64,000 nucleotides of DNA from Micromonospora sp. WMMD1120. Lineage in GTDB: Bacteria > Actinomycetota > Actinomycetes > Mycobacteriales > Micromonosporaceae. The stretch covers positions 3,938,501 to 4,002,500 of the forward strand of contig NZ_JARUBO010000005.1 of the NCBI RefSeq assembly GCF_029626235.1, written 5' to 3'. Position 1 is the first letter of the stretch; the number at the start of each line of letters is the position of its first letter. The notes under the pieces were generated by a model that made no database searches, was not told the origin of the DNA, and saw nothing but the letters and a program-made list of their open reading frames with translations. A program made the position numbers and the translations under genes. Below are positions 1 through 64,000 of this stretch, one piece after another.

Positions 1-144
1 GCCCGTCACGACTGGCTGGTCGCGGTGCTCTCCGACCACCACGTGAGCCAGGAGGAGGGCGTCCGCGTCGTCGAGAAGGCCGCCACGTACGTGCTCAAGG
101 AGCTGCGTGCCGCCACCGCGGGCGACGGTCCGCAGCCGGGCTAG
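1..144 (+). CDS. C-terminal end of an unidentified protein, possibly a serine hydrolase
   Basis: The frame is open from the left edge and stops at TAG 142-144, so only the last 47 residues are visible. They include WLVAVLSDHH followed by a helical stretch ending VLKELRAA. This resembles the C-terminus of secreted class A beta-lactamase-like serine hydrolases of actinobacteria, where a VAVLSD-type strand precedes a final helix. No catalytic motif lies in the visible part, so the assignment is weak. Confidence 0.4.
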   Translation, partial: ARHDWLVAVLSDHHVSQEEGVRVVEKAATYVLKELRAATAGDGPQPG

Positions 145-190
145 GTCGCGCCGACAGTGCCGGCCTGCGCGCCGACGCTATCCTCCGATC

Positions 191-901
191 GTGGGACTGC
201 GGTTCGAGGTGCGTCAGTCCGACTCGGACTGGGTCGACACCGTCTGGACCTGCACGAGCGAACGGGTCACCGAGATGACGTCGGTCGCGGGAGTGCGGTG
301 GGGCCTGGTGTTCTGGGAGCAGGCCGGTCGGGCGTACGCGGGCGTCACCGGCCCGGAGACTCGCACCCGCGCGGCGCCGGTGCCGGAGGGCGCGACGTTC
401 ACCGGCATCGAGTTCGCCGTGGGCACGTCCCTACGGGCCGTGCCCACGCCGGCGCTCGTCGACGGCGGCATCGTGCTGCCCGACACCGGACGGCGGACGT
501 TCCGGCTGGACGGCGCGCGCTGGGAGACGCCCGGCCCGGACGACGTCGAGGCCCTGGTCGAGCGGCTGGTCAGGGCCGGGACGGTGGTCCACGATCCGCT
601 CGTCCGCGAGGTGCTGCGCGGTCACCGCCCGCCGGTCTCCGGGCGCAGTGTCGAACGTCGCTTCCGGGCCGCGACCGGTCTGACACAGGGCGGCGTCCGG
701 CAGATCGAGCGCGCCCGTACGGCCGCGGTCCTTCTGGCTGCCGGCGAGCCGGCGGTCGACGTCGTCGCCAAGCTCGACTACTTCGACGAGCCGCACCTGG
801 CGCGGGCGCTGCGCACCTACGTCGGCCGCACCGCCGGCCAACTGCGCGAGGGCGTCGGCGGCGCGATCGCCCTGGACCTGGATCAGCGCCGGACGTCGTA
901 G
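191..901 (+). CDS. AraC-family transcriptional regulator
   Basis: A 236-residue regulator from GTG 191; an in-frame ATG at 107 would add 28 Arg-rich residues unlike the family. The first ~140 residues form a sensory domain. The last ~80 carry a degenerate AraC helix-turn-helix pair, with the second helix region around VVAKLDYFDEPHLARALRTY and ending GRTAGQLRE. It is paralogous along its whole length to the AraC gene at 16956-17675. The last 19 bases overlap the 3' end of the convergent reductase-like gene at 883. In the second copy the same kind of reductase lies immediately downstream, so the pairing appears functional. Confidence 0.8.
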   Translation: MGLRFEVRQSDSDWVDTVWTCTSERVTEMTSVAGVRWGLVFWEQAGRAYAGVTGPETRTRAAPVPEGATFTGIEFAVGTSLRAVPTPALVDGGIVLPDTGRRTFRLDGARWETPGPDDVEALVERLVRAGTVVHDPLVREVLRGHRPPVSGRSVERRFRAATGLTQGGVRQIERARTAAVLLAAGEPAVDVVAKLDYFDEPHLARALRTYVGRTAGQLREGVGGAIALDLDQRRTS

Positions 902-1461
902 ACCAGTTTCAGGATGCCGTTCGAGTACGTCTCCGACTCGCGCAGCGTGAGCATGTGCTTGTCCCGGTCGGCCCGGCCGAACAGGGTCTTGCCGGCGCCG
1001 AGCAGCACGGGGAAGACGAGCAGGTTGTACTGGTCGATCAGACCCGCGTCCGACAACCGGCGAGCCAACTCCGCGCTCCCGTGGATGAAGATGGCACCGC
1101 CGTCACCCTCCTTGAGCGCGGCGACGTCCGCGGTCGAGCGCAGGATCGTCGTCGGGCCCCACCCGTCCACCAGGGCGTCGTCGGTCAGCGTGCTCGACAC
1201 GACGTACTTGGGCAGCTCCCGGTAGCCGGCGTGGTCCTCCGAGCCGGGCCAGACCGGTGCGAACACCTCGTAGCTGTGCCGGCCGAACATCAGCGCCGTC
1301 GTCTCGGCGAGCTCCTCGCCCTTCAACGACCACGCCTCGGGGACGAACTCGAGGTCCTTGAACACCCAACCGCCGCTGCGGTGCTCCTCACCCGGCCCGC
1401 CGCCCGGCGAGTCCACCACGCCGTCGAGCGACATGAAACCGGTGTAGACCACGCGACGCAT
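883..1461 (-). CDS. Dihydrofolate-reductase-like (RibD C-terminal domain) protein
   Basis: A 192-residue NADPH-binding RibD C-terminal/DHFR-fold protein of unknown substrate. It opens with the family sequence VVYTGFMSLDGVVDSPGG and has FGRHSYEVF, LPKYVVSSTL and the core FPVLLGAGKTLFG. I chose ATG 1461 over GTG 1470 because the Shine-Dalgarno GAGGAG sits 8 bases before it and abuts the GTG. It converges on the AraC regulator at 191-901 with a 19-base overlap. A relative lies at 17732, and a deleted relative at 16633. Confidence 0.85.
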   Translation of the reverse strand: MRRVVYTGFMSLDGVVDSPGGGPGEEHRSGGWVFKDLEFVPEAWSLKGEELAETTALMFGRHSYEVFAPVWPGSEDHAGYRELPKYVVSSTLTDDALVDGWGPTTILRSTADVAALKEGDGGAIFIHGSAELARRLSDAGLIDQYNLLVFPVLLGAGKTLFGRADRDKHMLTLRESETYSNGILKLVYDVRR

Positions 1462-1608
1462 CGTGTTCACTCCTCAGGTTCGGCGGGGTGCTGGACCCAG
1501 GCTAGATGGAGGCGGTGGCGACCGTCTTGGACAGAAACGACAGCAGCTACCGGGCTGACATCCGGGAGCTGGGAAGCGGGTGGCCGGCGGCTCGCGGACA
1601 ATGGGGTC

Positions 1609-1875
1609 ATGAAGCGAGAGGTTGGCCTGATGCGGATGACCGGGGCGCGCGCCACCGGTGCGGCGGCGACCGGCGCGGCGGCCACCGGCGCGCGGGCCGC
1701 GGGGGCGGCGTCGCTCGGCGCCCTGGCCGTCGGGGCGCTGGCGGTGGGCGCCGTGGCGGTCGGCGCGCTGGTCATCGGGCGGCTCGCCATCCGCCGGGCG
1801 GTCGTGCGGGAGCTGCGGGTCGGCCGGTTGGAGATCGACGAGCTGGTGGTGCACCACCGAGCCGGCGAGGGGTGA
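1609..1875 (+). CDS. Small Ala/Gly/Val-rich protein with pentapeptide-like repeats
   Basis: An 88-residue protein not recognised as a known family. After MKREVGLMRMTG the sequence runs in a five-residue register: ATGAA units, then GALAV, GALAV, GAVAV, GALVI, GRLAI, RRAVV, RELRV, GRLEI, DELVV. A hydrophobic residue repeats every fifth position, and the N-terminal repeats are neutral while the C-terminal ones are charged. Such periodicity suits a short right-handed beta-helix, as in pentapeptide-repeat or bactofilin-like proteins, but membrane insertion of the GALAV part is also possible. The Shine-Dalgarno sequence is weak. The gene stands alone between two minus-strand genes. Confidence 0.55.
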   Translation: MKREVGLMRMTGARATGAAATGAAATGARAAGAASLGALAVGALAVGAVAVGALVIGRLAIRRAVVRELRVGRLEIDELVVHHRAGEG

Positions 1876-1948
1876 CCAGCGCGGGGTCGGTGCGCACTGC
1901 CGGCTCCGGCTGGCGCGGGAGTGCCGCGCCAGCCATCCGGTCACCCGG

Positions 1949-2578
1949 TCACCCGCTGGTCCATCGATCGTGGTGGATCACCGCCGACACCGGCCGTCGC
2001 TGCCGCCAGCCGTGGCGCTCCAGGTCCGGCGTCTGCTCCAGATGGGTGACCGGGCCGAGGCAGAGCCACGCCACCGGGCGGACGGTGGCCGGAATGCCGA
2101 GCAGGTCACGCAGGAACGGCTCCCGGTAGAACGAGACCCACCCGACTCCGAGGTGCTCGGCGGTCGCGGCCAGCCACAGGTTCTGGATCGCCAGGCAGAC
2201 CGAGTAGAGGCCGGCGTCGGCTATCGCGTGCCGACCGAGCACCGCCGGCCCACCCCGCTCCGGGTCGTAGGTGACCACGACCGACAGCGTCGACTCGCGT
2301 ACACCATCGATCTTGATCCTCGCGAAGCGTTCCGCCGCCGCGCCGTCGAGGGTGGCCGCGAAGATGTCCCGCTCCTGTTCCACGTGCCGGTGGAACTCGT
2401 GGCGCAGCCCGGGGTCGCGGACCACTATGAAGTCCCAGGGCTGGGACAGGCCGACGCTCGGCGCGGCGTGCGCCGCCGCGAGGACCCGCTGCAACGTCTC
2501 GTCGGGGATCGGCGCCCCGGTGAACTGGGCGCGTACGTCCCGGCGGCGGTGGATGGTCTCGTAGAGTCCGGTGTTCAC
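1949..2578 (-). CDS. bluB: 5,6-dimethylbenzimidazole synthase BluB
   Basis: BluB is a flavin-destroying nitroreductase-fold enzyme that cleaves FMNH2 with O2 to 5,6-dimethylbenzimidazole, the lower ligand of cobalamin. This 209-residue protein has the family features: IHRRRDVRAQF near the start for FMN phosphate binding, APSVGLSQPWDF around residue 40, and GVGWVSFYR followed by a C-terminal PVAWLCLGPV. It starts at GTG 2578 with GGGAG just upstream. The 5' leader holds a cobalamin riboswitch (2620-2815), which supports the assignment and predicts repression by adenosylcobalamin. No other cobalamin gene is in the window. Confidence 0.92.
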   Translation of the reverse strand: MNTGLYETIHRRRDVRAQFTGAPIPDETLQRVLAAAHAAPSVGLSQPWDFIVVRDPGLRHEFHRHVEQERDIFAATLDGAAAERFARIKIDGVRESTLSVVVTYDPERGGPAVLGRHAIADAGLYSVCLAIQNLWLAATAEHLGVGWVSFYREPFLRDLLGIPATVRPVAWLCLGPVTHLEQTPDLERHGWRQRRPVSAVIHHDRWTSG

Positions 2579-2619
2579 GGCAGGCTCCCGCTGCGCTCGT
2601 GCCCCGTTCGGGGCCGGTG

Positions 2620-2815
2620 ACGCGAGGCCGGTCTTCGGACTCCCGGATCTGCGCTGGTCACCCGCCTTCCCAGCCCTCTCGGGGCCAGTGGCTGCGTCTG
2701 GGACGCGTGGGTGGCAGCTCCCCGGTCACCGCGGCGGGCCCGTGCCGGATTCACACCGGCTTCCCGATTCTCCCCACTCGCGCGGGGCACCTCGCAACGT
2801 GTGTGCCACCGCCCA
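2620..2815 (-). promoter_or_regulatory. Cobalamin (AdoCbl) riboswitch in the bluB leader
   Basis: On the minus strand the leader reads GGGAAGCCGGTGTGAATCC, then CCGCCGCGGTGACCGGGGAGC, then GCCACTGG, GGGAAGGC, and near 2624-2645 GGGAGTCCGAAGACCGGCC, the B12-box region. These blocks, in this order and spacing, are those of the AdoCbl aptamer. The B12 box ends about 45 bases before the bluB start, so control is probably by hiding the ribosome site or by an overlapping terminator. The 5' boundary of the aptamer is approximate. Confidence 0.9.
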
Positions 2816-2870
2816 CCATAGTCGGGAAACGGACGGGGTGGTGCCGGGGCGTGACGGCGTCGGAGGCCGC

Positions 2871-3494
2871 TCACCCGGGGGCGCCGACGACCGGCTGCCG
2901 AAGGATCGTGCGCCGCCGGTCGGGGGCGACCCTGCGGAAGTCGCTGAGGTAGATCTCGTGGTGCCGCCCGCTCATCCGGAGCCCGTTGCCGGGGATGAAC
3001 TCGTCGTGCAGGTGGGCGAGCACGGCGGTCTCGTCGTCGAAGGACCCGATGTGCAGCGTCTGTACGCACCGGCCCTCGGACAGCGTCTGGACGCGGACGT
3101 CGTCGAGACGCGCCGGTCGGCGCTTGGCGCCGGCCTGCCCGACGGCGGCCGCGACCATGGACTCGTCGATCCAGTCGGGAACCATCAACAGCAGCGTCCA
3201 GTTCCACAGTGACTTGTCCCGCGCCGTGGTGAAGGACGTCATGTCCTCGGCCCACCACAGGCCCTCCAGCGGCGGGACGACGTAGTCGCGCCCGAGGTCA
3301 CGCTTGCTGGCGAACTTCAGCGTGTACGCCACCGGGTAGAGCGTCTCGATCGCCTCGGTGAACGCGGGTGCGGTGTTGGGGTCGCCGTGGCCGTCGACCA
3401 TCAGGTACCGCATGTCGGGCACGTCGACCAGCCGGAACCGGCCGCGCTGCGCCCGGTAGGCGTCGAGGGTCCTCCTGAAGTCGACCTTGCCCAC
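2871..3494 (-). CDS. GyrI-like small-molecule-binding domain protein
   Basis: A 207-residue stand-alone GyrI-like (AraC effector-binding/SRPBCC-type) protein of the actinobacterial kind that begins GKVDFRR. It has RYLMVDGHGDPNTAPAF at ~30, TLKFASKRDLG, LEGLWWAEDM at ~85, a C-terminal GSFDDE, and GRHHEIYLSDFRR. Members bind hydrophobic ligands, and some hydrolyse small toxic molecules; the substrate here is unknown. GTG 3494 is chosen because it places GKVDF at the N-terminus as in relatives; the frame is open upstream to 3518. It ends just before the bluB riboswitch, on the same strand. Confidence 0.8.
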   Translation of the reverse strand: MGKVDFRRTLDAYRAQRGRFRLVDVPDMRYLMVDGHGDPNTAPAFTEAIETLYPVAYTLKFASKRDLGRDYVVPPLEGLWWAEDMTSFTTARDKSLWNWTLLLMVPDWIDESMVAAAVGQAGAKRRPARLDDVRVQTLSEGRCVQTLHIGSFDDETAVLAHLHDEFIPGNGLRMSGRHHEIYLSDFRRVAPDRRRTILRQPVVGAPG

Positions 3495-3533
3495 GCTGGT
3501 ACCGGTCACGGGGCGCACCGGACCCGCTGCGGA

Positions 3534-4802
3534 TCACCGGCGACGGCGTGCCATCCACTGCCAGATGTGGGTGCCGTTCTGGCTCGGGTCGTTGCGGGCC
3601 ACGTAGATCCACGACCAGTGACCGGGGAACCGGTATCCGTTCCAGACGACATTGTCGTACAGGGTAACCAGCGATCCCGGGATGAGGTCGTGGGCGTGGA
3701 TGGTGTTGGTCTCCGGGGGCACGGTGTCGTCGTCGAGCGACGTGACCAGCCAGGTCGGGGTGCGGATCGCCGCCAGCTCCGCGTCGGTGACCAGCGGCGG
3801 GCCGTCCCCGCCGAGCGGCTCGACGACGCCGCAGATCGGCACCGACGCGGCGAACAGGTCGGGATAGGTGACCGTCATCTCCAGGGACATGTAGCCACCG
3901 TTGCTGCAACCGACCACGTGGATCCGGTCGGGGTCGACCCGCTCCCGGCGGACGAGGTCCTGGATGATCTCGCGGATCAGCGGGGCGAACCGCGGGCCGT
4001 CCTCCATCCAGTAGGACGTGCTCTGCGGCGCGACGACGTACGCGCCGGAGAAGATCCGCTGCGCCTCCGGCGTGGCGAAACCGAGCGCGCCACGGTTGGC
4101 GCGCAGCGTGGTCTCGTTGTCGTAGTAGTCGTCGGGCAGCGACGCGCCCTCGCCGGCGCCGTGCAACCAGACGATCAGCGGCCGGCGACCGTGGCGGAGC
4201 GAACGCTCGGGGGAGTAGAGCCGGTATTTCATGCCGGAGCGCGAGACGTGGTGCGTGAACGCGTCGACCTCGGGGTTCGACAGCCGCCCCTGTACGAAGC
4301 GCGTGATGGTGACCGGCGAGCCGTGCCGCCGGACGAGTGGGGTGTTCTGCGTGATGGTGTAGACGAGATCGAGCCGGACGTTGCGGCCCTTGCTCAGGAT
4401 GTAGCCCAGGGTGCCGCCACCGGTCTGACCCTCGGCGTGACTCAGCTCCAGCACGACGTTCCCGCGTCGGTCGAGCCGGGCCGCGGTCACCGTACGGTCC
4501 AGGTCGTACTCGCTGAAGATCAGGTCACCGGGCGCGATCGGGAGCGGGCTGGTCGCCGTGGCGTGCACGCTGAACGTTTCGGGGGTGAGCGCGGTGCTGT
4601 CGATCGGCCCGAGGCGGCTGGTGTCGAGGGTGACCGAGGTGACCTGTTCACCACCGTCGAGCGTGCGCGCGTCGAGGGTGAAGCTCACGCTGGTCCGGTG
4701 GTGGCGGTCGCCGGCGTGGGCGGCGGTGGCGGGCAGCGCCAGGCCGATGGCGGCACCGGCGCCCCCGGCCAGGACGGTGCGGCGAGTGACAGGCGTGGAC
4801 AT
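3534..4802 (-). CDS. Secreted alpha/beta-hydrolase esterase with N-terminal Ig-like domain
   Basis: A 422-residue exported hydrolase. The N-terminus TRRTVLAGGAGAAIGLALP then AHA looks like a Tat signal (residues 1-30). Residues ~35-170 form a beta-rich Ig-like domain of the EstA type. The alpha/beta-hydrolase domain starts near 190 with the oxyanion-side VWLHGAGEG at 211 and the nucleophile motif GCSNG (Ser300). The likely acid is in SLDDDTVPP (~357), and the likely base is His395 in FPGHWSW. The closest picture is the Thermotoga EstA and prolyl-oligopeptidase/PHB-depolymerase-like family. ATG 4802 sits directly before the signal peptide. Substrate unknown, probably an ester on a polymer. Confidence 0.82.
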   Translation of the reverse strand: MSTPVTRRTVLAGGAGAAIGLALPATAAHAGDRHHRTSVSFTLDARTLDGGEQVTSVTLDTSRLGPIDSTALTPETFSVHATATSPLPIAPGDLIFSEYDLDRTVTAARLDRRGNVVLELSHAEGQTGGGTLGYILSKGRNVRLDLVYTITQNTPLVRRHGSPVTITRFVQGRLSNPEVDAFTHHVSRSGMKYRLYSPERSLRHGRRPLIVWLHGAGEGASLPDDYYDNETTLRANRGALGFATPEAQRIFSGAYVVAPQSTSYWMEDGPRFAPLIREIIQDLVRRERVDPDRIHVVGCSNGGYMSLEMTVTYPDLFAASVPICGVVEPLGGDGPPLVTDAELAAIRTPTWLVTSLDDDTVPPETNTIHAHDLIPGSLVTLYDNVVWNGYRFPGHWSWIYVARNDPSQNGTHIWQWMARRRR

Positions 4803-4916
4803 GCGAGCCCCCGTACCTAGCGGCGTAGATCGTTGTCGATGGCATTTCAACCTAACGCCGCCGAGATCCGGGGGCAACCGGTGCCGCCGTGCGCGATCAG
4901 CGCACCCCAACCCACC

Positions 4917-4953
4917 GTCGAAGGGGCCGCGCGGCACGCGCGACCCCTTCGAC
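4917..4953. terminator. Strong hairpin downstream of the esterase promoter region
   Basis: GTCGAAGGGG (4917-4926) pairs perfectly with CCCCTTCGAC (4944-4953), and the inner CGCG segments extend the stem. It lies between the chitinase end (5049) and the esterase start (4802), so it most likely terminates the chitinase transcript. It lacks a clear U-tract, as is common in actinobacteria. Confidence 0.6.
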
Positions 4954-5048
4954 GGGTGCTGTCAAAGGCGCTGATCGGCGCGGTGGCCCCCGTAGGGGCA
5001 TCCGTCGAAGCAGTCTGTTGTGGAGAGCCGATTCGTGGTTGCCCCCTG

Positions 5049-6389
5049 TCAGCGACCCTGTAGTCGCTTCACGTTGTCGCCGAACGTCCAGCCCTTCGAC
5101 CCGTCCCAGTTGGCCGACCAGGTCATCAGCCCTTTGAGGCCGGGTACGGAGTTCCACGCCTGCGTGACCAGCGAGGTCGACAGGTAGCCGCCGCCGGCGC
5201 CGATCTGCGCGGGCAGGCCCGGAACCTGCTTGTCGTACGGGACGCGGATGGTGGTGCCCTGGATGGTGAGGCCGTTGTTGAGGCACTGCGTCTGCACGGT
5301 GAAGCCCTGCACCGTGCCCGCCGGGTACGAGTCGCCGACGCAGCCGTACATGCTGCCGTTGTAGTACTGCATGTTCAGCCACCACAGCCGGCCGTTGTCC
5401 ACGTACCTCTTGATGATCGGCAGGTACGAGCCCCAGATCGAGCCGTAGACCACGCTGCCGCCGGTGACGTAGGCCGTCTCCGGTGCCATGGTCAGGCCGA
5501 AGTTCGACGGCATCCGGGCCAGCACGCCGTCGATGATCCGGATCAGGTTGGCCTGCGACGTGGACAGCGTGTTGATGTTGCCGCTGCCGGTCAGGCCGGT
5601 CTCGATGTCGATGTCGATGCCGTCGAAGTGGTAGGCCGTCAGGATCGGCACGATCGTGGCGATGAACCGGTCGGCGACAGCGGTGGAGCTGAGGTCGATG
5701 CCCGCGGCGGCCCCGCCGATCGACATCAGGATGGTGGCGCCGGCCGCCTTGGCCTGGCACATCTCGGCCGGGGTGGCCACCTTCACGCCGGCGTCCATGC
5801 CGTTCTCCCAGAGGACCGTTCCGTCGGCGCGGATCACCGGGAACGCCGCGTTGATCACGTTGTAGCCGTGCTGGCTCAGCCGGCTGTCGGTGATCGGGAT
5901 CCAGCCGAGTCCGGGGTGTACGCCGTTGGACGCGCCGTCCCAGTTCTCCCAGTAGCCCTGCAACACCTTGCCGGTGGGCCGCGACTTCACCGCGCAGGTC
6001 CCACCCGTCGGCGGCGGTGTGGTCGGGGAAGGGGTGGTCGGTGGCGGCGTGGTGGGCGGCGGGGTCGTCGGTGGCGAGGTGGTCGGCGGCGGAGTGGTCC
6101 CGGAGCACGCGCCGAGGTCGCGCCAGAGCGACGGGGTGGAGGCGGGATTCCAGCCGGCACCCGGGTGCGCGGTGTGGGTGACCAGTGCCTGGTAGAGCCG
6201 TCCGCCGTAGGTGACCTGCGCACCCGCCTGGTAGGTGGTGCCCTCGGCCCAGCCCGGGGCGGTGCAGGCGACCATCGGCACGGCGGTGGTCGAGGAGACG
6301 GCCGCCACGCTGCTGGGGACGAAGGCGACGGCGGCCGTGACGGTCATCGCCGCCCCGGCCACCACTGCGAAAATCCGACGGCTTCTCAT
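5049..6389 (-). CDS. Secreted GH18 chitinase with N-terminal CBM5/12
   Basis: A 446-residue endo/exo-acting chitinase. Residues 1-30 are a Sec-type signal peptide. Residues ~44-94 are a carbohydrate-binding module with the CBM5/12 aromatic pattern (WAEGTTYQAGAQVTYGG ... PSLWRDLG). Residues 98-128 are a Thr/Pro linker. The catalytic domain begins at ~140 (KVLQGYWENWDG) and has SIGG at 223 and the GH18 signature DGIDIDIE, with Glu263 as acid. It retains PYDKQVPGLPAQIGAGGG and a C-terminal LMTWSANWDGSKGW, typical of short ChiC/ChiD-like enzymes. A hairpin lies downstream. An AT-rich palindrome (6435-6453) upstream may be its operator. Confidence 0.95.
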   Translation of the reverse strand: MRSRRIFAVVAGAAMTVTAAVAFVPSSVAAVSSTTAVPMVACTAPGWAEGTTYQAGAQVTYGGRLYQALVTHTAHPGAGWNPASTPSLWRDLGACSGTTPPPTTSPPTTPPPTTPPPTTPSPTTPPPTGGTCAVKSRPTGKVLQGYWENWDGASNGVHPGLGWIPITDSRLSQHGYNVINAAFPVIRADGTVLWENGMDAGVKVATPAEMCQAKAAGATILMSIGGAAAGIDLSSTAVADRFIATIVPILTAYHFDGIDIDIETGLTGSGNINTLSTSQANLIRIIDGVLARMPSNFGLTMAPETAYVTGGSVVYGSIWGSYLPIIKRYVDNGRLWWLNMQYYNGSMYGCVGDSYPAGTVQGFTVQTQCLNNGLTIQGTTIRVPYDKQVPGLPAQIGAGGGYLSTSLVTQAWNSVPGLKGLMTWSANWDGSKGWTFGDNVKRLQGR

Positions 6390-6434
6390 GGCTCACTCCC
6401 CGGCTTCGGCGACCCGCGACCTCCACATATTGAC

Positions 6435-6453
6435 GTTCGTAAAGTTTAATATC
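6435..6453 (-). promoter_or_regulatory. AT-rich palindrome upstream of the chitinase gene
   Basis: A conspicuous AT-rich patch (about 6428-6470) in otherwise GC-rich DNA holds the centred palindrome TAAAGTTTA (6440-6448) within GTTCGTAAAGTTTAATATC, about 50 bases before the chitinase start. AAACTTT-centred palindromes are, from memory, common upstream of actinobacterial polysaccharide hydrolase genes. The site overlaps the 3' end of the NmrA-like gene. Function is inferred only from position. Confidence 0.45.
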
Positions 6454-6462
6454 AAGGGTTGT

Positions 6463-7350
6463 TTACAGATTCCGCCGGGCCGGGTCCAGCACAGCCGGCG
6501 CGAGCACCGACTCGCACCACTGCCGGAACGTCGTCCCGGCGCCTGCCGCACCGGCGGGCGGGTAGACGCCGGCCGCCTGCGCCTCGGCCATCTCCACCAT
6601 CGCGTCGAGTGTCGCCGCGCTCGCTCCGAACGACGCGTACCGGGCGCGGTAGTCGGCGAGCGTGGCCTGGTGACAGGTGACCGGTCGCCCCAGGCTCTCG
6701 GACATGATCTGTGCCATCTGGCGTGGGGTGTGGTCGACGGGCTCGCGCACGGGCACGCCCCGTTGACCGCTCCACGTCCGGTCGGCGAGCAGTTCGACGG
6801 CCGCGCGAGCGATGTCGCCGGTGGCCACCGCCGCGAGCGGGGCATCCGGGTCGGCGGGGAGCACGAACATCCCCTGGTCCCTGATCAGCTCGACCTGGTG
6901 CAGCAGGTTCTCCATGAAGAACGCCGCCTGTAGCGAGCGGTAGGCGGCGCCGCTGGACTCGAGCACCTCGTCCATCGCCCAGGCCGCCGAGAGCAACCCG
7001 GCGGGGCCGGCGAATCCGCGGCCGAGCGAGGAGACGGCGACGAGACGGGGTACGCCGTGCGCGCGTACGGCCTGCGCGACCGGGCGCGCGAAGCCGAGGT
7101 AGTGCGCCCTCACGTCGGGGGCGGCGAAGTCCGGCGGTACGAGCACGAACGCGGCCGTCGCCCCGATCAGCGCGGTGTCGAGCACCGTCGGATCGGCGTG
7201 CGAGCCGACGACCACGTCGGCGTACTCGCGAAGGCTCTCCGGCAGGCGGGACGGGTCACGGACGATCAGGCGCAGCGGGGCGCCGGCGGCGCGAAGTGAC
7301 TCGGCGACGGCCGCGCCGATCGTGCCTGTCGGTGTGCTGATGACGATCAT
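6463..7350 (-). CDS. NmrA-like NAD(P)-binding atypical SDR
   Basis: A 295-residue atypical short-chain dehydrogenase of the NmrA/HSCARG-like group. It shows the Rossmann start VISTPTGTIGAAVAESL (GxxGxxG-like, residues 3-16), RDPSRLPES, and VSSLGRG at ~112. Tyr in the usual YxxxK motif is not evident. Members act as NADP(H) sensors or quinone reductases. It is divergent from the LysR-type gene at 7421, with 70 bases between, an arrangement typical of a regulator and its target. That regulator is frameshifted, so control may be lost. Confidence 0.8.
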   Translation of the reverse strand: MIVISTPTGTIGAAVAESLRAAGAPLRLIVRDPSRLPESLREYADVVVGSHADPTVLDTALIGATAAFVLVPPDFAAPDVRAHYLGFARPVAQAVRAHGVPRLVAVSSLGRGFAGPAGLLSAAWAMDEVLESSGAAYRSLQAAFFMENLLHQVELIRDQGMFVLPADPDAPLAAVATGDIARAAVELLADRTWSGQRGVPVREPVDHTPRQMAQIMSESLGRPVTCHQATLADYRARYASFGASAATLDAMVEMAEAQAAGVYPPAGAAGAGTTFRQWCESVLAPAVLDPARRNL

Positions 7351-7420
7351 GGTGCCATCGTCGCCCTGGGCCCGGTGAGTCGAGAAGGACCAGTTCAGAC
7401 ACGATCATTACCCTGGGGGC

Positions 7421-8294
7421 ATGAATGAGGTGGAGTCCCGGCCGCTGCGTTATTTCGTCGCCGTCGCCGAGGAACTCAACTTCGCCCGCGCCGCGCGGCG
7501 GATCGGCATCGCCGCGCCGGCCCTGTCCCGTGCGATCTCCGGGCTCGAACGGAACCTCGGCGTACGGCTGTTCGAGCGCACCACCCGCAGCGTCACCCTC
7601 ACCGAGGCGGGCGCGGCGCTCCTGGCAGACGCGGGGGCCGCACTCGCCGCGCTCGACGCCGCCGCCCGGCGGGCCCGGCGGTCCGCCGGGGCGGCCGGCG
7701 GAAAGTTGGTGCTCGCCGTGAAGGCCGACGTCGAGGGTGGGCTGCTCGCGGACGTGCTCGCGGCCTACCGGGGCCGAGGCCGAGGCCGTACCGATCGAGG
7801 TCCTGTTCTGCGGCTGGCGCGAACAGCCCGGGCTGCTGCGCGCGGGCGAGGCGGACGTGGCGATCGTCGTCGAGCCGTTCGACACCGAGGGCCTGGACGT
7901 GGAGCCCCTGACCCGGGAGCCGCAGGTGCTGGCGCTGCCGACCGGGCACCCGCTCGCCGAGCGACAGGGGCTGCGGCTGGCCGACGTCGAGGCCGGGCGC
8001 CAGCGGGTCGCCCCCGGCGCCCACGTGTACGTGCGACGGGGGGAGCCGCCGCCACCGTTCGGGGACATCGTGCAGATGCTGCGTCAGATCGAGCTCGGAC
8101 GGATGATCGCGCTGCTCCCTGTCTCGGTCGCCGAGCGCACCGCCCGGCCGCAGCTGACCTGGTGCCGGGTGGACGACGCCCCGGAGGCAGCGTTTGCTGT
8201 GGCGTGGCCGCAGAACTCGCGCTCGCGTGCGGTGGCGACGTTCGTGCGGGTCGCCACAACCGTCTCGGCCAGCCGCGCGCCCGGCACCGCGTAG
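7421..8294 (+). pseudogene. LysR-type regulator, frameshifted
   Basis: Residues 1-60 from ATG 7421 are a normal LysR helix-turn-helix (PLRYFVAVAEELNFARAARR ... LFERTTRSVTLTEAG). The frame runs through LLADVLAAYR and then becomes nonsense. The effector domain continues in the next frame from about 7772 (AEAEAVPIEVLFCGWREQPG) to the stop at 8294, with LPTGHPLAERQGL and IALLPVSVAE. A single extra G in the GGGG run at 7770-7773 explains the shift. It is a sequencing error, a young pseudogene, or a slippery site. It is divergent from the NmrA-like gene it probably controls. Confidence 0.8.
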
Positions 8295-8395
8295 AGCGTC
8301 GAGGGCTGGGACGCTCCTACCGATGCGAGCCGTCCGCTGTGCACGTCAGGATGGCTGGACCTGGTCGAAGAGGGCGAGGGCTTCGGCGGGCGCTT

Positions 8396-8425
8396 CCGTC
8401 GGCGAGGCGGCTGCCTCGCCGACGG
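8396..8425. terminator. Perfect 13-bp hairpin between convergent genes
   Basis: CCGTCGGCGAGGC (8396-8408), loop GGCT, then GCCTCGCCGACGG (8413-8425): a perfect stem. It lies between the convergent LysR-type gene (ends 8294) and methyltransferase gene (ends 8444), so it can terminate both. Confidence 0.75.
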
Positions 8426-8443
8426 ACCGCACCGGAGAGACGT

Positions 8444-9283
8444 CTACGGTTTGCGGGCGAGGAGCCCGACGAAGGTGTGGTAGGTGTCGGTCTGCGCCGG
8501 GGCGGGCGCATCCGGCTCCGGGCGCCACTCGGCGAGCGGGACCAGCCCCGGCTCGAGGATCTCCAGCCCATCGGCGAACGAGAGGATCTCCTCGTCCGTC
8601 CGCCAGCGGCCGGTGCCCAACGACTCGTTGAAGACCCGCTCGACCTCGCGGGCCTTGCGGGAACCCTCCGGGTCGCGCTCGCCCGGATCGCGGAAGTGTG
8701 AGATCGCGACGTAGCTGCCGGAGGGCAACGCGTCGATCAATTCGGCCGCCACCGCGCGCGGGTTCTCGTCGTCACCGAGGTGGTGCAGGATCGCGAAGAG
8801 CAGCAGGCCGATCGGCCTGTCGAAGTCGAGGAACCGACGTGCGTCCGGGTGGTGGAGGATCTCCTGCGGCGCCCGGATGTCCGCCTGGATGACGGTCGCC
8901 GTGCCCTCCGCCGCGAGCAGGGCCCGCCCGTGGGTCAGCACGATGGGGTCGTTGTCCACATAGACCACCTGAGCCTTCGGGTTCTGCTCGGTGGCGACCT
9001 CGTGCACGTTGCCCTGGGTGGGAAGCCCCGACCCGATGTCGAGGAACTGGTCGATGCCCGCCTCACCGACGAGGAAGCGGATCACGCGACGCAGAAAGGC
9101 CCGGTTGGCCTGGCCGGCCGCCGGTCCGTCCGGGGTGATCCGCAGGGCGTGTTCGGCGACCTTGCGGTCGGCCTCGAAGTTGTCCTTGCCGCCGAGGAAG
9201 AAGTCATAGACCCGCGCCACGCTGGGAATGTTGGGGTCGATGCCGGAGGGGGCCGCTTTGTCGCGGGTCACAGGCGTCTCCAT
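8444..9283 (-). CDS. SAM-dependent methyltransferase, DUF574 (PF04672) family
   Basis: A 279-residue member of the actinobacteria-specific PF04672 family. It has the diagnostic ARVYDFFLGGKDNFEAD (~21-37), the SAM-binding FLDIGSGLPT motif, VVYVDNDPIVL after the second strand, and a C-terminal DTYHTFVGLLARKP. Substrates are unknown, and many copies occur per genome. The start is ATG 9283 (METPVTRDK); further upstream the frame gives low-quality Arg/Gln-rich residues. The gene is single and followed by the 8396-8425 hairpin. Confidence 0.9.
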   Translation of the reverse strand: METPVTRDKAAPSGIDPNIPSVARVYDFFLGGKDNFEADRKVAEHALRITPDGPAAGQANRAFLRRVIRFLVGEAGIDQFLDIGSGLPTQGNVHEVATEQNPKAQVVYVDNDPIVLTHGRALLAAEGTATVIQADIRAPQEILHHPDARRFLDFDRPIGLLLFAILHHLGDDENPRAVAAELIDALPSGSYVAISHFRDPGERDPEGSRKAREVERVFNESLGTGRWRTDEEILSFADGLEILEPGLVPLAEWRPEPDAPAPAQTDTYHTFVGLLARKP

Positions 9284-9476
9284 TCGAGTCGAATCAGCGC
9301 CGGCTCTGATCTGTGGGCGGCGGTGCCGGCGTTGCGGCGAGTGTAGCGATTGGACAGACAGATTATTCACCCCCGACTGGTATCGCTCCCACGGCTGCCG
9401 CGGCGCGTCGGCGACGTCCACGAGCGGCACGCCGTCGCCGCCTGCTGCGTCCCCGACGTGTGGACCAGCTCTGCGC

Positions 9477-10400
9477 TCAGCTTGAGGCGTCCAGGTCGAG
9501 GCCGGTCAGGTCGGCCGACAGCGCCCAGAGGCGGGCCGCATCGGCACTGTCGATCGGGTCGCCGTCGGGCACGTGGCAGTCCGTGCAGTAGTCGCCGCCG
9601 TACCCGTCGAGGTCGCCTGACGTCGCGGCCCAGAGCTGCGTCGCGGCGCCCTGGTCGACGGTCTTGAACAGCCCCGGCGTCGACACGCCGTCCGCGTCGA
9701 TCCAGCCGGCGGCGACCATCTCACTCGCGGCTAGGTGGCGCTGCAGCGGCGTGCGAATCCAGCCCGGGTTGGCGGAGAAGGCCCGAACCCCGTACGACGC
9801 GCCGAGCAGGTCAAGGTGGTGGGCGAAGAGGACGTTGGCGAGCTTGGACTGGCCGTACGCCTCCCACTTGTCGTAGCCGTGCGCGAAGTGCACGTCGTCC
9901 CAGCGGATACGCCAGTCGGGGCTGCGCCCCGAGGTGACCGAGACAACCCGGGCCGTGCCGGCGGCCGTGAGCGCGGGCCACAGCAGGCTGGTCAGCGCGT
10001 AGTGGCCCAGGTGGTTGGTGGCGAACTGCGCCTCCCAGCCGGGACCCACCCGGGTCTCCGGGCACGCCATGATCCCGGCGTTGGCGATCAGGATGTCGAG
10101 CGCGGCATGGTCGCGCCGGAACCGTTCGGCGAACGCGCGGACCGAGTCGAGGTCGCCGAGGTCGAGCCGGTCGACCTCGGCGCCGGCCACGCCGTCCAGC
10201 GCCTGTCGCGCCGCGTCCGGTCGGCGAGCGGGAACGACGACCCGAGCCCCGGCCCCGGTGAGCGCGAGGGTCGTGGCGAGACCGAGGCCGGAGTAGCCGC
10301 CCGTCACGACGGCGGTCCGACCGGTGAGGTCGAGGCCGGCGAGGACGTCGCCGGCCGTACGGTGAGCGCCGGAGGCGGCGCGTGTCGTGTCACTGGTCAT
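9477..10400 (-). CDS. Short-chain dehydrogenase/reductase (retinol-dehydrogenase-like)
   Basis: A 307-residue classical SDR. The cofactor motif is VVTGGYSGLG (TGxxxGxG, ~33-42), NAGIMACPE (NAG) is at ~106, the catalytic Ser is in VVSVTSG, and the active-site YGQSK (YxxxK) is near 183, followed by NPGWIRTPL. Arg residues after strand 2 (VPARRPD) suggest NADP(H). Substrate unknown; light-dependent protochlorophyllide- and retinol-reductase-like SDRs are the nearest type. It is divergent from a MerR gene, and its promoter has the 19-bp spacer that MerR proteins act on, so induction by that regulator is likely. Confidence 0.88.
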   Translation of the reverse strand: MTSDTTRAASGAHRTAGDVLAGLDLTGRTAVVTGGYSGLGLATTLALTGAGARVVVPARRPDAARQALDGVAGAEVDRLDLGDLDSVRAFAERFRRDHAALDILIANAGIMACPETRVGPGWEAQFATNHLGHYALTSLLWPALTAAGTARVVSVTSGRSPDWRIRWDDVHFAHGYDKWEAYGQSKLANVLFAHHLDLLGASYGVRAFSANPGWIRTPLQRHLAASEMVAAGWIDADGVSTPGLFKTVDQGAATQLWAATSGDLDGYGGDYCTDCHVPDGDPIDSADAARLWALSADLTGLDLDASS

Positions 10401-10408
10401 GCCAGCGG

Positions 10409-10439
10409 ACGCTAGGTGCTAGACCACGGTCTAGGTCAA
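10409..10439 (-). promoter_or_regulatory. MerR-type promoter/operator of the SDR gene
   Basis: On the minus strand -35 TTGACC (10434-10439) and -10 TAGCGT (10409-10414) are 19 bases apart, the long spacer that MerR activators correct. Inside the spacer is a perfect inverted repeat CTAGACC-AC-GGTCTAG (10419-10434). The SDR start codon at 10400 lies about where transcription should begin, so the mRNA is probably nearly leaderless. Confidence 0.75.
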
Positions 10440-10457
10440 CAGGCTACGGTCGATGCC

Positions 10458-10877
10458 GTGACGGACCCGGGACTGAGCATCGGACAGGTGGCCCGGCGCA
10501 CCGGGCTGAGTGTGCACGCCCTGCGGCTCTACGAGCGCGCGGGTCTGCTGGCCAGCGAGGTCCGGCGCGACGCGTCCGGCAGACGCGTCTACAGCGCCTG
10601 GGACGTCGAGTGGTTGGCGAACTGCGTGCGGTTCCGGGCCTCCGGAATGCCGCTCGCGACGATCGGTCGACTGGCCCAGCTCGTCCGGGAGGGCAGCGGC
10701 AACGAGGCGGAACGGCTCGAACTGCTGCGCGAGCACCGGCGCCAGGTCGTCGAACGGATCGCGCGGCTGCACGACTGCCTCGACCTCGTCAACGCCAAGG
10801 TGGACAGCTACGAGCGGCACCTCGCCGCCGGCGCCTCCGGCGACCCCTGGCAGCAGCAACCCCAACCGGTCAACTGA
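10458..10877 (+). CDS. MerR-family transcriptional regulator
   Basis: A 139-residue regulator from GTG 10458. It opens LSIGQVARRTGLSVHALRLY, the canonical MerR winged-helix with Tyr at the end of helix 2, and continues RDASGRRVYSAWDVEWL and the dimerisation coiled coil to ~125. There is no Cys cluster, so it belongs to the organic-ligand or SDR-linked MerR subfamily rather than the metal sensors. It shares a 57-base divergent region with the SDR gene at 9477 and probably binds the CTAGACC inverted repeat there. Confidence 0.9.
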   Translation: MTDPGLSIGQVARRTGLSVHALRLYERAGLLASEVRRDASGRRVYSAWDVEWLANCVRFRASGMPLATIGRLAQLVREGSGNEAERLELLREHRRQVVERIARLHDCLDLVNAKVDSYERHLAAGASGDPWQQQPQPVN

Positions 10878-10982
10878 TCTGCTCGGCCAGCGCGACGACG
10901 TCGCCGGTGTCCGGCCCTCCTGTGACGTATCGCCCACCCGCGCGGGCAGCCACACCCGCCGGCCGATACCTACAGTCGGGCC

Positions 10983-11516
10983 ATGAGCACTGATGCACCG
11001 GTGCGGGCCTGGCTCCGCCAGCGCGGAGCGGAACGGATCGCGCATCCGGGAGGCACCCTGTTCGCCCACCTGTGCCGCGTCAGCGAGCGCCTCGCCGCGT
11101 TGGGCTGCGACAGTACGGTGCAGGTCGCGGGCCTCACCCACGCCGCCTACGGCACCGACGGCTTCGACCTCGCCCTGCTGGACCCGGCTGATCGCGGCGT
11201 GCTGCGGGATCTCGTCGGTGCCGACGCCGAGGAGCTTGTCTACCTGTACGGCGCCTGCGACCGCGACCGCAGTTGGCGCGCGCTGGCCGAGACCGGGCAG
11301 GTGGTCGACCGCTTCACCGGCGAGGTGCGGACGCCGGACGCGGAGCGGCTGCGGTGGCTCACCGACCTGAGCATCGTCAACGAACTGGACGTCATCGCGC
11401 ACGATCCCGCGCTGGCGGCCCGGCACGGCGCGTACTTCCGGGACCTGTTCGCCTCGTGGGCCGCACTCGCCTCCGAACAGGTCATCCAGGACGCGCGGCG
11501 GGTCCTGCGATCGTGA
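10983..11516 (+). CDS. Hypothetical protein, DUF6817-like
   Basis: A 177-residue soluble protein. The conserved pieces are [21 protein letters not shown] (~21-41), [13 protein letters not shown] (~49-61) and [14 protein letters not shown]. The two His-containing motifs followed by a conserved Asn/Asp suggest an HD-like or metal-binding helical fold. I recognise this as the DUF6817 type and know of no assigned activity. The stop overlaps the GTG of a coaD-like fragment (11513), so both may once have been co-transcribed. Confidence 0.7.
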
Positions 11517-11761
11517 CCCCCGCCCGGGTACGTGTGCGGGCCGTCTACCCCGGCAGCTTCGATCCCTTCACCCCCGGGCACCTGGATGTGGTGGGCCGGG
11601 CACGGAACCTCTTCGACGAGATGGTCGTGCTCGTCGCGGTCAACAGCGGTAAGCGTCCGGACCTCGGTGCCGAGGAGCGTGCGGCCGCCCGCGCAGCCCG
11701 AACTCGCCGCGGTGTCGTCGACGGTGGTACGCCTGCTCGGAGACAGGTCAGCCGGGGGTGA
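11513..11761 (+). pseudogene. CoaD-like nucleotidyltransferase remnant with internal deletion
   Basis: From GTG 11513 the frame encodes [20 protein letters not shown], the N-terminus of phosphopantetheine adenylyltransferase (CoaD) including the TxGH nucleotide-binding motif, through [14 protein letters not shown] (~50 residues). The family then needs ~110 more residues, but here the frame ends after ~30 unrelated ones. In another frame the DNA directly after the break encodes [16 protein letters not shown], which resembles the CoaD C-terminal SSSxVKE helix. This fits an out-of-frame internal deletion. It is not the essential coaD. The last 14 bases overlap the VOC gene on the other strand. 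Confidence 0.65.
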
Positions 11762-12482
11762 GGACGCAGAACTCGTTGCCCTCGGGGTCGGCGAGGACCC
11801 GCCAACGCATCTCGCCGGGCAGGTCGACGGCGCTCGCGCCGAGCGCCTGTAGGCGGTCCGCCTCGGCCGCCAGGTCGTCACCCGGGTAGGGGCGGACGTC
11901 GAGGTGGACCCGGTTCCACACGGTCTTGACGTCGTCGGTGCGGATGAACTCGAGGTAGGGGCCGACGCCCTTCGCGGAACGCAGCATCGCGCCACGGTCG
12001 GTCACCTTGTGCACCGTCCAGTCCATCGCCGCGCCCCAGAAGCGGGCCATGGTCCGGGGGTCCGCGCAGTCGACGACAACGGCGGCGATCGGGCCCGTGT
12101 CCTGGTAGACCGGGCGGGGCTCCAACACGCAGAACTCGTTGCCCTCGGGGTCGGCCAGGACGGTCCAGGGCACGTCGCCCTGACCCACGTCGGCGGGTGT
12201 CGCGCCGAGGTCGATCAGGCGCGCGACCACCTCCGCCTGGTGGGCCTGCGAGGTGGTGGCGAGGTCGACGTGTACGCGGTTCTTCACCGCCTTGGGTTCC
12301 GAGGAGGCGACGAGGTCGATGCAGACGGCGACGGGGTCGGGATAGACGAAGCCCTCGGGTTCGAGGTTGATGACGCCGGGCCCCTCGCTGGAGACCTCCC
12401 AACCGAGTACCTGCGCCCAGAAGCCGCCCAGAGCGGATTCGTCCTGAGCCTTCATGTTGATCTGCACCAGCCGGGTCGCCAC
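11748..12482 (-). CDS. Tandem VOC/glyoxalase-like domain protein
   Basis: A 244-residue protein made of two vicinal-oxygen-chelate modules of ~120 residues. Each ends with nearly the same block, [13 protein letters not shown], at ~107-119 and ~229-241, and each contains an FW-plus-LG/MDW strand ([12 protein letters not shown] and [10 protein letters not shown]). The internal duplication is plain. The canonical metal-ligand His is not conserved in both halves, so it may be a binding protein rather than an enzyme. It stands between a coaD remnant and the CGNR regulator gene. Confidence 0.85.
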
Positions 12483-12515
12483 GTCGACGATGCTAGCGGC
12501 GTGCCAACAACAAGA

Positions 12516-13142
12516 TCAACCGTGTGCCGTCCTGCGGGTGCGCCGCGCGGCGACGTAACGGCGGATCTTCGCGGACTTTCCGCAGTCGTCCATGCTGCAC
12601 CAGCGGCGACTTCGGTTCTTGCTCTCGTCGGTGAAGAGGAACCGACAGCCCTCACATGCCTTGATCCGGTCCAGCGTCCCGGCGGTGAGAAGCTCGACGG
12701 CCGCGTGCACCACCGGCCGGACCGGTCGGGCGAGCGTCCGGTCGGCACGCCAGGTCCAACCGAACCCGTTGTCACCATCGAGGTGGGCGTGGCCCAACGC
12801 CTCCGTCTCGTGGTCGCGTAGGCGGGTCAGCGCGGGCGCGGTGGGGCTCCGGCCGGAGGCCACCGCCCGGAACACCTCGTCGATGTCGTCACGGATGCGC
12901 AACGACAGCCCGAAGGCGGCACGGGCGCCAGCGGGGTCGGCCCGGGACAGCCGGCGCAGCGCCGCTGCCTCCGGCTTGTCGAGTACGCCCGTGTAGGCGC
13001 CCCAGGCCACCAACTCGGGATAGCCGGTCAGCACATCGTCGTCGGGTGGGCCGACGGGCGGACCGGAGCGGGTGTTGACGAGATCCAGGGCGATATTGCC
13101 CCCGACCAGTCGCATCCGGGTCACGTCCACAGGTGTTTCCAT
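12516..13142 (-). CDS. CGNR zinc-finger transcriptional regulator (ABATE domain)
   Basis: A 208-residue protein with an N-terminal ABATE stress-regulator domain (NIALDLVNTRSG at ~15) and a C-terminal CGNR zinc finger, CEGCRFLFTDESKNRSRRWC ... DCGK, with the expected four Cys (~163-188) and a basic tail. Such proteins are putative DNA-binding regulators, often next to transporters or metabolic genes. It is divergent from the MFS gene at 13235, and the 92 bases between hold repeated GTTTC/GAAAC arms that may be its operators. Confidence 0.9.
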   Translation of the reverse strand: METPVDVTRMRLVGGNIALDLVNTRSGPPVGPPDDDVLTGYPELVAWGAYTGVLDKPEAAALRRLSRADPAGARAAFGLSLRIRDDIDEVFRAVASGRSPTAPALTRLRDHETEALGHAHLDGDNGFGWTWRADRTLARPVRPVVHAAVELLTAGTLDRIKACEGCRFLFTDESKNRSRRWCSMDDCGKSAKIRRYVAARRTRRTAHG

Positions 13143-13220
13143 CGAAACCCACTTTACCGGTTGACCGAGATCGAAGGGCGCCGCTACGGTGTTTCCATCA
13201 TAGTCAGTTTAGACAGAAAC
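13135..13220 (+). promoter_or_regulatory. MFS promoter with repeated GTTTC/GAAAC arms
   Basis: -35 TTGACC (13161-13166) and -10 TACGGT (13185-13190), 18 bases apart, fit a promoter for the MFS gene. A 12-base direct repeat GGTGTTTCCATC occurs at 13132-13143 (on the CGNR start codon) and 13188-13199 (over the MFS -10). Each copy forms an inverted repeat with a GAAAC arm (13144-13148 and 13216-13220). This fits a regulator acting on both divergent genes. Confidence 0.55.
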
Positions 13221-13234
13221 AGCGGAGGGGTCGG

Positions 13235-14413
13235 ATGGGACGCGGGCGGGCTGTCGGAGCGCTGATCGGCCTCTCCGGAGGCACGTTTCTCTACACCACC
13301 GCCGAGGCGCTGCCGGTCGGGTTGCTCCTCCCGATGGCGGCGGACCTGGAGGTCACGCCGTCGCAGATCGGCATGCTCGTCACCGCGTACGGCGCGGTGG
13401 TGATGATCGCCTCGGTCCCGCTGACGGCGCTGGCCCGCCGGGTTCCCCGTCGATGGCTGCTGTCGACGCTCCTGGTCGGCTTCGTCCTCGGCAACGTGGT
13501 GCTGGCGTTCGCGAGCACCGTCACGCTGCTCCTGGCGGCCAGGATGGTCACCGCGGCGACGCACGCGCTCTTCTGGGCGGTGGTGGTGCCCGCCGCCGCC
13601 GAGCTGTTCCCACCCGCACGACGTGGGCGGGTGGTCGCCGTCGTCTTCGCCGGCGGCACCGTCGCGCTGGCCCTGGGGGTGCCCGCCGGCACCTGGCTGG
13701 GCGAGCGCGCCGGTTGGCGGGCCTCGTTCCTGGCGGTGGCCGGGCTCGGCGCGGTGGTGGTGCTGCTGGTGGCCACGTTGCTGCCGTCGGGGCGGCCGGA
13801 GGAGGGGCACGCCGCCCGGGGCGCCACGCCCGACGCCCGGCGCTTCTGGCTGATGGTGGGAGTGGCCGTCCTGGCGACCGCCGGGGCCATCGCGGCCTAC
13901 ACCTACGTCGCCCTCTTCGTCACCGAGGTCAGCGGATTCTCCGCCGCGTCGGTCGGCTACCTCCTGCTGGCCCGGGGCATCGCGAGCGTGTTCGGCATCC
14001 TCGCCATCGGCCAGATACTGGACCGCGACCCGTGGCTTGCCATGCTCGGCACCGTCGCGCTGCAATCCACCGCCCTGCTCGGGCTGTACGCTCTCGGTCA
14101 CCGTCCGTCCGCCTCCGTCACCCTGATCGCGGTGGCCGGGCTGGCGTTCGCCGCGTTCACCGCGACGCTCGGCAGTCTCGTGCTGCACCTGGCGCCCGGG
14201 CGCTCCGACCTCGCCGCCGCCACGGTCTCCGCCGCCGTCAACGTCGGCATCACCGCCGGGGCGTTCGTCGGCGGGCTCGCCCTACCGGCCCACGGTGTGC
14301 GTAGCACGGTGCTGATCGGCGCCCTGCTCGGCTTCGTCGCCCTGGGATTGGCGATCGGCGACCAGCTCGTCCGGCGGGAGGCCGCCGCGGCACGGCAGCG
14401 GGCGTCCGCGTAG
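13235..14413 (+). CDS. MFS efflux transporter (DHA1, sugar/chloramphenicol-efflux-like)
   Basis: A 392-residue integral membrane protein with about 12 predicted helices and a central hydrophilic break near 200-215 (LLPSGRPEEGHAARG). The loop after helix 2 has ARRVPRRWLL, the MFS motif A region. The opening GGTFLYTTAEALPVGLLLPMA is typical of DHA1 drug/sugar efflux proteins such as SotB/Cmx. ATG 13235 follows GGAGGGG; the frame is open upstream but lacks hydrophobic sequence there. It is divergent from the CGNR regulator, which probably controls it. Substrate unknown. Confidence 0.88.
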   Translation: MGRGRAVGALIGLSGGTFLYTTAEALPVGLLLPMAADLEVTPSQIGMLVTAYGAVVMIASVPLTALARRVPRRWLLSTLLVGFVLGNVVLAFASTVTLLLAARMVTAATHALFWAVVVPAAAELFPPARRGRVVAVVFAGGTVALALGVPAGTWLGERAGWRASFLAVAGLGAVVVLLVATLLPSGRPEEGHAARGATPDARRFWLMVGVAVLATAGAIAAYTYVALFVTEVSGFSAASVGYLLLARGIASVFGILAIGQILDRDPWLAMLGTVALQSTALLGLYALGHRPSASVTLIAVAGLAFAAFTATLGSLVLHLAPGRSDLAAATVSAAVNVGITAGAFVGGLALPAHGVRSTVLIGALLGFVALGLAIGDQLVRREAAAARQRASA

Positions 14414-14427
14414 CGGCGTACGCCGCT
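14412..14427. repeat. 16-bp perfect palindrome at a convergent junction
   Basis: AGCGGCGTACGCCGCT begins on the MFS stop codon and lies in the 38-base gap before the end of the convergent phosphotransferase gene. It is the only terminator-like element there, although it has no separate loop. Confidence 0.4.
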
Positions 14428-14451
14428 GGTGAGCGCTTCCGGGCGAGGCGG

Positions 14452-15234
14452 TCACCGTCGAAGGTGGCGCTCGAAGACCGCCCGCTGATCACGCACGTAG
14501 GCCGCGTCGGCCAGGTACTGGACGTGGTGCCCGTCGGCGAGGTGGCCGGCGTACGCCCGGTTCCCGGCCCCGGCCTGGGTCCGCATGAAGTCGACGAGCG
14601 CGTGCAGCCGGGCCGCCACGGTGTCGACGAGCCCGGCGCGTCCGGCGTCGTCGAGGCCGTACTCGTCGCAGAAGAACCGCAGCCGGGCCGCCTGCTCGGC
14701 GGTGGTCCCGAAGCCGTCGGCGTTGCCGGGCGCGGTCATCGGGACCCAGCGGTACGCGGCGTAGGCGACGTCCCACCGGCGCGGCCCCGGCTGGGCGTGG
14801 TCGAAGTCGATGATGCCGACGACGCGGTCGCCGTCGAGGACGCAGTTGTGCGGGGCGTAGTCGCCGTGGCAGATGACCTCGACCGGTTCGGTGGCGGCGA
14901 CCTGCCAACCGTCGCGTGGCGCGTGGCGCGCGTACTCGACGGTCGCGTCGTGATACGCGCGGAGCAACCGGGCGGCGGTCGCCAACGCCTCGGCGGAGGC
15001 CGCGGCCGGGCTGGCCGGATAGTCGGAGACATCGCCGGGCAGGAAGTCGAGGATCTCGTGACCGTCGTCGGTCATCCCGAGGAAGCGGGGCGAGCCGCGA
15101 AAGCCCCGCGCGGCCAGGTGGCGCAGCAGGCCGTGCACGCGAGGCGACCACGGCCCGGTGGGTCGCCGCACCGTCGCACCGACGCGGATCACCTCGTTGA
15201 CACCACCGCCGGTCAGCACCTCCCGGTCGACCAT
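14452..15234 (-). CDS. Aminoglycoside-phosphotransferase-like (APH) protein
   Basis: A 260-residue kinase-fold protein. The Brenner catalytic motif is ICHGDYAPHNCVLDGDRVVG (HGDxxxxN, ~135), and the Mg-binding IIDFDHAQPGPRRWDVAYA follows at ~155. The N-terminal lobe is short, with a possible ATP-binding VIRVGATVRRPTGPW. The family includes aminoglycoside, choline and macrolide kinases; resistance cannot be inferred from this sequence. MVDREVLTG (ATG 15234) is preferred over an upstream ATG because the family starts near it. Confidence 0.85.
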   Translation of the reverse strand: MVDREVLTGGGVNEVIRVGATVRRPTGPWSPRVHGLLRHLAARGFRGSPRFLGMTDDGHEILDFLPGDVSDYPASPAAASAEALATAARLLRAYHDATVEYARHAPRDGWQVAATEPVEVICHGDYAPHNCVLDGDRVVGIIDFDHAQPGPRRWDVAYAAYRWVPMTAPGNADGFGTTAEQAARLRFFCDEYGLDDAGRAGLVDTVAARLHALVDFMRTQAGAGNRAYAGHLADGHHVQYLADAAYVRDQRAVFERHLRR

Positions 15235-15408
15235 CCCGCCCCTCCCTCCGACAGCGCCGATCAGCAATCATCCGCGACGATCGGGTACGCGAAAACCGGT
15301 ATTTGCCGGGTGCGGGAGTGTGACGTTTGGTGGCATCCGGCACGGGTAGACCGGCCCGAGCCATTCGCCAGGTAGTGCCGGACCAGCCCGTGCGATCGGA
15401 GTTGTGCG

Positions 15409-16617
15409 ATGAGAGCTGTGGTCTTTCACGGACTCGGAGACGTCCGGGTGGACACGGTCGACGATCCGGGCATCGAGGAGCCGACCGACGCGGTGGTGCG
15501 GCTGACCACCGCCGCCATCTGCGGCACGGACCTGCATTTCGTACGGGGCACGGTGCCGGGGATGAAGGAGGGGAAGATCCTCGGCCACGAGGGTGTGGGC
15601 GTGGTGGAGGCCGTCGGCAGGGACGTCCGTAACCTCAGGCCCGGTGACCGGGTGGTCGTCTCGGCGGTGCTCGGCTGCGGGTCCTGTGGCTTCTGCCGGG
15701 CCGGGCACTTCGCGCAGTGCGACAACGTCAATCCCTACGGCCCCCGCTCCGGGACCGGGTCGTTCGGCTCGCCCGAGCAGCAGGGTCCGTTCAACGGCTT
15801 GCAGGCCGAGTACGCGCGGGTGCCCTTCGCGCACACCAACCTGTTCCGGATACCCGCCTCGATCTCCGACGACCAGGCGATCACGTTGTCGGACATCTAC
15901 CCGACCGGCTACTTCGGCGCCGTCGTCGCCGACGTCAGCGACGGAAAGGTCGCGACGGTGTGGGGCTGCGGGCCGGTCGGACAGTTCGCCGTCCGATCGG
16001 CGTTCCAGCGCGGCGCGGCGCGGGTCATCGCCGTCGACGGTCACCCCGATCGGCTCGAGCACGCACAGGCGGCGGGCGCCGAGGTGATCAACTTCAACGA
16101 GGTCGACCCGGTCGAAGCGATCATGGACCTGACCCGGGGCATCGGCGCGGACTGCGCCATCGACGCGGTCGGGGTGGACGCGGAGAGCCCGAAGTCCGGG
16201 CCGGCGAGCGGCGCGGCCCGAGACGCCGACCAGCGACACCGCGACGAGCGGGCGCAGATCGCGCCGGAGAGCAACCAGCGGGGCGAGCACTGGAAACCCG
16301 GTGACGCGCCGAGCCAGGCCCAGTCCTGGGCCGTCGACAGCCTCGCCAAGATGGGCACCCTGGGTATCGTGGGCGTCTACCCGATGACCGACAGATTCTT
16401 CCCGATCGGCACGGTGCTCGCCCGCAACCTGACCGTCAAGGCGGGCAACGGCAACCACCCCCGCTACATACCCCGGTTGATGGCCATGATCGAGGCCGGT
16501 CAGGTCCACCCGGAGAGCGTGCTGACCCAGCAACAGCCCCTCGCCGACGCGATCGCCGCCTACCAGCAGTTCGATCTGCGCAGCCCCGGATGGCTCAAGG
16601 CGGTCCTGCGCCCCTGA
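15409..16617 (+). CDS. Zinc-dependent alcohol/formaldehyde dehydrogenase
   Basis: A 402-residue medium-chain dehydrogenase. It has the catalytic Zn site CGTDLHF (Cys38) and GHEGVGVV (His59), the structural Zn cluster CGSCGFCRAGHFAQC (~93-107), and a Rossmann fold starting VWGCGPVGQFAV (GxGxxG, ~185). The insertion around ~265-305 (SPKSGPASGAARD ... ERAQIAPESNQ) is longer than in plain ADHs and matches the glutathione-independent formaldehyde dehydrogenase-like group. It stands alone after a 174-base intergenic region. Confidence 0.88.
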   Translation: MRAVVFHGLGDVRVDTVDDPGIEEPTDAVVRLTTAAICGTDLHFVRGTVPGMKEGKILGHEGVGVVEAVGRDVRNLRPGDRVVVSAVLGCGSCGFCRAGHFAQCDNVNPYGPRSGTGSFGSPEQQGPFNGLQAEYARVPFAHTNLFRIPASISDDQAITLSDIYPTGYFGAVVADVSDGKVATVWGCGPVGQFAVRSAFQRGAARVIAVDGHPDRLEHAQAAGAEVINFNEVDPVEAIMDLTRGIGADCAIDAVGVDAESPKSGPASGAARDADQRHRDERAQIAPESNQRGEHWKPGDAPSQAQSWAVDSLAKMGTLGIVGVYPMTDRFFPIGTVLARNLTVKAGNGNHPRYIPRLMAMIEAGQVHPESVLTQQQPLADAIAAYQQFDLRSPGWLKAVLRP

Positions 16618-16632
16618 CGACTGCCCGTACGG

Positions 16633-16809
16633 TCACGAGGTCGCGGACGACCCGGGAGGCCCGGTCAGGGCGGTGGGCACGAACTCCAGGAGTTGGAGCC
16701 GGCCGTCGAAGGTGCGCGAGTCGACCACCTGTAGCGCCACGTCCGGCCACCCCTCGGCAGCGCCGTACCCGTCGAGCGAGGTGATGTAGTCGACCGTCAG
16801 TTCCGGCAT
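16633..16809 (-). pseudogene. Dihydrofolate-reductase-like remnant with internal deletion
   Basis: The 58-residue frame joins LTVDYITSLDGYGAAEGWP, the N-terminus of a RibD/DHFR-like family, directly to DVALQVVDSRTFDGRLQLLE, which is the family's C-terminus. About 120-130 central residues, including the NADPH-binding core, are absent. The join is in frame, so a small protein may still be made, but it cannot fold as an enzyme. It is divergent from the AraC gene at 16956, suggesting a third AraC/reductase pair. Confidence 0.7.
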
Positions 16810-16955
16810 GTCAACGCCCTCCCTGTCGTGCCGCCGGTGTCTCGCCAGTATCGACCCGCCGACGTGCCTGACGGGTCGCGCCACGCCCCGGCACCGCCGC
16901 CCGATCCCCTAGGCTCGCAGGCCGATCCACTGACCAGCGGCGGGAGGGTGGTGAC

Positions 16956-17675
16956 GTGCGTTTCGAGCACCGCGACGTCGAGACGGACGCGAGCGTCGTC
17001 GACCGGGTGTGGCGCACCCACAGCGCGGTCGGGGACACCATGACCTCGGCGGCGCGCACCTGCTGTCACCTGGTGCTCACCCGGATGCGGGGGCGTCTGC
17101 ACGTCAGCCTGCGCGGACCGGAGACGAGGGCGACCACCGCGCCGGTCCCGCCGGACGCCGAGTTCCTCGGGGTCCGGCTGGCCCTCGGCGCCGTCCTGCG
17201 GCCGCACCCCGCCGCCTCGATCGTCGACGGATTCGTCCCCCTCCCGGTGACCGAGTCCGGCCGGGTGGTCATCGGTGGGGAGGACTGGGAGGCGCCGACG
17301 TACGAGAACGTCGAGCAGTTCGTCCGGCGCCTGCTGGGCGCGGGGATGCTGGTGCGGTCGCCGCTACGGGCCGAGGAGCATCCGGCCGGGCACCCGGAGG
17401 TCCGTTCCCAGCGAACCCGTCAGCGGCGTCATCGCGCGCTCACCGGCCTGTCGCGGACCGCCGTGGCGCAGATCGACCGGGTCAACGCCGCTGCCACGAT
17501 GCTGCGTCACGGCGACGACTGGCGCGCCGTCGTCGAGACGCTGGGCTACTTCGACCAGGCGCACCTGGGGCATGCGCTCCGTCGCTACCTCGGGCGCACC
17601 GCCCGGGAGCTACGGGGGGACGACGACGCGGCGATGTCGTTCCTGTACAAGATCCGTCCGTCGCCGGGGAGCTAA
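16956..17675 (+). CDS. AraC-family regulator, paralogue of the gene at 191
   Basis: A 239-residue regulator from GTG 16956, with a ~140-residue ligand domain and a C-terminal helix-turn-helix region (RVNAAATMLRHGDDWRAVVE, then LGYFDQAHLGHALRRYLG, ending TARELR). Conserved landmarks shared with 191-901 include APVP-D/E, a VDG-hydrophobic-LP block, a WE-P segment before the linker, and YFD-HL-AL. It is followed after 56 bases by a dihydrofolate-reductase-like gene on the same strand, and is divergent from a deleted copy of another. Confidence 0.85.
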   Translation: MRFEHRDVETDASVVDRVWRTHSAVGDTMTSAARTCCHLVLTRMRGRLHVSLRGPETRATTAPVPPDAEFLGVRLALGAVLRPHPAASIVDGFVPLPVTESGRVVIGGEDWEAPTYENVEQFVRRLLGAGMLVRSPLRAEEHPAGHPEVRSQRTRQRRHRALTGLSRTAVAQIDRVNAAATMLRHGDDWRAVVETLGYFDQAHLGHALRRYLGRTARELRGDDDAAMSFLYKIRPSPGS

Positions 17676-17731
17676 CCTCCGTTCGCCGGCCGCCCCGGTG
17701 GTTGTCCCGACCCGGACCTCGGAGGAGAAAC

Positions 17732-18391
17732 GTGCTGCTCAGCGTCAACGTCTTCGTCAGCCTCGACGGAATCATGCAGGGGCCGGGAGCGCCGGACGAG
17801 GATCGCTCGGGCGACTTCGACCGCGGCGGGTGGCTCGTCCCGCACGCGTCCGCGCACACCAACGAGGTCGTCCAGGGCTGGTTCCGGAGGGCGGACGCCT
17901 TCCTCTTCGGGCGTACGAGCTACCGCCTGCTCGGCGGGTACTGGCCGCAGGTCACCGCGCCCGACGACCTGATCGCGACCAAGCTGAACACGCTGCCGAA
18001 GTACGTGGTCAGCACCACGCTGACCGACGAGCAGGCCGACTGGAGCCCGACCACCGTCCTCCGCTCCGACATCGTCGAGGCGGTGCGTCGGCTCAAGGAG
18101 CTGCCCGGTGGGGAACTCCAGGTCCACGGCAGCTGGCGGCTCGTGCAGACGCTGCACCAGGCGGGGCTGGTCGACCTCTACCGGCTGCTTCAGTACCCGG
18201 TCGTCGTCGGCGCCGGGAAACGTCTGTTCCCGGACGGATCGACGCCCGCGACGTTCTCCCTCAGCGACGGGCCCGGAGTGGTGCTACCCGGCGGTGTCAC
18301 CTCGCTGACGCTGAGGCCCGCCATGCTGGGCGCGCTCTCGTCCGGTGCGTACACCGTGCGGACCGGACGCTCGACGGCGGTCGTCGACTGA
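17732..18391 (+). CDS. Dihydrofolate-reductase-like (RibD C-terminal domain) protein
   Basis: A 219-residue RibD/DHFR-fold protein from GTG 17732, preceded by GGAGGAG at an 8-9 base distance. It has LSVNVFVSLDGIMQGPG at the start, FGRTSYRLLGGYWPQV, LPKYVVSTTL, LQVHGSWRLVQTL and YPVVVGAGKRLFPDG, the latter lining the NADPH site. Likely an NADPH-dependent reductase of unknown substrate. Probably co-transcribed with the AraC gene before it, repeating the pairing seen at 191-1461. Confidence 0.85.
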   Translation: MLLSVNVFVSLDGIMQGPGAPDEDRSGDFDRGGWLVPHASAHTNEVVQGWFRRADAFLFGRTSYRLLGGYWPQVTAPDDLIATKLNTLPKYVVSTTLTDEQADWSPTTVLRSDIVEAVRRLKELPGGELQVHGSWRLVQTLHQAGLVDLYRLLQYPVVVGAGKRLFPDGSTPATFSLSDGPGVVLPGGVTSLTLRPAMLGALSSGAYTVRTGRSTAVVD

Positions 18392-18428
18392 CATCCGGCG
18401 CAACCACCGCCGCGCCTACAGTCCAGGC

Positions 18429-18578
18429 ATGGACGCCAAGACCGACGAGTTGAGGGCGGCGCACGACGTTTTCGCGGAGTTCTATGTGGGCTACCTCGCC
18501 GATGCTCTGGACCGCATGCCCGCGGAACGAGCCATTCTCGATCTGTTCTGCGATCTGGCACGGAGGTTCGGAACATAG
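18429..18578 (+). pseudogene. Truncated SAM-methyltransferase N-terminus
   Basis: A 49-residue frame beginning MDAKTDELRAAHDVFAEFY and containing LADALDRMPAERAILDLFCDL. This is the N-terminal helical cap that precedes the glycine-rich SAM motif in many actinobacterial class I methyltransferases. The frame stops (18576-18578) exactly where DVGCGTG would be expected, and no continuation is visible in other frames. It could be a real small protein, but a remnant is more likely. Confidence 0.55.
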
Positions 18579-18682
18579 GACTACCATCGAGAACGATCGA
18601 TGTCGAGCGTGGCGGAGCGACCGAGCCCGCCGACAGCCGACGGACACGCCCGACAGCACGCCGGGCTGCGAGGAGTTGCGCC

Positions 18683-20014
18683 GTGACCATGCACCGCCCG
18701 GAAACCATACTCGCTCAGGCTGTCGCGTCCGTGCTCGTCATGGGCTCGCTCGCCGGTCCGGCCAGCGCCGCCGAACCGCCGACCCGACCGGACAACCCCT
18801 ACGTCGGCGCCCGGGTCTACGTCAACCCCGAATGGTCCGATCGTGCCGCCGCGGAGCCCGGGGGCGACGCCGTCGCCGGGCAGCCGACCGCCGTCTGGCT
18901 GGATCGGATCGCCAGTATCGGTGGCGCGGCCGGGGCGATGGGCCTGCGCGCGCATCTGGACGCGGCCGTCGCGCAGCACGCCGATCTCGTCCAGGTGACC
19001 CTCTACAACCTGCCGGCCCGCGACTGTGGCCGACACGCCCCGCAGGGCGAGTTGTCGATCGAGGACAGCGACCGGTACCGAGCGGAGTTCGTCGACCCGA
19101 TCGTTGAGACCCTCGCTGCTCCCGAGTACGCCAACCTGCGGATCGTCGCCTTCGTCGAACCAGGCTCGCTGTCCGATCTGGTGGTCAACACCGGCAGTCG
19201 GTACCACGCCACAGCGGGCTGCGACGAGGTGTTGGCACGCGGCACCTACCTGGAGGGTGTCGGGTACGCCCTGGCCCGGCTCGGCACCCTGCCCAACGTC
19301 TACTCCTACCTGGACATCAGCCACCACGGCGACGTCGGCTGGCCGGAAGACTCCGAGCCGCTGCGCACAGTGCTGCTCCAGGCCACGACCGCCGCCGGCA
19401 GCACGCCGGCCAACGTCCACGGATTCGTCACCAACGTCGCCAACTACTCGGTGCTGCGCGAGGAGCACTTCCGCGTCGACGACGTCGTCAACGGCCAACC
19501 GGTGTACCAGTCGAAGTGGGTCGACTGGAATCCGTTCGTCGACGAGGTGCCGTACGCGCGGCACATGCGGGAGAGCTTGACGGCGGCGGGCTTTCCGGTG
19601 ACGGCGGGAGTGGTGGTCGACACCTCTCGCAACGGGTGGGGCGGCCCCAACCGACCCACCGGACCGGTCGCCACCGGCGACCTGAACCGGTACGTCGACG
19701 GCAGCCGGATCGACCGGCGCGCGGTCGTCGGCAACTGGTGCAACCAGGTGGGGGCCGGCCTCGGCCAGCGGCCTGCCGCTGAGCCGGAGCCGGGCATCGA
19801 CGCCTACGTCTGGGTCAAGCCGCCCGGTGAGTCCGACGGCGCTGCGAGTCGCCCGATCATGGGACAGCCGTACGAGCCGATGTGCGACCCGTATTATGCC
19901 TCGCCGCGCGGATCCTCGTACGACACCGGAGCGACGCCGAGCGCCCCGCCGTTCGGCGAGTGGTTCCCGGCGCACTTCCGGCAGTTGCTGGCGAACGCCT
20001 GGCCACCGCTCTGA
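18683..20014 (+). CDS. Secreted GH6 cellulase (endoglucanase/cellobiohydrolase)
   Basis: A 443-residue glycoside hydrolase family 6 enzyme cleaving beta-1,4-glucan with inversion. GTG 18683 is 7 bases after AGGAG; residues 1-29 are a signal peptide (ASAAE). The catalytic domain starts NPYVGARVYVNPEW and has AVWLDRIA, the acid-loop YNLPARDCGRHAPQGEL (catalytic Asp before Cys) and VVDTSRNGWGGPNRPTG, followed by GNWCNQVGAGLG and the C-terminal WVKPPGESDG. All are GH6 hallmarks. There is no carbohydrate-binding module, unlike the other cellulose-related proteins here. No partner gene is adjacent. Confidence 0.93.
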   Translation: MTMHRPETILAQAVASVLVMGSLAGPASAAEPPTRPDNPYVGARVYVNPEWSDRAAAEPGGDAVAGQPTAVWLDRIASIGGAAGAMGLRAHLDAAVAQHADLVQVTLYNLPARDCGRHAPQGELSIEDSDRYRAEFVDPIVETLAAPEYANLRIVAFVEPGSLSDLVVNTGSRYHATAGCDEVLARGTYLEGVGYALARLGTLPNVYSYLDISHHGDVGWPEDSEPLRTVLLQATTAAGSTPANVHGFVTNVANYSVLREEHFRVDDVVNGQPVYQSKWVDWNPFVDEVPYARHMRESLTAAGFPVTAGVVVDTSRNGWGGPNRPTGPVATGDLNRYVDGSRIDRRAVVGNWCNQVGAGLGQRPAAEPEPGIDAYVWVKPPGESDGAASRPIMGQPYEPMCDPYYASPRGSSYDTGATPSAPPFGEWFPAHFRQLLANAWPPL

Positions 20015-20019
20015 CGGCC

Positions 20020-20547
20020 CTACCTCGGCTGCCGTCGAAGTTCGCGCGCCACACCGTGCCGGCGGAGAGCCCAGGCGAGCCGCCGGACGCCGCGATGCCG
20101 GACGAACAGTACGGCGGCGCGCCGGATCAGCCCGACCCGGTTGTCACTCACCTGGTTCTCCACCGCCTGCCAGATCAGTTCCCGCACCGTGGCGTTGTCC
20201 AGCACGGCCCGCACCTCGCGGCGTACCGCCGGGTCCTCCACCGCCGACGTGACGGCGGCGGCCAGACCCGGGCGGTCCGCGAGGGGCTCCACCAGCGCCG
20301 CGACGAGCGGGCGGCGCACGTCGTCCCGCTCCAGCAGCAACAACACCGCCGCACGGATCTCGACGGTGTCCAGCGCGGACCGCAGCAGGCTCAACAGGCT
20401 GCGCTCCACCTCGTGGCCGTGGTCCGGGACGGACAGTGCGGCCAGCAGCACCGCCACCTCGTCGAGGTCGACGAGGTGACGCACCCCGTCGCGGAACTCG
20501 GGCAGCCCCCACGCGACCTGGAGACCCCTGAGGAGATTGCGGTTCAT
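20020..20547 (-). CDS. Unrecognised helical protein
   Basis: A 175-residue, Leu/Val/Arg-rich, Cys-free protein beginning MNRNLLRGLQVAWGLPEF. The sequence is almost wholly amphipathic helix (VRRPLVAALVEPLADRPGLA ... VRREVRAVLDNATVRELIWQ), with paired units of ~22 residues suggesting HEAT-like helical hairpins. It ends in a basic tail (RRHGVARELRRQPR). I do not recognise a family. It converges on the GH6 gene with 5 bases between. Confidence 0.6.
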   Translation of the reverse strand: MNRNLLRGLQVAWGLPEFRDGVRHLVDLDEVAVLLAALSVPDHGHEVERSLLSLLRSALDTVEIRAAVLLLLERDDVRRPLVAALVEPLADRPGLAAAVTSAVEDPAVRREVRAVLDNATVRELIWQAVENQVSDNRVGLIRRAAVLFVRHRGVRRLAWALRRHGVARELRRQPR

Positions 20548-20635
20548 GAGCGTCCGCTACCCGCCGGCGGCAGTGGACGAAACCCCATGATGCCGTGGCG
20601 GACGCCGCCGACAGCACGCCGGCGCTGTCGGACCG

Positions 20636-21490
20636 TCAGGGTCGGTCGTGCAGGAACCACGCGCCACCGGCGGGCAGGGCGACAGCGACCTCCCACTGGC
20701 TCAGATCGAGGTTCGGGGCGAGCGCCTTGATCTGCCCGGCGGCGGTCCACGCCTCGTCACCCGGCGACGGCCGGCGACCGACCTGGAACTGGAGCATGGT
20801 GCCCCAGGAGGCGACCAGGCGGGCGTCCCACCGGTCCCGCCACCGCGCCAGCACCTCGGCGAGCTGCTGCCGGTGTTCGAGGGTGAGAGCGCCGTAGTGG
20901 TCCACCCAGTACCCCGAGCTGCGTACGTCATCGGTGGGGAGCAGCATGAGCAGGACGCTGTCCGGCGTGAACCAGTAGTCGGTCTGGGTGAGGAACTCCA
21001 CTGTGGCCAGAACCTCGGCGTACCGGTCGGGGTCGGCGAGCAGCCGGTCGTAGAGCGCCCGCTCCAGCGCGGGGCGCGAGGTCGGCAGCGCCACATCCGA
21101 CGCCAGGTCGGTCAGGTCGGCGCCGGCCACGCCGTGCGCGTAGTACTCGGCCTCGCCCTCCTGGACCTCGTCGTCCGCCCCGTGGTGGCGGTAGGTCGAC
21201 CAGGGGTCGGACGACCTGGCGGCCTCGGCGAACGCCAGCAACTCCGACTCCGCCGGCCCCGGCTGGGGCTCCGGCCGCAACTCCAGCCTGCCGACGAAGT
21301 CGTCGGTGATCAGGATCGGGCGGCGTCCGGTGACCGGGACCAGGGCCTCGGCGGCCTGCCAGGCCGTCAGCAGTCGGCCGGGGTCGACGCCGCCGACGAG
21401 GACGGTGCCCCCGGGGCCGTATCCGGTGGGCAGGCCGGCGAGGGGAGTGCCGAGGAGGGCCGCTTCGATCTGGTCGAGGTCGCTGAGCAC
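20636..21490 (-). CDS. DUF4253-like protein
   Basis: A 284-residue protein from GTG 21490 (VLSDLDQIEAALL). The central LLTAWQAAEALVPVTGRRPI resembles the DUF4253 core, and the C-terminal third (RWDARLVASWGTMLQFQVGR ... FLHDRP) matches its Trp-rich end. Function unknown; the family often appears in SUKH-like and polymorphic-toxin immunity contexts, but no toxin is nearby. The frame is open far upstream on the minus strand, only because it shadows the MatB-like gene. It is divergent from that gene, 84 bases away. Confidence 0.6.
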   Translation of the reverse strand: MLSDLDQIEAALLGTPLAGLPTGYGPGGTVLVGGVDPGRLLTAWQAAEALVPVTGRRPILITDDFVGRLELRPEPQPGPAESELLAFAEAARSSDPWSTYRHHGADDEVQEGEAEYYAHGVAGADLTDLASDVALPTSRPALERALYDRLLADPDRYAEVLATVEFLTQTDYWFTPDSVLLMLLPTDDVRSSGYWVDHYGALTLEHRQQLAEVLARWRDRWDARLVASWGTMLQFQVGRRPSPGDEAWTAAGQIKALAPNLDLSQWEVAVALPAGGAWFLHDRP

Positions 21491-21574
21491 CCCGGGAGTG
21501 TGGCAGACCAGCACCCGGTGCGGTGCCCCACGCCGAGGGCAGTACGGGTGGCGCGTGCGGCGTAGCCTCGGCCC

Positions 21575-22972
21575 ATGCGTCTGCTCGCCGGTCTCGCCCG
21601 GTCCACGCCCGCCGCCGACGATCTGCTCCGGTTCGGGCCGGTGACGATGTCCGCCGAGCGTCTGCTGGAGTGCGCCAGCGCGGTCGCCGACGACCTGCAC
21701 GGGGAGCCGGTTGTCGCGGTGCACGCCACGGCCACCGCCGAGACCGTGGTGGGGGTGCTCGGGGCGCTGCTCGGCGGGGCCGCCGTCGTGCCCGTGCCGC
21801 CCGACTCCGGGCCCCGGGAGCGGGCGCACATCCTGCGGGACTCGGGCGCGACGCTGTTGCTGGCCGGGGCGGAGGACGTGCCGGCGGAGGTCGACGTCCG
21901 ACGCGTCGACCTGACGCGAACCTCCAGCACCCGCCATCCCGAGCCGGGGCCCGAACAGCCCGCGTTGATCATGTATACGAGCGGCACCACGGGGGCGCCG
22001 AAGGGAGCCGTCCTGACGCACGGTGCGGTCGAGGCCGGCATCGACGCGCTCGCCGAGGTGTGGGCATGGACCCCCGACGACGTCCTGGTGCACGGGCTGC
22101 CCCTCTTCCACGTACACGGTCTCGTGCTCGGCGTGCTCGGCGCCCTGCGGGTCGGTTGCCGGTTGCGCCACACCGGACGCCCGACCCCCGAGGCGTACGC
22201 CGCGGCGGGCGGCAGCCTCTACTTCGCGGTGCCGACCGTCTGGTCGCGGATCTGTGCCCAACCCGACGTCGCCGAGCGCCTCAGTTCGGCACGGCTGCTG
22301 GTCTCCGGCAGCGCCGCCCTGCCCGGTCCGGTGTTCGATCGGATGCGTCAGCTCACCGGTCACCGGCCGGTCGAGCGCTACGGCATGACCGAGACGCTGA
22401 TCACGCTGAGCAATCGCGCCGACGATCCGGCCCGGCGGCCCGGCGTGGTCGGCGCGCCGGTGCCGGGTGTGCGGACCCGGGTGGTCGACGAGGACGGGCG
22501 GGCGGTGCCGGCCGACGGCACGGCCATCGGGGAGCTGTGGGTGCGCGGTCCCATGCTGTTCAGTGGCTACCTGGGCAGACCCGACATCACGGCGGCGGTG
22601 CGCGACGACGACGGGTGGTTCCGCACGGGTGACATCGCCAGCGTGGCGCCGGACGGGGCACACCGGATCGTCGGCCGCCGGTCCACCGACCTGATCAAGA
22701 GCGGGGGCTACCGGATCGGCGCGGGCGAGGTCGAGGACGCCCTGTTGGCCCACCCGGACGTCCGCGAGGCTGCCGTCGTCGGCACGCCGGACGATGACCT
22801 CGGCCAGCAGGTGACCGCCTTCGTCGTGGCCGACCAGGTGACCGCCGCCGAACTCGTCGACTTCGTGGCCCGGACGCTCTCCGCCCACAAACGGCCCCGG
22901 CGGATCAGCTTCCTGGACGCGCTGCCGCGCAACGCGATGGGCAAGGTGCAGAAACACCTGCTCGTCGATTGA
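21575..22972 (+). CDS. matB: Malonyl-CoA synthetase (MatB-like acyl-CoA synthetase)
   Basis: A 465-residue adenylate-forming enzyme that converts malonate or methylmalonate, ATP and CoA to the CoA thioester. It has the P-loop MYTSGTTGAPKGAV, the MatB-characteristic LPLFHVHGLVLGVLGALR, LLVSGSAALP, ERYGMTETL, WFRTGDIA, and the C-terminal GRRSTDLIKSGGYRIGAGE hinge with the catalytic Lys in AMGKVQK. This follows Streptomyces MatB closely and differs from acetyl-CoA synthetases. MatB can supply extender units for polyketides; no such cluster is in the window. It stands divergent from the DUF4253-like gene. Confidence 0.9.
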   Translation: MRLLAGLARSTPAADDLLRFGPVTMSAERLLECASAVADDLHGEPVVAVHATATAETVVGVLGALLGGAAVVPVPPDSGPRERAHILRDSGATLLLAGAEDVPAEVDVRRVDLTRTSSTRHPEPGPEQPALIMYTSGTTGAPKGAVLTHGAVEAGIDALAEVWAWTPDDVLVHGLPLFHVHGLVLGVLGALRVGCRLRHTGRPTPEAYAAAGGSLYFAVPTVWSRICAQPDVAERLSSARLLVSGSAALPGPVFDRMRQLTGHRPVERYGMTETLITLSNRADDPARRPGVVGAPVPGVRTRVVDEDGRAVPADGTAIGELWVRGPMLFSGYLGRPDITAAVRDDDGWFRTGDIASVAPDGAHRIVGRRSTDLIKSGGYRIGAGEVEDALLAHPDVREAAVVGTPDDDLGQQVTAFVVADQVTAAELVDFVARTLSAHKRPRRISFLDALPRNAMGKVQKHLLVD

Positions 22973-22993
22973 CGGGCACCCGGCTCGATTCTG

Positions 22994-23368
22994 GTGCGCG
23001 GCCACCGCGACGCCGCCGTAATCGGCTCGTTCCGTCGACTCACCTGCACCGGGTGCGCCTACTCGGCGTCCTGGTCGGCGCGGAAGTCGCCCGGCCTGTG
23101 CTGGAACGGCCCGGTGGACCCGTTCTTCCGACTGCCCTACTGGCTGAGCGCCAGGTGCTGCGGCGGGCGGACGCTCTGGGCGTTCAACCCTGCCCACCTG
23201 GACCTCATGGAGGGGTACGTCGGCGCTCGGCTGCGCGAGCGGCGTGCGAAGCCCGGCGGCATGACGTTGGTGGCGCGGCTGCCGAGGTGGATCAAGGATG
23301 CCGCTAATCGGGACGAGCTGCTACGGACGATCAGGCGACTCCGGGCCTCGGTGGACTGGCAGGGTTGA
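22994..23368 (+). CDS. Zinc-ribbon-like actinobacterial protein
   Basis: A 124-residue protein. FRRLTCTGCAYSASW (CxxC) and YWLSARCCGGRTLWAFN (CC) give four Cys suited to one zinc ribbon in the first ~65 residues. The second half, LDLMEGYVGARLRERRAK ... LPRWIKDAANRDELLRTIRR, is charged and helical. I recall similar TFIIB-like zinc-ribbon proteins in actinobacteria with no assigned role. It starts at GTG 22994, 21 bases after matB on the same strand, so it may be co-transcribed. Confidence 0.65.
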   Translation: MRGHRDAAVIGSFRRLTCTGCAYSASWSARKSPGLCWNGPVDPFFRLPYWLSARCCGGRTLWAFNPAHLDLMEGYVGARLRERRAKPGGMTLVARLPRWIKDAANRDELLRTIRRLRASVDWQG

Positions 23369-23395
23369 TTGAATCGAGATGGGTCAATAGATTGA
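23365..23395 (+). promoter_or_regulatory. Promoter with inverted repeat upstream of the Cip1-like gene
   Basis: -35 TTGATT (23365-23370) and -10 TAGATT (23388-23393) are 17 bases apart. A perfect inverted repeat TCAAT-AG-ATTGA (23384-23395) covers the -10, as a repressor site would. It overlaps the stop codon of the zinc-ribbon gene and implies a leader of ~190 bases before ATG 23589. Confidence 0.5.
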
Positions 23396-23588
23396 GGGCG
23401 GGCACCGCCGGGTCCGGGCGTCCGGGCCGTCGGCGGCTGACAGGTCCACTCCCCGAGCCGGGCACCTCGGTCGTACGCGCCGACCAGACGCCGTGGCGCA
23501 CCGCCGCGCCGCACAGTGGGCGGGTTGTCGCATCGCATCCGGGCAGGACGCGCACCCCCGTCCGAGCTTCTCGGCAGAAGGACAACTC

Positions 23589-24770
23589 ATGAGATTTTTC
23601 CGTGCCCGCCCCGCCTGGGCCGTGCTGGTGGTCGCCGCCCTGACCGCGACCGGAACGGCGGTGCTCACCGACCCGGCCGGCGCCGCCCAGGGATGCCAGG
23701 TCACCTACACGCCCAACCAGTGGCCCGGCGGGTTCACCGCCGCGGTGAAGGTGTCGCCCGGCGACACCGCCGTCTCCAGTTGGACCGTCACCTGGACGTA
23801 CGCCGGCGACGAACGCATCACGAGCGGCTGGAACGCCACCGTTACCCAGTCCGGCACGACGGTCACCGCCCGCAACGCGTCGTACAACGGCAGCATTCCG
23901 GCCGGCGGCTCCACCGAGTTCGGCGTGCAGGGGACCTTCGGCTCCAGCGGTGGCGCGCCGACCGGATTCAGCCTGAACGGCGTACCGTGCAACGGCGCCG
24001 CGCCGACCACGCCCCCGCCGACCACGCCTCCACCCACGACGCCCCCGCCGACCACGCCCCCGCCCACGACGCCCCCGCCGGTCGGGTGTGCCGGGGCGGT
24101 GCTCTGCGACGGCTTCGAGAACCAGACCGGCTCGACGCCGTCCGGCGAGTGGAGCGTGGTGAACCCGGACTGCTCCGGTGCCGGCACCGCCAGCATCGAC
24201 ACCACCACCACGCACAGCGGGAGCCGGGCGGTCCGGATCAACGGGGCGGCGGGCTACTGCAACCACGTCTTCGTGCGGTCCTCGAAGAACCTCGCCAGCG
24301 TGGGTAGTGTCCGCTACGCGCGGATCTGGGTGCGGCACACCACCGCCCAGCCCACCGATCACACCACGATGATCACGATGACCGACGCCGCCGACAACAA
24401 CAGGGATCTGCGGCTGGGCGGCCAGAACGGCGCCCTCCAGTGGAACCGCGCCTCCGACGACGCGACGCTGCCCGAGCAGAGCCCGGCCGGGGTGGCGCAG
24501 AGCGTGCCGCTGCCCACCAACCGGTGGGCCTGCGTGGAATTCATGGTGGACGGCGCGACCGGCCAGCTCCGTACCTGGCTGGACGGCGCCGCCATCGCCG
24601 GGTTGACCGCCGACGGCGTGCCGACGCACGACATCGACGGCCAGTGGTACAACCGCACCTGGCGGCCGCAGCTCACCGACCTGAGGCTGGGCTGGGAGAG
24701 CTACGGCGCCGGGGCCGACACCCTCTGGTACGACGACGTCGCGGTCGGGTCCAGCCGGATCGGCTGCTGA
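23589..24770 (+). CDS. Secreted CBM2-Cip1-like cellulose-active protein
   Basis: A 393-residue exported protein: signal peptide 1-34, CBM2 ~35-137 (CQVTYTPNQWPGGFTAAVKV ... GVQGTFG ... LNGVPC, with the exposed Trp residues), a TTPPP-repeat linker ~140-163, then a ~225-residue domain. That domain aligns throughout with Cip1 of Trichoderma reesei: CDGFEN, SIDTTTTHSGSRAV, GYCNHVF, LRLGGQNGALQWNRASDDAT, GWESYG-ADTLWYDDVAVGS. Cip1 has a lyase-like beta-jelly-roll that binds Ca2+; fungal versions carry CBM1 instead. ATG 23589 directly precedes the signal peptide. The linker copies the TTPPP style of the chitinase and esterase here. Confidence 0.88.
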   Translation: MRFFRARPAWAVLVVAALTATGTAVLTDPAGAAQGCQVTYTPNQWPGGFTAAVKVSPGDTAVSSWTVTWTYAGDERITSGWNATVTQSGTTVTARNASYNGSIPAGGSTEFGVQGTFGSSGGAPTGFSLNGVPCNGAAPTTPPPTTPPPTTPPPTTPPPTTPPPVGCAGAVLCDGFENQTGSTPSGEWSVVNPDCSGAGTASIDTTTTHSGSRAVRINGAAGYCNHVFVRSSKNLASVGSVRYARIWVRHTTAQPTDHTTMITMTDAADNNRDLRLGGQNGALQWNRASDDATLPEQSPAGVAQSVPLPTNRWACVEFMVDGATGQLRTWLDGAAIAGLTADGVPTHDIDGQWYNRTWRPQLTDLRLGWESYGAGADTLWYDDVAVGSSRIGC

Positions 24771-24795
24771 CCCGTCGAGATCGAGCGGTGCCGGG

Positions 24796-24825
24796 CGGCT
24801 GGTCGAGGTGTTCCTCGGCCAGCCG
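24796..24825 (+). terminator. Hairpin after the Cip1-like gene
   Basis: CGGCTGGTCGAGG (24796-24808), loop TGTT, CCTCGGCCAGCCG (24813-24825): a 13-bp stem with a single G-U pair. It lies 25 bases after the Cip1-like stop and before the convergent DinB gene end, so it probably serves both. Confidence 0.75.
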
Positions 24826-24845
24826 TCGGTGTCACCGAGGGGCCG

Positions 24846-25436
24846 TCAGCCGAAGCGGTCGGCCAGCTTCGTCAGCTTGGCGACGTACGCCGGCCAGTCG
24901 TGGCCGTCGGGGAGGACGCTGTTCTCCCGTCGCAGGCCGATCGTGGTGTCGATCTGCTCACGCAGGATGTCCGCGTGACCGGCGTGCCGGGCCAGGTCGG
25001 TGGTCACGTGGATGATGATCCGGTGCAGGGTCGCGTCCTGCGCGCCGGGCCGCCACCACGGCACCCGTCCCGGCGCGTCCAGCGGAAGCTGCTCGATCGT
25101 CTCGTCCACGAACAGCGCGACCCGGCGGTACAGGTCGATCAGCCCGTCCTTCGTCTCGTCCTCGTACGCGTACCAGTCCGCCTGCGGGTCCTCGTCGTAC
25201 GCCTCCATCGGGACCAGTTCGTCGGGCGTCGGGAACTGCCGCCCGAAGGTCTGCCCGAAGTAGCCGGCCTCGACGTTGAGGCAGTGCTTGATGATCCCCA
25301 GGAGGTTGTTGCCGGTCGCGGTGCGGGGGAGTCGCACCTCGCGTTCGCTCAGCCCGTCGAGCTTCCAGATCAGGTCCTCGCGAGTCCCCCGGAGGTATTC
25401 CCGCAGGGCGGTCTTCGCGTCGCTCAGGTCAGCCAT
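24846..25436 (-). CDS. DinB-family (DUF664) protein
   Basis: A 196-residue four-helix-bundle protein. The three metal-binding His of DinB folds are visible as GIIKHCLNVEAGYFG (~50), IIIHVTTDLARHAGHADILR (~143-160), with LRGTREDLIWKLDGLSE at the N-terminus. Such proteins are thiol-dependent transferases (bacillithiol/mycothiol S-transferase type) or remain unassigned; in an actinobacterium a mycothiol-linked role is plausible. Ends 20 bases from the hairpin at 24796. Confidence 0.88.
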   Translation of the reverse strand: MADLSDAKTALREYLRGTREDLIWKLDGLSEREVRLPRTATGNNLLGIIKHCLNVEAGYFGQTFGRQFPTPDELVPMEAYDEDPQADWYAYEDETKDGLIDLYRRVALFVDETIEQLPLDAPGRVPWWRPGAQDATLHRIIIHVTTDLARHAGHADILREQIDTTIGLRRENSVLPDGHDWPAYVAKLTKLADRFG

Positions 25437-25513
25437 GCCGGCCAGTCTCGCGCACCCGACCGACAGCCACCGACCGACCCGGAGTCGTCGGGGGGCGTGG
25501 TTAGTCTGCCGGG

Positions 25514-25996
25514 ATGACTACCCCACCCTCTGCCGCCGTCGGGGCGGCGTTCCTCGCCGACGGTCCCGCTGACGGCCTCGATCTCCGCCTGTTCGGACAG
25601 TTCGCCGGGTCCTGGCTCCTGGACTGCACGGAGTACGACCCGGACGGCTCGTCGACGGTTCGACGGGGTGAGTGGCATTTCGGGTACGCGTTGGGCGGTC
25701 ACGCGACGACCGACGTCTGGGTCCTGCCCGGGGTCGAGCACGGCGTCAGCGTACGGTTTCCCGACCCTTCGGCCGGTCCGGGCGTGTGGCGCTCGACCTG
25801 GGTCGGGCCGGGGCGACACCGCGTGCACACGTTCCTGGCCGCACGGGTGGGCGCGGACATCGTCCTGGACGGCGGTGACCTGCGGTGGACCTTCTTCGAC
25901 ATCGAGCCCGACAGTTTCCGCTGGCGCAACGAGGCGCGCCAGGACGACGGCGTGTGGAGGCTCGTGCAGTCGTTCCGGGTGTGGCGACGGAGCTGA
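25514..25996 (+). CDS. Hypothetical lipocalin-like protein
   Basis: A 160-residue cytoplasmic protein, Trp-rich with alternating strands: LFGQFAGSWLLDCTEYDPDG, VRRGEWHFGYALGGHATTDV, WRSTWVGPGRHRVHTF, DIVLDGGDLRWTFFDI, FRWRNEARQDDGVWRLVQSF. This resembles the DUF1579/lipocalin-like barrel in which a GxW motif opens the fold and W(R)NE closes it. Ligand unknown. The start ATG 25514 lies 77 bases from the divergent DinB gene. Confidence 0.65.
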   Translation: MTTPPSAAVGAAFLADGPADGLDLRLFGQFAGSWLLDCTEYDPDGSSTVRRGEWHFGYALGGHATTDVWVLPGVEHGVSVRFPDPSAGPGVWRSTWVGPGRHRVHTFLAARVGADIVLDGGDLRWTFFDIEPDSFRWRNEARQDDGVWRLVQSFRVWRRS

Positions 25997-26059
25997 CCCG
26001 TCGAGGGTCGATCGGTGGGCCGGCGTGTGGCGCCGACCCACCGACAATTCCGTCGCGCC

Positions 26060-27265
26060 TCAGCTTCCGGCGCAGGTGGTGGTGGCCCCGTTGCCGTTCC
26101 CGGTGCCCTGGAACCCGAAGCTTGTCGACTGGCCGGCGGCCAGGCGACCGTTGTAACTCTGGTTCGCGACGGTGACGGTGCCGCTGGTGCCGCTGCCGAC
26201 GCCGTTCCACATCGAGGTGACCGCCGCGCCGCTCGGCAGGTTGAGGGTGACCCGCCAGCCGGTGAGGGCGGCGGTCCCCGCCGTGACGGTGACGTTGGCG
26301 ACGAAGCCGCCGTTCCACTGGTCCTGCACCGCGTAGACGGCGGTGCAGGCGGGAGTGCCGCCCGGGGGTGGCGTGGTGGGCGGTGGCGTGGTGGGCGGCG
26401 GGGTGGTGGGCGGTGTGTCGTCGCCGAGCGTCAGGTTCTTCTGCTGGACGGTCCACTGGGTGCGGCACAGGCCGCAGTTGGCGCCGACGAAGTTGGTCCC
26501 GGCGGTGGTGTCGCCCTTGAGCCGCCACTTCAGGTAGAGCACCGCGACCCGGCCGAACTCACCGCCGTTGGTCTGGTCGTAGGTGCCGCCGTGCCCGACG
26601 TTCAGGTTGCCCATGAACGCGGGCAACCCGGACGGTAGCTTGCCCCAGTCGTCCATGGCGTTGGGGTACGCGATGTCGCTGGGCCCACCGACGAAGTAGG
26701 CGATCGGTTTGGTCAGCCTCCGCAGCTGGTAGTCGTCCGCGTCGTTGAGCAGGCCGCTGCTGAAGATGCCGGTCGTGGTGACGCGCGGGTCGTTGGAGAC
26801 GGCGTACGCCTCCAGGCCGCCGCAGGAGAAGCCGGCCACGGCGACCCTGCTCGTGTCGATCTTGTTGTAGTACTTGCTGCCCTGCCGGGCGTTCTCCGCG
26901 AACGCCCAGTCGATGGACTGGGTGAGCATCTGGGAGTTCGTCGACCCGGACCCGTTCGGCGCGCCGTTGGCGATGGCGAGGAAGCCGTGCGAGGCGATCT
27001 CGCGCAGGAAGTTGCCCTGGGAGAGGCCGTTGCCCGAGCAGCCTCCGTTGCCCCAGGCCAGGATCGGTAGGCGCTCGGACGGCAGCGTCTGCGGACGGAA
27101 GATGGTGTGGTTGGCGAGGCTGGGGGAGGTCTCGTAGTCGGCGGGGTAGGGGCCGGAGCCGCCGACCGCGGCGTCCGCGGGTGTCACGCCGATCGCCATG
27201 ATCGCTGCGGTGACCGGCAGCAGCAGTGCCGCCAGCCCCGCGTAGACCTTCGATGTCCTTCTCAT
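26060..27265 (-). CDS. Secreted alpha/beta-hydrolase (esterase) with C-terminal CBM2
   Basis: A 401-residue exported enzyme: signal peptide 1-33 (ADAA), an alpha/beta-hydrolase domain to ~265, a TTPPP linker (~285-303) and CBM2 at ~305-401 (CTAVYAVQDQWNGGFVANVT ... SYNGRLAAGQSTSFGFQG). The nucleophile motif is AGFSCGG (GxSxG, ~145), with LAWGNGGCSGNG near the oxyanion hole and a possible base in LNVGHGGTYDQ. The fold resembles chlorophyllase/PHB-depolymerase-like dienelactone hydrolases; with CBM2 the substrate is probably an ester on plant cell-wall polysaccharide. ATG 27265 is chosen over an upstream start because MRRTSK begins the signal peptide. Confidence 0.85.
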   Translation of the reverse strand: MRRTSKVYAGLAALLLPVTAAIMAIGVTPADAAVGGSGPYPADYETSPSLANHTIFRPQTLPSERLPILAWGNGGCSGNGLSQGNFLREIASHGFLAIANGAPNGSGSTNSQMLTQSIDWAFAENARQGSKYYNKIDTSRVAVAGFSCGGLEAYAVSNDPRVTTTGIFSSGLLNDADDYQLRRLTKPIAYFVGGPSDIAYPNAMDDWGKLPSGLPAFMGNLNVGHGGTYDQTNGGEFGRVAVLYLKWRLKGDTTAGTNFVGANCGLCRTQWTVQQKNLTLGDDTPPTTPPPTTPPPTTPPPGGTPACTAVYAVQDQWNGGFVANVTVTAGTAALTGWRVTLNLPSGAAVTSMWNGVGSGTSGTVTVANQSYNGRLAAGQSTSFGFQGTGNGNGATTTCAGS

Positions 27266-27431
27266 GCGCCCTCCAACGGATGTCACGACGGCGCTCCCTG
27301 CGGTGGCGGTGGTGGTCGTCCGTCCACGCCCTGACCAAGGTGATCAGCGCTGGCCGCGCGTCTGATGGATGGGGGCGGCATCCATCGCCCGGCCGCGCTC
27401 TCCCTGGGCGATCCGACGGGAGCTGTGTGCA

Positions 27432-27463
27432 GTTACTATCACCGCAGTAACGATAAGTGTCAA
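27432..27463 (-). promoter_or_regulatory. Promoter with GTTACT/AGTAAC inverted repeat upstream of the CBM2 esterase
   Basis: On the minus strand -35 TTGACA (27458-27463) and -10 GATAGT (27435-27440) are 17 bases apart. An inverted repeat GTTACT-atcaccgc-AGTAAC (27432-27451) covers the -10 and spacer, so a bound regulator would block it. It lies at the very end of the PaaX gene and leaves a ~160-base leader. Confidence 0.6.
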
Positions 27464-28446
27464 TCTGTTCCGGCGTCCGCCCGCGTCCCGCCGGTCGGCT
27501 CCGGGTGGTCGGGGTCGGTGGAGACCCGGAAGTGCGTGATCCACGCGGCGGCCTGCGGCCAGTGCGGCGTGGCCACCTCGACGAGGCGGGCCTCGGCGAG
27601 CGAGCCGAGCGTGGAGTGGATGTCCAGGAAGGTCTCCCGGGCCTGCTGGCGGGGCCAGTGCCTCGGCAGCAGGTGCGCGGGCAGGTCCGGGTCGAGGTCC
27701 GCGAACCTCCGCCAGGAGTCCATGGCGGAGGTCCGGGCCACCAGGGCCCGGACCGGGGTCACCGTGCCGGCGCGTGCCGCCGCGCGTAGCTCCGCGTAGC
27801 GGGCGACGAAGTCCGCGTACCCCGAGGCGAGGGTGGTCAGGTCGTACGCGGACGCCGGACCGTGCGGTCCGGCCTCCTCGTCGAACCGGACGTGCAGGAC
27901 GGACCACCGTGCGCCGTCGGCGTCGCGCAGCACCTCGTCCAGCGCCTCGCGCACCGGGGCGGCATCGGACCCCGGTCGGATCCACACGCTGTCGTACAGG
28001 CCCACGAAGCGCAGCGCGCCCAACGTCCGGCGTACGGCGTGCCGGGCGGCCTGACCGGCGCTCGGGATCGAGAACGACACCAGCAGCCACTCGCCGGTCC
28101 AGCGCGGGGGTCGGGCGCCGAAGCTGAGGAAGTGTCGCATCCGGGTGCGGTGCCTGGCGATCGCCGTCGGCGTGAGGTGGTAGACCGGTGGGCGCCCCCG
28201 CCCTCGTACCGCGATGAGACCGCGCTTGACCAGCCGCGACAGCGCGGCGCGGGCGCTCGCCTCGCTGACCCCGAACTCGGCCAGGATCGCGATGATCGCG
28301 GTCGACGGCAGGTCCGCGTCGGCGGAGTCGAGATATTCGCCGAGCACCGTGGTCAGCAGGTGTTGCGGACTGGACCCGACCTGGGCCCGGGGGGCTCGGA
28401 CGTCGTCGGCCGGCTCGCGTGCATCCACCTCCTCAGACTGCCGCAC
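27460..28446 (-). CDS. PaaX-family transcriptional regulator
   Basis: A 328-residue regulator from GTG 28446 (VRQSEEVDAREP); a second GTG at 28428 is possible. The N-terminal winged helix runs HLLTTVLGEYL ... GVSEASARAALSRLVKRGLI, followed by GEWLLVSFSIPSAGQAARHA and a C-terminal PaaX domain with DPDLPAHLLPRHWPRQQARE. PaaX proteins repress aromatic (phenylacetyl-CoA-type) catabolism and respond to CoA thioesters. It is one of three PaaX-like genes here but lies outside the aromatic island; its neighbour downstream is the CBM2 esterase. Confidence 0.88.
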   Translation of the reverse strand: MRQSEEVDAREPADDVRAPRAQVGSSPQHLLTTVLGEYLDSADADLPSTAIIAILAEFGVSEASARAALSRLVKRGLIAVRGRGRPPVYHLTPTAIARHRTRMRHFLSFGARPPRWTGEWLLVSFSIPSAGQAARHAVRRTLGALRFVGLYDSVWIRPGSDAAPVREALDEVLRDADGARWSVLHVRFDEEAGPHGPASAYDLTTLASGYADFVARYAELRAAARAGTVTPVRALVARTSAMDSWRRFADLDPDLPAHLLPRHWPRQQARETFLDIHSTLGSLAEARLVEVATPHWPQAAAWITHFRVSTDPDHPEPTGGTRADAGTD

Positions 28447-28536
28447 CGGGCGGGCGGGACGCGCCCGGCGGTCGCTCCGGGCCGTGAACGCCGCCGACCT
28501 CCGACCGGTCGGGGGTCGGCGCACTATCGTTTCGGC

Positions 28537-29028
28537 GTGCACATCCGTTTTGACGTACCCGCCGATCCCGCCTACCCCGGCCGCGTGGCCGCCGCTCTGG
28601 CCGGTGTTCGGCTGCGCCGGTACACCTACGTCGGCGCGGCCCTCGCGGTCGTCGGAGTGGTCGGCCTCGCCGTCGCGTGGAGCACCGGCTCGGGTCAGCG
28701 CATCTCCCCGCTGTGGACGGCGTTGCTCATCGGTGGCGTGCTGTCGATGCTGTACCTGCCGTGGGTGCGCACGCGCGCCCAGCGCCGCTCCGACAGGTAC
28801 GCGGTCGAGGGCGGGTACGACATCACCGACGACAACATCATGATGCGCAGCGGTTCGGAGTCCGGCGGCATCGCCTGGGACGGCGTCGCGCAGGTGCGGG
28901 AGACGCCCGACTTCTGGATCGTGTACGTCGGCCGGATGCCGGCGACCGTGATCCCACGCTGGTTGATGTCGGCCGAGGATGCCGAGACGTTGCGGATCTT
29001 CCTGGCGGAACGGGGGCTGCTCCGGTGA
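28537..29028 (+). CDS. YcxB-like membrane protein
   Basis: A 163-residue protein from GTG 28537. Two transmembrane helices are clear (YVGAALAVVGVVGLAVAW, ~29-46, and LWTALLIGGVLSMLYLPW, ~54-71), after a short soluble strand. The soluble tail, YDITDDNIMMRSGSESGGIAWDGVAQV ... FWIVYVG-MPATVIPRW, matches the YcxB-type C-terminal domain. Function unknown. The stop overlaps the GTG of a cupin fragment. Confidence 0.75.
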   Translation: MHIRFDVPADPAYPGRVAAALAGVRLRRYTYVGAALAVVGVVGLAVAWSTGSGQRISPLWTALLIGGVLSMLYLPWVRTRAQRRSDRYAVEGGYDITDDNIMMRSGSESGGIAWDGVAQVRETPDFWIVYVGRMPATVIPRWLMSAEDAETLRIFLAERGLLR

Positions 29029-29231
29029 GCCCGCGCCTATCCTCGATATCGTGCAGCGCGCTGGAATACAGCCTCGACGGCCGGTCGCCGGTGGTGTGCC
29101 GGCCCGGCGACGCGCTCACCGTGCCGTACGGCGTGCACCACCAGGCCCGCAATGTCGGTGAGGGCGTCGCCGTCGAGTTGGCCACCTACGTGGTGGAGAA
29201 GGGCAAGCCGCTCCTGACCAAGGTGGAGTGA
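29025..29231 (+). pseudogene. Truncated cupin-domain fragment
   Basis: A 68-residue frame beginning at GTG 29025, in a GTGA overlap with the YcxB-like gene. From residue ~11 it reads ALEYSLDGRSPVVCRPGDAL and VPYGVHHQARNVG, the second cupin motif (PxGxxH), then a normal C-terminal strand. The first cupin motif with its metal-binding His pair is missing. This is probably a 5'-deleted cupin gene, though a short cupin-half protein cannot be excluded. Confidence 0.55.
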
Positions 29232-29278
29232 GCCGGTCCGTCGTTTGCGGACTCGACGCGTCGGGCACAGGGGGTGCC

Positions 29279-29473
29279 ATGACGAGTGAACGGGTGAGTT
29301 CCGCCGGCAGTGTCGCGATGCGCGTCCTCGGTGTGGTGTTGGTCGTCGTGGGCGTCCTGGGGTTCGTCGGCAGCCTGACCCAGGGCAACGTCGTCGGGCT
29401 GGTCCTCGGCGTCCTCTTCGCCGCCGGTGGCGCGATGCTGATCAAGCGCTCCGGCGGTCCGGCCACGCGCTGA
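29279..29473 (+). CDS. Small two-helix membrane protein
   Basis: A 64-residue protein from ATG 29279. After MTSERVSSAGS there are two hydrophobic helices, VLGVVLVVVGVLGFVGSL and NVVGLVLGVLFAAGGAMLI, joined by TQGN, with a short basic tail (KRSGGPATR). The length and hairpin resemble small actinobacterial membrane proteins of unknown role. It ends just before a strong terminator (29491-29525). Confidence 0.6.
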   Translation: MTSERVSSAGSVAMRVLGVVLVVVGVLGFVGSLTQGNVVGLVLGVLFAAGGAMLIKRSGGPATR

Positions 29474-29490
29474 GCGGCGGCCGCGACGCG

Positions 29491-29525
29491 GGTGGGGGGC
29501 CGGGCGACGCGCCCGACCCCCCACC
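29491..29525. terminator. Long G/C hairpin between convergent genes
   Basis: GGTGGGGGGCCGGGC (29491-29505) pairs with GCCCGACCCCCCACC (29511-29525), with one mismatch and a 5-base loop. It stands between the small membrane protein gene and the convergent PhoX gene end and can terminate both transcripts. Confidence 0.8.
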
Positions 29526-29537
29526 GTCCGGGCGGCG

Positions 29538-30992
29538 TCAGCCCAGGTACTTCTCCCACGGGCCGGTGATGGCCAGGGTGAGACCGGGGTCCTGCATGTT
29601 GACGAACAGCACCTTGCCGTCGGCCGAGAAGGTCGGCCCGCAGAACTCCGAGTCGTTGAGCTGGTTGCGGGCGATCGGGTAGGTCGGGCCACCCGGGATC
29701 GTGCTGAGCACGTGGGAGGCGCCCGAGCCGTCCTCGGCGAGCACGAGGCTGCCCCACGGGGTGACAGTCACGTTGTCCGGACCGTCGAAGGTGAGGTCGG
29801 TGTACTTGACCGGCGTCCCCTCCTCGGACTGGGTCTGGTGCGGGAAGTACGTCACCAGCTGGATGGTCTGGTCCTTGAAGTTGTAGAACCACACCATGCC
29901 GTCGTGCGGCGCCGCGTCCGCCGGCAGGTCACCCTCGTCCCAGGCGTACGAGTTGACCACGTACACGCCCTCGTCGGTGGCCCACACGCCCTCGAACTTG
30001 CGTCCCCGGGTGACCTGGCCGTCGGCGAACTGCTCACGGACGGACGTGGTGCGGGCGTCGCGGTCGGGCACCTCGATCCAGCGGACCGGGAAGGGGCGGC
30101 CGAGCTGGGCGGAGGTCAGGTAGGCGACGTCCGGCAGCACCGAGCCGTCGTCCATGATGATCTGCATCGCGGCGAGGACGCCGGCGTTCGGCGCGAGGCG
30201 GGTGAGCACGCCGGGGCCGACCCTGACGCCGTGCGGCGCGGTCCAGCGGTAGAAGAGGCCGTTGGGTCCGTCGGCGTCCTCGGAGAGGTAGATCCGGGTG
30301 CGGTCCTTGTCGACGGCCAGGGCCTCGTGGGAGTAGCGGCCGAGGCACTTGATCGGCCTCGGGTCCGCGCTGCCGTCGGCCCACACCTCGAAGACGTAGC
30401 CGTGGTCCTTCTGGTAGACGCCGGAGCGGTCACCCTCCTCCCAGGTGTCGCCGGCCCGGTCCTCCGTCTCCTCGCAGGTGAGCCAGGTCCCCCACGGGGT
30501 CGGCCCGCCGGCGCAGTTGGAGATGGTGCCGGAGAGCGCCACGAACTCACCCAGGTTCCGGCCCGCCCCGTCCGTCGTGATCACGGTGCAACCGCCGGCG
30601 TCGACGGCGCCCGGGTCGTAGACCGTCCCCTTGACGTGCGGCACGCCGAACTCGGCGCCCGGGTCGATCTCGTGGTTCTGGATCAGGGTGTAACGGCCGT
30701 GGCCGGCGTCGTAGACGGCCATGCCGTCGTGGTCCGACGGGGTCACGCCCTGCCCGCGGTCGAGCCGGGTCACGCCGGTGCGGGTGACGATGGTGTAGCG
30801 GAAGCCCTTGGGCAGGGCCAGGATCCCCCTGGGGTCGTCCACGAGCGGCGGGAAGGGCACGTTGCCGGGCTTCGCCGGCGGGTGCGGCCGGGCCGGGCTG
30901 GCCTGCGCCAGCGACGGCAGGCCGCCGGCGACGGCGAGGCCCACACCGGCGGCGGCGCCGCCCGCGAGGAAGGTACGACGAGAGGAAGGCAC
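29538..30992 (-). CDS. phoX: PhoX-type secreted alkaline phosphatase (DUF839)
   Basis: A 484-residue Tat-exported phosphatase. MPSSRRTFLAGGAAAGVGLA is a twin-arginine signal. The DUF839/PhoX beta-propeller body contains PSDHDGMAVYD, LIQNHEIDPGAEFG, GTISNCAGGPTPWGTWLTCE with the conserved Cys and Glu of the Fe/Ca site, EETEDRAGD, YSHEALAVD, YLSEDADGPNGLFYRW and the C-terminal LVLAEDGSGASHVL. PhoX is a Ca2+-dependent monoesterase with Fe in the active site. Phosphate control through PhoP is expected from the family; a tandem repeat at 31076-31097 is a candidate site. The gene is convergent with a small membrane protein gene. Confidence 0.93.
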   Translation of the reverse strand: MPSSRRTFLAGGAAAGVGLAVAGGLPSLAQASPARPHPPAKPGNVPFPPLVDDPRGILALPKGFRYTIVTRTGVTRLDRGQGVTPSDHDGMAVYDAGHGRYTLIQNHEIDPGAEFGVPHVKGTVYDPGAVDAGGCTVITTDGAGRNLGEFVALSGTISNCAGGPTPWGTWLTCEETEDRAGDTWEEGDRSGVYQKDHGYVFEVWADGSADPRPIKCLGRYSHEALAVDKDRTRIYLSEDADGPNGLFYRWTAPHGVRVGPGVLTRLAPNAGVLAAMQIIMDDGSVLPDVAYLTSAQLGRPFPVRWIEVPDRDARTTSVREQFADGQVTRGRKFEGVWATDEGVYVVNSYAWDEGDLPADAAPHDGMVWFYNFKDQTIQLVTYFPHQTQSEEGTPVKYTDLTFDGPDNVTVTPWGSLVLAEDGSGASHVLSTIPGGPTYPIARNQLNDSEFCGPTFSADGKVLFVNMQDPGLTLAITGPWEKYLG

Positions 30993-31075
30993 TGGATCAA
31001 CTCCTGGTCAGGGCGTGGCACGACGCCTGCCAGCCAAACGCCGGAGGCGAACAGCGACACGTCCCGCAAGGGGTC

Positions 31076-31097
31076 GGCCGGTGACATCGGAGTGAAG
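31076..31097 (-). promoter_or_regulatory. Candidate PHO box upstream of phoX
   Basis: On the minus strand two adjacent 11-base units, CTTCACTCCGA and TGTCACCGGCC, share a TCAC core at the same register. Their layout resembles the actinobacterial PhoP direct repeat G(G/T)TCAYYYRGC, although each unit has several departures. Located ~85-105 bases before the phoX start. Confidence 0.35.
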
Positions 31098-31124
31098 AAT
31101 CAGGGTCTATCGACCGGCATCGCG

Positions 31125-31141
31125 CTTCCACTGAGTGGAAG
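31125..31141 (+). promoter_or_regulatory. IclR-type operator between phoX and vanA
   Basis: CTTCCAC-tga-GTGGAAG is a perfect 7-bp inverted repeat with a 3-base centre, ending 75 bases before the vanA start. It is of the form TGGAA/TTCCA typical of IclR-family sites. The IclR regulator encoded at 33432, just after vanB, is the obvious ligand-responsive partner. Confidence 0.65.
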
Positions 31142-31216
31142 GGCCGGGTGCGGTGCGTGCGCGTCGCGCGCGACGATCCGCACCCGGCGGCTTCGTGCAG
31201 GAGGAGGTTCGGTCGG

Positions 31217-32260
31217 ATGGTCTTCGCGCGTGACCAGTGGTATGTGGCGGCCTACGGCAGCGAGGTCGGACGGACCCTGCTCGCCCGTACCCTGCTCGGT
31301 GAGCCGCTGGTGCTGTACCGCACCGGGGCCGGGGAGGCGGTGGCGCTCGCCGACCGGTGTGTGCACCGGCGCTTTCCACTGTCGGAGAGCCGGCTCGACG
31401 GTGACACGATCGTCTGCGGCTACCACGGCTTCACCTACGACCCGACCGGCGCGTGTGTCTTCGTACCCGGTCAGCAGCGCATCCCGCGCACCGCGCGGGT
31501 CGCCTCCTACCCGGTGGTGGAGCGGGACTCCTTCGTCTGGGTGTGGATCGGCGACCCGACGGTTGCCGATCCGGCGACGGTCCCCCGCGCGCCGTGGCTG
31601 GACGACCAGCGGTACGCCGTGGTGCACGGCATGGAGCCGTTGAACGCGCGGTACGGCCTGCTGGTGGACAACCTGATGGACCTGTCCCACGAGACCTACC
31701 TGCACGGCGGTTACATCGGTACGCCAGAGGTGGCGAACACCCCGATCACCACCGAGGTGGACGAGGACCGGGGCGTCGTCTACGTCAGCCGGCACATGGA
31801 CGACGCCGAGTGCCCGCCGTTCTACGCGCGTTCCACGGGCATCCAGGGTCGGATCACCCGCTGGCAGGACATCGAGTACCACCCGCCCTGCCTGTACCTG
31901 TTGCACAGTCGGATCGCGCCACAGGGCGTCTATCCGCCGGCCGAGGGCCCGGACGACGCGGCCTTCCACGCCGAGATCGTGTACGCCATCACCCCGTCGA
32001 CCGCGCACACCACCTACAACTTCTGGGCGGTGGCCCGCGACTTCGCGATCGACGACGAGTCGGTGAGCGACTACCTGCGGCAGAGCAACCACACGGTGGT
32101 CATGCAGGACGTGACGGCGCTGAACATCCTGGAGCAGGTGATCGCCGCCGAGCCGGACGCGTACCAGGAGCTGAGCATCAACATCGACACCGGCGGCCTG
32201 GCCGCCCGGCGGCTGCTGGCCCGGATGGTCGGGTCGGGGGCGGTGGGGGCGGCGCGGTGA
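31217..32260 (+). CDS. vanA: Vanillate O-demethylase, Rieske oxygenase subunit
   Basis: A 347-residue Rieske non-haem-iron oxygenase that converts vanillate to protocatechuate and formaldehyde with electrons from VanB. The start ATG 31217 is followed by FARDQWYVAAYGSEV, the usual VanA N-terminus. The Rieske cluster ligands are Cys48-X-His50 (CVHRRFPL) and Cys67-X2-His70 (CGYHGF). The mononuclear Fe site is NLMDLSHETYLHGGYIG, and VVMQDVTALNILEQVI ends the catalytic domain. It is followed by an overlapping small gene and vanB, forming one operon. The CTTCCAC repeat upstream suggests IclR control. Confidence 0.93.
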   Translation: MVFARDQWYVAAYGSEVGRTLLARTLLGEPLVLYRTGAGEAVALADRCVHRRFPLSESRLDGDTIVCGYHGFTYDPTGACVFVPGQQRIPRTARVASYPVVERDSFVWVWIGDPTVADPATVPRAPWLDDQRYAVVHGMEPLNARYGLLVDNLMDLSHETYLHGGYIGTPEVANTPITTEVDEDRGVVYVSRHMDDAECPPFYARSTGIQGRITRWQDIEYHPPCLYLLHSRIAPQGVYPPAEGPDDAAFHAEIVYAITPSTAHTTYNFWAVARDFAIDDESVSDYLRQSNHTVVMQDVTALNILEQVIAAEPDAYQELSINIDTGGLAARRLLARMVGSGAVGAAR

Positions 32261-32451
32261 GGTCCAGGGTCTACCGGATCCGCTGGTTGCCGGGCACCGA
32301 CACGCTGCGCGGGACCTGCCACTGCGGCGCCGAACGCAGCGCTGACGATCCGGTCGAGCTGTGGGAGTGGCTGCTGGCCCACCCGCGTGGCCACCGGGCC
32401 GGGCCGGCGGCGGCGCCCGGCCCGCGGGCGCGGGCCACGGTGCCGGCGTGA
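32257..32451 (+). CDS. Small CxC protein between vanA and vanB
   Basis: A 64-residue protein starting at GTG 32257 in a 4-base overlap with vanA, and ending in the GTGA that starts vanB. It reads YRIRWLPGTDTLRGTCHCGA and then DPVELWEWLLAHPRGHR. The CHC motif with downstream His gives possible metal ligands, but no full zinc ribbon is formed. I do not know a named family. The tight translational coupling on both sides implies a role with the vanillate demethylase, for example in cluster loading or subunit contact. Confidence 0.65.
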   Translation: MRSRVYRIRWLPGTDTLRGTCHCGAERSADDPVELWEWLLAHPRGHRAGPAAAPGPRARATVPA

Positions 32452-33401
32452 CCGCCGACGAGCTGGCCGGCGTGGAACTGGTGGTGGCGGGTCGGGCGCG
32501 GGTGGCGGCGGAGGTCGTCGCGATCGACCTGCGCCGCCCGGACGGCGGTGACCTGCCCGGGTGGACCCCGGGCGCGCACCTCGACCTGGAGCTGGGCCCC
32601 GGGCTGCGGCGTCAGTATTCACTCTGCGGCGAGCCGGCGGACCGGTCCACACTGCGCATCGCCGTGCAGCGCGAGCCGGCCGGGCGCGGCGGTTCCCGGC
32701 TGGCGCACGACCGGCTCACCGTCGGCGCCACCGTCCGGGCGGGTGGACTCCGCAACACCTTCCCGCTGGTCGCGGCGGACCGCTACCTCTTCGTCGCCGG
32801 CGGCATCGGCATCACCCCGATCCGGCCGATGGTCGCCGCCGCCGACGCCGCCGGGGCGGACTGGCGACTGGTGTACGGGGGCCGCACCCGCGCCACGATG
32901 GCCTTCGCCGACGACCTGCGCCAGAGGTACGGCGAGCGGGTGAGCCTGTGCCCGCAGGACGAGACGGGGCTTCTCGACCTGGCCGGGTTGCTGGGCCGAC
33001 CGGGCGGTGGGCTGGTCTACTGCTGCGGCCCGGAACCGCTGATCCGGGCGGTGGAGGAGCACTGTCGGGGTTGGCCGCCCGGCTCGCTGCACGTCGAGCG
33101 GTTCACCCCGGCGGGCGGGGCCGACGCGGACCAGCGGGAGATCGAGGTGGAGCTGGCGCTCTCCGGGCGTACGGTGCTGGTGCCCCCGGGCACTCCGATC
33201 CTGCGTGCGGTGGAGGAGGCCGGCGTGCCGGTCCTCTCGTCCTGCCGGGAGGGCACCTGCGGCACCTGCGAGACACCGGTGCTCGCCGGTGTGCCGGAGC
33301 ACCGCGACAGTCTGCTCACCGAGCAGGAGCGGGCGGCCGGGGACGTGATGCTGATCTGCGTCTCCCGGGCCCGTACGCCCCGACTCGTGCTGGAGCTGTG
33401 A
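32448..33401 (+). CDS. vanB: Vanillate O-demethylase, reductase subunit
   Basis: A 317-residue class IA reductase. The FMN-binding module has RQYSLCGEPADRSTLRIAVQ (~50-69) and RNTFPLV; the NAD module has VAGGIGITPIRPMVAAA (~118) and LVYCCGPEPLIRAVE. The C-terminal plant-type ferredoxin has CREGTCGTCETPVLAG with three Cys of the 2Fe-2S cluster and the fourth in MLICVSRAR. It passes electrons from NADH to VanA. Starts at GTG 32448, overlapping the small CxC gene. The IclR gene follows 30 bases later. Confidence 0.93.
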   Translation: MTADELAGVELVVAGRARVAAEVVAIDLRRPDGGDLPGWTPGAHLDLELGPGLRRQYSLCGEPADRSTLRIAVQREPAGRGGSRLAHDRLTVGATVRAGGLRNTFPLVAADRYLFVAGGIGITPIRPMVAAADAAGADWRLVYGGRTRATMAFADDLRQRYGERVSLCPQDETGLLDLAGLLGRPGGGLVYCCGPEPLIRAVEEHCRGWPPGSLHVERFTPAGGADADQREIEVELALSGRTVLVPPGTPILRAVEEAGVPVLSSCREGTCGTCETPVLAGVPEHRDSLLTEQERAAGDVMLICVSRARTPRLVLEL

Positions 33402-33431
33402 CCGGACGGCGTACCCGGGGATGATGGCGGG

Positions 33432-34229
33432 GTGCGCGGGCAGCCCGGACGGTCGGTGACGAGCAAGGTGCTGGCGCTGCTCGCGGTCTTCACCCCGGCG
33501 AACCCCGCGCTGAGCCTCAGCGAGCTGGCCCGGCGCGCCGGGCTGCCGCTGTCCACAGTGCACAGGCGGGTCGCGGAGCTGGTCGAGTGGGGGGCGCTGG
33601 AGCGTGGCGACGACGGGCGTTACCGGATCGGCCTGCGGCTGTGGGAGGTGGGCTCGCTCGCGCCACGCGGGCTGGCGCTGCGGGAACTGGCGCTGCCGGT
33701 CATGGAGGACCTGTACGAGGTGACCCACGAGAACGTCCAGCTCGCCGTCCGGCAGGGCCTGGAACTCGTGTTCATCGAACGGATCGCGGGGCGGCACGCC
33801 GTACCGGTGCTGACCCGGGTGGGTGGTCGCTTCGCGCTGCACGCCACCGGTGTCGGGCTGGTCCTGCTCGCGTGCGCGCCCGTCGCGGTACAGGAGCAGG
33901 TGTTGGCCGCTCCGCTGGAGCGGTACACCGACCTGACCATCACCGACCCGAGGCGGTTGCGCGCGTGCCTCGCCGAGGTGCGCAGGGCCGGGTACGCGGT
34001 CAGCGACCGCCAGGTCACCATGGACGCCCTGTCGGTGGCCGCGCCGATCCGTGGGCCGGGGGGCGTGGTGGCGGCGATCTCGCTGGTGGTCGCGTACGAC
34101 CGGGCGGACCGGCTGGCCCTGGCGCCGCTGGTGCAGGCCGCGGGTCGGGTGCTCTCCCGGGCGCTGGGCGGTCCGGGTGGGCCACCACCGGCGCGGGTGC
34201 CGTTACCGCCGGGCCACCGGACGCAGTAG
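33432..34229 (+). CDS. IclR-family regulator of the vanillate genes
   Basis: A 265-residue regulator from GTG 33432. The winged helix is SLSELARRAGLPLSTVHRRV (~29-48), followed by GDDGRYRIGLRLWEVGS. The effector domain has VQLAVRQGLELVFIERIAG and VGGRFALHATGVGLVLLA, and ends RQVTMDALSVAAPIRGPGGV. It lies directly downstream of vanAB, so it most likely senses vanillate or a near product and acts at the CTTCCAC inverted repeat (31125-31141). It is distinct in sequence from the IclR gene of the pca operon at 51918. Confidence 0.88.
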   Translation: MRGQPGRSVTSKVLALLAVFTPANPALSLSELARRAGLPLSTVHRRVAELVEWGALERGDDGRYRIGLRLWEVGSLAPRGLALRELALPVMEDLYEVTHENVQLAVRQGLELVFIERIAGRHAVPVLTRVGGRFALHATGVGLVLLACAPVAVQEQVLAAPLERYTDLTITDPRRLRACLAEVRRAGYAVSDRQVTMDALSVAAPIRGPGGVVAAISLVVAYDRADRLALAPLVQAAGRVLSRALGGPGGPPPARVPLPPGHRTQ

Positions 34230-34315
34230 CTTGTCCGCATGGTCATCGTTGCGCCCGCGTCCGCGTCGACCGGTGGCCCGCGCGATTCCGCCACCGGCGA
34301 CGGGTCCCGCCGGTG

Positions 34316-35176
34316 GTGACCGACGACGCGTCGGCGGAGCGGTCGTCGGCCGTCGGCCGGGCCCGCGCCCAGCGGCTGCTGGTGACGCTGCTCGGCGACT
34401 ACTGGCACGCCGGGCACGCCCCGTTGCCGTCCGGCGGGCTGGTCGCGGCGCTGGCCGAGTTCGACATCGCGCCGGCCAACGCCCGCGCGACGCTCAGCCG
34501 TTTGACCCAGCGCGGGGTGCTGGAACGGACGAAGGAGGGGCGGCGGACCAGCTACCGGCTGACCGGGTCGGCGTCGCAGATCCTGCGCCGCGGCGCCCGG
34601 CGCATCTTCGCCACCACTGACGAGAACGCCTGGGACGGCTGCTGGACGTTCATCGCGTTCACGTTGCCGCTGGACGACACCAACCAGCGTCGGCTGCTGC
34701 GGGCCCGGCTGCGCTGGCTGACGTTCTGGCCGTTGTACGACGCCACCTGGGTCACCCCGCACGACCGGTTCGACGAGGTCCGCGAGCAGTTGAGCGAACT
34801 CGGCATCAACGACGCGGTGGTGCTGCGTACCACGGACCTGGCCCTGCTGCCGGCCGGTCGGGCGCGGTTGGAGACCGCCTGGCGGATCGACGAGCTGGCC
34901 GAGGGATACCGGGCGTTCCTGAAGCGGTACGACGATCTGGCCCGGCTTGCCGCCGCCGGCGAGGTGTCGCCGAGGCAGGCGCTCGTGCAGCGCACCGAGC
35001 TGGTCAACGACTGGCGTGCCCTGGTCGGCGAGGACCCGGATCTGCCGCCCGACTTCCTGCGGGCGTCCTTCCCCCGTGCCGAGGCGCGGTCGATGTTCCT
35101 GCGTACCTCGGCGGCCCTCGCCGCGCCCGCGCAACGCCGCTTCGAGGAGATCGTCCGGACCGCCGACGGGTCCTGA
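34316..35176 (+). CDS. PaaX-family regulator upstream of the phenylpropanoid genes
   Basis: A 286-residue regulator from GTG 34316 (the preceding codon is also GTG). Winged helix: RLLVTLLGDYWHAGHAPLPS ... APANARATLSRLTQRGVLE; middle: WDGCWTFIAFTLPLDDTNQR; C-terminal PaaX domain: DLPPDFLRASFPRAEARSMF. PaaX proteins are displaced by aryl-CoA thioesters. It is 147 bases before the dehydrogenase-amidohydrolase-hydratase-ligase operon, which makes and consumes exactly such thioesters, so control of that operon is likely. Confidence 0.88.
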   Translation: MTDDASAERSSAVGRARAQRLLVTLLGDYWHAGHAPLPSGGLVAALAEFDIAPANARATLSRLTQRGVLERTKEGRRTSYRLTGSASQILRRGARRIFATTDENAWDGCWTFIAFTLPLDDTNQRRLLRARLRWLTFWPLYDATWVTPHDRFDEVREQLSELGINDAVVLRTTDLALLPAGRARLETAWRIDELAEGYRAFLKRYDDLARLAAAGEVSPRQALVQRTELVNDWRALVGEDPDLPPDFLRASFPRAEARSMFLRTSAALAAPAQRRFEEIVRTADGS

Positions 35177-35258
35177 GGTCGGTTGGCGTCACCCCGCACC
35201 CGACCCGGTTCCCGGGTCGGCGCTCGCTCGCGTCCACGGTGGATGCATTGCAAAGACG

Positions 35259-35288
35259 TTGACCTTTGATCAGATTCTGCATTATGTT
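35259..35288 (+). promoter_or_regulatory. Promoter of the phenylpropanoid-CoA operon
   Basis: -35 TTGACC (35259-35264) and -10 TATGTT (35283-35288), 18 bases apart, lie in an AT-rich patch 36 bases before the first gene. An inverted repeat CAAAG-acgttgac-CTTTG (35251-35268) straddles the -35 and could be the PaaX or another operator. Confidence 0.6.
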
Positions 35289-35323
35289 TCCGGTTCGAGC
35301 GGCATCGACGGAAGGCACTGCGC

Positions 35324-36250
35324 ATGTCACTTGCCGGCAAGGTCGCCATCGTCACCGGATCCGGGCGCGGTCTCGGTCTGTCCTACGCGCAGGAGCTGGC
35401 CCGAAGGGGTGCGTCGGTCGTCGTGAACGACGTCGACGCCGAGGCCGCGGCCGACGCCGTGGCCGCCGTCGAGGCGGTGGGCGGCCGGGCCGTGCCGGTG
35501 GTCGCGCCGGTCGGCCCGACCGAGACCGCCACGGAACTGGTCAACGCGGCGGTGGACCGCTTCGGGCGGCTGGACGTCCTGGTCACCAACGCCGGCGTCC
35601 TGCGCGACACGGTGCTGTGGAAGATGAGCGACGACGACTTCGACACCGTGGTCACCGTGCACCTGCGCGGCACGTTCACCACAGCGCGCGAGGCGGTCCG
35701 GCACATGCGGCAGGCCGGCGAGGGTGGCCGGATCATCTGCATCGGCTCACCCACCGGTCAGCGGGGCAACTTCGGCCAGACCAACTACGCCGCCGCCAAG
35801 GCGGGCATCGTCGGGATGGTCCGCACCTGGGCACTCGAACTCGCGCGCGCCGGCATCACCGCCAACGCCGTCGTGCCGGTCGCCGCCACCGCGATGACCG
35901 CGACCGTCCCCTACTTCGCCGCGGCGGTGCGGGCCGAGGCGAACGGTGAGCCGATGCCCCAGTTCTTCCGGCAGCAGCTCGGATTCGGCACCGCGGACGA
36001 CGCGGCCGGGCTGGTCGCCTTCCTCAGCTCGGACGCCGCCGCCGCGGTGACCGGGCAGGTGATCGGGGTGGGGGGTGACCGCCTGCAGATCTGGACCCAC
36101 CCGGAGGCCGCGCTGACCGCGCACCGCGAGGGCGGCTGGACCTACGACGCGCTGTGTCAGGAGTGGCCGTCGACGTTCGCCGCCGCCGCGCAGAGCGTCG
36201 GGGAACGCTTCCCGGACCTGCCCGGGGAGTTCCGGCCCGCGACCTCCTGA
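35324..36250 (+). CDS. SDR, probable 3-hydroxyacyl-CoA dehydrogenase (CouN-like)
   Basis: A 308-residue short-chain dehydrogenase with TGSGRGLGLSYAQEL (cofactor loop, ~11), NAGVLRD, catalytic Ser in IGSPTG, YAAAK (YxxxK, ~159) and a ~50-residue C-terminal extension (WTYDALCQEW) as in hydroxyacyl-CoA dehydrogenase domains. In coumarate/ferulate CoA degradation (Rhodococcus couMNO, Corynebacterium phd) such an SDR oxidises the 3-hydroxy-3-arylpropionyl-CoA to the beta-ketoacyl-CoA. It is the first gene of a four-gene operon with amidohydrolase, hydratase and ligase, which is the basis for this role. Confidence 0.82.
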   Translation: MSLAGKVAIVTGSGRGLGLSYAQELARRGASVVVNDVDAEAAADAVAAVEAVGGRAVPVVAPVGPTETATELVNAAVDRFGRLDVLVTNAGVLRDTVLWKMSDDDFDTVVTVHLRGTFTTAREAVRHMRQAGEGGRIICIGSPTGQRGNFGQTNYAAAKAGIVGMVRTWALELARAGITANAVVPVAATAMTATVPYFAAAVRAEANGEPMPQFFRQQLGFGTADDAAGLVAFLSSDAAAAVTGQVIGVGGDRLQIWTHPEAALTAHREGGWTYDALCQEWPSTFAAAAQSVGERFPDLPGEFRPATS

Positions 36251-36280
36251 GCGACCCGACGACGACAAGGTTGCCGCCTG

Positions 36281-37162
36281 ATGTACCAGCCCGCGATCGA
36301 CCCGGACGCCGTCACCGCAATCGACATGCACGTGCACATCGAGGTCGACGACCACGGTCATGCCTCGCTGCCCGAACCGCTGGTGGCGGCCGTGAGCCGG
36401 TACTTCCGGACGGACGGGCCACGGCCCGCCGTCGACGCGGTGGCGCGCTACTACCGGGAGCGGCGGATGGCCGCCGTCGTCTTCACCGTCGACGCGCGGA
36501 CGCAGCTACGGCACCCGCCGCTGTCCAGCGTCGACATCGCCCGCGCCGCCGCCGAGCACGCCGACGTGCTCATCCCGTTCGGATCGGTCGACCCGCGCAC
36601 CGGTGCGGCCGCCCTCGACCTCGCGGCCCGTCTCATCGAGGAGGAGGGCGTACGCGGCTTCAAGTTCCACCCCACGGTGCAGGGGTTCGACCCCGGTCAC
36701 GAGGAGTACGCGCCGCTGTGGGGTCTGCTGGAGCGCTCGGGCGTGCCGGCGCTGTTCCACACCGGGCAGACCGGCATCGGCGCGGGCCTGCCCGGCGGCT
36801 ACGGACTGCGGCTCGGGCTCTCCAACCCGATGCTGCTCGACCCGATCGCCGCCGACTTTCCCGACCTGCAGATCATCATGGCCCATCCGTCGGTGCCCTG
36901 GCAGGACGAGGCGTTGTCGGTCGCCACGCACAAGCACAACACCTGGATCGACCTGTCCGGCTGGAGTCCGAAGTACTTCCCGGCCGAGCTGGTGCGGCAC
37001 GCCAACTCGCTGCTGAGACGACGGGTGCTCTTCGGCACCGACTACCCCCTGCTCACCCCCGACCGCTGGCTGCGCGAGGTGACGGCCACCGACCTCAAGC
37101 CGGACGTGCTCCCGGGCATCCTGAAGGACAACGCCCTCCGCCTGCTGCGTCTTGCCCGGTGA
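36281..37162 (+). CDS. Amidohydrolase, probable beta-ketoacyl-CoA hydrolase (CouO-like)
   Basis: A 293-residue member of the ACMSD/amidohydrolase-2 family. The metal site is visible as IDMHVHIE (HxH, ~18), VRGFKFHPTVQGFDP, ALFHTGQ, IMAHPSVPWQDEAL and the terminal Asp in LFGTDYPLL. In the phenylpropanoid pathway a protein of this family cleaves 4-hydroxyphenyl-beta-ketoacyl-CoA to 4-hydroxybenzoate (or vanillate) and acetyl-CoA. The neighbours on both sides are the other steps of that pathway, which outweighs the alternative reading as a decarboxylase. Starts at ATG 36281, 30 bases after the SDR gene. Confidence 0.8.
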   Translation: MYQPAIDPDAVTAIDMHVHIEVDDHGHASLPEPLVAAVSRYFRTDGPRPAVDAVARYYRERRMAAVVFTVDARTQLRHPPLSSVDIARAAAEHADVLIPFGSVDPRTGAAALDLAARLIEEEGVRGFKFHPTVQGFDPGHEEYAPLWGLLERSGVPALFHTGQTGIGAGLPGGYGLRLGLSNPMLLDPIAADFPDLQIIMAHPSVPWQDEALSVATHKHNTWIDLSGWSPKYFPAELVRHANSLLRRRVLFGTDYPLLTPDRWLREVTATDLKPDVLPGILKDNALRLLRLAR

Positions 37163-37179
37163 CGACGAGAGGAAGCGTC

Positions 37180-37632
37180 ATGACCAGGACCATCACCTAC
37201 GACCAACTCACCGAACTCGAAGGCACCGACCTCGGTCCCGGCGACTACCGGACGGTCACCCAGGACCAGGTGAACCTGTTCGCCGACGCGACCGACGACC
37301 ACCAGTGGATCCACGTCGACCCGGAGCGGGCGAGAACCGGCCCGTTCGGCGCGCCGATCGCGCACGGCTTCCTCACCCTCGCGCTGGCCATCCCGCTCTG
37401 GACCGAACTGCTCGAGGTCAAGGGGGTGTCGACGAAGGTGAACTACGGGCTCGACAGGGTGCGTTTCCCCGCGCCGGTCACTGTCGGGTCGCGGGTGCGG
37501 ATGCGGGCCACCATCGCCGAGGTCGCCGAGATCCCGGGCGGCTACCAGCTCACCGTCGACCAGACGATCGAGGTCGAGGGCGCCGCCAAACCGGCGGTCG
37601 TGGCCCGGGGGTTGTACCGCTTCTACGCCTGA
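37180..37632 (+). CDS. MaoC-like hot-dog hydratase (CouM-like)
   Basis: A 150-residue hot-dog enzyme from ATG 37180, preceded by GAGAGGAAG. The R-hydratase site is ADATDDHQWIHVDPERA, with Asp and His of the dehydratase motif, then GAPIAHGFLTLAL. The C-terminal strands end EGAAKPAVVARGLYRF. It would hydrate the aryl-acrylyl-CoA (p-coumaroyl- or feruloyl-CoA) to the 3-hydroxyacyl-CoA. It lies between the amidohydrolase and the ligase, completing the hydration step of the operon. Confidence 0.85.
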   Translation: MTRTITYDQLTELEGTDLGPGDYRTVTQDQVNLFADATDDHQWIHVDPERARTGPFGAPIAHGFLTLALAIPLWTELLEVKGVSTKVNYGLDRVRFPAPVTVGSRVRMRATIAEVAEIPGGYQLTVDQTIEVEGAAKPAVVARGLYRFYA

Positions 37633-37690
37633 GCGCCGGCGTCCGCCGAGCCGGACGAGCACACCCACCTCCACCACCGGGAGACTGCTG

Positions 37691-39214
37691 ATGCGCCAGC
37701 ACGGGATCGGCGCCTGGGTGGCCAAGCGCCGACTCAGGTCCCCGGACAAGGTCGCCCTTGTCCACGACGAGCAATCGACGATGACGTACGGGCAGTTCGC
37801 CGACGCCGCGGACCGGGTCTCGGCAGTGCTGCGCGAGCGGGGTGTCGGCAGGGGTGACGCGGTCGCCCACCTCGGCGCGAACAGCCCGGACTTCCTCGCC
37901 GTGCTGTTCGGCGCGGCGCAGCTCGGCGCCGTCTTCGTGCCTGTCAACACCCGGCTCGCCCCGCCCGAGATCGCCCACGTCCTCGCGGACTGCGACGCCC
38001 GGGTGCTGATCCACGACCCGGACCTCGGCGCGCCGGTGGCGTCCGCCGCGCCGGTCGCCGGCACCCGGCACGTCATCGTGACCGGGGAGGGCACCGCCGA
38101 GCGACCGGGACTCGCCCCGCTGAGCCGCACCGCACCGGCGTTCACCGGCCCCGTCGACACCAGCCACCAGGACCCGGCGGCGATCGTCTACACCTCCGGC
38201 ACGACCGGGCGGGCCAAGGGCGCCGTACTGACCCACGGAAACCTCACCTGGGTCGCGCTCAACTGCGTCGTCGACTACGACGTCGTCTCGACCGACGTCG
38301 CGCTCATGATCTCGCCCCTGTTCCACGTCGCCTCGCTCGGCATGGGTGCTCTCCCCGTCCTGCTCAAGGGCGCCACCATGGTGCTCGAGAAGGGCTTCGA
38401 GCCGGGTCGCGCGCTCGCCCAGATCGAGCGGCACGGGGTCACCATGCTCAGCGGCGTGCCGACCACCTACCAGCTGATGGCCGACCACCCGAACTGGGCC
38501 CGCACCGACCTGTCGACGCTCGCGAAACTCACCTGCGGGGGCTCGGCCGTGCCGACCCGCATCCTCGACGCGTACGAGGCGCGCGGGCTGTCGTTCGCGC
38601 AGGGGTACGGCATGACCGAGGCCGGACCGGGCGCGACCGCGCTGCCGCCGTCGATGACCCGGGTCAAGCAGGGCAGCGTCGGTCTGCCGCACTTCTTCAC
38701 CGACGTGCGGATCACCGACGCGAGCGGCGCGCCGGCGCCTCGCGGTGAGGTCGGCGAGATCGAGGTGGCCGGGCCGAACGTCTTCGCCGGCTACCACGGG
38801 CTTCCGGAGGCGACCGCCGGGGCGTTCACCGCCGACGGGTGGTTCCGCTCGGGCGACCTGGGTCACCTGGACGCCGACGGCTACCTCTACATCTCCGGTC
38901 GGCTCAAGGACATGATCATTTCGGGTGGCGAGAACATCTACCCGCCCGAACTCGAACGCCTGATCGAGGCCATCGACGGGGTGACCTCGGCGGCGGTCAT
39001 CGGCGTGCCGGACGAGCGCTGGGGGGAGGTGCCGTGGGCGGTAGTGACCGTCCGGGAGGGGGCCTCGGTCGACACCGACAGCGTGCGGGCGTTTCTCGAC
39101 GGCAGGGTCGCGCGCTACAAACTGCCCAAGAACGTCGTCATCGTGGACGACCTGCCGAGGACCGCGTCGGGGAAGGTGCGAAAGACCGACCTGCGGGCCC
39201 GGTTCGGCGGTTAG
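37691..39214 (+). CDS. Aryl-CoA ligase (p-coumaroyl/feruloyl-CoA synthetase-like)
   Basis: A 507-residue acyl-adenylate/CoA ligase. Motifs: VYTSGTTGRAKGAVLTHGN (P-loop, ~163), YGMTEAGPG, WFRSGDLGHLDADGYLYISG, RLKDMIISGGENIYP (hinge), and ASGKVRK with the catalytic Lys. Residues of the substrate pocket resemble medium-chain/aryl ligases (FadD3/CouL type) rather than acetyl-CoA synthetase. It should activate p-coumarate, ferulate or related acids for the three enzymes upstream. The last 77 bases overlap the convergent PaaX gene (39138). Confidence 0.85.
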   Translation: MRQHGIGAWVAKRRLRSPDKVALVHDEQSTMTYGQFADAADRVSAVLRERGVGRGDAVAHLGANSPDFLAVLFGAAQLGAVFVPVNTRLAPPEIAHVLADCDARVLIHDPDLGAPVASAAPVAGTRHVIVTGEGTAERPGLAPLSRTAPAFTGPVDTSHQDPAAIVYTSGTTGRAKGAVLTHGNLTWVALNCVVDYDVVSTDVALMISPLFHVASLGMGALPVLLKGATMVLEKGFEPGRALAQIERHGVTMLSGVPTTYQLMADHPNWARTDLSTLAKLTCGGSAVPTRILDAYEARGLSFAQGYGMTEAGPGATALPPSMTRVKQGSVGLPHFFTDVRITDASGAPAPRGEVGEIEVAGPNVFAGYHGLPEATAGAFTADGWFRSGDLGHLDADGYLYISGRLKDMIISGGENIYPPELERLIEAIDGVTSAAVIGVPDERWGEVPWAVVTVREGASVDTDSVRAFLDGRVARYKLPKNVVIVDDLPRTASGKVRKTDLRARFGG

Positions 39215-40013
39215 CCGCGACGAGGTCGGCGAACTCGGCGCTGGACGCCTCGGCCAGTTTCTCGTGCATCCGGCGGTAGGTCTCCGCCGACCGGGTGGCC
39301 GGCCACTGGGCGTCCATGAACTCGGGCGGCAGCCTCGGGTCGGCCCGCAGCAGGGCGAGCCAGTCCGCCACGAGCATGGTGCGCACGCTCAGGGCGCTGG
39401 GCGCCAGCGCCGTCGCGGCCGCGTCCCCCCAGAGGTTGATGAACGCGAGGTGCTCGCGGCGGATCGCCTCGATGTCCCACGCGGCGCGCACGCTCTCGCC
39501 GATCGGGAATCCGGCGAGTTCGCGGGCGTGGAAGGCGACCACCGGGTGGGGCGCGAGGGCCTGGCGCAGCGGCTCCAACGACCCGGCCAGGTCGACCTCC
39601 CCGGGGGCCAGCCAGAGCCCGTCCCGCAGCGGCGCGAAACCCTCCCAGGTGAGGGTCGACCGGAGCCGGTGCCGCAGCGTCCGCTGCCCCTCGGGGATCG
39701 AGAAGGTGACGAGCGTCCACCCGCTGCCCTGCGGGTCGAACGGTCGTGGTCCACGAACCCGGTCGGTCGCCTCGCGGAGCACCGCCGCCCCGTGCCCGGT
39801 CAGCGAGAACAGGGTCTCCCGGCCGCTGCGGGCGCGGCCGAGGATGCCGCTGCGCACGAGACGGTCCAGGGTCGCGCGGGTGGTCGGTGCGGCCACGTCC
39901 GCGCCCTCCAGGACGCTGATCAGGGCGCTCGCCCGGATCGGCCCCGAGTCGCCGTCGACGACGTGCTCACCGAAGAAGGCGAGCAGCAGGTGTTTCGGCT
40001 GGCGTCTGCCCAC
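39138..40013 (-). CDS. PaaX-family regulator, last gene of the ABC operon
   Basis: A 291-residue PaaX-like protein from GTG 40013 (the codon before RRQPKHLLLAFFGEHVV). The helix-turn-helix has SALISVLEGADVAAPTTRAT and LDRLVRSGILGRARSGRETL; the middle is GWTLVTFSIPEGQRTLRHRL; the C-terminal domain has DPRLPPEFMDAQWPATRSAE. The last ~25 residues are translated from the antisense of the ligase gene, giving a 77-base convergent overlap. It follows the ABC transporter genes by 38 bases and is probably co-transcribed with them. Together with 34316 it brackets the phenylpropanoid operon. Confidence 0.85.
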   Translation of the reverse strand: MGRRQPKHLLLAFFGEHVVDGDSGPIRASALISVLEGADVAAPTTRATLDRLVRSGILGRARSGRETLFSLTGHGAAVLREATDRVRGPRPFDPQGSGWTLVTFSIPEGQRTLRHRLRSTLTWEGFAPLRDGLWLAPGEVDLAGSLEPLRQALAPHPVVAFHARELAGFPIGESVRAAWDIEAIRREHLAFINLWGDAAATALAPSALSVRTMLVADWLALLRADPRLPPEFMDAQWPATRSAETYRRMHEKLAEASSAEFADLVAANRRTGPAGRSFAPSPTRSSAGRPR

Positions 40014-40051
40014 GGCCCTTCCTCTCGGCACTGCCGTCGCCCGGCCGCCGG

Positions 40052-40864
40052 TCACGGCGCGCACGGCGGGGACAGGACCGACCCGCGCTTGGCCCGTTGG
40101 ATCTGGTCGTAGACGTGCGTCCGTAGCTGCGTGAAGCGGGGCAGGGCGCGGGTCGTGATCTGGTCGCGCTCGGCCGGCAGGTCGATCGTGAGGTCCTCCT
40201 GGACCCAGGTGGGCGAACGGGACAATACGAGAACGCGCTCGCCGAGATACACCGACTCGTCGATGTCGTGGGTGACGAAGATGATCGAGATGCCCCGGCT
40301 GACGTGCAGCTCGCGGACCAGGTCTTCCAGGTCCGCCCGGGTCTGGGCGTCCACAGCGGCGAACGGCTCGTCCATGATCAGCACCTCGGGCTGGTAGGCG
40401 ACGGCCCGCGCGATGGCGACCCGCTGCTGCATCCCCCCGGAGAGCTGCCACGGGTGGCTGCGCGCGACGTGGGTCAGGCCCACCGCGTCGAGGGCGTCGG
40501 CGACCCGCTTGGCCCGTTCGGCGCGGGACAGCTTGCGGTGCCGCAGCGGAAGGTCGACGTTCCCGCGTACGGTCAGCCACGGGAAGAGGCTGCGACCGTA
40601 CTCCTGGAAGACCACCGCCATCGCGGGACTCGGCCCGGTCACCGGTGCGCCGCTCATCTCGACCACGCCGTCGGTGGGCCGCAGCAGGCCGGCGAGGCAC
40701 TTCAGCAGCGTGGTCTTTCCGCAGCCGGACGGTCCGACGACGCAGACGAGTTGACCGGCGTCCATCGTGAAGCTGACGTCCCCGATCGCCTCGACGTCCC
40801 CGGTCGACGACTCGTAGACCTTGCGCAGGTGCTCCACCCGCAGCAGCGTGCTCCGCTCAGGCAC
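40052..40864 (-). CDS. NitT/TauT-family ABC transporter ATPase
   Basis: A 270-residue ATPase: Walker A GPSGCGKTTLLK (~44), Q-loop VVFQEYGRSLFPWLTV, signature LSGGMQQRVAIARA, Walker B VLIMDEPFAAVDA, H-loop FVTHDIDE. The Q-loop FPWLTV is typical of nitrate/sulfonate/taurine-type (SsuB/TauB) importers. It overlaps the permease gene at 40857 by 8 bases. The gene set is placed between the phenylpropanoid operon and pobA, so an aromatic acid is the expected cargo. Confidence 0.92.
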   Translation of the reverse strand: MPERSTLLRVEHLRKVYESSTGDVEAIGDVSFTMDAGQLVCVVGPSGCGKTTLLKCLAGLLRPTDGVVEMSGAPVTGPSPAMAVVFQEYGRSLFPWLTVRGNVDLPLRHRKLSRAERAKRVADALDAVGLTHVARSHPWQLSGGMQQRVAIARAVAYQPEVLIMDEPFAAVDAQTRADLEDLVRELHVSRGISIIFVTHDIDESVYLGERVLVLSRSPTWVQEDLTIDLPAERDQITTRALPRFTQLRTHVYDQIQRAKRGSVLSPPCAP

Positions 40865-41681
40865 GGTTGACCTCCCTGATTCCGTGGTACCACCGCAGGA
40901 CGCGCCGCTCGACGAGACCGAAGGCGACGGCGAGGCCGACGCCGACGAGACCGAGCAGCAGGATGCCGCTCCACATCTCGGCGATGAGGTAGTTGCGCTG
41001 GAAGTAGGCGATCCGGTAGCCGAGCCCGGAGGACGAGGCGAACATCTCGGAGATGACCATCAGGATGAGCGCGACGGAGAGCGCCTGACGGACCCCGGCC
41101 ATGATGCGCGGGCTGGCGGCGGGGAGCACCAGGAACCAGAGCCGCTCCCATCGGGAGATGCGGAACGACGCCGCGGTCTCCGTCAGGACGCTGTCGGTCG
41201 CCCGGACCCCCTCGATCGTGTTCAGCAGGATCGGCCAGACCGCGCCCGATACGACCACCACCACCTTCATCGTGTCGGTGATGCCGAGCAGCAGCATGGC
41301 CACCGGGATGAGCACCGGCGGCGGGATCGCCCGGAGAAACTCCAGCACCGGCTCGAGCAGGTCACGCAACGAGTGGACCAGGCCGATGACGGTGCCGGCG
41401 GCGACGCCGAGCACCACCGACGCGACGATGCCGAGGCCGAGACGGGCCAGGCTCGGCAGCACGTCCGCCACGAACGCGGGGCCCACCCAGGTGTCCACGA
41501 AGGCCTTCGCGATCGTCGACGGAGCCGGAAAGAACAGGCTCGTCGTCCTGGTCGCCAATAGACCCCAGACCACCAGGAGCAGCACCGGCAGGCCGAGCGC
41601 GTGCAGCACGCCGGCGGCGACCCGGGCTCCGGCCCGCCGGCCGCGCGGCACGACGGCCAACCGACCGGGGTACGCGCTCAC
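40857..41681 (-). CDS. NitT/TauT-family ABC permease 2
   Basis: A 274-residue membrane protein with about six helices. The EAA loop, ETAASFRISRWERLWFLVLPAASPRIMAGV, carries the G-containing coupling motif, and FLRAIPPPVLIPVAMLLLGI is the usual helix-3 region. It starts at GTG 41681 in a GTGA overlap with the upstream permease. It shares the fold of the first permease, so the pair forms a heterodimer. The cargo is unknown but is likely an aromatic carboxylate, given the neighbours. Confidence 0.9.
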   Translation of the reverse strand: MSAYPGRLAVVPRGRRAGARVAAGVLHALGLPVLLLVVWGLLATRTTSLFFPAPSTIAKAFVDTWVGPAFVADVLPSLARLGLGIVASVVLGVAAGTVIGLVHSLRDLLEPVLEFLRAIPPPVLIPVAMLLLGITDTMKVVVVVSGAVWPILLNTIEGVRATDSVLTETAASFRISRWERLWFLVLPAASPRIMAGVRQALSVALILMVISEMFASSSGLGYRIAYFQRNYLIAEMWSGILLLGLVGVGLAVAFGLVERRVLRWYHGIREVNRA

Positions 41682-42478
41682 CACGCCTCCTCTCCCCGTA
41701 CCGACTGGTGCCAGGACAGCACCCGGCGCTCGATGAACCGGAAGACGAGGTTCACCAGCAACCCGAGCAGGCCGGTGACCACGACGAGGGCGTAGAGACC
41801 GGTGGCGTCCCCGGCGGACCGGGACAGCTCGATCATGCGGCCGAGGCCGAGGTTGCCGATCACCATCTCCGCGGTGATGGCGAGGATGAGCGCGACCGCC
41901 GCCGCCAGCCGCAGACCGGTCATCAGGTACGGCAGCGCGGTCGGAAGAACCAGGTGCGACAGTTGTCGGTGGCGGGGGAGGCCGAAGCTGCGAGCGGTGT
42001 CGCGGGCGACCGTGTCGACGTCGGCGACCCCGTAGATGACCTGCACGAACACCTGCCAGAACGACGCGTAGACGATGATGACGAGGGCGGCCCGCGGCTG
42101 GATGCCGAACATCAGGACGGCGAGCGGGATGAGGGCGACCGAGGGGATCGGCCGGAGGAACTCCACCGTCGTGTGCGTCGCGCGCCGGAGGAACGGCACC
42201 AGGCCGACGATCGTGCCGAGGACGACGGCGGCGGTCGTCGCCACGGTCAGGCCGATCGCCCAGGACGTCATGGTGCTGCCCAGACGCCGCCAGAACGCCA
42301 GGTCGACGAGCTGTTCGGCCAGTCGCGCCAGCACGTCCGTCACATACGGCAGATATCGCGGGTCGACCAGCCCCAGCGCCGGGACCAGCTGCCACACGAC
42401 GAGGAAACCGGCCAGGCCGGCGGCGCCCAGCGTGGCTCTGCGCAGCGCCCGCCGGCGTCGGGTGGAGAGGACGGGCAT
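41678..42478 (-). CDS. NitT/TauT-family ABC permease 1
   Basis: A 266-residue, ~6-helix permease beginning MPVLSTRRRRALRRATLGAA. The EAA loop ARSFGLPRHRQLSHLVLPTA is followed by LPYLMTGLRLAAAVALILAI, and FLRPIPSVALIPLAVLMFGI repeats the pattern of the partner permease. It starts 5 bases after the binding-protein gene ends and overlaps the next permease by 4 bases, so the four transporter genes form one operon. Confidence 0.9.
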   Translation of the reverse strand: MPVLSTRRRRALRRATLGAAGLAGFLVVWQLVPALGLVDPRYLPYVTDVLARLAEQLVDLAFWRRLGSTMTSWAIGLTVATTAAVVLGTIVGLVPFLRRATHTTVEFLRPIPSVALIPLAVLMFGIQPRAALVIIVYASFWQVFVQVIYGVADVDTVARDTARSFGLPRHRQLSHLVLPTALPYLMTGLRLAAAVALILAITAEMVIGNLGLGRMIELSRSAGDATGLYALVVVTGLLGLLVNLVFRFIERRVLSWHQSVRGEEAW

Positions 42479-42483
42479 GGCCG

Positions 42484-43458
42484 CTACTGCTGCTGGATCA
42501 GGCGGCCGAGGTTGGGCTGCTGGTCCAGCACCTTGTATTTCCCGGCGAGTTCGGCGAGCGTCAGCAGGCTCTGCCTGTCGACCTCCCAGCCGAAGGCCGG
42601 GAGCCGCACCGAGTCCGCCACCGGCGGGGGCAGTTGCAGGTTGTCCTTGATGGCCTGCCGGACGGCCGCCTCGTTGGCCGGGTCGTTGGCCCAGCCCAGC
42701 GTCTTCTTCATCGCCGCCGAGAAGTCCTCGACCAGCTTCGCGTCCTTGTCGGTGCGCTCCTTGGTGGTGATCGTGGTGAGGGTGGTCAGTCCGGGCACGA
42801 CCGCCTGGTAGGGCGCGACGACGAAGGTGTCGCCACGGCTCTTGAGCTGCGTGACGAAGGGCTCCGGCACCCAGGCCGCGTCGATGTTGCCCGCTTCGAG
42901 CTGGGCCGGCGCGTCCGGGAAGGCGACCTCGACGAACTTGATGGTGGACGGGTTGCCGCCGTCCTTCTCCACCGCCGCCATGATCGTCACATCACCGGCG
43001 GCGCCCAGGCTGTTGACGGCGACCCGCTTGCCGGCGAGGTCGGCCGGTCGGGTGATGCCCGACTTCTTCGAGGCGACCACGGCGTTGATGTCGTCGCCGT
43101 CGGCGTACGAGGAGGCGTAGTTGCCGATGATGACCACGCCGAGATTGCGCAGGTCGGCCCGGAACGCGCCGAAGGGCTGACCGATGGCGAAGTCGATGTC
43201 GCCGTTCAGCAGGGCGGGAATGGCCTGCGCGCCGCCCTGGGCGGGCAGCACCTCGACCTGGAGCCCGCGTTCGGCGAAGATGCCGGCCTTCATGCCGCCC
43301 CACAGCGCGGCGGTCTCGGTGATGGGCAGCGCCGCGACCCGGACCTTGCGCAGCTCGCCCGAGGGCTGGTCGGACGGGCTGGACGCGTCGGAGTCGGTGC
43401 ATCCGGACAGGGCGATCGCGGTGACGGCGACCAGCCCGAGAGCCATGACCTTCTTCAT
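42484..43458 (-). CDS. Substrate-binding lipoprotein of the aromatic-island ABC importer
   Basis: A 324-residue exported lipoprotein from ATG 43458; lipobox ALSGC with the lipidated Cys at position 20. The mature part has VRVAALPITETAALWGGMKA, the beginning of NMT1/THI5 and SsuA-like binding proteins, and FAERGLQVEVLPAQGGAQAI. These proteins bind small anions, sulfonates or aromatic acids such as phthalate. The location between pobA and permeases suggests 4-hydroxybenzoate, vanillate or cinnamate-type acids. Upstream is a 181-base gap to pobA with no confident promoter. Confidence 0.88.
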   Translation of the reverse strand: MKKVMALGLVAVTAIALSGCTDSDASSPSDQPSGELRKVRVAALPITETAALWGGMKAGIFAERGLQVEVLPAQGGAQAIPALLNGDIDFAIGQPFGAFRADLRNLGVVIIGNYASSYADGDDINAVVASKKSGITRPADLAGKRVAVNSLGAAGDVTIMAAVEKDGGNPSTIKFVEVAFPDAPAQLEAGNIDAAWVPEPFVTQLKSRGDTFVVAPYQAVVPGLTTLTTITTKERTDKDAKLVEDFSAAMKKTLGWANDPANEAAVRQAIKDNLQLPPPVADSVRLPAFGWEVDRQSLLTLAELAGKYKVLDQQPNLGRLIQQQ

Positions 43459-43639
43459 TGACGAGGCCCTTTCCTTCGCGGAGGTGGTGGGTGCGTCGAA
43501 AGCCGGCGGATGCCTCGGATCTGCGGGTGGACTACCGCTGTGCGGGGGCACGCCGCTGTGCTGGCCATGGTCGAGCACCCAGACATCGAAAGTCAAGAAT
43601 TCTCGACGCCCGTCAGGAAAAAGTAGAACAACGGCGCGC

Positions 43640-44812
43640 TCAGACCTCGGGTAGGCCCACGTAGTTCTCGGCCAGGCTGGTGGCGTAGGCGCGGGACGTG
43701 GCGACGTACCGCAGCGTCGCGATCTGGAGATTCCGCTCGTACGGGTCGTCGTGCTCCAGCCGGTGCAGCATCGAGGTCATCCACCAGGAGAAGTGCTGCG
43801 CCCGCCAGACCCGGCGCAACGCGGTCGCCGAGTAGCTGTCCAGCAGGTCGGGGCTGTGGTGCTGGTACCACGCGGCGAAGGCGTCCCCGAGCAGCGCGAC
43901 GTCGGCGAGGGCCAGGTTCATGCCCTTCGCGCCGGTCGGCGGGACGATGTGCACGGAGTCCCCGGCCAGGAACAGCCGCTCCCACCGCATCGGCTCCACC
44001 ACCAGGCTGCGCATCGGGGTGACGGATTTCTCCAGGATCGGACCCTCGTTGAGCGACCAGCCCGGCACCGTCTCCAGCCGGGTGCGCAGCTCCGCCCAGA
44101 TCCGCTCGTCCGGCCACGCGTCCAGGTCCTCGTCCGGGGCGACCTGGAGATACAGTCGCGAGATCTCGGGCGAGCGCATGCTGTAGAGGGCGAAGCCGCG
44201 CTCGTGGTTGGCATAGATCAACTCCTCCACCGCCGGAGCGGCGGCGGCGAGGACACCGAGCCAGGCGAACGGGTAGGTCCGCTCGTAGGTGGTCAGCACC
44301 CCCTCGGGCACCGCGCCGCGGCTCACCCCGTGGAAGCCGTCGCAGCCCGCCACGAAGTCACAGCGCAGCTCCTCCACGCGCCCGTCGCGTCGATGGTGGA
44401 TCGTCGGCGAATCGGAGTCGAGGCCGCTCAGGCGGACCGCCTCGGTCTCGAAGAGGATCGTGCCGCCGGCCGCCAGGCGGGCGGCGATGAGGTCCTTGAC
44501 CACCTCCTGCTGCCCGTAGACGGTGATCGCCCGCCCGGTCAGCTCGGTCATCGGCACCCGGTACGACTCCCCGGCGAAACGCAGCTCGATGCCCTCGTGC
44601 CGCATCCCCTCCCGGTGCAGCCGCTCGCCGACGCCGCTGCGCCGCAGGAGGTCCACCGAGCCCTGTTCGAGGACGCCCGCCCGCAGCCGGCGCTCGACGT
44701 AGGCGCGGCTGCGGCTCTCCAGCACCACGGACTCGATGCCGCGCTGGTGCAGCAGGTGTGACAGCAGGAGCCCCGCCGGCCCGGCGCCGACGATGCCGAC
44801 CTGGGTACGCAT
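43640..44812 (-). CDS. pobA: 4-hydroxybenzoate 3-monooxygenase
   Basis: A 390-residue FAD enzyme that hydroxylates 4-hydroxybenzoate to protocatechuate. It has GIVGAGPAGLLLSHLLHQRG (GxGxxG, 7-26), RRLRAGVLEQGSVDLL (the PobA substrate/NADPH helix), YGQQEVVKDL, CDFVAGCDGFHGVSR (DG motif), the FAD ribityl motif LFLAGDSVHIVPPTGAKGMN and a C-terminal WRAQHFSWWMTSMLH. The length and motifs match PobA. It starts 16 bases after the aldehyde dehydrogenase, so the two are co-transcribed. Links the amidohydrolase product to the pca operon. Confidence 0.95.
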   Translation of the reverse strand: MRTQVGIVGAGPAGLLLSHLLHQRGIESVVLESRSRAYVERRLRAGVLEQGSVDLLRRSGVGERLHREGMRHEGIELRFAGESYRVPMTELTGRAITVYGQQEVVKDLIAARLAAGGTILFETEAVRLSGLDSDSPTIHHRRDGRVEELRCDFVAGCDGFHGVSRGAVPEGVLTTYERTYPFAWLGVLAAAAPAVEELIYANHERGFALYSMRSPEISRLYLQVAPDEDLDAWPDERIWAELRTRLETVPGWSLNEGPILEKSVTPMRSLVVEPMRWERLFLAGDSVHIVPPTGAKGMNLALADVALLGDAFAAWYQHHSPDLLDSYSATALRRVWRAQHFSWWMTSMLHRLEHDDPYERNLQIATLRYVATSRAYATSLAENYVGLPEV

Positions 44813-44828
44813 CTGCGACGGCCTCCTC

Positions 44829-46289
44829 TCAGAACGGGTACCGCGCGACGGCGCCCCGCATGGTGAGCCACTGGGTCTCGGTGAACGCCTCGACGTTCGC
44901 CGCCGGTCCGCCGAACCGGGAGCCGGTGCCGGACGCGCCCACGCCGCCGAACGGCGCCACCGCCTCGTCGCTCACCGTCTGGTCGTTGATGTGCACGATC
45001 CCGCTGGGGATCTGGTCGGCCAGCGCCATCGCCCGCATCACGTCGCGGCTCAGGATGCCCAGCGACAGGCCGTACTCGGTCTGCCGGGCCAGGGCCACCG
45101 CCTCGTCCTGGTCGGCGAAGGTGACCACCGGCGCGACCGGGCCGAAGACCTCCTCGGCGTACGCCGGGCTGGCCGGCGTCACGTCGACCAGGACCGTGGG
45201 TCGGTAGAACAGATCCTGGTACGTGCCACCGGCCGCGAGTTTGGCGCCCGCGTCGACGCTCGCGGTGACCAGCGCGTGGATCTTGTCCCGCTGGTGCGCG
45301 TCGATGACCGGCCCGAGCGCCACCTGCTCCTTGGCCGGGTCCCCGACCGGCAGGTGGTCCGCCTTGTCGGCGAGCCGCTCGGCGTACCGCCCGGCCAGGC
45401 TCTCGTGCACCAGGTGGCGTCCGGTGGTCATGCAGATCTGGCCCTGGTGCAGGAAGGACCCCCACGCGCCGGCGGACACCGCGAGGTCCAGGTCGGCGTC
45501 GTCGAGCACGATCAGGGCGGAGTTGCCGCCGAGTTCCAGGTGTGCCCGCTTGAGGTGCCGGGCGGCGGCCGCGCCGACCTGACGCCCCGCCGCCGTGGAG
45601 CCGGTGAAGCTGATCAGCCGGACGTTCGGGTCGGCCACCAGCGCCTCGCCGGTCTCGGCCCCACCGGGCAGGACGTGCAGCACCCCCTCGGGCAGCCCGG
45701 CCTCCTCGAAGACCCGGGCGATGGTGACCCCGCCGCAGACAGCGGTGCGGGTGTCGGGCTTGAGCACCACGGCGTTGCCCAGCGCCAGGGCCGGTGCGAC
45801 GGAACGGATGCCGAGGATCAGCGGGACGTTGAACGGCGCGATCACGCCGACGACGCCGACGGGCAGGCGGCGGGCCAGGCTGAGCCGTGGCTGCGCGCTG
45901 GGGATGATCTCGCCGAGCGGGTGGGAGGCCAGCGCCGCCGCCTCGTAGCACTCCTGCGCGGCGGTGTCGGTCTCCAGCTCGGCCTTGGGCGGGACGGACC
46001 CGGACTCCCGCACGATCCAGTCGCCGATCTCGGCGGCGTGCCGCGCGAACAGGTGCCCGGCCCGGCGCAGGATCGCGGCCCGCTCGGTGTAGCAGGTGGC
46101 GGCCCACCCGCGCTGCGCTTCGGCGGCGCGGGCGCAGGCGCGCGCCACGTCGTCGGGGTTGGCCACGCCGACCTGACCGATCTCCTCCCCGGTCGCCGGC
46201 GAGCGGACGGTCGACGTGCCGCCGGCCGAGGTCACCCACCCGCCACTGTGGACCTTGCCCAGCCAGTTCCTGTCGTCGAGCAGCGTCAC
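44829..46289 (-). CDS. Aromatic aldehyde (vanillin/benzaldehyde) dehydrogenase
   Basis: A 486-residue ALDH. It has VVGVIAPFNVPLILGIRSVA, VVLKPDTRTAV, FTGSTAAGRQVG (NAD site, ~232), the general-base Glu in HLELGGNSALIV and the catalytic Cys in GQICMTTGRHLV, followed by EEVFGPVAPVVTF. The sequence fits the vanillin/salicylaldehyde/benzaldehyde ALDH group. The start GTG 46289 follows GGGAGG; an upstream frame gives an unlikely Arg/Asn-rich leader. It is the first gene of an operon with pobA, and divergent from pcaI, so 4-hydroxybenzaldehyde or vanillin is the expected substrate. Confidence 0.87.
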   Translation of the reverse strand: MTLLDDRNWLGKVHSGGWVTSAGGTSTVRSPATGEEIGQVGVANPDDVARACARAAEAQRGWAATCYTERAAILRRAGHLFARHAAEIGDWIVRESGSVPPKAELETDTAAQECYEAAALASHPLGEIIPSAQPRLSLARRLPVGVVGVIAPFNVPLILGIRSVAPALALGNAVVLKPDTRTAVCGGVTIARVFEEAGLPEGVLHVLPGGAETGEALVADPNVRLISFTGSTAAGRQVGAAAARHLKRAHLELGGNSALIVLDDADLDLAVSAGAWGSFLHQGQICMTTGRHLVHESLAGRYAERLADKADHLPVGDPAKEQVALGPVIDAHQRDKIHALVTASVDAGAKLAAGGTYQDLFYRPTVLVDVTPASPAYAEEVFGPVAPVVTFADQDEAVALARQTEYGLSLGILSRDVMRAMALADQIPSGIVHINDQTVSDEAVAPFGGVGASGTGSRFGGPAANVEAFTETQWLTMRGAVARYPF

Positions 46290-46322
46290 GGTGGTCCTCC
46301 CGGGAGCGTGGGCCTCGGAGTT

Positions 46323-46356
46323 GTTCGCCAGCCGAACGGCCGTTCTCTTTCTGAAC
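46323..46356 (-). promoter_or_regulatory. Array of GTTCG/CGAAC arms: candidate pca regulator operator
   Basis: Three head-to-head motifs lie in a row: GTTCG-ccagc-CGAAC (46323-46337), the perfect palindrome GAACGGCCGTTC (46334-46345), and GTTC-tctttct-GAAC (46342-46356). On the minus strand a weak promoter, -35 TTGACG (46378-46383) and -10 CAACGT (46355-46360), precedes the aldehyde dehydrogenase gene, with the array just downstream of the -10. Multi-arm sites of this kind are known for the IclR-type Pca regulators. Confidence 0.6.
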
Positions 46357-46406
46357 GTTGGCACGAGGTAGGGCTCGCGTCAACGCGTGGCCGGAGTTCC
46401 CCGGCG

Positions 46407-46435
46407 TTGACGGATGCCGATCGCCGCCGTACGTT
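46407..46435 (+). promoter_or_regulatory. Promoter of the pca operon
   Basis: -35 TTGACG (46407-46412) and -10 TACGTT (46430-46435) with a 17-base spacer, 64 bases before pcaI. It faces away from the aldehyde dehydrogenase promoter in the same 210-base region, so a single regulator could control both. Confidence 0.7.
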
Positions 46436-46499
46436 CGATCTCAGTACGGGCGTCCGCATCGCGAACAGCGGACGCCGCCCGCGTGCACCGGGGAGGCTC

Positions 46500-47318
46500 A
46501 TGGCGAAGCTCGTCTCGCTCGCCGACGGGGTGACCGAGCTGGTCCGTGACGGTGACACGGTGGCCCTGGAGGGGTTCACCCATCTCATCCCGTTCGCCGC
46601 CGGCCACGAGATCATCCGGCAGGGGCGGCGTGACCTGACCCTGGTCCGGATGACCCCCGACGTCATCTACGACCAGCTCATCGGCGCCGGCTGTGCCCGC
46701 CGACTGGTGTTCTCCTGGGGCGGCAACCCGGGTGTGGGGTCGCTGCACCGCTTCCGGGACGCCGTGCAGCACGGCTGGCCGCGTCCGCTGGAGCTGGAGG
46801 AGCACAGTCACGCCGGCATGGCGAACCGCTACGTGGCCGGCGCGTCCGGGCTGCCGTTCGCCGTGTTGCGCGGCTACACGGGCACCGACCTGCCCCGGCA
46901 CACCACGAACATCCGGCCCATCACCTGCCCGTTCACCGGCGAGGTCCTGACCGCCGTGCCCGCCCTGCGTCCCGACGTGACGGTGGTGCACGCGCAGCGC
47001 GCCGACCGGGCGGGCAACGTGCAGATGTGGGGGATAACGGGAGTGCAGAAGGAGGCCGTGCTCGCCGCGCACCGGTCGCTGGTCACCGTCGAGGAGATCG
47101 TGGACGAGCTGACGCCGGTCGCGGGGCAGGTCGTCCTGCCCGGCTGGGCGGTCACCGCGGTCGCCGCGGCGCCCGGCGGCGCGCACCCCTCCTACGCCCA
47201 GGGCTACTCGCTGCGGGACAACGACTTCTACCGGTCGTGGGACGCGGTCAGCCGCGACCGTGACACCTTCCGCGCCTGGCTCGACACGCAGGTGCGCCAG
47301 GCCGGGGCGACGGCATGA
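46500..47318 (+). CDS. pcaI: 3-oxoadipate CoA-transferase, alpha subunit
   Basis: A 272-residue subunit of the enzyme that moves CoA from succinyl-CoA to 3-oxoadipate. It has VALEGFTHLIPFAAGHEIIR (~20-39, the glycine-rich CoA loop), VFSWGGNPGVGSL, YTGTDLPRHTTNIRPITCPF, and VVHAQRADRAGNVQMWGITG. Longer than the Pseudomonas PcaI but normal for actinobacteria. ATG 46500 follows GGGGAGG. It overlaps pcaJ by 4 bases and opens the eight-gene pca operon. Confidence 0.93.
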   Translation: MAKLVSLADGVTELVRDGDTVALEGFTHLIPFAAGHEIIRQGRRDLTLVRMTPDVIYDQLIGAGCARRLVFSWGGNPGVGSLHRFRDAVQHGWPRPLELEEHSHAGMANRYVAGASGLPFAVLRGYTGTDLPRHTTNIRPITCPFTGEVLTAVPALRPDVTVVHAQRADRAGNVQMWGITGVQKEAVLAAHRSLVTVEEIVDELTPVAGQVVLPGWAVTAVAAAPGGAHPSYAQGYSLRDNDFYRSWDAVSRDRDTFRAWLDTQVRQAGATA

Positions 47319-48133
47319 CCGACGCGGCGGCGACCACCGGCTGGACGGCGGACGAGATGATGACCGTCGCCGCCGCCCGCCAACTGCGCGACGGCACCGC
47401 GTGCTTTGTCGGGATCGGGCTGCCCAGCACCGCGGCGAATCTCGCCCGGGTCACCCACGCCCCGAACCTGGTGCTCATCTACGAGTCGGGTTGCCTGGGC
47501 GCGAAGCCGGACCGGCTGCCACTGTCCATCGGCGACGGCGTCCTCGCCGACACCGCCGACGCTGTGGTGTCGGTCCCCGAGGTGTTCAACTACTGGCTCC
47601 AACCCGGACGGGTCGACGTGGGTTTCCTCGGCGCGGCGCAGCTCGACCGGTACGGCAACATCAACACCACTGTCGTCGGTGGGGACTACGACACCCCGAC
47701 GGTCCGCCTGCCCGGCGCCGGTGGCGCCCCGGAGATCGCCGCCTCCTGCGGCGAGGTCGTGGTGATCGTCCGGCAGAACCACCGGACGTTCACCGAGCGC
47801 GTCGACTTCGTGACCTCGGTCGGGTACGGGTCCGGTCCGGGCGACCGGGAACGGCTCGGCCTGCGCGGCGGCGGCCCCCGACTGGTGATCACCGACCTCG
47901 GCGTCCTCGCGCCCGACCCGGTCACCTGTGAACTCACGCTGACCCACCTGCACCCGGGTGTGACGCGCGAGCGGGCGCGGGCGGCCACCGGCTGGGACCT
48001 CGCCGTCGCCGAGCGGCTGCCCACCTGCGCCCCGCCGACGGAGCGGGAGTTGGCGGCGCTGCGGGCGTTGGAGGCGACGAAACAGGCGGCGCCGGCGGTG
48101 CTGCCCGCACCTGCGACGGGAGAGGGATCATGA
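47315..48133 (+). CDS. pcaJ: 3-oxoadipate CoA-transferase, beta subunit
   Basis: A 272-residue subunit carrying the catalytic residue. It has CFVGIGLPSTAANLARVTHA, LIYESGCLGAKPDRLPLSIG (Glu of the ESG motif forms the acyl-enzyme), FLGAAQLDRYGNINTTVVGG and ITDLGVLAPD. These match the CoA-transferase family 1 beta subunit. It overlaps pcaI before it and pcaH after it by 4 bases each. With PcaI it produces 3-oxoadipyl-CoA; the thiolase (PcaF) is not seen here. Confidence 0.93.
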   Translation: MTDAAATTGWTADEMMTVAAARQLRDGTACFVGIGLPSTAANLARVTHAPNLVLIYESGCLGAKPDRLPLSIGDGVLADTADAVVSVPEVFNYWLQPGRVDVGFLGAAQLDRYGNINTTVVGGDYDTPTVRLPGAGGAPEIAASCGEVVVIVRQNHRTFTERVDFVTSVGYGSGPGDRERLGLRGGGPRLVITDLGVLAPDPVTCELTLTHLHPGVTRERARAATGWDLAVAERLPTCAPPTERELAALRALEATKQAAPAVLPAPATGEGS

Positions 48134-48888
48134 CCACCCGGGACACCGTCCACCAGCCCGGCGCCGGCCTGGTGCTGCCGCGCTACCGGCGGGACGACGT
48201 CGACGTCCACCCGCCCCTGCTCAGTCCCGGATACCTGTCGACAGTGGCGCGGGCCCCGCGGCAGCCACTGACGTACCTGCCGCAGCGGCTCACCGAGATC
48301 ACCGGACCGTTGCTGGGGGAGGGGCGGCTGGGCGAGCACGACCACGACCTGACCCGCCAGCACGACGGTGAGCCGCAGGGACAGCGGATCATCGTGCACG
48401 GGCGGGTCCGCGACGGCGACGGGCGGCCGGTGGCCGGCACCCTGGTGGAGATCTGGCAGGCCAACGCCGCCGGCCGCTACCGGCACGCGAGCGACACCTG
48501 GCCGGCGCCGCTGGACCCGAACTTCGCAGGGGTGGGCCGGGCGCTGACCGACGACCAGGGGCGCTACCGGTTCGTCACTGTGCAGCCCGGCGCGTACCCC
48601 TGGCGCAACCACGACAACGCCTGGCGGCCGGCGCACATCCACTTCTCCCTGTTCGGCCGCGCGTTCACCCAGCGCCTGGTGACCCAGATGTACTTCCCAG
48701 GCGACCCGCTCTTCTTCCAGGACCCGATCTTCAACTCGGTACGCGACCCGGACGCCCGGCAACGGATGGTCGCCCGGTACGACCACGCCACCACCGCACC
48801 CGAGTGGGCGCTGGCGTACGAGTTCGACATCGTGCTGCGGGGCCGGGAGAGCACGCCCTTCGAGGACGACGGGGACGACGATGAGTGA
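48130..48888 (+). CDS. pcaH: Protocatechuate 3,4-dioxygenase, beta subunit
   Basis: A 252-residue intradiol dioxygenase subunit that holds the catalytic Fe(III). The iron ligands are visible: Tyr in AAGRYRHASDTW, Tyr in VQPGAYPWRNHDNAWRPAHI, and the His pair in RPAHIHFSLFG. GRVRDGDGRPVAGTLVEIWQ is the family beta-sandwich signature. It opens the ring of protocatechuate to 3-carboxy-cis,cis-muconate. Overlaps pcaJ by 4 and pcaG by 8 bases. Confidence 0.95.
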   Translation: MTTRDTVHQPGAGLVLPRYRRDDVDVHPPLLSPGYLSTVARAPRQPLTYLPQRLTEITGPLLGEGRLGEHDHDLTRQHDGEPQGQRIIVHGRVRDGDGRPVAGTLVEIWQANAAGRYRHASDTWPAPLDPNFAGVGRALTDDQGRYRFVTVQPGAYPWRNHDNAWRPAHIHFSLFGRAFTQRLVTQMYFPGDPLFFQDPIFNSVRDPDARQRMVARYDHATTAPEWALAYEFDIVLRGRESTPFEDDGDDDE

Positions 48889-49453
48889 GCGGCTGGGCGG
48901 CACACCCGCGCAGACGGTCGGGCCGTACCTGCACATCGGGCTGCGGTGGCCCGACGGCCCGTACGTCGTACCCGAGGGCACGCCGGGCGCGTTCTGGATC
49001 CGCGGCCAGATCGTCGACGGCGTCGGCGCGCCGGTGGTCGACGCGTTGGTGGAGAGTTGGCAGGCCGACCCGGACGGCCGGTTCGACCACCCGGACGACC
49101 CGCGTGGCGCCCGGCGGCCGGCGGTGGCCGGCTTCCGGGGCTTCGGCCGCAGCGAGACCGACGGGCAGGGGTGCTACCGGCTGCTGACCGTCCGACCCGG
49201 TCCGCTGCCCGACCCGGACGGCGGCACCGAGGCTCCCCACCTGACCCTGTCGATCCTCGGGCGGGGGCTGCTGCACCGCCTCGTCACCCGGCTCTACTTC
49301 CCGGACGAGCCGGCGGCCAACGCCGCCGACCCGGTGCTGCGCGCCGTCGACGCCGACCGGCGGGACACCCTGCTGGCCAGCCCGGCACCGGACGGGTTCC
49401 GCTTCGACATCCGCCTCCAGGGTGACAGTGAGACAGTCTTCTTCGCCGTCTGA
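48881..49453 (+). CDS. pcaG: Protocatechuate 3,4-dioxygenase, alpha subunit
   Basis: A 190-residue non-catalytic partner of PcaH. It begins RLGGTPAQTVGPYLHIGL, typical of PcaG (TPSQTVGPYFHIGL in relatives), and has GQIVDGVGAPVVDALVESWQ, FRGFGRSETDGQGCYRLLTV and HLTLSILGRGLLHRLVTRLY. The Fe-ligand tyrosines are absent, as expected for the alpha chain. It overlaps pcaH by 8 bases and pcaB by about 32. Confidence 0.93.
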   Translation: MSERLGGTPAQTVGPYLHIGLRWPDGPYVVPEGTPGAFWIRGQIVDGVGAPVVDALVESWQADPDGRFDHPDDPRGARRPAVAGFRGFGRSETDGQGCYRLLTVRPGPLPDPDGGTEAPHLTLSILGRGLLHRLVTRLYFPDEPAANAADPVLRAVDADRRDTLLASPAPDGFRFDIRLQGDSETVFFAV

Positions 49454-50768
49454 CCGCCTGCTCGGCGCGCTCTCCGGCACCCCCGACGTCGACAGCGAAC
49501 TGGACGACGGGTCGCTGCTGCGGGCGATGCTCGACGCGGAGGCCGCGCTCGCCCGGGCCGGCGCGGACGCCGGCGTGCTGCCCGTCGCGGCGGCCGACGC
49601 GATCGTCGCGCAGTGCCACGTCGAGCGGTACGACGCGGCGGCTCTCGGTCGCGCGGCGGACGCCGCCGGCAACCCGGTCGTCCCCCTGGTCCGCGAGCTG
49701 ACCGCCGCCGTGCCGGAGCATGCGCGGGCCTGGGTGCACCTCGGAGCGACCAGCCAGGACATCCTGGACACCGCGTTGACGGTGGTGGCCGTACGCGCGC
49801 TCGGACCCCTGCTGCGCCACCTCGACGCGGCGGTGGACGCCGCTGCCCGGCTGGCCGACGCCCACCGGAACACCGTCCGGGTGGCCCGGACCCTCGGGCA
49901 GCAGGCGGCGCCCACCACCTTCGGTCTCACCGCGGCGGGGTGGTTGACCGGTCTGGCCGAGGCGCGCGACCGGCTGCGGCAGGCGGGCGGCACGCAACCC
50001 GCCCAGCTCGGCGGCGCGGTCGGCACCCTGGCCGCGCTCGGCCCGGCCGGTTTGGAGGTCGCCGAACGGTACGCGGCGCTGCTCGGCCTGCCCGCGAGCC
50101 CGCTGCCCTGGCACACCCGCCGGCAACCTCGACTGGACCTGGCCGCCGCCCTCGGCGGGCTGCTCACGGCCACCGGCAAGGTCGCGCTCGACGTGGGGCT
50201 GCTCGCCCAGACCGAGGTCGGCGAGGTCGCCGAGGGTGGGGCCGGGCGGGGCGGCTCCTCCGCGCTGCCGCACAAGCGCAACCCGGTCGGCTCGGTCCTG
50301 ATCGGGGCCGCCGCGCGGCGCGGTCCGGGGCTCGTCGCCACGCTGTTCGCCGCGGCCGTGCAGGAGCACGAACGGGCCGCCGGCGCCTGGCACGCCGAGT
50401 GGGAGCCGCTGCTCGACCTGCTGCACCTGGCCGGCGGCGCCGCCGCCCGCTGTGCCGAGCTGCTGACCGGTCTGCGGGTGCGCCCGGAGCGGATGCGGAG
50501 CAACCTCGACGCCACCGGTGGCCTCGTGCTCGCCGAGGCCGTCGCCGCGCGACTCGCCCCCGCCGTCGGTCGCGGTGTCGCGCACGACCTGGTCGCGCGG
50601 GCGGCCGCCGCGCCGTCGTTCCGTGCCGCGCTGCTCGCCGACGCGCGGATCCGCGCCCACCTGTCCGAGGCGGAGGTCGACGAGGCGCTCGACCCCTCCC
50701 ACTGGCTCGGCTCGGCCGGTCTGTTCGTCGACCGGGCGCTGGCCGCCGTCCGAAGGACGGGGACGTGA
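49422..50768 (+). CDS. pcaB: 3-carboxy-cis,cis-muconate cycloisomerase
   Basis: A 448-residue fumarase/aspartase-superfamily enzyme converting 3-carboxymuconate to 4-carboxymuconolactone. It shows VHLGATSQDILDTALTVVAV (~106), ARTLGQQAAPTTFGLTAAGW and the superfamily signature GGSSALPHKRNPVGS (~282). The likely start is GTG 49422 or GTG 49428, both inside the pcaG end. It overlaps pcaD by 4 bases. The N-terminus begins SDRLLGALSGTPDVDSELDD, as in PcaB. Confidence 0.93.
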   Translation: MTVRQSSSPSDRLLGALSGTPDVDSELDDGSLLRAMLDAEAALARAGADAGVLPVAAADAIVAQCHVERYDAAALGRAADAAGNPVVPLVRELTAAVPEHARAWVHLGATSQDILDTALTVVAVRALGPLLRHLDAAVDAAARLADAHRNTVRVARTLGQQAAPTTFGLTAAGWLTGLAEARDRLRQAGGTQPAQLGGAVGTLAALGPAGLEVAERYAALLGLPASPLPWHTRRQPRLDLAAALGGLLTATGKVALDVGLLAQTEVGEVAEGGAGRGGSSALPHKRNPVGSVLIGAAARRGPGLVATLFAAAVQEHERAAGAWHAEWEPLLDLLHLAGGAAARCAELLTGLRVRPERMRSNLDATGGLVLAEAVAARLAPAVGRGVAHDLVARAAAAPSFRAALLADARIRAHLSEAEVDEALDPSHWLGSAGLFVDRALAAVRRTGT

Positions 50769-51544
50769 CCAACGGGTTGCACACCACGGTGGATGGTCCG
50801 TCCGACGCGCCGGTGCTGCTGCTCGGCAGCTCCCTCGGCACCGCCGGCGCGATGTGGGAACCGCAGGTCGCGGCCCTGACCGAACGGTTCCGGGTCATCC
50901 GGTACGACCACCTGGGCCACGGTCGCTCGGCGGTGCCGCCCGGACCGTACACGATCGGTCTGCTGGGTCGTGCGGTGCTGCGGACGCTGGACCACCTGGA
51001 CGTGCCCCGGGCGCACTACGCCGGTCTGTCCCTCGGCGGCATGGTCGGCATGTGGCTCGCCGCGCACGCGCCCGACCGGGTCCGGCGGCTGGCGCTGCTC
51101 TGCACGTCGGCGTCGCTCGGCCCGAGCGCGCAGTGGCGGGAGCGGGCGGCGACGGTACGATCGGCCGGCCTGCCGGCGATCGCCGACACGGTGGTGGCCC
51201 GCTGGTTCACCCCGGGCTTCGCCGCCGCGCGACCGGACGTGGTCGCGACGTACCGCGCCATGCTGACCGCGACGTCCTCCGCCGGCTACGCCGCCTGCTG
51301 CGAGGCGATCGCCGGGATGGACCTGCGCCCCGACCTCGGCCGGATCGACGCGCCCACGCTCGTCGTCGCGGGAGCGGACGACCCGGCCACACCGGTCACG
51401 CACGCCCACGAGATCGTCCGACGGATTCCGACGGCCCGGCTGACGGTGGTCGAGGCGGCGGCGCACCTGGCCACCGTCGAGCAACCCGAGCGGGTGTGCC
51501 GACTCCTGCAGGACCACTTCGACGAGGAGGCCGGTGACCGGTGA
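50765..51544 (+). CDS. pcaD: 3-oxoadipate enol-lactonase
   Basis: A 259-residue alpha/beta hydrolase. Motifs: VLLLGSSLGTAGAMWEPQVA (oxyanion side), RVIRYDHLGHGRS, the nucleophile elbow GLSLGG, acid Asp in VAGADDPATPV and base His in AAAHLATVEQPE, as in PcaD. It hydrolyses 3-oxoadipate enol-lactone to 3-oxoadipate. GTG 50765 overlaps pcaB; it overlaps pcaC by 4 bases. In some actinobacteria pcaD is fused to pcaC (PcaL); here they are separate but coupled. Confidence 0.92.
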   Translation: MTNGLHTTVDGPSDAPVLLLGSSLGTAGAMWEPQVAALTERFRVIRYDHLGHGRSAVPPGPYTIGLLGRAVLRTLDHLDVPRAHYAGLSLGGMVGMWLAAHAPDRVRRLALLCTSASLGPSAQWRERAATVRSAGLPAIADTVVARWFTPGFAAARPDVVATYRAMLTATSSAGYAACCEAIAGMDLRPDLGRIDAPTLVVAGADDPATPVTHAHEIVRRIPTARLTVVEAAAHLATVEQPERVCRLLQDHFDEEAGDR

Positions 51545-51921
51545 ACGACGGTGAGCGGTACGAGGCGGGCATGACGGTACGCCGGCAGGTGCTGGGTGAC
51601 GCGCACGTGGACCGCGCGATCGCCGGCACCGACGACTTCACCGCCGACTTCCAGGACTTCATCACCCGCTACGCCTGGGGGGACGTGTGGAGCCGACCCG
51701 GGCTGGACCGGCGCGCCCGTAGCTGCGTCACCCTGGCGGTGCTGGCCGCACTCGGCCACGAGGGGGAGTTGGCGCTGCACGTCCGCGCCGCGGTGCGCAA
51801 CGGCCTGACCCCGGCGGAGGTGGCGGAGGTCCTGCTCCAGGTCGGCGTCTACGCTGGTGTACCGGCGGCCAACCGGGCGTTCGCGGTGGCCCGGGAGGCC
51901 CTGGGGCGGGAGGCTGGTTGA
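51541..51921 (+). CDS. pcaC: 4-carboxymuconolactone decarboxylase
   Basis: A 126-residue alpha-helical AhpD/CMD-like enzyme. It has RYEAGMTVRRQVLGDAHVDR, FITRYAWGDVWSRPGLDRRA, SCVTLAVLAALGHEGELALH with the conserved His, and EVAEVLLQVGVYAGVPAANR. It decarboxylates 4-carboxymuconolactone to the enol-lactone, the substrate of the adjacent PcaD. Stop overlaps the start of the IclR gene by 4 bases, so the regulator is translated from the same transcript. Confidence 0.93.
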   Translation: MNDGERYEAGMTVRRQVLGDAHVDRAIAGTDDFTADFQDFITRYAWGDVWSRPGLDRRARSCVTLAVLAALGHEGELALHVRAAVRNGLTPAEVAEVLLQVGVYAGVPAANRAFAVAREALGREAG

Positions 51922-52775
51922 GCGTGCGCGAGGAGGCGGCGAGATCGCCGGAGTTCGTGCAGTCGCTGGAGCGCGGGCTCGCCGTGATCCGGGCGTTCGA
52001 CGCCGAACATCCGCAGCTCACGCTCAGCGAGGTGTCCCGAAGGACCGGGCTGACCCGGGCGGCGGCGCGCCGGTTCCTGCTGACCCTCGTCGAGCTGGGC
52101 TACGTGCACACCGACGGGCGGCTCTTCTCGCTGCGGGCGCGGATCCTCGACCTCGGTTACGCGTACCTGTCGAGCCTGAGCCTGCCCGAGATAGCGCGGC
52201 GGCACATGGAGGCGCTCGTCGCGCAGGTCCGCGAGTCCTGTTCGGTGTCGGTGCTGGACGGCCACGAGGTGGTGTACGTCGCCCGCGTCCCCACGAAACG
52301 GATCATGACGGTGGGGATCAGCGTCGGCACGCGGTTCCCCGCGTACGCGACGTCGATGGGACGGGTGCTGCTCGCCGCCCAACCGGCGGACTGGCTGGAC
52401 GACTATCTCGCCACGGCGGAGCTGCGGCCGTTGACCCGGCGCACCGTGACCGACCCGGCGAAGCTGCGCGGCGTCCTCACCAGGATCGCCGCCCAGGGGT
52501 ACGCGATAGTGGACCAGGAGTTGGAGGAGGGCCTGCGGTCGCTGGCCGCGCCGATCCACGGTCGGGACGGCTCGGTGATCGCGGCGGTGAACGTCTCCGC
52601 GCACGCCACCCGGGGGTCCTTCGAGATGATCCGTCGGGATCTGCTGCCACCGCTGCTGGCGGCCGCGAAGCGGATCGAGGAGGATGTCCGGGGTGGGTCT
52701 GGACGGGCGTCGACGGCAGCCGCCGATCCGCCGGGCGCTGCGGTCGGCGGAACCGTCAGATCGACCTGCTGGTGA
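51918..52775 (+). CDS. pcaR: IclR-family regulator of the protocatechuate genes (PcaR/PcaU type)
   Basis: A 285-residue regulator. Winged helix: LTLSEVSRRTGLTRAAARRF (~34-53) with LVELGYVHTDGRLFSLRARI. The effector domain has SCSVSVLDGHEVVYVARVPT, VGTRFPAYATSMGRVLLA and DQELEEGLRSLAAPI, as in PcaR/PobR/CatR relatives. It is the last gene of the operon, so it controls its own synthesis. The three-arm repeat at 46323-46356 is its best candidate target. An IclR-type pca activator is an alternative to a repressor. A long hairpin begins on its stop codon. Confidence 0.88.
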   Translation: MSVREEAARSPEFVQSLERGLAVIRAFDAEHPQLTLSEVSRRTGLTRAAARRFLLTLVELGYVHTDGRLFSLRARILDLGYAYLSSLSLPEIARRHMEALVAQVRESCSVSVLDGHEVVYVARVPTKRIMTVGISVGTRFPAYATSMGRVLLAAQPADWLDDYLATAELRPLTRRTVTDPAKLRGVLTRIAAQGYAIVDQELEEGLRSLAAPIHGRDGSVIAAVNVSAHATRGSFEMIRRDLLPPLLAAAKRIEEDVRGGSGRASTAAADPPGAAVGGTVRSTCW

Positions 52776-52823
52776 ACGGTATGCCGCAGAGTCATGTATA
52801 TGCCTCTGCGGCATACCGCTCAC
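52772..52823 (+). terminator. 20-bp hairpin starting on the pcaR stop codon
   Basis: GTGA-a-CGGTATGCCGCAGAG (52772-52791), a 12-base loop, then CTCTGCGGCATACCG-c-TCAC (52804-52823). The stem has a single mismatch and includes the pcaR stop TGA. It ends the eight-gene operon and separates it from the convergent arabinofuranosidase gene (ends 52885). There is no U-tract. Confidence 0.75.
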
Positions 52824-52884
52824 TACCGCGTCCGCGCCCGACGGAGGTTACCCACGGTAACCACCGGACCGCTCCGCCGCGCGG

Positions 52885-54354
52885 TCAGCTACGGGTGGAC
52901 CACCGCTGGTTCTGTTGGCCGTTGCACGACCAGAGGATGAGCTTGGTGCCGTTGGCGGTGCCGGCGGCGTTGGCGTCGAGGCAGAGCCCGGACTGGACGC
53001 CGGTGATGGTGCCGTCGGCGTTGAGGTTCCACTGCTGGTTGGCGCCGCCGTGGCAGTCCCAGATGATCGCCTGGGTGCCGTTGCTGGTGCCGCCGCCGTT
53101 GGCGTCGAGGCACTTGTTGCCGTATACCTGAAGTTGCTTGGCGGCGGTGGAGGTCCACCGTTGGGCGGTGCTGTTGCTGATGCAGTCCCAGAGCTGCACC
53201 TGGGTGCCGTTGGTGCTGGTGCCGTTCGGGACGTCGACGCAGCGGCTGGACTGGGCGCCCACGACCTGGACGTTCTGTTGCGGGTTCCCGCCACCGGCCG
53301 GCGCGTACCCGGCGGCGGCGATGTTGGCCTGTACGGCGTTCTCGGTGGCCGCCGTCGGGAAGCCGGAGGTCAGCACGCCCTCGAAGAAGGTGCCCCGGCC
53401 GGTGATGCTGTTGTCGCCACCGATTCCGAGCAGGATGGCCCCCTCCTTCTTCATCGGGTGGTAGCCGGCCGGGCGTGGTCCGTCGAAGTAGGTGGTCAGA
53501 CCGCCCGACTGCGCGTTGCCGCCCCGGATCGCCCAGTGGTTCGGCTCGCCCTTGACCATCGCGGTGACGAATCGGTGGTTGATGGACGCGATGTTGTTGT
53601 AACCCGCGTTCACCCCGGAGAACAGCCCCCACTCCAGGTCGGCCATGATCCACGGGCCGCTGCCCGCGCCGTAGCCCCACTGCTTGTTGGCGCCGAAGTA
53701 GACGGTCTCCATGATGGCCCGCTCGTCGGCCAGGTTGTTCGTCTGCGCGTTGCCGTAGTCGAAGCAGCACCACTGGTTGTAGTGGGTGCCGTCGACCACC
53801 GCGTAGATGCCCTCCGGTTGGTCGCCGGTCGCGACGCCGTTGGTGTTGTTGTTGCGGTAGCCGGTGCCGGGCGCGATGTAGACGCCGTATGCCTTCTGTC
53901 CCCCGACGGTGACCGGCGCGGCCTTGGCGTCGGCGAGGTTGTCGTACCCGCCGGGGGCGGGGCCGACGAAGTGACCGGGCGGCGCCTGGGTGAGCCGGTT
54001 GTTGCGGCCGGACTGGTCGTAGATGACGGTGATGACGCAGGTGGTGTTGGCGCAGAAGGTGTCCTGGGTGGCCGCGTTGGCGTAGCCTCCCGCGCCCAGC
54101 ACGCCGACGTCGCGGGTGGTGTTGTCCGACGATCGCCGGACCTGGTAGAGCGGGCCGTCGTAGGCGCCGTACAGCGCCCGCGTGGTGCTGTGCGCGGCCA
54201 CGCACGGCGTGCCGCCCGAGGCGTAGATGTCACACGGTCCGGTGCCGGCGGCGCGGGCGACGCCCGGCGTGTCGGAGAGCGCGTAGGTGCCAGCGGCGGT
54301 GACGAGAAGCACCACAGTGGCGGCCAGGCGACCAAGTGTTTTCTTCGCGTTCAT
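52885..54354 (-). CDS. Secreted GH54-type alpha-L-arabinofuranosidase with C-terminal CBM13
   Basis: A 489-residue exported enzyme: signal peptide 1-36, catalytic domain ~40-365, lectin-like CBM13 ~370-489. The catalytic part has [62 protein letters not shown] and the likely nucleophile region [11 protein letters not shown] (Glu241), all of fungal GH54 AbfB type. The CBM13 repeats are CVDVPNGTSTNGTQVQLWDC, CLDANGGGTSNGTQ and [14 protein letters not shown]. AbfB removes arabinofuranose side chains from arabinoxylan or arabinan. ATG 54354 precedes the signal peptide. The gene at 62675 has the same two domains in reverse order. Confidence 0.92.
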   Translation of the reverse strand: MNAKKTLGRLAATVVLLVTAAGTYALSDTPGVARAAGTGPCDIYASGGTPCVAAHSTTRALYGAYDGPLYQVRRSSDNTTRDVGVLGAGGYANAATQDTFCANTTCVITVIYDQSGRNNRLTQAPPGHFVGPAPGGYDNLADAKAAPVTVGGQKAYGVYIAPGTGYRNNNTNGVATGDQPEGIYAVVDGTHYNQWCCFDYGNAQTNNLADERAIMETVYFGANKQWGYGAGSGPWIMADLEWGLFSGVNAGYNNIASINHRFVTAMVKGEPNHWAIRGGNAQSGGLTTYFDGPRPAGYHPMKKEGAILLGIGGDNSITGRGTFFEGVLTSGFPTAATENAVQANIAAAGYAPAGGGNPQQNVQVVGAQSSRCVDVPNGTSTNGTQVQLWDCISNSTAQRWTSTAAKQLQVYGNKCLDANGGGTSNGTQAIIWDCHGGANQQWNLNADGTITGVQSGLCLDANAAGTANGTKLILWSCNGQQNQRWSTRS

Positions 54355-54416
54355 TGGATCCTTCCGGTGCGGCTGGGGGCGGTGGTGGAAATGCATTGAT
54401 CACACGTAATACCTAT

Positions 54417-54429
54417 GACATTAATTGTC
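54417..54429 (-). promoter_or_regulatory. Palindrome and possible promoter of the arabinofuranosidase gene
   Basis: GACATTAATTGTC is a near-perfect palindrome (GACA/TGTC arms) in an AT-rich patch 63 bases before the arabinofuranosidase start. On the minus strand -35 TGGACG and -10 TATTAC are 17 bases apart around it. It differs from the LacI operator found elsewhere in this locus, so this gene may be under separate control. Confidence 0.4.
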
Positions 54430-54533
54430 GTCCATCTATGGCGCCAGTCCGGATCCGGTGGTCGGTGAATGGCGGCCCGCGGGGTGGATATGCTCGTCCG
54501 CGGAGCTGGGGGCGTCCCCGTGCCGGGACAGGG

Positions 54534-54542
54534 ATCGATTCG
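54534..54542 (+). promoter_or_regulatory. Partial operator near the LacI gene start
   Basis: ATCGATTCG, the core of the GCGAATCGATTCGC operator found at 60446, 60590 and 62594, lies 11 bases before the GTG of the LacI gene. One half-site is intact and the other degenerate. It could give weak autoregulation. Confidence 0.4.
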
Positions 54543-54552
54543 GGGGCGGCGA

Positions 54553-55566
54553 GTGAACATCGGGGAGATCGCCCGCCGGGCCGGCGTGTCCCGCAGCACC
54601 GTCTCGTACGTGTTGAGTGGAAAGCGCAGCGTGTCGGAGGCGACCCGGCAGCGGATCCAGGCGGTCATCGACGAGTTGGACTACCGGCCCAACGCCAGCG
54701 CCCGGGCGCTGAAGGAGGGCCGCACCCGGACCCTCGGGCTGGTGATCCCGCCGGCGAGCCAGCGGCTGACCGACATGCAGCTGGGCTTCGTCGCCAGCGT
54801 CGTCGAGGCCGCGGCCCGGCACGATCTCGACGTGCTGCTGTCCCCGTCGGGTGGGGACCATGACCGCTCCTTCGAGCGGATCGTCACCGGGCGCCGGGTG
54901 GACGGCGTCGTCCTGATGGAGATCCGGTTGACCGACGACCGGGTGACCCGGCTGACCAGGGCCGGCCTCCCGTTCGTCACGATCGGGCGGACCGCCGAGC
55001 CGCACGGCATGAGCTGGATCGACATCGACTACGCCGGGCTGATCGGCCGCTGCGTGCACCACCTGGCCGACCTCGGGCACCGGCAGGTGGCGCTCGTCAA
55101 CCGCTCCGCCGAGTTGGTGGCGGCGGGCTACGGTCCCAGTCATCGCGCGCTGGCCGGCTTCCGGGCCGCCGCCGAGGAGCGCGGCCTGACCGGTGTCGAG
55201 GTCTGCTGCGGCGACGACTCCGTCTCCGGCGAGGCGTGCATGGAACAGCTGCTCGCGACGCACCCGGAGGTGACGGCGGCAGCGACCATCAACGAGGCCG
55301 CGCTGCCCGGCATGCAACGCGCGCTGACCAGCGCCGGGATGTCGGTGCCGGGTGACTTCTCGGTCACCGGGGTCGCCGCCCAGCACTGGGCGGAGGACTT
55401 CCGCCCTCCGCTGACCGCCGCCGACGTGCCGATGGTCGAGATGGGCGCCGAGGCGGTGTCGCTGCTGCTGGAGGCCATCGCCGAGCGCGACGCGGTGCCG
55501 CGACACCGCCTGTACAGCCCGCCCATCTCGCTGCGTTCCAGCACCGGTCCGGTCCCGGCCCGCTGA
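54553..55566 (+). CDS. LacI-family transcriptional regulator
   Basis: A 337-residue repressor. The helix-turn-helix is NIGEIARRAGVSRSTVSYVL (2-21), then the hinge YRPNASARALKEGRTRTLGL; the periplasmic-binding-like domain has FERIVTGRRVDGVVLMEIRL and ends PPISLRSSTG. GTG 54553 places the helix-turn-helix at the N-terminus as usual. It is convergent (11 bases) with the glycosidase gene of the sugar ABC operon, and three promoters nearby carry a matching palindrome, so it probably controls that operon plus the genes at 60654 and 62675. The inducer is probably an arabinose- or xylose-containing sugar. Confidence 0.9.
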   Translation: MNIGEIARRAGVSRSTVSYVLSGKRSVSEATRQRIQAVIDELDYRPNASARALKEGRTRTLGLVIPPASQRLTDMQLGFVASVVEAAARHDLDVLLSPSGGDHDRSFERIVTGRRVDGVVLMEIRLTDDRVTRLTRAGLPFVTIGRTAEPHGMSWIDIDYAGLIGRCVHHLADLGHRQVALVNRSAELVAAGYGPSHRALAGFRAAAEERGLTGVEVCCGDDSVSGEACMEQLLATHPEVTAAATINEAALPGMQRALTSAGMSVPGDFSVTGVAAQHWAEDFRPPLTAADVPMVEMGAEAVSLLLEAIAERDAVPRHRLYSPPISLRSSTGPVPAR

Positions 55567-55577
55567 CGCCGCCGGAC

Positions 55578-57290
55578 CTACCGGCCCGCGCCCCGCCGCC
55601 GCTCCTGCGCGGCGGCGAGGATGAGATAGCTGCTGGCGGTCCAGGTGTACGCGCGGTCGCGCAACCCGGCGCCGGTCTCGGCGTCGAAGTTCTCCGCGAA
55701 GCCGGACTTCTCACACAGCGCGAGGAAACGTCTACTGATCTCGTCGGCGAGCCGGGTCTGACCGGCCCGCCGCAGGCCGTCCTCGACCAGGACCGTGGAG
55801 GGCGCCCAGATCGGGCCCCGCCAGTAGCCGTCGGCCAGGTAGTGCGCCGAGTCGGTCGGCTCGGTGGCCAGCCCGTGCGTGGTCAGGTGGGTCTCCGCGC
55901 CCCGGGCCAGGGCGGCGGCGACCGGGTCGGGCAGGTCGGCCCCGAGCGCCACCGGCATCAGGTCGAGCAGGCTGCGGCTCGCCCGCCGCTGCCCGGTGTG
56001 CGGGTCGCGGGCGGTGAAGCGCGCGCCGTCCCACAGCTCCCGCAGCATGGCGTCGTTGATCCGGTCGGCCTCCCCCGACCACTGCTCGGCGGGCTCGCCC
56101 AGCTCCGTGGCGAGGTCGGCGAGGCAGCGCAGTTGGGAGACCAGGAACGCGGCGAGGTCGGCGGTCTGGACGACCCGTCCGCCGTCGAAGGTGGTCGCGT
56201 TGTCCCAGCCGCTGTCGTTGCCGTGCTGGTAGTGGGGCAGGTCGTGACCCGGGGCGCGCCGGGCGTCGAGCCAGAACCGCGTCCAGCGGGCCAACCGGTC
56301 GTACGTCTGCGTCAGCGCCGCCCGGTCCGGTGGCGCAGGGAGGCGACGACGCAGGTGCCGCAGCGCCCAGCCGTGGATCGGCGGCTTGACGTAGTTGTGC
56401 AGGACCTCGGAGTGGGTGACCGAGTCGGGTAGCGCGCCGGCCTCGTCCTGGTGGTCGAAGGGCAGGTGGAACTGGTGCCAGGCCAGCTCCGGCTCACCGG
56501 CGGCCAGGGCGATCGCGTTGAAGCAGTGGTCCCAGCTCCACACCTTGTCCATCCAGTGCTTGGACATGAGCACCGCCGGGCGGGTGACGAACCCGGCCGG
56601 TGCGACGGTGGCCGACCACAGGACGTACGCGGCCAGCTCGGCGGCCGGCGTGTCCGGGCCGCGCCAGGGCGCCACCGCGTCGACGAACGCGGCGAACTCC
56701 GCGTTCCGGTCCTGGCGCAGCCGCTCGAAGCTCATTGAGCCGACGTACGGGCGGCGGGCGGTGGCGTACTCCTCGATCGCGATCTCCCAGGGCTGGTCGC
56801 CGGAGAGCTCGACGGATCGGTCGGCGGTGCCGAGCGCCTGCACGCCGTCGGTGCGGGCGAGCGCGCCGGAGAGCACCGTGATCCGGTAGCGGCGGCCGGT
56901 CTCGTACGAGGTGAAGACGTGCGACCCGTCGAGCGGGTCGAGGTAGAGGTAGGTGCCGCTGAACGGGGTGAGGGTGCCGGCCGCGGCGGCCACCCGCAGA
57001 CCGAGCCGCCGGCCCCGGACGCGCAGCGTGTCCGGCCCGTCGTAGACCGCCTCGATCCGGTCGGCGCCACTGCGCCAGATCAGCGACGCGGGCGTGGCGA
57101 CGACAGTGGTGTCGGCGACGGTGGGGGTCAGCCGCAGCACGGCGTGCAGGCCGGTCTGGTGCGAGACCAGGTGCAGGTCGTCGGCGTACGTCTTCTCGGC
57201 GACCACCGGGGAGATGTTGAACCAGGATCCTCGGCAACTGAACGGGATGTCCTGGATTCCGAACTCCGGACCGGACGGGGCGACGGTCAT
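55578..57290 (-). CDS. Intracellular (alpha/alpha)6 glycoside hydrolase (MGH1/GH63-like)
   Basis: A 570-residue cytosolic enzyme without a signal peptide. The N-terminal beta-sandwich runs to ~200. The (alpha/alpha)6 barrel contains KVWSWDHCFNAIALAAGEPE, WHQFHLPFDHQDEAGALPDS, YVKPPIHGWALRHL, GNDSGWDNATTF and GYWRGPIWAPSTVLVEDGLR, matching the MGH1-like/GH63 group in which the acid Asp is in the WDHCF and NDSGWDN segments. Substrate unknown; such enzymes cleave alpha-linked oligosaccharides. It is the last gene of the sugar ABC operon (32 bases after the permease), so the imported oligosaccharide is its likely substrate. Confidence 0.82.
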   Translation of the reverse strand: MTVAPSGPEFGIQDIPFSCRGSWFNISPVVAEKTYADDLHLVSHQTGLHAVLRLTPTVADTTVVATPASLIWRSGADRIEAVYDGPDTLRVRGRRLGLRVAAAAGTLTPFSGTYLYLDPLDGSHVFTSYETGRRYRITVLSGALARTDGVQALGTADRSVELSGDQPWEIAIEEYATARRPYVGSMSFERLRQDRNAEFAAFVDAVAPWRGPDTPAAELAAYVLWSATVAPAGFVTRPAVLMSKHWMDKVWSWDHCFNAIALAAGEPELAWHQFHLPFDHQDEAGALPDSVTHSEVLHNYVKPPIHGWALRHLRRRLPAPPDRAALTQTYDRLARWTRFWLDARRAPGHDLPHYQHGNDSGWDNATTFDGGRVVQTADLAAFLVSQLRCLADLATELGEPAEQWSGEADRINDAMLRELWDGARFTARDPHTGQRRASRSLLDLMPVALGADLPDPVAAALARGAETHLTTHGLATEPTDSAHYLADGYWRGPIWAPSTVLVEDGLRRAGQTRLADEISRRFLALCEKSGFAENFDAETGAGLRDRAYTWTASSYLILAAAQERRRGAGR

Positions 57291-57322
57291 GGGTGGCGGG
57301 TGCCTTTCTGTGGTGCGGGTGG

Positions 57323-58147
57323 TCAGTCCTTGACAGCGCCGGCGGTCACACCCGTCGAGACGTACCGCTGGGCCAGGACGAGCAGCACGGCGGCGGGCAC
57401 GGAGGCGACGACAGCGGTCGCCATGATGGCGTTCCACTGCTGGTTGTTGTTGCCGATGTAGTGGTAGATGCCGAGGGTGATCGGCTGGTGGTCACCGCCG
57501 CCGGCGAGGGTGGAGGCGAAGATGAAGTCCGACCAGGACCACAGGAACGCGAACAGCGACACGGTGACGATCGAGTTGCGGCTGACCGGGAGCACCACCG
57601 ACCAGAAGGTCCGCAGCCGACTCGCGCCGTCCACCACGGCGGCCTGGAGCAGCTCGTCGGGGAGCCCGGACATGAAGGCCGTGAAGATCAGCACGCCGAA
57701 CGGCACGGCGAGTGTCGTGTCGGCCAGGATCAGGCCGGGCAGGGTGTTGAGGACACCCAGGTGGAGATAGATGGCGTAGAAACCCATCGCCATGATGATC
57801 CCCGGGATCATCTGCGCGATCAGCAGCACGAAGCTCAGCGCCCCGCCGCCGGGCGGCCGCAGCTTCGCCAGCGCGAAACCGGCGGGCGCCGCGAGCGCCA
57901 CGGTCAGCACCACGGTGCCGAGCCCGACGAGGAAGCTGGTGCCGAGGTACGGGAGCTGCTGGTCGAGCACCGCGCGGTAGCCGTCCAGGGTGCCGTTGGT
58001 GGGGAACAGGTGCGGCGGGCTGGCCCGCATGTCCTGGTCCCTGGTGAACGACACGTTGATCATCCAGTAGACGGGGAAGAGCATCAGCCCGGTCAGCACC
58101 AGGCCGACAGCGGTCTTCCACCAGGTTCGAGGGGTGGGAGTGGTCAT
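57323..58147 (-). CDS. Sugar ABC permease (CUT1, MalG type)
   Basis: A 274-residue, six-helix permease: LVLTGLMLFPVYWMINVSFT (helix 1), FVLLIAQMIPGIIMAMGFYA, and the EAA loop ELLQAAVVDGASRLRTFWSV with the AAxDGA coupling helix. ATG 58147 overlaps the stop of the partner permease in ATGA. Together they form the CUT1 channel for the oligosaccharide bound by the lipoprotein at 59131. No ATPase gene is in the operon; actinobacteria commonly use the shared MsiK ATPase. Confidence 0.93.
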   Translation of the reverse strand: MTTPTPRTWWKTAVGLVLTGLMLFPVYWMINVSFTRDQDMRASPPHLFPTNGTLDGYRAVLDQQLPYLGTSFLVGLGTVVLTVALAAPAGFALAKLRPPGGGALSFVLLIAQMIPGIIMAMGFYAIYLHLGVLNTLPGLILADTTLAVPFGVLIFTAFMSGLPDELLQAAVVDGASRLRTFWSVVLPVSRNSIVTVSLFAFLWSWSDFIFASTLAGGGDHQPITLGIYHYIGNNNQQWNAIMATAVVASVPAAVLLVLAQRYVSTGVTAGAVKD

Positions 58148-59112
58148 CGTCGGTGCTGCCTCCGCTCCATCCGGACGTAGCCGAGGCCGGCGATCAGGGC
58201 CATCACGATGAGCAGGTTGCCGACCGCCGCTCCCGGCCCGAACTCGGGCAGCAGGTTGCCGAAGCCGAGGCGGTACGACCAGGTGGCGAGCGTCGCGGAG
58301 GAGTCGGTGGGGCCACCCCTGGTCATGATCCAGATGATGTCGAAGACCTTCAGCGTGTAGATCAGCCCGAGCAGCAGCGTGATCGCGGAGACCGGTCGCA
58401 GCAGTGGGAGGGTGACCGACCAGAACCGTTGCCAACCCGTCGCGCCGTCGAGCGCGGACGCCTCGTACACCTCGGTCGGGATCGCCTGCAAACCGCTGTG
58501 GAGGACGACCAGGTTGAACGGGATGCCGATCCAGATGTTCGCGATGATCACCGAGGCCAGCGACCAGCCCGGCGAGGTGAGCCAGTTGACCGGCCCGACG
58601 CCCACCACGCCGAGCGCGGCGTTGACCAGCCCCGAGTCGCTGTTGAGCAGCCACGACCAGGTCGACGCCGAGACGATCAGGGGCAGCAGCCACGGTACGA
58701 GGATCAACGCCCGCAGTGTGCGCGACAGCGGGAAGTGCCTGTGGAAGAAGAGCGCCAGGGCCATGCCGATGCCGAACTGGAAGACGAGCGACGTGACGGT
58801 GAAGACCACTGTGTGGGTGAGTGTCGACACGAAGGCCGGGTCGGTCAGCACCGTCCGGTAGTTGTCGAGCCCGGCGAAGGGCGCTCCGCCCTGCACGAAC
58901 GAGCGGACTGTGTATTCCCGCAGGCTCAGCTCGACGTTGCGGTAGAGCGGGTAGGCGTAGAACGCCGCCAGGTAGATGGTCACGGGTGCCAGGAAGCCCC
59001 ATGCCGCCCAGCGGTTCGGTCGGCGTACCCGGGACGGGGGAGGCGCGGGTGGGGCGACGGCGGTCGCCCCACCCGGCTCTCGTACGGCGGTGGTGTCTGT
59101 CGTGGGAGCCAT
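58144..59112 (-). CDS. Sugar ABC permease (CUT1, MalF type)
   Basis: A 322-residue permease with a ~35-residue soluble, Pro/Ala-rich N-terminus, then helices WAAWGFLAPVTIYLAAFYAY, TVVFTVTSLVFQFGIGMALA, RALILVPWLLPLIVSASTWS, and the EAA loop EVYEASALDGATGWQRFWSV. It is the MalF-like partner of the permease after it (ATGA overlap), and is 18 bases downstream of the binding protein gene. Confidence 0.93.
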   Translation of the reverse strand: MAPTTDTTAVREPGGATAVAPPAPPPSRVRRPNRWAAWGFLAPVTIYLAAFYAYPLYRNVELSLREYTVRSFVQGGAPFAGLDNYRTVLTDPAFVSTLTHTVVFTVTSLVFQFGIGMALALFFHRHFPLSRTLRALILVPWLLPLIVSASTWSWLLNSDSGLVNAALGVVGVGPVNWLTSPGWSLASVIIANIWIGIPFNLVVLHSGLQAIPTEVYEASALDGATGWQRFWSVTLPLLRPVSAITLLLGLIYTLKVFDIIWIMTRGGPTDSSATLATWSYRLGFGNLLPEFGPGAAVGNLLIVMALIAGLGYVRMERRQHRR

Positions 59113-59130
59113 GGTGTCGCTTCGGCGCGG

Positions 59131-60369
59131 TTACCGGTTCGTGGCCGCGGCCTGTGCGGCGGTCAGTGCCTCGCCGGGTGACTTCCCGCCGCTGAGGGCC
59201 GCCTGCACCGCGGTCCACAGCGACTCGGAGATCTTCGGGTACTTCGTGCCGAGGTTGTCACCGGTGCGTCCCTTGGCGGCCCGGACCGCCTCGACCCAGA
59301 CCTTGAGCTTGGGGTCGGCCGCCGCCTGCCGCTCCTGCACGGCGGCGACGGGCGCGACGTAGGAGAGCGTGGTGTCCGTGGTGAGGAGGTTGTCGGCGCT
59401 GGTCAGGCAGGCGACGAGTTGCTGCGACGTGGCGTACCGGCCGGTGTTCTTCTGCACCGGTATGGAGACGAACTCGCCGCCGGTGGGCGCCGGGGCCGGC
59501 CCGCCCGCGGCGGCCGGGATGGCGATGGTGCCGTACGGGAAGCCGACCTTCTCCGCGTTGGCCAGCTGCCAGGTGCCGTTCTCGGCGAACGCGTAGTCGC
59601 CGGTGGCGAACTCCTGCCAACTCGTCGTCTGGGTGTTGTTGATGACCGAGTTCGGGGCGTGGCCCCGCTTGAGCCAGTCCGTCCAGAGGGTCAGCGCGGA
59701 CACCGCCTCCGGCGAGTCCAGCTTGGTCAGTTGGGCCCCCGACCCCCAGAACCAGGGCAGGAACTGGAAGCTGCCCTCCTCGGTGCCGATCGCGGAGAAG
59801 GTGATGCCCTTCTTGCCCTTGGCCTTGACCTTGTCCAGCGCCGCGTTCAGCGACGCCCAGTCCGTGACGGTGGCGGGGTCGACGCCGGCCGCGTCGAGGA
59901 CGTTCTTGTTGTAGTAGAGCGCGAGGGTGTTCGCCCCGATCGGCACCCCGTAGGTCTTGCCGTCGCTCTGGCCGGCGCCGAGCAGGTTCGCCTCCATGGC
60001 CGAGACGTCCAGCTTGTTGTCGTCGGTGGTGGTGAGCGCGCCGGCCTCGGCCAGTGTCGAGATGACCGGGTTGTCGACGATCAGGACGTCCGGTGAGTTG
60101 CCCTGCTGGGCGGCGAGCAGCGCCTTGTTGGTCAGGTCGGTGGTGTCGTAGCCGGTCCGCTCGACCGTCACGCCGGCGGAGGTGCCGCACTTCTTGAGCA
60201 GCGCCACCCACTCGGAGTCGTCGGCGAACTGGGGGTACGGGTCCCAGACGAGGTAGGCACCTTCGTCGGCGGGCGTGTCGGAGGACGACGAGCAGGCGCT
60301 GCCGGCCGCCGCGGCGAGGGCTATCGCGGCGACGGCGGCCAGGCGCCGCCGCCGACTGATTCCGGTCAT
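59131..60369 (-). CDS. Sugar ABC solute-binding lipoprotein
   Basis: A 412-residue lipoprotein; ATG 60369 precedes the signal peptide and the lipobox ends at Cys27 (GSACSSSS). The mature protein has the SBP_bac type-1 pattern: LLAAQQGNSPDVLIVDNPV, GVPIGANTLALYYNKNVLDA, FQFLPWFWGSGAQLTKLDSP, WQEFATGDYAFAENGTWQLA and QERQAAADPKLKVWVEAV. It captures an oligosaccharide for the permeases. The promoter upstream carries two LacI-type operators, indicating induction by that sugar. Confidence 0.93.
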   Translation of the reverse strand: MTGISRRRRLAAVAAIALAAAAGSACSSSSDTPADEGAYLVWDPYPQFADDSEWVALLKKCGTSAGVTVERTGYDTTDLTNKALLAAQQGNSPDVLIVDNPVISTLAEAGALTTTDDNKLDVSAMEANLLGAGQSDGKTYGVPIGANTLALYYNKNVLDAAGVDPATVTDWASLNAALDKVKAKGKKGITFSAIGTEEGSFQFLPWFWGSGAQLTKLDSPEAVSALTLWTDWLKRGHAPNSVINNTQTTSWQEFATGDYAFAENGTWQLANAEKVGFPYGTIAIPAAAGGPAPAPTGGEFVSIPVQKNTGRYATSQQLVACLTSADNLLTTDTTLSYVAPVAAVQERQAAADPKLKVWVEAVRAAKGRTGDNLGTKYPKISESLWTAVQAALSGGKSPGEALTAAQAAATNR

Positions 60370-60445
60370 CTGGTGCCTCACTCCAAGTCGATCGTCAGGG
60401 GTGGGTGGTGTGACAGTCGGGGACCGGGCAGAGCCCGACCAGGAG

Positions 60446-60504
60446 GCGAATCGATTCGACGAATCGGTTCGCCCGAAGATAAGTCGGTCCGAACCCGTGG
60501 TCAA
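60446..60504 (-). promoter_or_regulatory. Sugar ABC operon promoter with two LacI-type operators
   Basis: On the minus strand -35 TTGACC (60499-60504) and -10 TATCTT (60476-60481) are 17 bases apart. Four bases downstream of the -10 is an imperfect operator (CGAATCGGTTCGC on the plus strand, 60460-60472), and after it a near-perfect one (GCGAATCGATTCG, 60446-60458). A repressor bound there would cover the transcription start. Confidence 0.85.
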
Positions 60505-60555
60505 GGGATTGGCGGCCGGTCGGGGAAACACAGTCTTCATCGAGCTGTCGTTTCA

Positions 60556-60603
60556 TTGACATCGTTCAGTGCGCGGACCTACGATCCGTGCGAATCGATT
60601 CGC
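60556..60603 (+). promoter_or_regulatory. Promoter and LacI-type operator of the GH39-like gene
   Basis: -35 TTGACA (60556-60561), 18-base spacer, -10 TACGAT (60580-60585), then the perfect 14-base palindrome GCGAATCGATTCGC (60590-60603) at the transcription start. The same elements with the same spacer occur upstream of the gene at 62675. Confidence 0.9.
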
Positions 60604-60653
60604 AAGCGCTGCCCTCCGGAGAGCGTCCCCCACGCCCCACCAAGGAGCCGCCC

Positions 60654-62489
60654 GTGAAAACCCCGTCCCGCGGCAGGTCCGGACGAGCCGGCGCGTTCGT
60701 CGCCCGACTCCTGGTCGGTCTGCTCGCCGCCACCACCGCCGTGACCGTCGCCCCAGGCCCTGCCCAGGCCGCCGACGAGTCGATCAGTGTGAACTTCTCC
60801 AGCACCAGCGGCGCGCCGACCTATCGCGCGTCCGGCTGGATCTACGGCATGACCGAGAACGCCAGCGGCCCCGCCGACCGCTTCTACCGCGACGTCAGGT
60901 TCCAGTACATGCGCGCCGGCGGCGCGCAGCTCCCGGGCAGCGGATGGGTAGGCGGCACGTACGACCGGCGGTGGAACTCCACACTCGCCCAGGCGCGCCG
61001 GACCGTCGCACTCGGCGGCCAGTTCATCATCCTGCCGCACGACCTGTGGGGCGCCGACGGCGCCGGGATCTCCCGCTTCCCCGGCGACAACGGCAACTGG
61101 ACCGACTACGACAACTTCCTGACCCGGCTGATCGGCGACGTCCGGGCGTCCGGGCTGTCCGTGCAGTGGGACATCTGGAACGAACCGAACATCACCATCT
61201 TCTGGAACCGGCCGATCGCGCAGTACCTGGAGCTGTGGCGCCGCACCTACCAGCGCATTCGCGCGGAGTTCCCGAACCAGCTCATCGTCGGTCCGAGCTG
61301 CGCCTGCGTGCCGTCGACGAACCACGCCTTCTGGAACCAGTACCTGGACTTCGTCCGCTCCACCAACACGGTGCCGGACATCATCAGTTGGCACTCGCTG
61401 CCGGGCGACCCGGTCGCCAACGTCGCCGCCGCCAACGCCACCCTCGACCCGCGTGGCATCCCCCACCCGCGTCCGTACCAGATCAACGAGTACGGCGCGC
61501 CGGACGAGCAGAACCCGGCCGACGGCGCCTGGTACGTCGCCCGGCTGGAGCGGGCCCGCGCGGACGGCCTGCGGGCGAACTGGGCCAGCGGTGGCAGCCT
61601 GCACAACGACCTCGGCAACCTGTTGATCCGCAACTCGGCCGGGCAGCACCAGCCGAAGGGCGAGTGGTGGAACTACCGCTTCTACGCGTCACAGACCGGC
61701 GAGAACGTCGGCGTGACCCCCAGCCAGTCGTACGACGCGTACGCCACCAAGGCGACGGGCGTGGCGAAGGTGCTCGTCGGTGCGGGCCGGACCACCGGGA
61801 ACCTGACGCTCAACCTGCAGCGGCTGGACACGACCAGCGGCATCGTGCAGAACAACCAGGTCCGGGTGCTCACCCAGCGCATCCCGCACAACAACGGCGG
61901 CGCGGTGCAGGGGCCGGTCACGGTCTCCAACAGCGTGGTGAACGTGTCCAACAACAACGCCACAGTGACCCTGCCGTACTCCAACCAGACCGACACCTAC
62001 GCGCTCACGCTGCTGCCCCCCTCGGACGGCGGCTTCCAGTCGGTGGCGGTGGCCCAGCACTCGCAGCTGTGCCTGAACAACCCCGGGCAGAACGCCGCCG
62101 ACGGCAACGTCCAGCAGCAGAACCTCTGCGACGGTGGTGACCAGCAGCTCTGGAACTTCCGGCCGGTCGCCGGTGTGGCCAACACGTACACGGTCGTCAA
62201 CCAGCAGAGCGGCAAGTGCCTCGACGTCAACGGCGTGTCCACCGCCGACGGCGCGGCGGTGCACCAGTGGACCTGCTCGACCGGTCTCAACCAGCAGTTC
62301 ACCCTCCGCAAGGTGACCTACTCGGGCAACGACTCGCACGACTACCAACTCGTCGCCCGGCACAGCAACAAGTGCGTCGACGTCAGCACGGTCTCCACCG
62401 CGCCGGGCGCGGTGGTGCACCAGTGGACCTGCATCCCGCCCAGCCAGGGCAACCCACGCAACCAGACCTGGCGGATTCTGGGGCGGTAG
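60654..62489 (+). CDS. Secreted GH39-like glycoside hydrolase with C-terminal ricin-type lectin
   Basis: A 611-residue exported enzyme from GTG 60654 (AAGGAGC before it): signal peptide 1-40, a TIM-barrel catalytic domain to ~330, a beta domain, and a ricin B/CBM13-like lectin from ~465. The clan GH-A acid/base is in WDIWNEPNI, and the probable nucleophile in YQINEYGAPDEQ. The architecture resembles GH39 exo-enzymes acting on xylose or arabinose chains; the substrate is uncertain. The lectin has CLNNPGQNAADGNVQQQNLC, CLDVNGVSTADGAAVHQWTC and CVDVSTVSTAPG. A GCGAATCGATTCGC operator controls it. An upstream start in the same frame lies inside that operator and is rejected. Confidence 0.82.
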   Translation: MKTPSRGRSGRAGAFVARLLVGLLAATTAVTVAPGPAQAADESISVNFSSTSGAPTYRASGWIYGMTENASGPADRFYRDVRFQYMRAGGAQLPGSGWVGGTYDRRWNSTLAQARRTVALGGQFIILPHDLWGADGAGISRFPGDNGNWTDYDNFLTRLIGDVRASGLSVQWDIWNEPNITIFWNRPIAQYLELWRRTYQRIRAEFPNQLIVGPSCACVPSTNHAFWNQYLDFVRSTNTVPDIISWHSLPGDPVANVAAANATLDPRGIPHPRPYQINEYGAPDEQNPADGAWYVARLERARADGLRANWASGGSLHNDLGNLLIRNSAGQHQPKGEWWNYRFYASQTGENVGVTPSQSYDAYATKATGVAKVLVGAGRTTGNLTLNLQRLDTTSGIVQNNQVRVLTQRIPHNNGGAVQGPVTVSNSVVNVSNNNATVTLPYSNQTDTYALTLLPPSDGGFQSVAVAQHSQLCLNNPGQNAADGNVQQQNLCDGGDQQLWNFRPVAGVANTYTVVNQQSGKCLDVNGVSTADGAAVHQWTCSTGLNQQFTLRKVTYSGNDSHDYQLVARHSNKCVDVSTVSTAPGAVVHQWTCIPPSQGNPRNQTWRILGR

Positions 62490-62558
62490 CGGTCCTCGGG
62501 GAGGTGATGCGCTGGCCGCCGAGCGGGGGTCAGCGCGTCACCCCGCCCGTGACATTCA

Positions 62559-64000
<1,442 letters not shown>

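Follow-up and report, generated by a model that had tools for sequence, protein, structure and literature searches.

A compact gene block for predicted hydroxycinnamate catabolism in Micromonospora sp. WMMD1120, with cou genes that lack CouR

Positions 31217-52775 of the analyzed DNA of the soil actinomycete Micromonospora sp. WMMD1120 (a stretch of 64 kb, hereafter the window) encode a catabolic block of 24 genes. Their products comprise a vanillate demethylase, CouNOML-type enzymes for shortening hydroxycinnamate side chains, an ABC importer, PobA, an aldehyde dehydrogenase for aromatic aldehydes, and the enzymes of the protocatechuate branch as far as a CoA-transferase. This block is very likely a chromosomal Micromonospora module for the catabolism of hydroxycinnamates and their C6-C1 products, and it looks like a compact natural device for funneling grass-lignin phenolics into central metabolism. 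Most of its parts are of known kinds and common to relatives; the regulators and the small orf64 product look new. Three features, namely the loss of CouR and its box, the linkage of paaX2 with the importer and a palindrome, and orf64, stand out as testable novelties, the rest being mostly ordinary.

All the modules named in the preliminary description of this DNA were found where it had placed them, with profile matches to their families far beyond chance; gene identities and synteny are matters of observation. Coding sequences occupy ∼97% of the block. Within the runs vanA-iclR1, cou, importer-paaX2, aldh-pobA, and catI-pcaR, the gaps between genes range from −32 to +58 bp, and larger spacers separate iclR1 from paaX1 (83 bp), paaX1 from couN (147 bp), sbp from pobA (181 bp), and aldh from catI (210 bp).

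The proposed fit of these gene families to a route from p-coumarate and ferulate to 3-oxoadipyl-CoA was borne out, through side-chain shortening of the Cou/Phd type. A CoA ligase, a MaoC hydratase, an SDR dehydrogenase, and an amidohydrolase, the gene content expected of a Cou-type pathway, are all encoded in one operon:

35324..36250, plus strand: couN, SDR-type 3-hydroxyacyl-CoA dehydrogenase, substrate predicted (adh_short, 158 bits; synteny)
36281..37162, plus strand: couO, amidohydrolase-family protein, predicted beta-ketoacyl-CoA hydrolase (Amidohydro_2, 155 bits; alignment)
37180..37632, plus strand: couM, MaoC-type protein, predicted enoyl-CoA hydratase (MaoC_dehydratas, 93 bits)
37691..39214, plus strand: couL, putative hydroxycinnamate-CoA ligase (AMP-binding, 302 bits)

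The best matches of CouL among solved structures are 8weu, named as a fatty-acyl-CoA synthase, and 8wev, a feruloyl-CoA synthetase, with 478 bits each. This match and the neighboring genes suggest that the cou genes act on p-coumarate and ferulate.

Upstream of the cou genes, a Rieske oxygenase with the VanA C-terminal domain is followed by a ferredoxin reductase, which makes VanAB a putative vanillate O-demethylase:

31217..32260, plus strand: vanA, vanillate O-demethylase oxygenase, Rieske type (Pfam VanA_C, 144 bits; Rieske, 71 bits)
32257..32451, plus strand: orf64, conserved small protein of 64 amino acids in the vanA-vanB interval (conservation and position)
32448..33401, plus strand: vanB, vanillate O-demethylase reductase (Fer2 and NAD_binding_1, on the longer ORF)
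33432..34229, plus strand: iclR1, IclR-family regulator (IclR_C, 115 bits)

By sequence, the nearest solved structure to VanA is the dicamba O-demethylase DdmC (163 bits). IclR1 scores 128 bits against the PcaR/PobR model, under its cut-off of 284.75, and is a probable regulator of the van operon. The small ORF noticed earlier between vanA and vanB proved to be a real gene conserved in relatives: it is present in 34 of 34 regions, which were not chosen for orf64, and vanB starts 4 bp inside it. Pfam and NCBIfam profiles assign its product to no family. Its predicted model has block-mean pLDDT values of 90 to 94 over residues 11 to 40, and a fold search with this model returned a best E value of 0.36. 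The conserved motifs C-x-C-G and H-P-x-x-H are those of what is perhaps a small metal-binding accessory protein needed to assemble VanA, to transfer electrons, or to handle formaldehyde. A term search of the main texts of PMC6904314 and of PMC9867520, which distinguishes vanillate O-demethylases of types I, II, and III, found no small gene between vanA and vanB, and vanAB constructs may have omitted a conserved small van gene.

The lower part of the pathway is encoded on both strands:

43640..44812, minus strand: pobA, 4-hydroxybenzoate 3-monooxygenase (NF006091, 604.5 bits, cut-off 351)
44829..46289 (start may be 46364), minus strand: aldh, aromatic aldehyde dehydrogenase (Aldedh, 496 bits, on the longer ORF)
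46500..47318, plus strand: CatI-like CoA-transferase subunit A, earlier called pcaI (GctA 1poi_A, 107 bits)
47315..48133, plus strand: CatJ-like CoA-transferase subunit B, earlier called pcaJ (GctB 1poi_B, 144 bits)
48130..48888, plus strand: pcaH (TIGR02422, 366 bits, cut-off 296)
48881..49453, plus strand: pcaG (TIGR02423, 204 bits, cut-off 126)
49422..50768, plus strand: pcaB (TIGR02426, 365 bits, cut-off 356)
50765..51544, plus strand: pcaD (TIGR02427, 308 bits, cut-off 256)
51541..51921, plus strand: pcaC (TIGR02425, 185 bits, cut-off 156)
51918..52775, plus strand: pcaR, IclR-type regulator (TIGR02431, 341 bits, cut-off 285)

PobA also matches the solved enzyme 7on9 (493 bits) and, with 534.7 bits, falls 4 bits under the TIGR02360 cut-off of 538.7. 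The aldh product matches the solved 4-hydroxybenzaldehyde dehydrogenase 9jw2 with 366 bits. Vanillin had been counted among the compounds degraded by the block; according to PMC4737184, on Rhodococcus jostii RHA1, a route of the CouO type ends in the aromatic acid. Vanillin is therefore not expected as an intermediate, and the aldehyde dehydrogenase probably provides a side entry to the pathway.

The names PcaI and PcaJ had to be abandoned, as the two transferase subunits score 40 and 41 bits, far under the respective family cut-offs of 128.5 and 243.55, and are instead of the type of the glutaconate CoA-transferase GctAB. They are related to GctA and GctB, and subunit B carries an ESG glutamate, which we take to be the catalytic Glu, aligned with that of GctB and conserved in 20 of 20 hits with >70% identity. 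PcaH, PcaG, PcaB, PcaD, and PcaC, together with an unlinked PcaF thiolase, make up the protocatechuate branch of the beta-ketoadipate pathway. Two functions once thought missing are encoded elsewhere in the genome: PcaF ∼0.4 Mb away (648 bits, cut-off 597) and a mycothiol-type formaldehyde dehydrogenase ∼1.2 Mb away (699 bits, cut-off 513). The dehydrogenase at 15409, previously considered as a possible formaldehyde sink, reaches 108 bits against the same TIGR03451 cut-off of 513 and was rejected as a sink of the mycothiol type.

In the proposed route, hydroxycinnamates would enter through the NMT1-type ABC importer and, by analogy with R. jostii RHA1, be converted to CoA thioesters by CouL, hydrated by CouM, and oxidized by CouN, after which cleavage by CouO would release acetyl-CoA together with an aromatic acid, p-coumarate giving 4-hydroxybenzoate and ferulate giving vanillate. 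PobA and VanAB, respectively, would convert these acids to protocatechuate, PcaHGBDC would lead to 3-oxoadipate, and the GctAB/CatIJ-type transferase would form 3-oxoadipyl-CoA, to be cleaved by the distant PcaF. Formaldehyde produced by VanAB could pass to the distant mycothiol-type dehydrogenase, and external vanillin or 4-hydroxybenzaldehyde could be admitted by the aldehyde dehydrogenase. The substrates, transport, induction, and regulator ligands in this scheme are predictions.

The importer genes are transcribed toward couL and are followed by the second of the two PaaX-family genes, the position of which has been corrected to the minus strand, after the importer:

39138..40013, minus strand: paaX2, PaaX-family regulator (three PaaX domains above cut-off)
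40052..40864, minus strand: abcA, importer ATPase (ABC_tran, 117 bits)
40857..41681, minus strand: importer permease (BPD_transp_1, 74.5 bits)
41678..42478, minus strand: importer permease (BPD_transp_1, 75 bits)
42484..43458, minus strand: sbp, NMT1/SsuA-type substrate-binding protein (NMT1, 95.5 bits, on the longer ORF)
43604..43615, minus strand: palindrome TGACGGGCGTCG, one mismatch away from the pattern TGACGNNCGTCA, immediately ahead of a promoter-like sequence of sbp

The earlier grouping of the importer with pobA followed the gene order in the window, where sbp comes after pobA on one strand with a spacer of 181 bp, and would make the importer and paaX2 serve 4-hydroxybenzoate uptake and control. 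This arrangement is improbable and was rejected on region counts: in the 38 distinct regions with couO matches of at least 80% identity, sbp and paaX2 are found near cou in all 38, but only 20 have pobA no more than 11 kb from couO, so that the importer stays with cou even where pobA is absent; moreover, the importer genes are preceded by a conserved promoter-like region of their own. The ATPase gene abcA is near cou in 36 of these 38 regions, being absent beside the other importer genes in genomes G052 and G101, and in Paeniglutamicibacter (L114) couM and couL are separated by a gene for a binding protein of the NMT1 type. The comparison suggests a candidate ABC importer for hydroxycinnamates, a substrate to which the neighborhood points; against it, the binding protein resembles sulfonate/taurine proteins (SsuA_fam, 87 bits, under the cut-off of 163.5). 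The paaX2 gene travels with the importer and with the palindrome before the importer promoter. Alone, the palindrome is nonspecific, with 22 sites in the strain's own genome versus 8 for the reversed pattern; the window contains no strict copy and 6 copies with one mismatch, versus 5.3 expected.

A less expected feature of the block is found at the couN promoter:

34313..35176, plus strand: paaX1, PaaX-family regulator (three PaaX domains above cut-off)
35177..35323, no strand assigned: couN promoter region without a CouR gene or CouR box (region comparison)

The CouR box of R. jostii RHA1 is ATTGA-N5-TCAA (PMC4737184). Among the 36 scorable regions with couO matches of at least 80%, a MarR gene transcribed away from couN and a match to this box are both present in 22 and both absent in 14 (this strain and 13 others); neither ever occurs alone. 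The window contains no such pair, and the best match to CouR in the strain's own genome has 36% identity. In a tree built from couNOML of 52 regions, those without CouR appear dispersed; several supports there are low and G101 is represented by a distant SDR, since no close couN was found in that genome, so a single loss and multiple losses are not separable. The cou genes of this strain are likely not under CouR control, with PaaX1 and/or PaaX2 as the likely replacements, perhaps sensing an aryl-CoA ligand. PaaX1 was rejected as the general owner of CouR-less couN promoters: in 22 genus genomes searched, an orthologue at 80% or above turned up in only 5 (G194, G107, G219, G217, and G195) and in none of the ten other CouR-less genomes among the same 22. 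The comparison suggests a natural swap of one regulator for others at a promoter of a well-studied type. The full combination, in which orf64 is an unrecognized third component of actinobacterial vanillate O-demethylases and hydroxycinnamate control has passed from CouR to the PaaX family, with PaaX2 acting on the importer via TGACGNNCGTCA, is a tentative proposal, somewhat more likely to fail in some part than to hold as a whole.

The one-block organization, initially regarded as unusual, turned out to be shared. Of the 121 Micromonospora genomes, 46 encode any of couO, pobA, vanA, and catI, with all four present in 33 of the 46; in 18 of the 121, including this strain, van, cou, pob, and catI are arranged in the same way inside 20 kb. 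The culturable M. alfalfae (L078) also has the block. Clusters of cou, pob, and pca genes recur outside the genus, and Microbacterium, Paeniglutamicibacter, Gordonia, and Rhodococcus join such modules in different orders. The genes couN, couO, couM, and couL follow one another in this order, frequently beside a divergent MarR gene, in named actinobacteria that include Rhodococcus sp. L140 and R. yunnanensis L153. The main text of PMC13406360 does not contain the word Micromonospora. Patchy presence (couO in 38 of the 121 genomes) and the absence of phoX, abf, and lacI from the 40 kb around couO in two relatives, G147 and G003, might indicate a recently acquired mobile element. Nevertheless, the GC content of the block (0.70-0.76) is close to that of the rest of the window (0.69-0.74), a scan of the window detected no tRNA genes, and the modules have been lost and rearranged separately within the genus. 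Recent acquisition is therefore rather unlikely, and the term "island" used earlier is not to be taken in the sense of a mobile element, because there is neither a tRNA gene nor a marked break in composition. It is also very doubtful that the neighborhood is incidental and that couNOML serves other aryl-propenoates or arylpropionates, such as cinnamate or dihydro-compounds. The CouL ligase family is broad. In Paeniglutamicibacter, a gene for an acyl-CoA dehydrogenase lies between couO and couM, so substrates may vary; however, the two best matches of CouL among solved structures include a feruloyl-CoA synthetase, and in 21 of the 121 genomes (18 with catI and 3 without) van and pob, the modules for precisely the two products expected, are both found no more than 20 kb from couO.

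A role in p-coumarate and ferulate degradation, the preferred reading, aligns the block with several known systems. The cou cluster of R. jostii RHA1 (CouLMNO and CouR), as described in PMC4737184, follows the same scheme, in which CoA activation and beta-oxidative deacetylation lead up to an amidohydrolase step; the likeness is one of gene families and description. Unlike RHA1, the block has neither CouR nor its box, but two PaaX-family genes, an ABC importer beside the operon, and adjacent van, pob, and pca genes; relatives keep an RHA1-like divergent MarR gene and ATTGA-N5-TCAA upstream of couN. The phd cluster of Corynebacterium glutamicum likewise degrades phenylpropanoids after CoA activation, by PhdA, and its transporter is PhdT (PMC10576375, compared by description). 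The vanAB genes of Streptomyces scabies show the same association of oxygenase, reductase, and IclR neighbor (SCAB_15301, SCAB_15321, and SCAB_15331, as given in PMC6904314). PaaX1 and PaaX2 share the three PaaX domains of the phenylacetate repressor PaaX, and PaaX2 matches the solved PaaX repressor 8a39 with 47 bits; in contrast to PaaX, they score well under the TIGR02277 equivalog cut-off of 264.55 (152 bits for PaaX1 and 101 bits for PaaX2) and are encoded beside cou genes. Finally, Pseudomonas sp. B13 reportedly has a CatIJ-type 3-oxoadipate CoA-transferase, to which the block corresponds by description in having GctAB-family subunits encoded in a beta-ketoadipate cluster; 3-oxoadipate is the putative substrate of the transferase in the block.

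The predicted phenolic catabolism genes of Micromonospora sp. WMMD1120 lie on a 7.13-Mb contig (C5) of the 7.15-Mb genome and form a block of 24 genes (31217 to 52775 of the window, ∼97% coding) with the following layout:

From 31217, plus strand: vanA-orf64-vanB-iclR1-paaX1, then couN-couO-couM-couL
Leftwards from 46289, minus strand: aldh-pobA, then sbp-permease-permease-ATPase-paaX2 (ABC importer and PaaX-family regulator)
To 52775, plus strand: catI-catJ-pcaH-G-B-D-C-pcaR (overlapping genes)

The paaX2 gene is convergent with couL, and the two overlap by 77 bp. The preliminary description named a real gene block, with its families matched, and read the pathway largely correctly; it erred in regarding the organization as unusual, given that 18 of the 38 couO genomes share the block.

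Among 121 genomes of the genus, this one included, couO was found in 38 (in 36 of them at ≥86% identity), pobA in 46, vanA in 35, and catI in 42. Three genomes of the set (G173, G177, and G240; loci L169, L172, and L175) share identical couO sequences with named Micromonospora records (L076, L078, and L081), which identifies the genus as Micromonospora. In 18 of the 38 couO-bearing genomes, window included, couO has the van, pob, and catI genes at distances of up to 20 kb, in identical relative orientation; the others have only van nearby (13 genomes), van and pob (3), only pob (1), or none of these (3). Outside this sample, the block also occurs in the same-genus genome G147, where an additional IclR-like gene separates pobA from aldh. 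Regions around couO numbered 132, or 129 after removal of 3 duplicates. At couO identities below 80%, pobA and pcaH were found within 11 kb of couO in at least 11 of 91 distinct regions, a lower bound because many regions extend just 10 kb on each side; these belong to Microbacterium, Paeniglutamicibacter, Gordonia, and Rhodococcus. The named loci, the top 80 among 589 confirmed, do not represent a random sample. In Paeniglutamicibacter terrestris (L114), the pca, pobA, and cou genes, an NMT1-type importer, and a VanA-domain gene occupy 20.9 kb in a different order. Given such clusters in other genera and another gene order, these modules probably came together more than once, and the proposed rarity does not stand. 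In the L114 region, couO and couM are also separated by an acyl-CoA dehydrogenase gene (10783 to 12066), which might allow the use of dihydro-hydroxycinnamates.

An alpha-L-arabinofuranosidase gene with a ricin-type lectin domain adjoins the block end (52885 to 54396), followed by a LacI regulator. In grass walls, arabinose carries bound ferulate. No counterpart was seen in the 40-kb couO regions of two relatives, G147 and G003.

In profile searches, VanA, VanB, PobA, PcaH/G/B/D/C, and PcaR matched their family models, with PobA falling 4 bits below one of two family cutoffs. CouN is a short-chain dehydrogenase, CouO an amidohydrolase, and CouM a MaoC-type protein; among solved structures, CouL has its two best matches, both at 478 bits, with one protein named fatty-acyl-CoA synthase and one named feruloyl-CoA synthetase. 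The beta-oxidative deacetylation described for Rhodococcus jostii RHA1 ends with the amidohydrolase CouO, which releases the aromatic acid (PMC4737184). By this analogy, ferulate should yield vanillate and not vanillin, and the aldehyde dehydrogenase, whose solved relatives include 4-hydroxybenzaldehyde dehydrogenase, should be an accessory entry to the pathway. Its gene is absent from the block in relatives L161 to L163, L165, L167, L168, and L175. The CoA-transferase, initially assigned as PcaIJ, is of the GctAB type by sequence. Neither of the two functions listed as missing is lacking from the genome: a single thiolase exceeds the PcaF cutoff (648 bits versus 597) at C5:3541416, ∼0.4 Mb from the block, upstream of what appears by eye to be a GGDEF-type frame, and a single gene, at C5:5186369, exceeds that for mycothiol formaldehyde dehydrogenase (699 bits versus 513). 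The gene at 15409, suggested as a formaldehyde sink, scored 108 bits with the latter model and was rejected.

The points of remaining interest are the small gene orf64, the importer, and the change of regulator. The orf64 gene shares 4 bp with vanA at one end and 4 bp with vanB at the other, and it is present in all 34 distinct couO-fetched regions in which vanA (≥65% identity) is followed by vanB, all from the same genus or family except L127 (Modestobacter), as well as in 22 further distinct regions that were chosen for having it. A search of 394 genomes of the class gave 26 matches at E ≤ 0.001, 25 of them between vanA and vanB; the remaining one (E = 8e-4, neither gene nearby) is probably due to chance. 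No such gene separates vanA from vanB in L103 and L122, which have distant VanA proteins (37 to 39%). Pfam and NCBIfam searches gave no family matches for the protein, whose consensus from 53 distinct sequences is yRi.W.pGtD.L.g.ChCGaer.a..PvelWeWll.HP.gH; as a guess from this motif, it may bind metal. A structural model from 8 aligned sequences (mean pLDDT of 75) is confident over residues 11 to 40, with three strands and a helix, and gave no significant match in a fold search. In Streptomyces scabies, vanA and vanB are SCAB_15301 and SCAB_15321 (PMC6904314); SCAB_15311, not found in the main text of that paper, could by its number be an orf64-type gene, though this is a guess.

In the 38 distinct regions with couO at ≥80% identity, sbp and paaX2 are nearby in all 38, the ATPase gene in 36, and pobA in 20, so the importer belongs to the cou module. 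As best we can infer, its putative function is hydroxycinnamate uptake. The convergent paaX2-importer layout is kept in L083 (an actinomycete metagenome-assembled genome) and in L086, L104, and L115 (Microbacterium). More distant binding-protein relatives are encoded between couM and couL in L084, L101, L103, L114, L120, L122, and L125, the NMT1 type being confirmed for L114 alone. No such importer was found near couO in 39 of 61 regions at 60 to 80% couO identity and 29 of 30 below 60%. In the G052 and G101 regions (L039 to L042), the importer has lost the ATPase gene from its usual place next to paaX2, so that paaX2 is followed by the permease gene; a search for a close couN in G101 gave none.

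Of 42 scorable paaX2-bearing regions, 38 contain the palindrome [TC]GACGNNCGTC[AG] in the 350 bp preceding sbp (35 of 38 at ≥80% couO identity and 3 of 4 below), compared with none of the 18 regions that have sbp but no paaX2. It is absent despite paaX2 in G034, G060, G114, and G042; L083 could not be scored. Close relatedness accounts for part of this association, and the informative cases are three distant Microbacterium regions with binding proteins 58 to 59% identical. The window copy differs from TGACGNNCGTCA at one position. As such, the pattern is not rare in this genome. The palindrome is a candidate PaaX2 operator at most.

Of the 38 regions with couO at ≥80% identity, 36 could be scored for couN. 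Among these, 22 have both a MarR gene divergent from couN and an ATTGA-N5-TCAA box within 200 bp upstream of couN, and 14, including the window, have neither; the two features never occur singly. No close CouR was found in the genome of the window (best match, 36% identity). By eye, the 14 CouR-less promoters share a layout of approximately TTGACS-N17-TTAYGT with a GATCARATTCTGCA-like spacer, from which G052, L161, and L162 deviate and L172, L174, and L077 differ by one or two bases. The CouR-less state appears scattered over the couNOML tree, with low supports in that part. The paaX1 gene is no more than 2.5 kb away from couN in the window, L160, and G052 and adjoins couO in G101. Since no close paaX1 was found anywhere in the genomes of ten CouR-less relatives, PaaX2, present in all 38 regions, or some other regulator must serve there.

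A third PaaX-family gene (27460 to 28542; TIGR02277, 116 bits) lies 2.7 kb upstream of the block, and a 76% relative of it follows pcaR in G003. In G107, an 856-aa DUF6351 tannase-like protein with a signal-like start (by eye) is encoded between paaX1 and the cou MarR gene (L016:15039-17609) and might release hydroxycinnamates from esters. Gaps of similar size separate paaX1 from couN in L176 to L178, L079, and L080; the protein scan covered G107 only.

The link between the MarR gene and the box is looser in more distant regions. At 60 to 80% couO identity, 20 regions have both, 17 a MarR gene without the exact box, 3 the box without a detected MarR gene, and 4 neither (17 not scorable); below 60%, the counts are 6 with both, 7 with MarR only, and 12 with neither (5 not scorable). 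The published CouR box of RHA1 is cATTGA-N5-TCAATg, placed over the −35 element (PMC4737184), and the box preceding couN in the MarR-bearing relatives matches this RHA1-type sequence.
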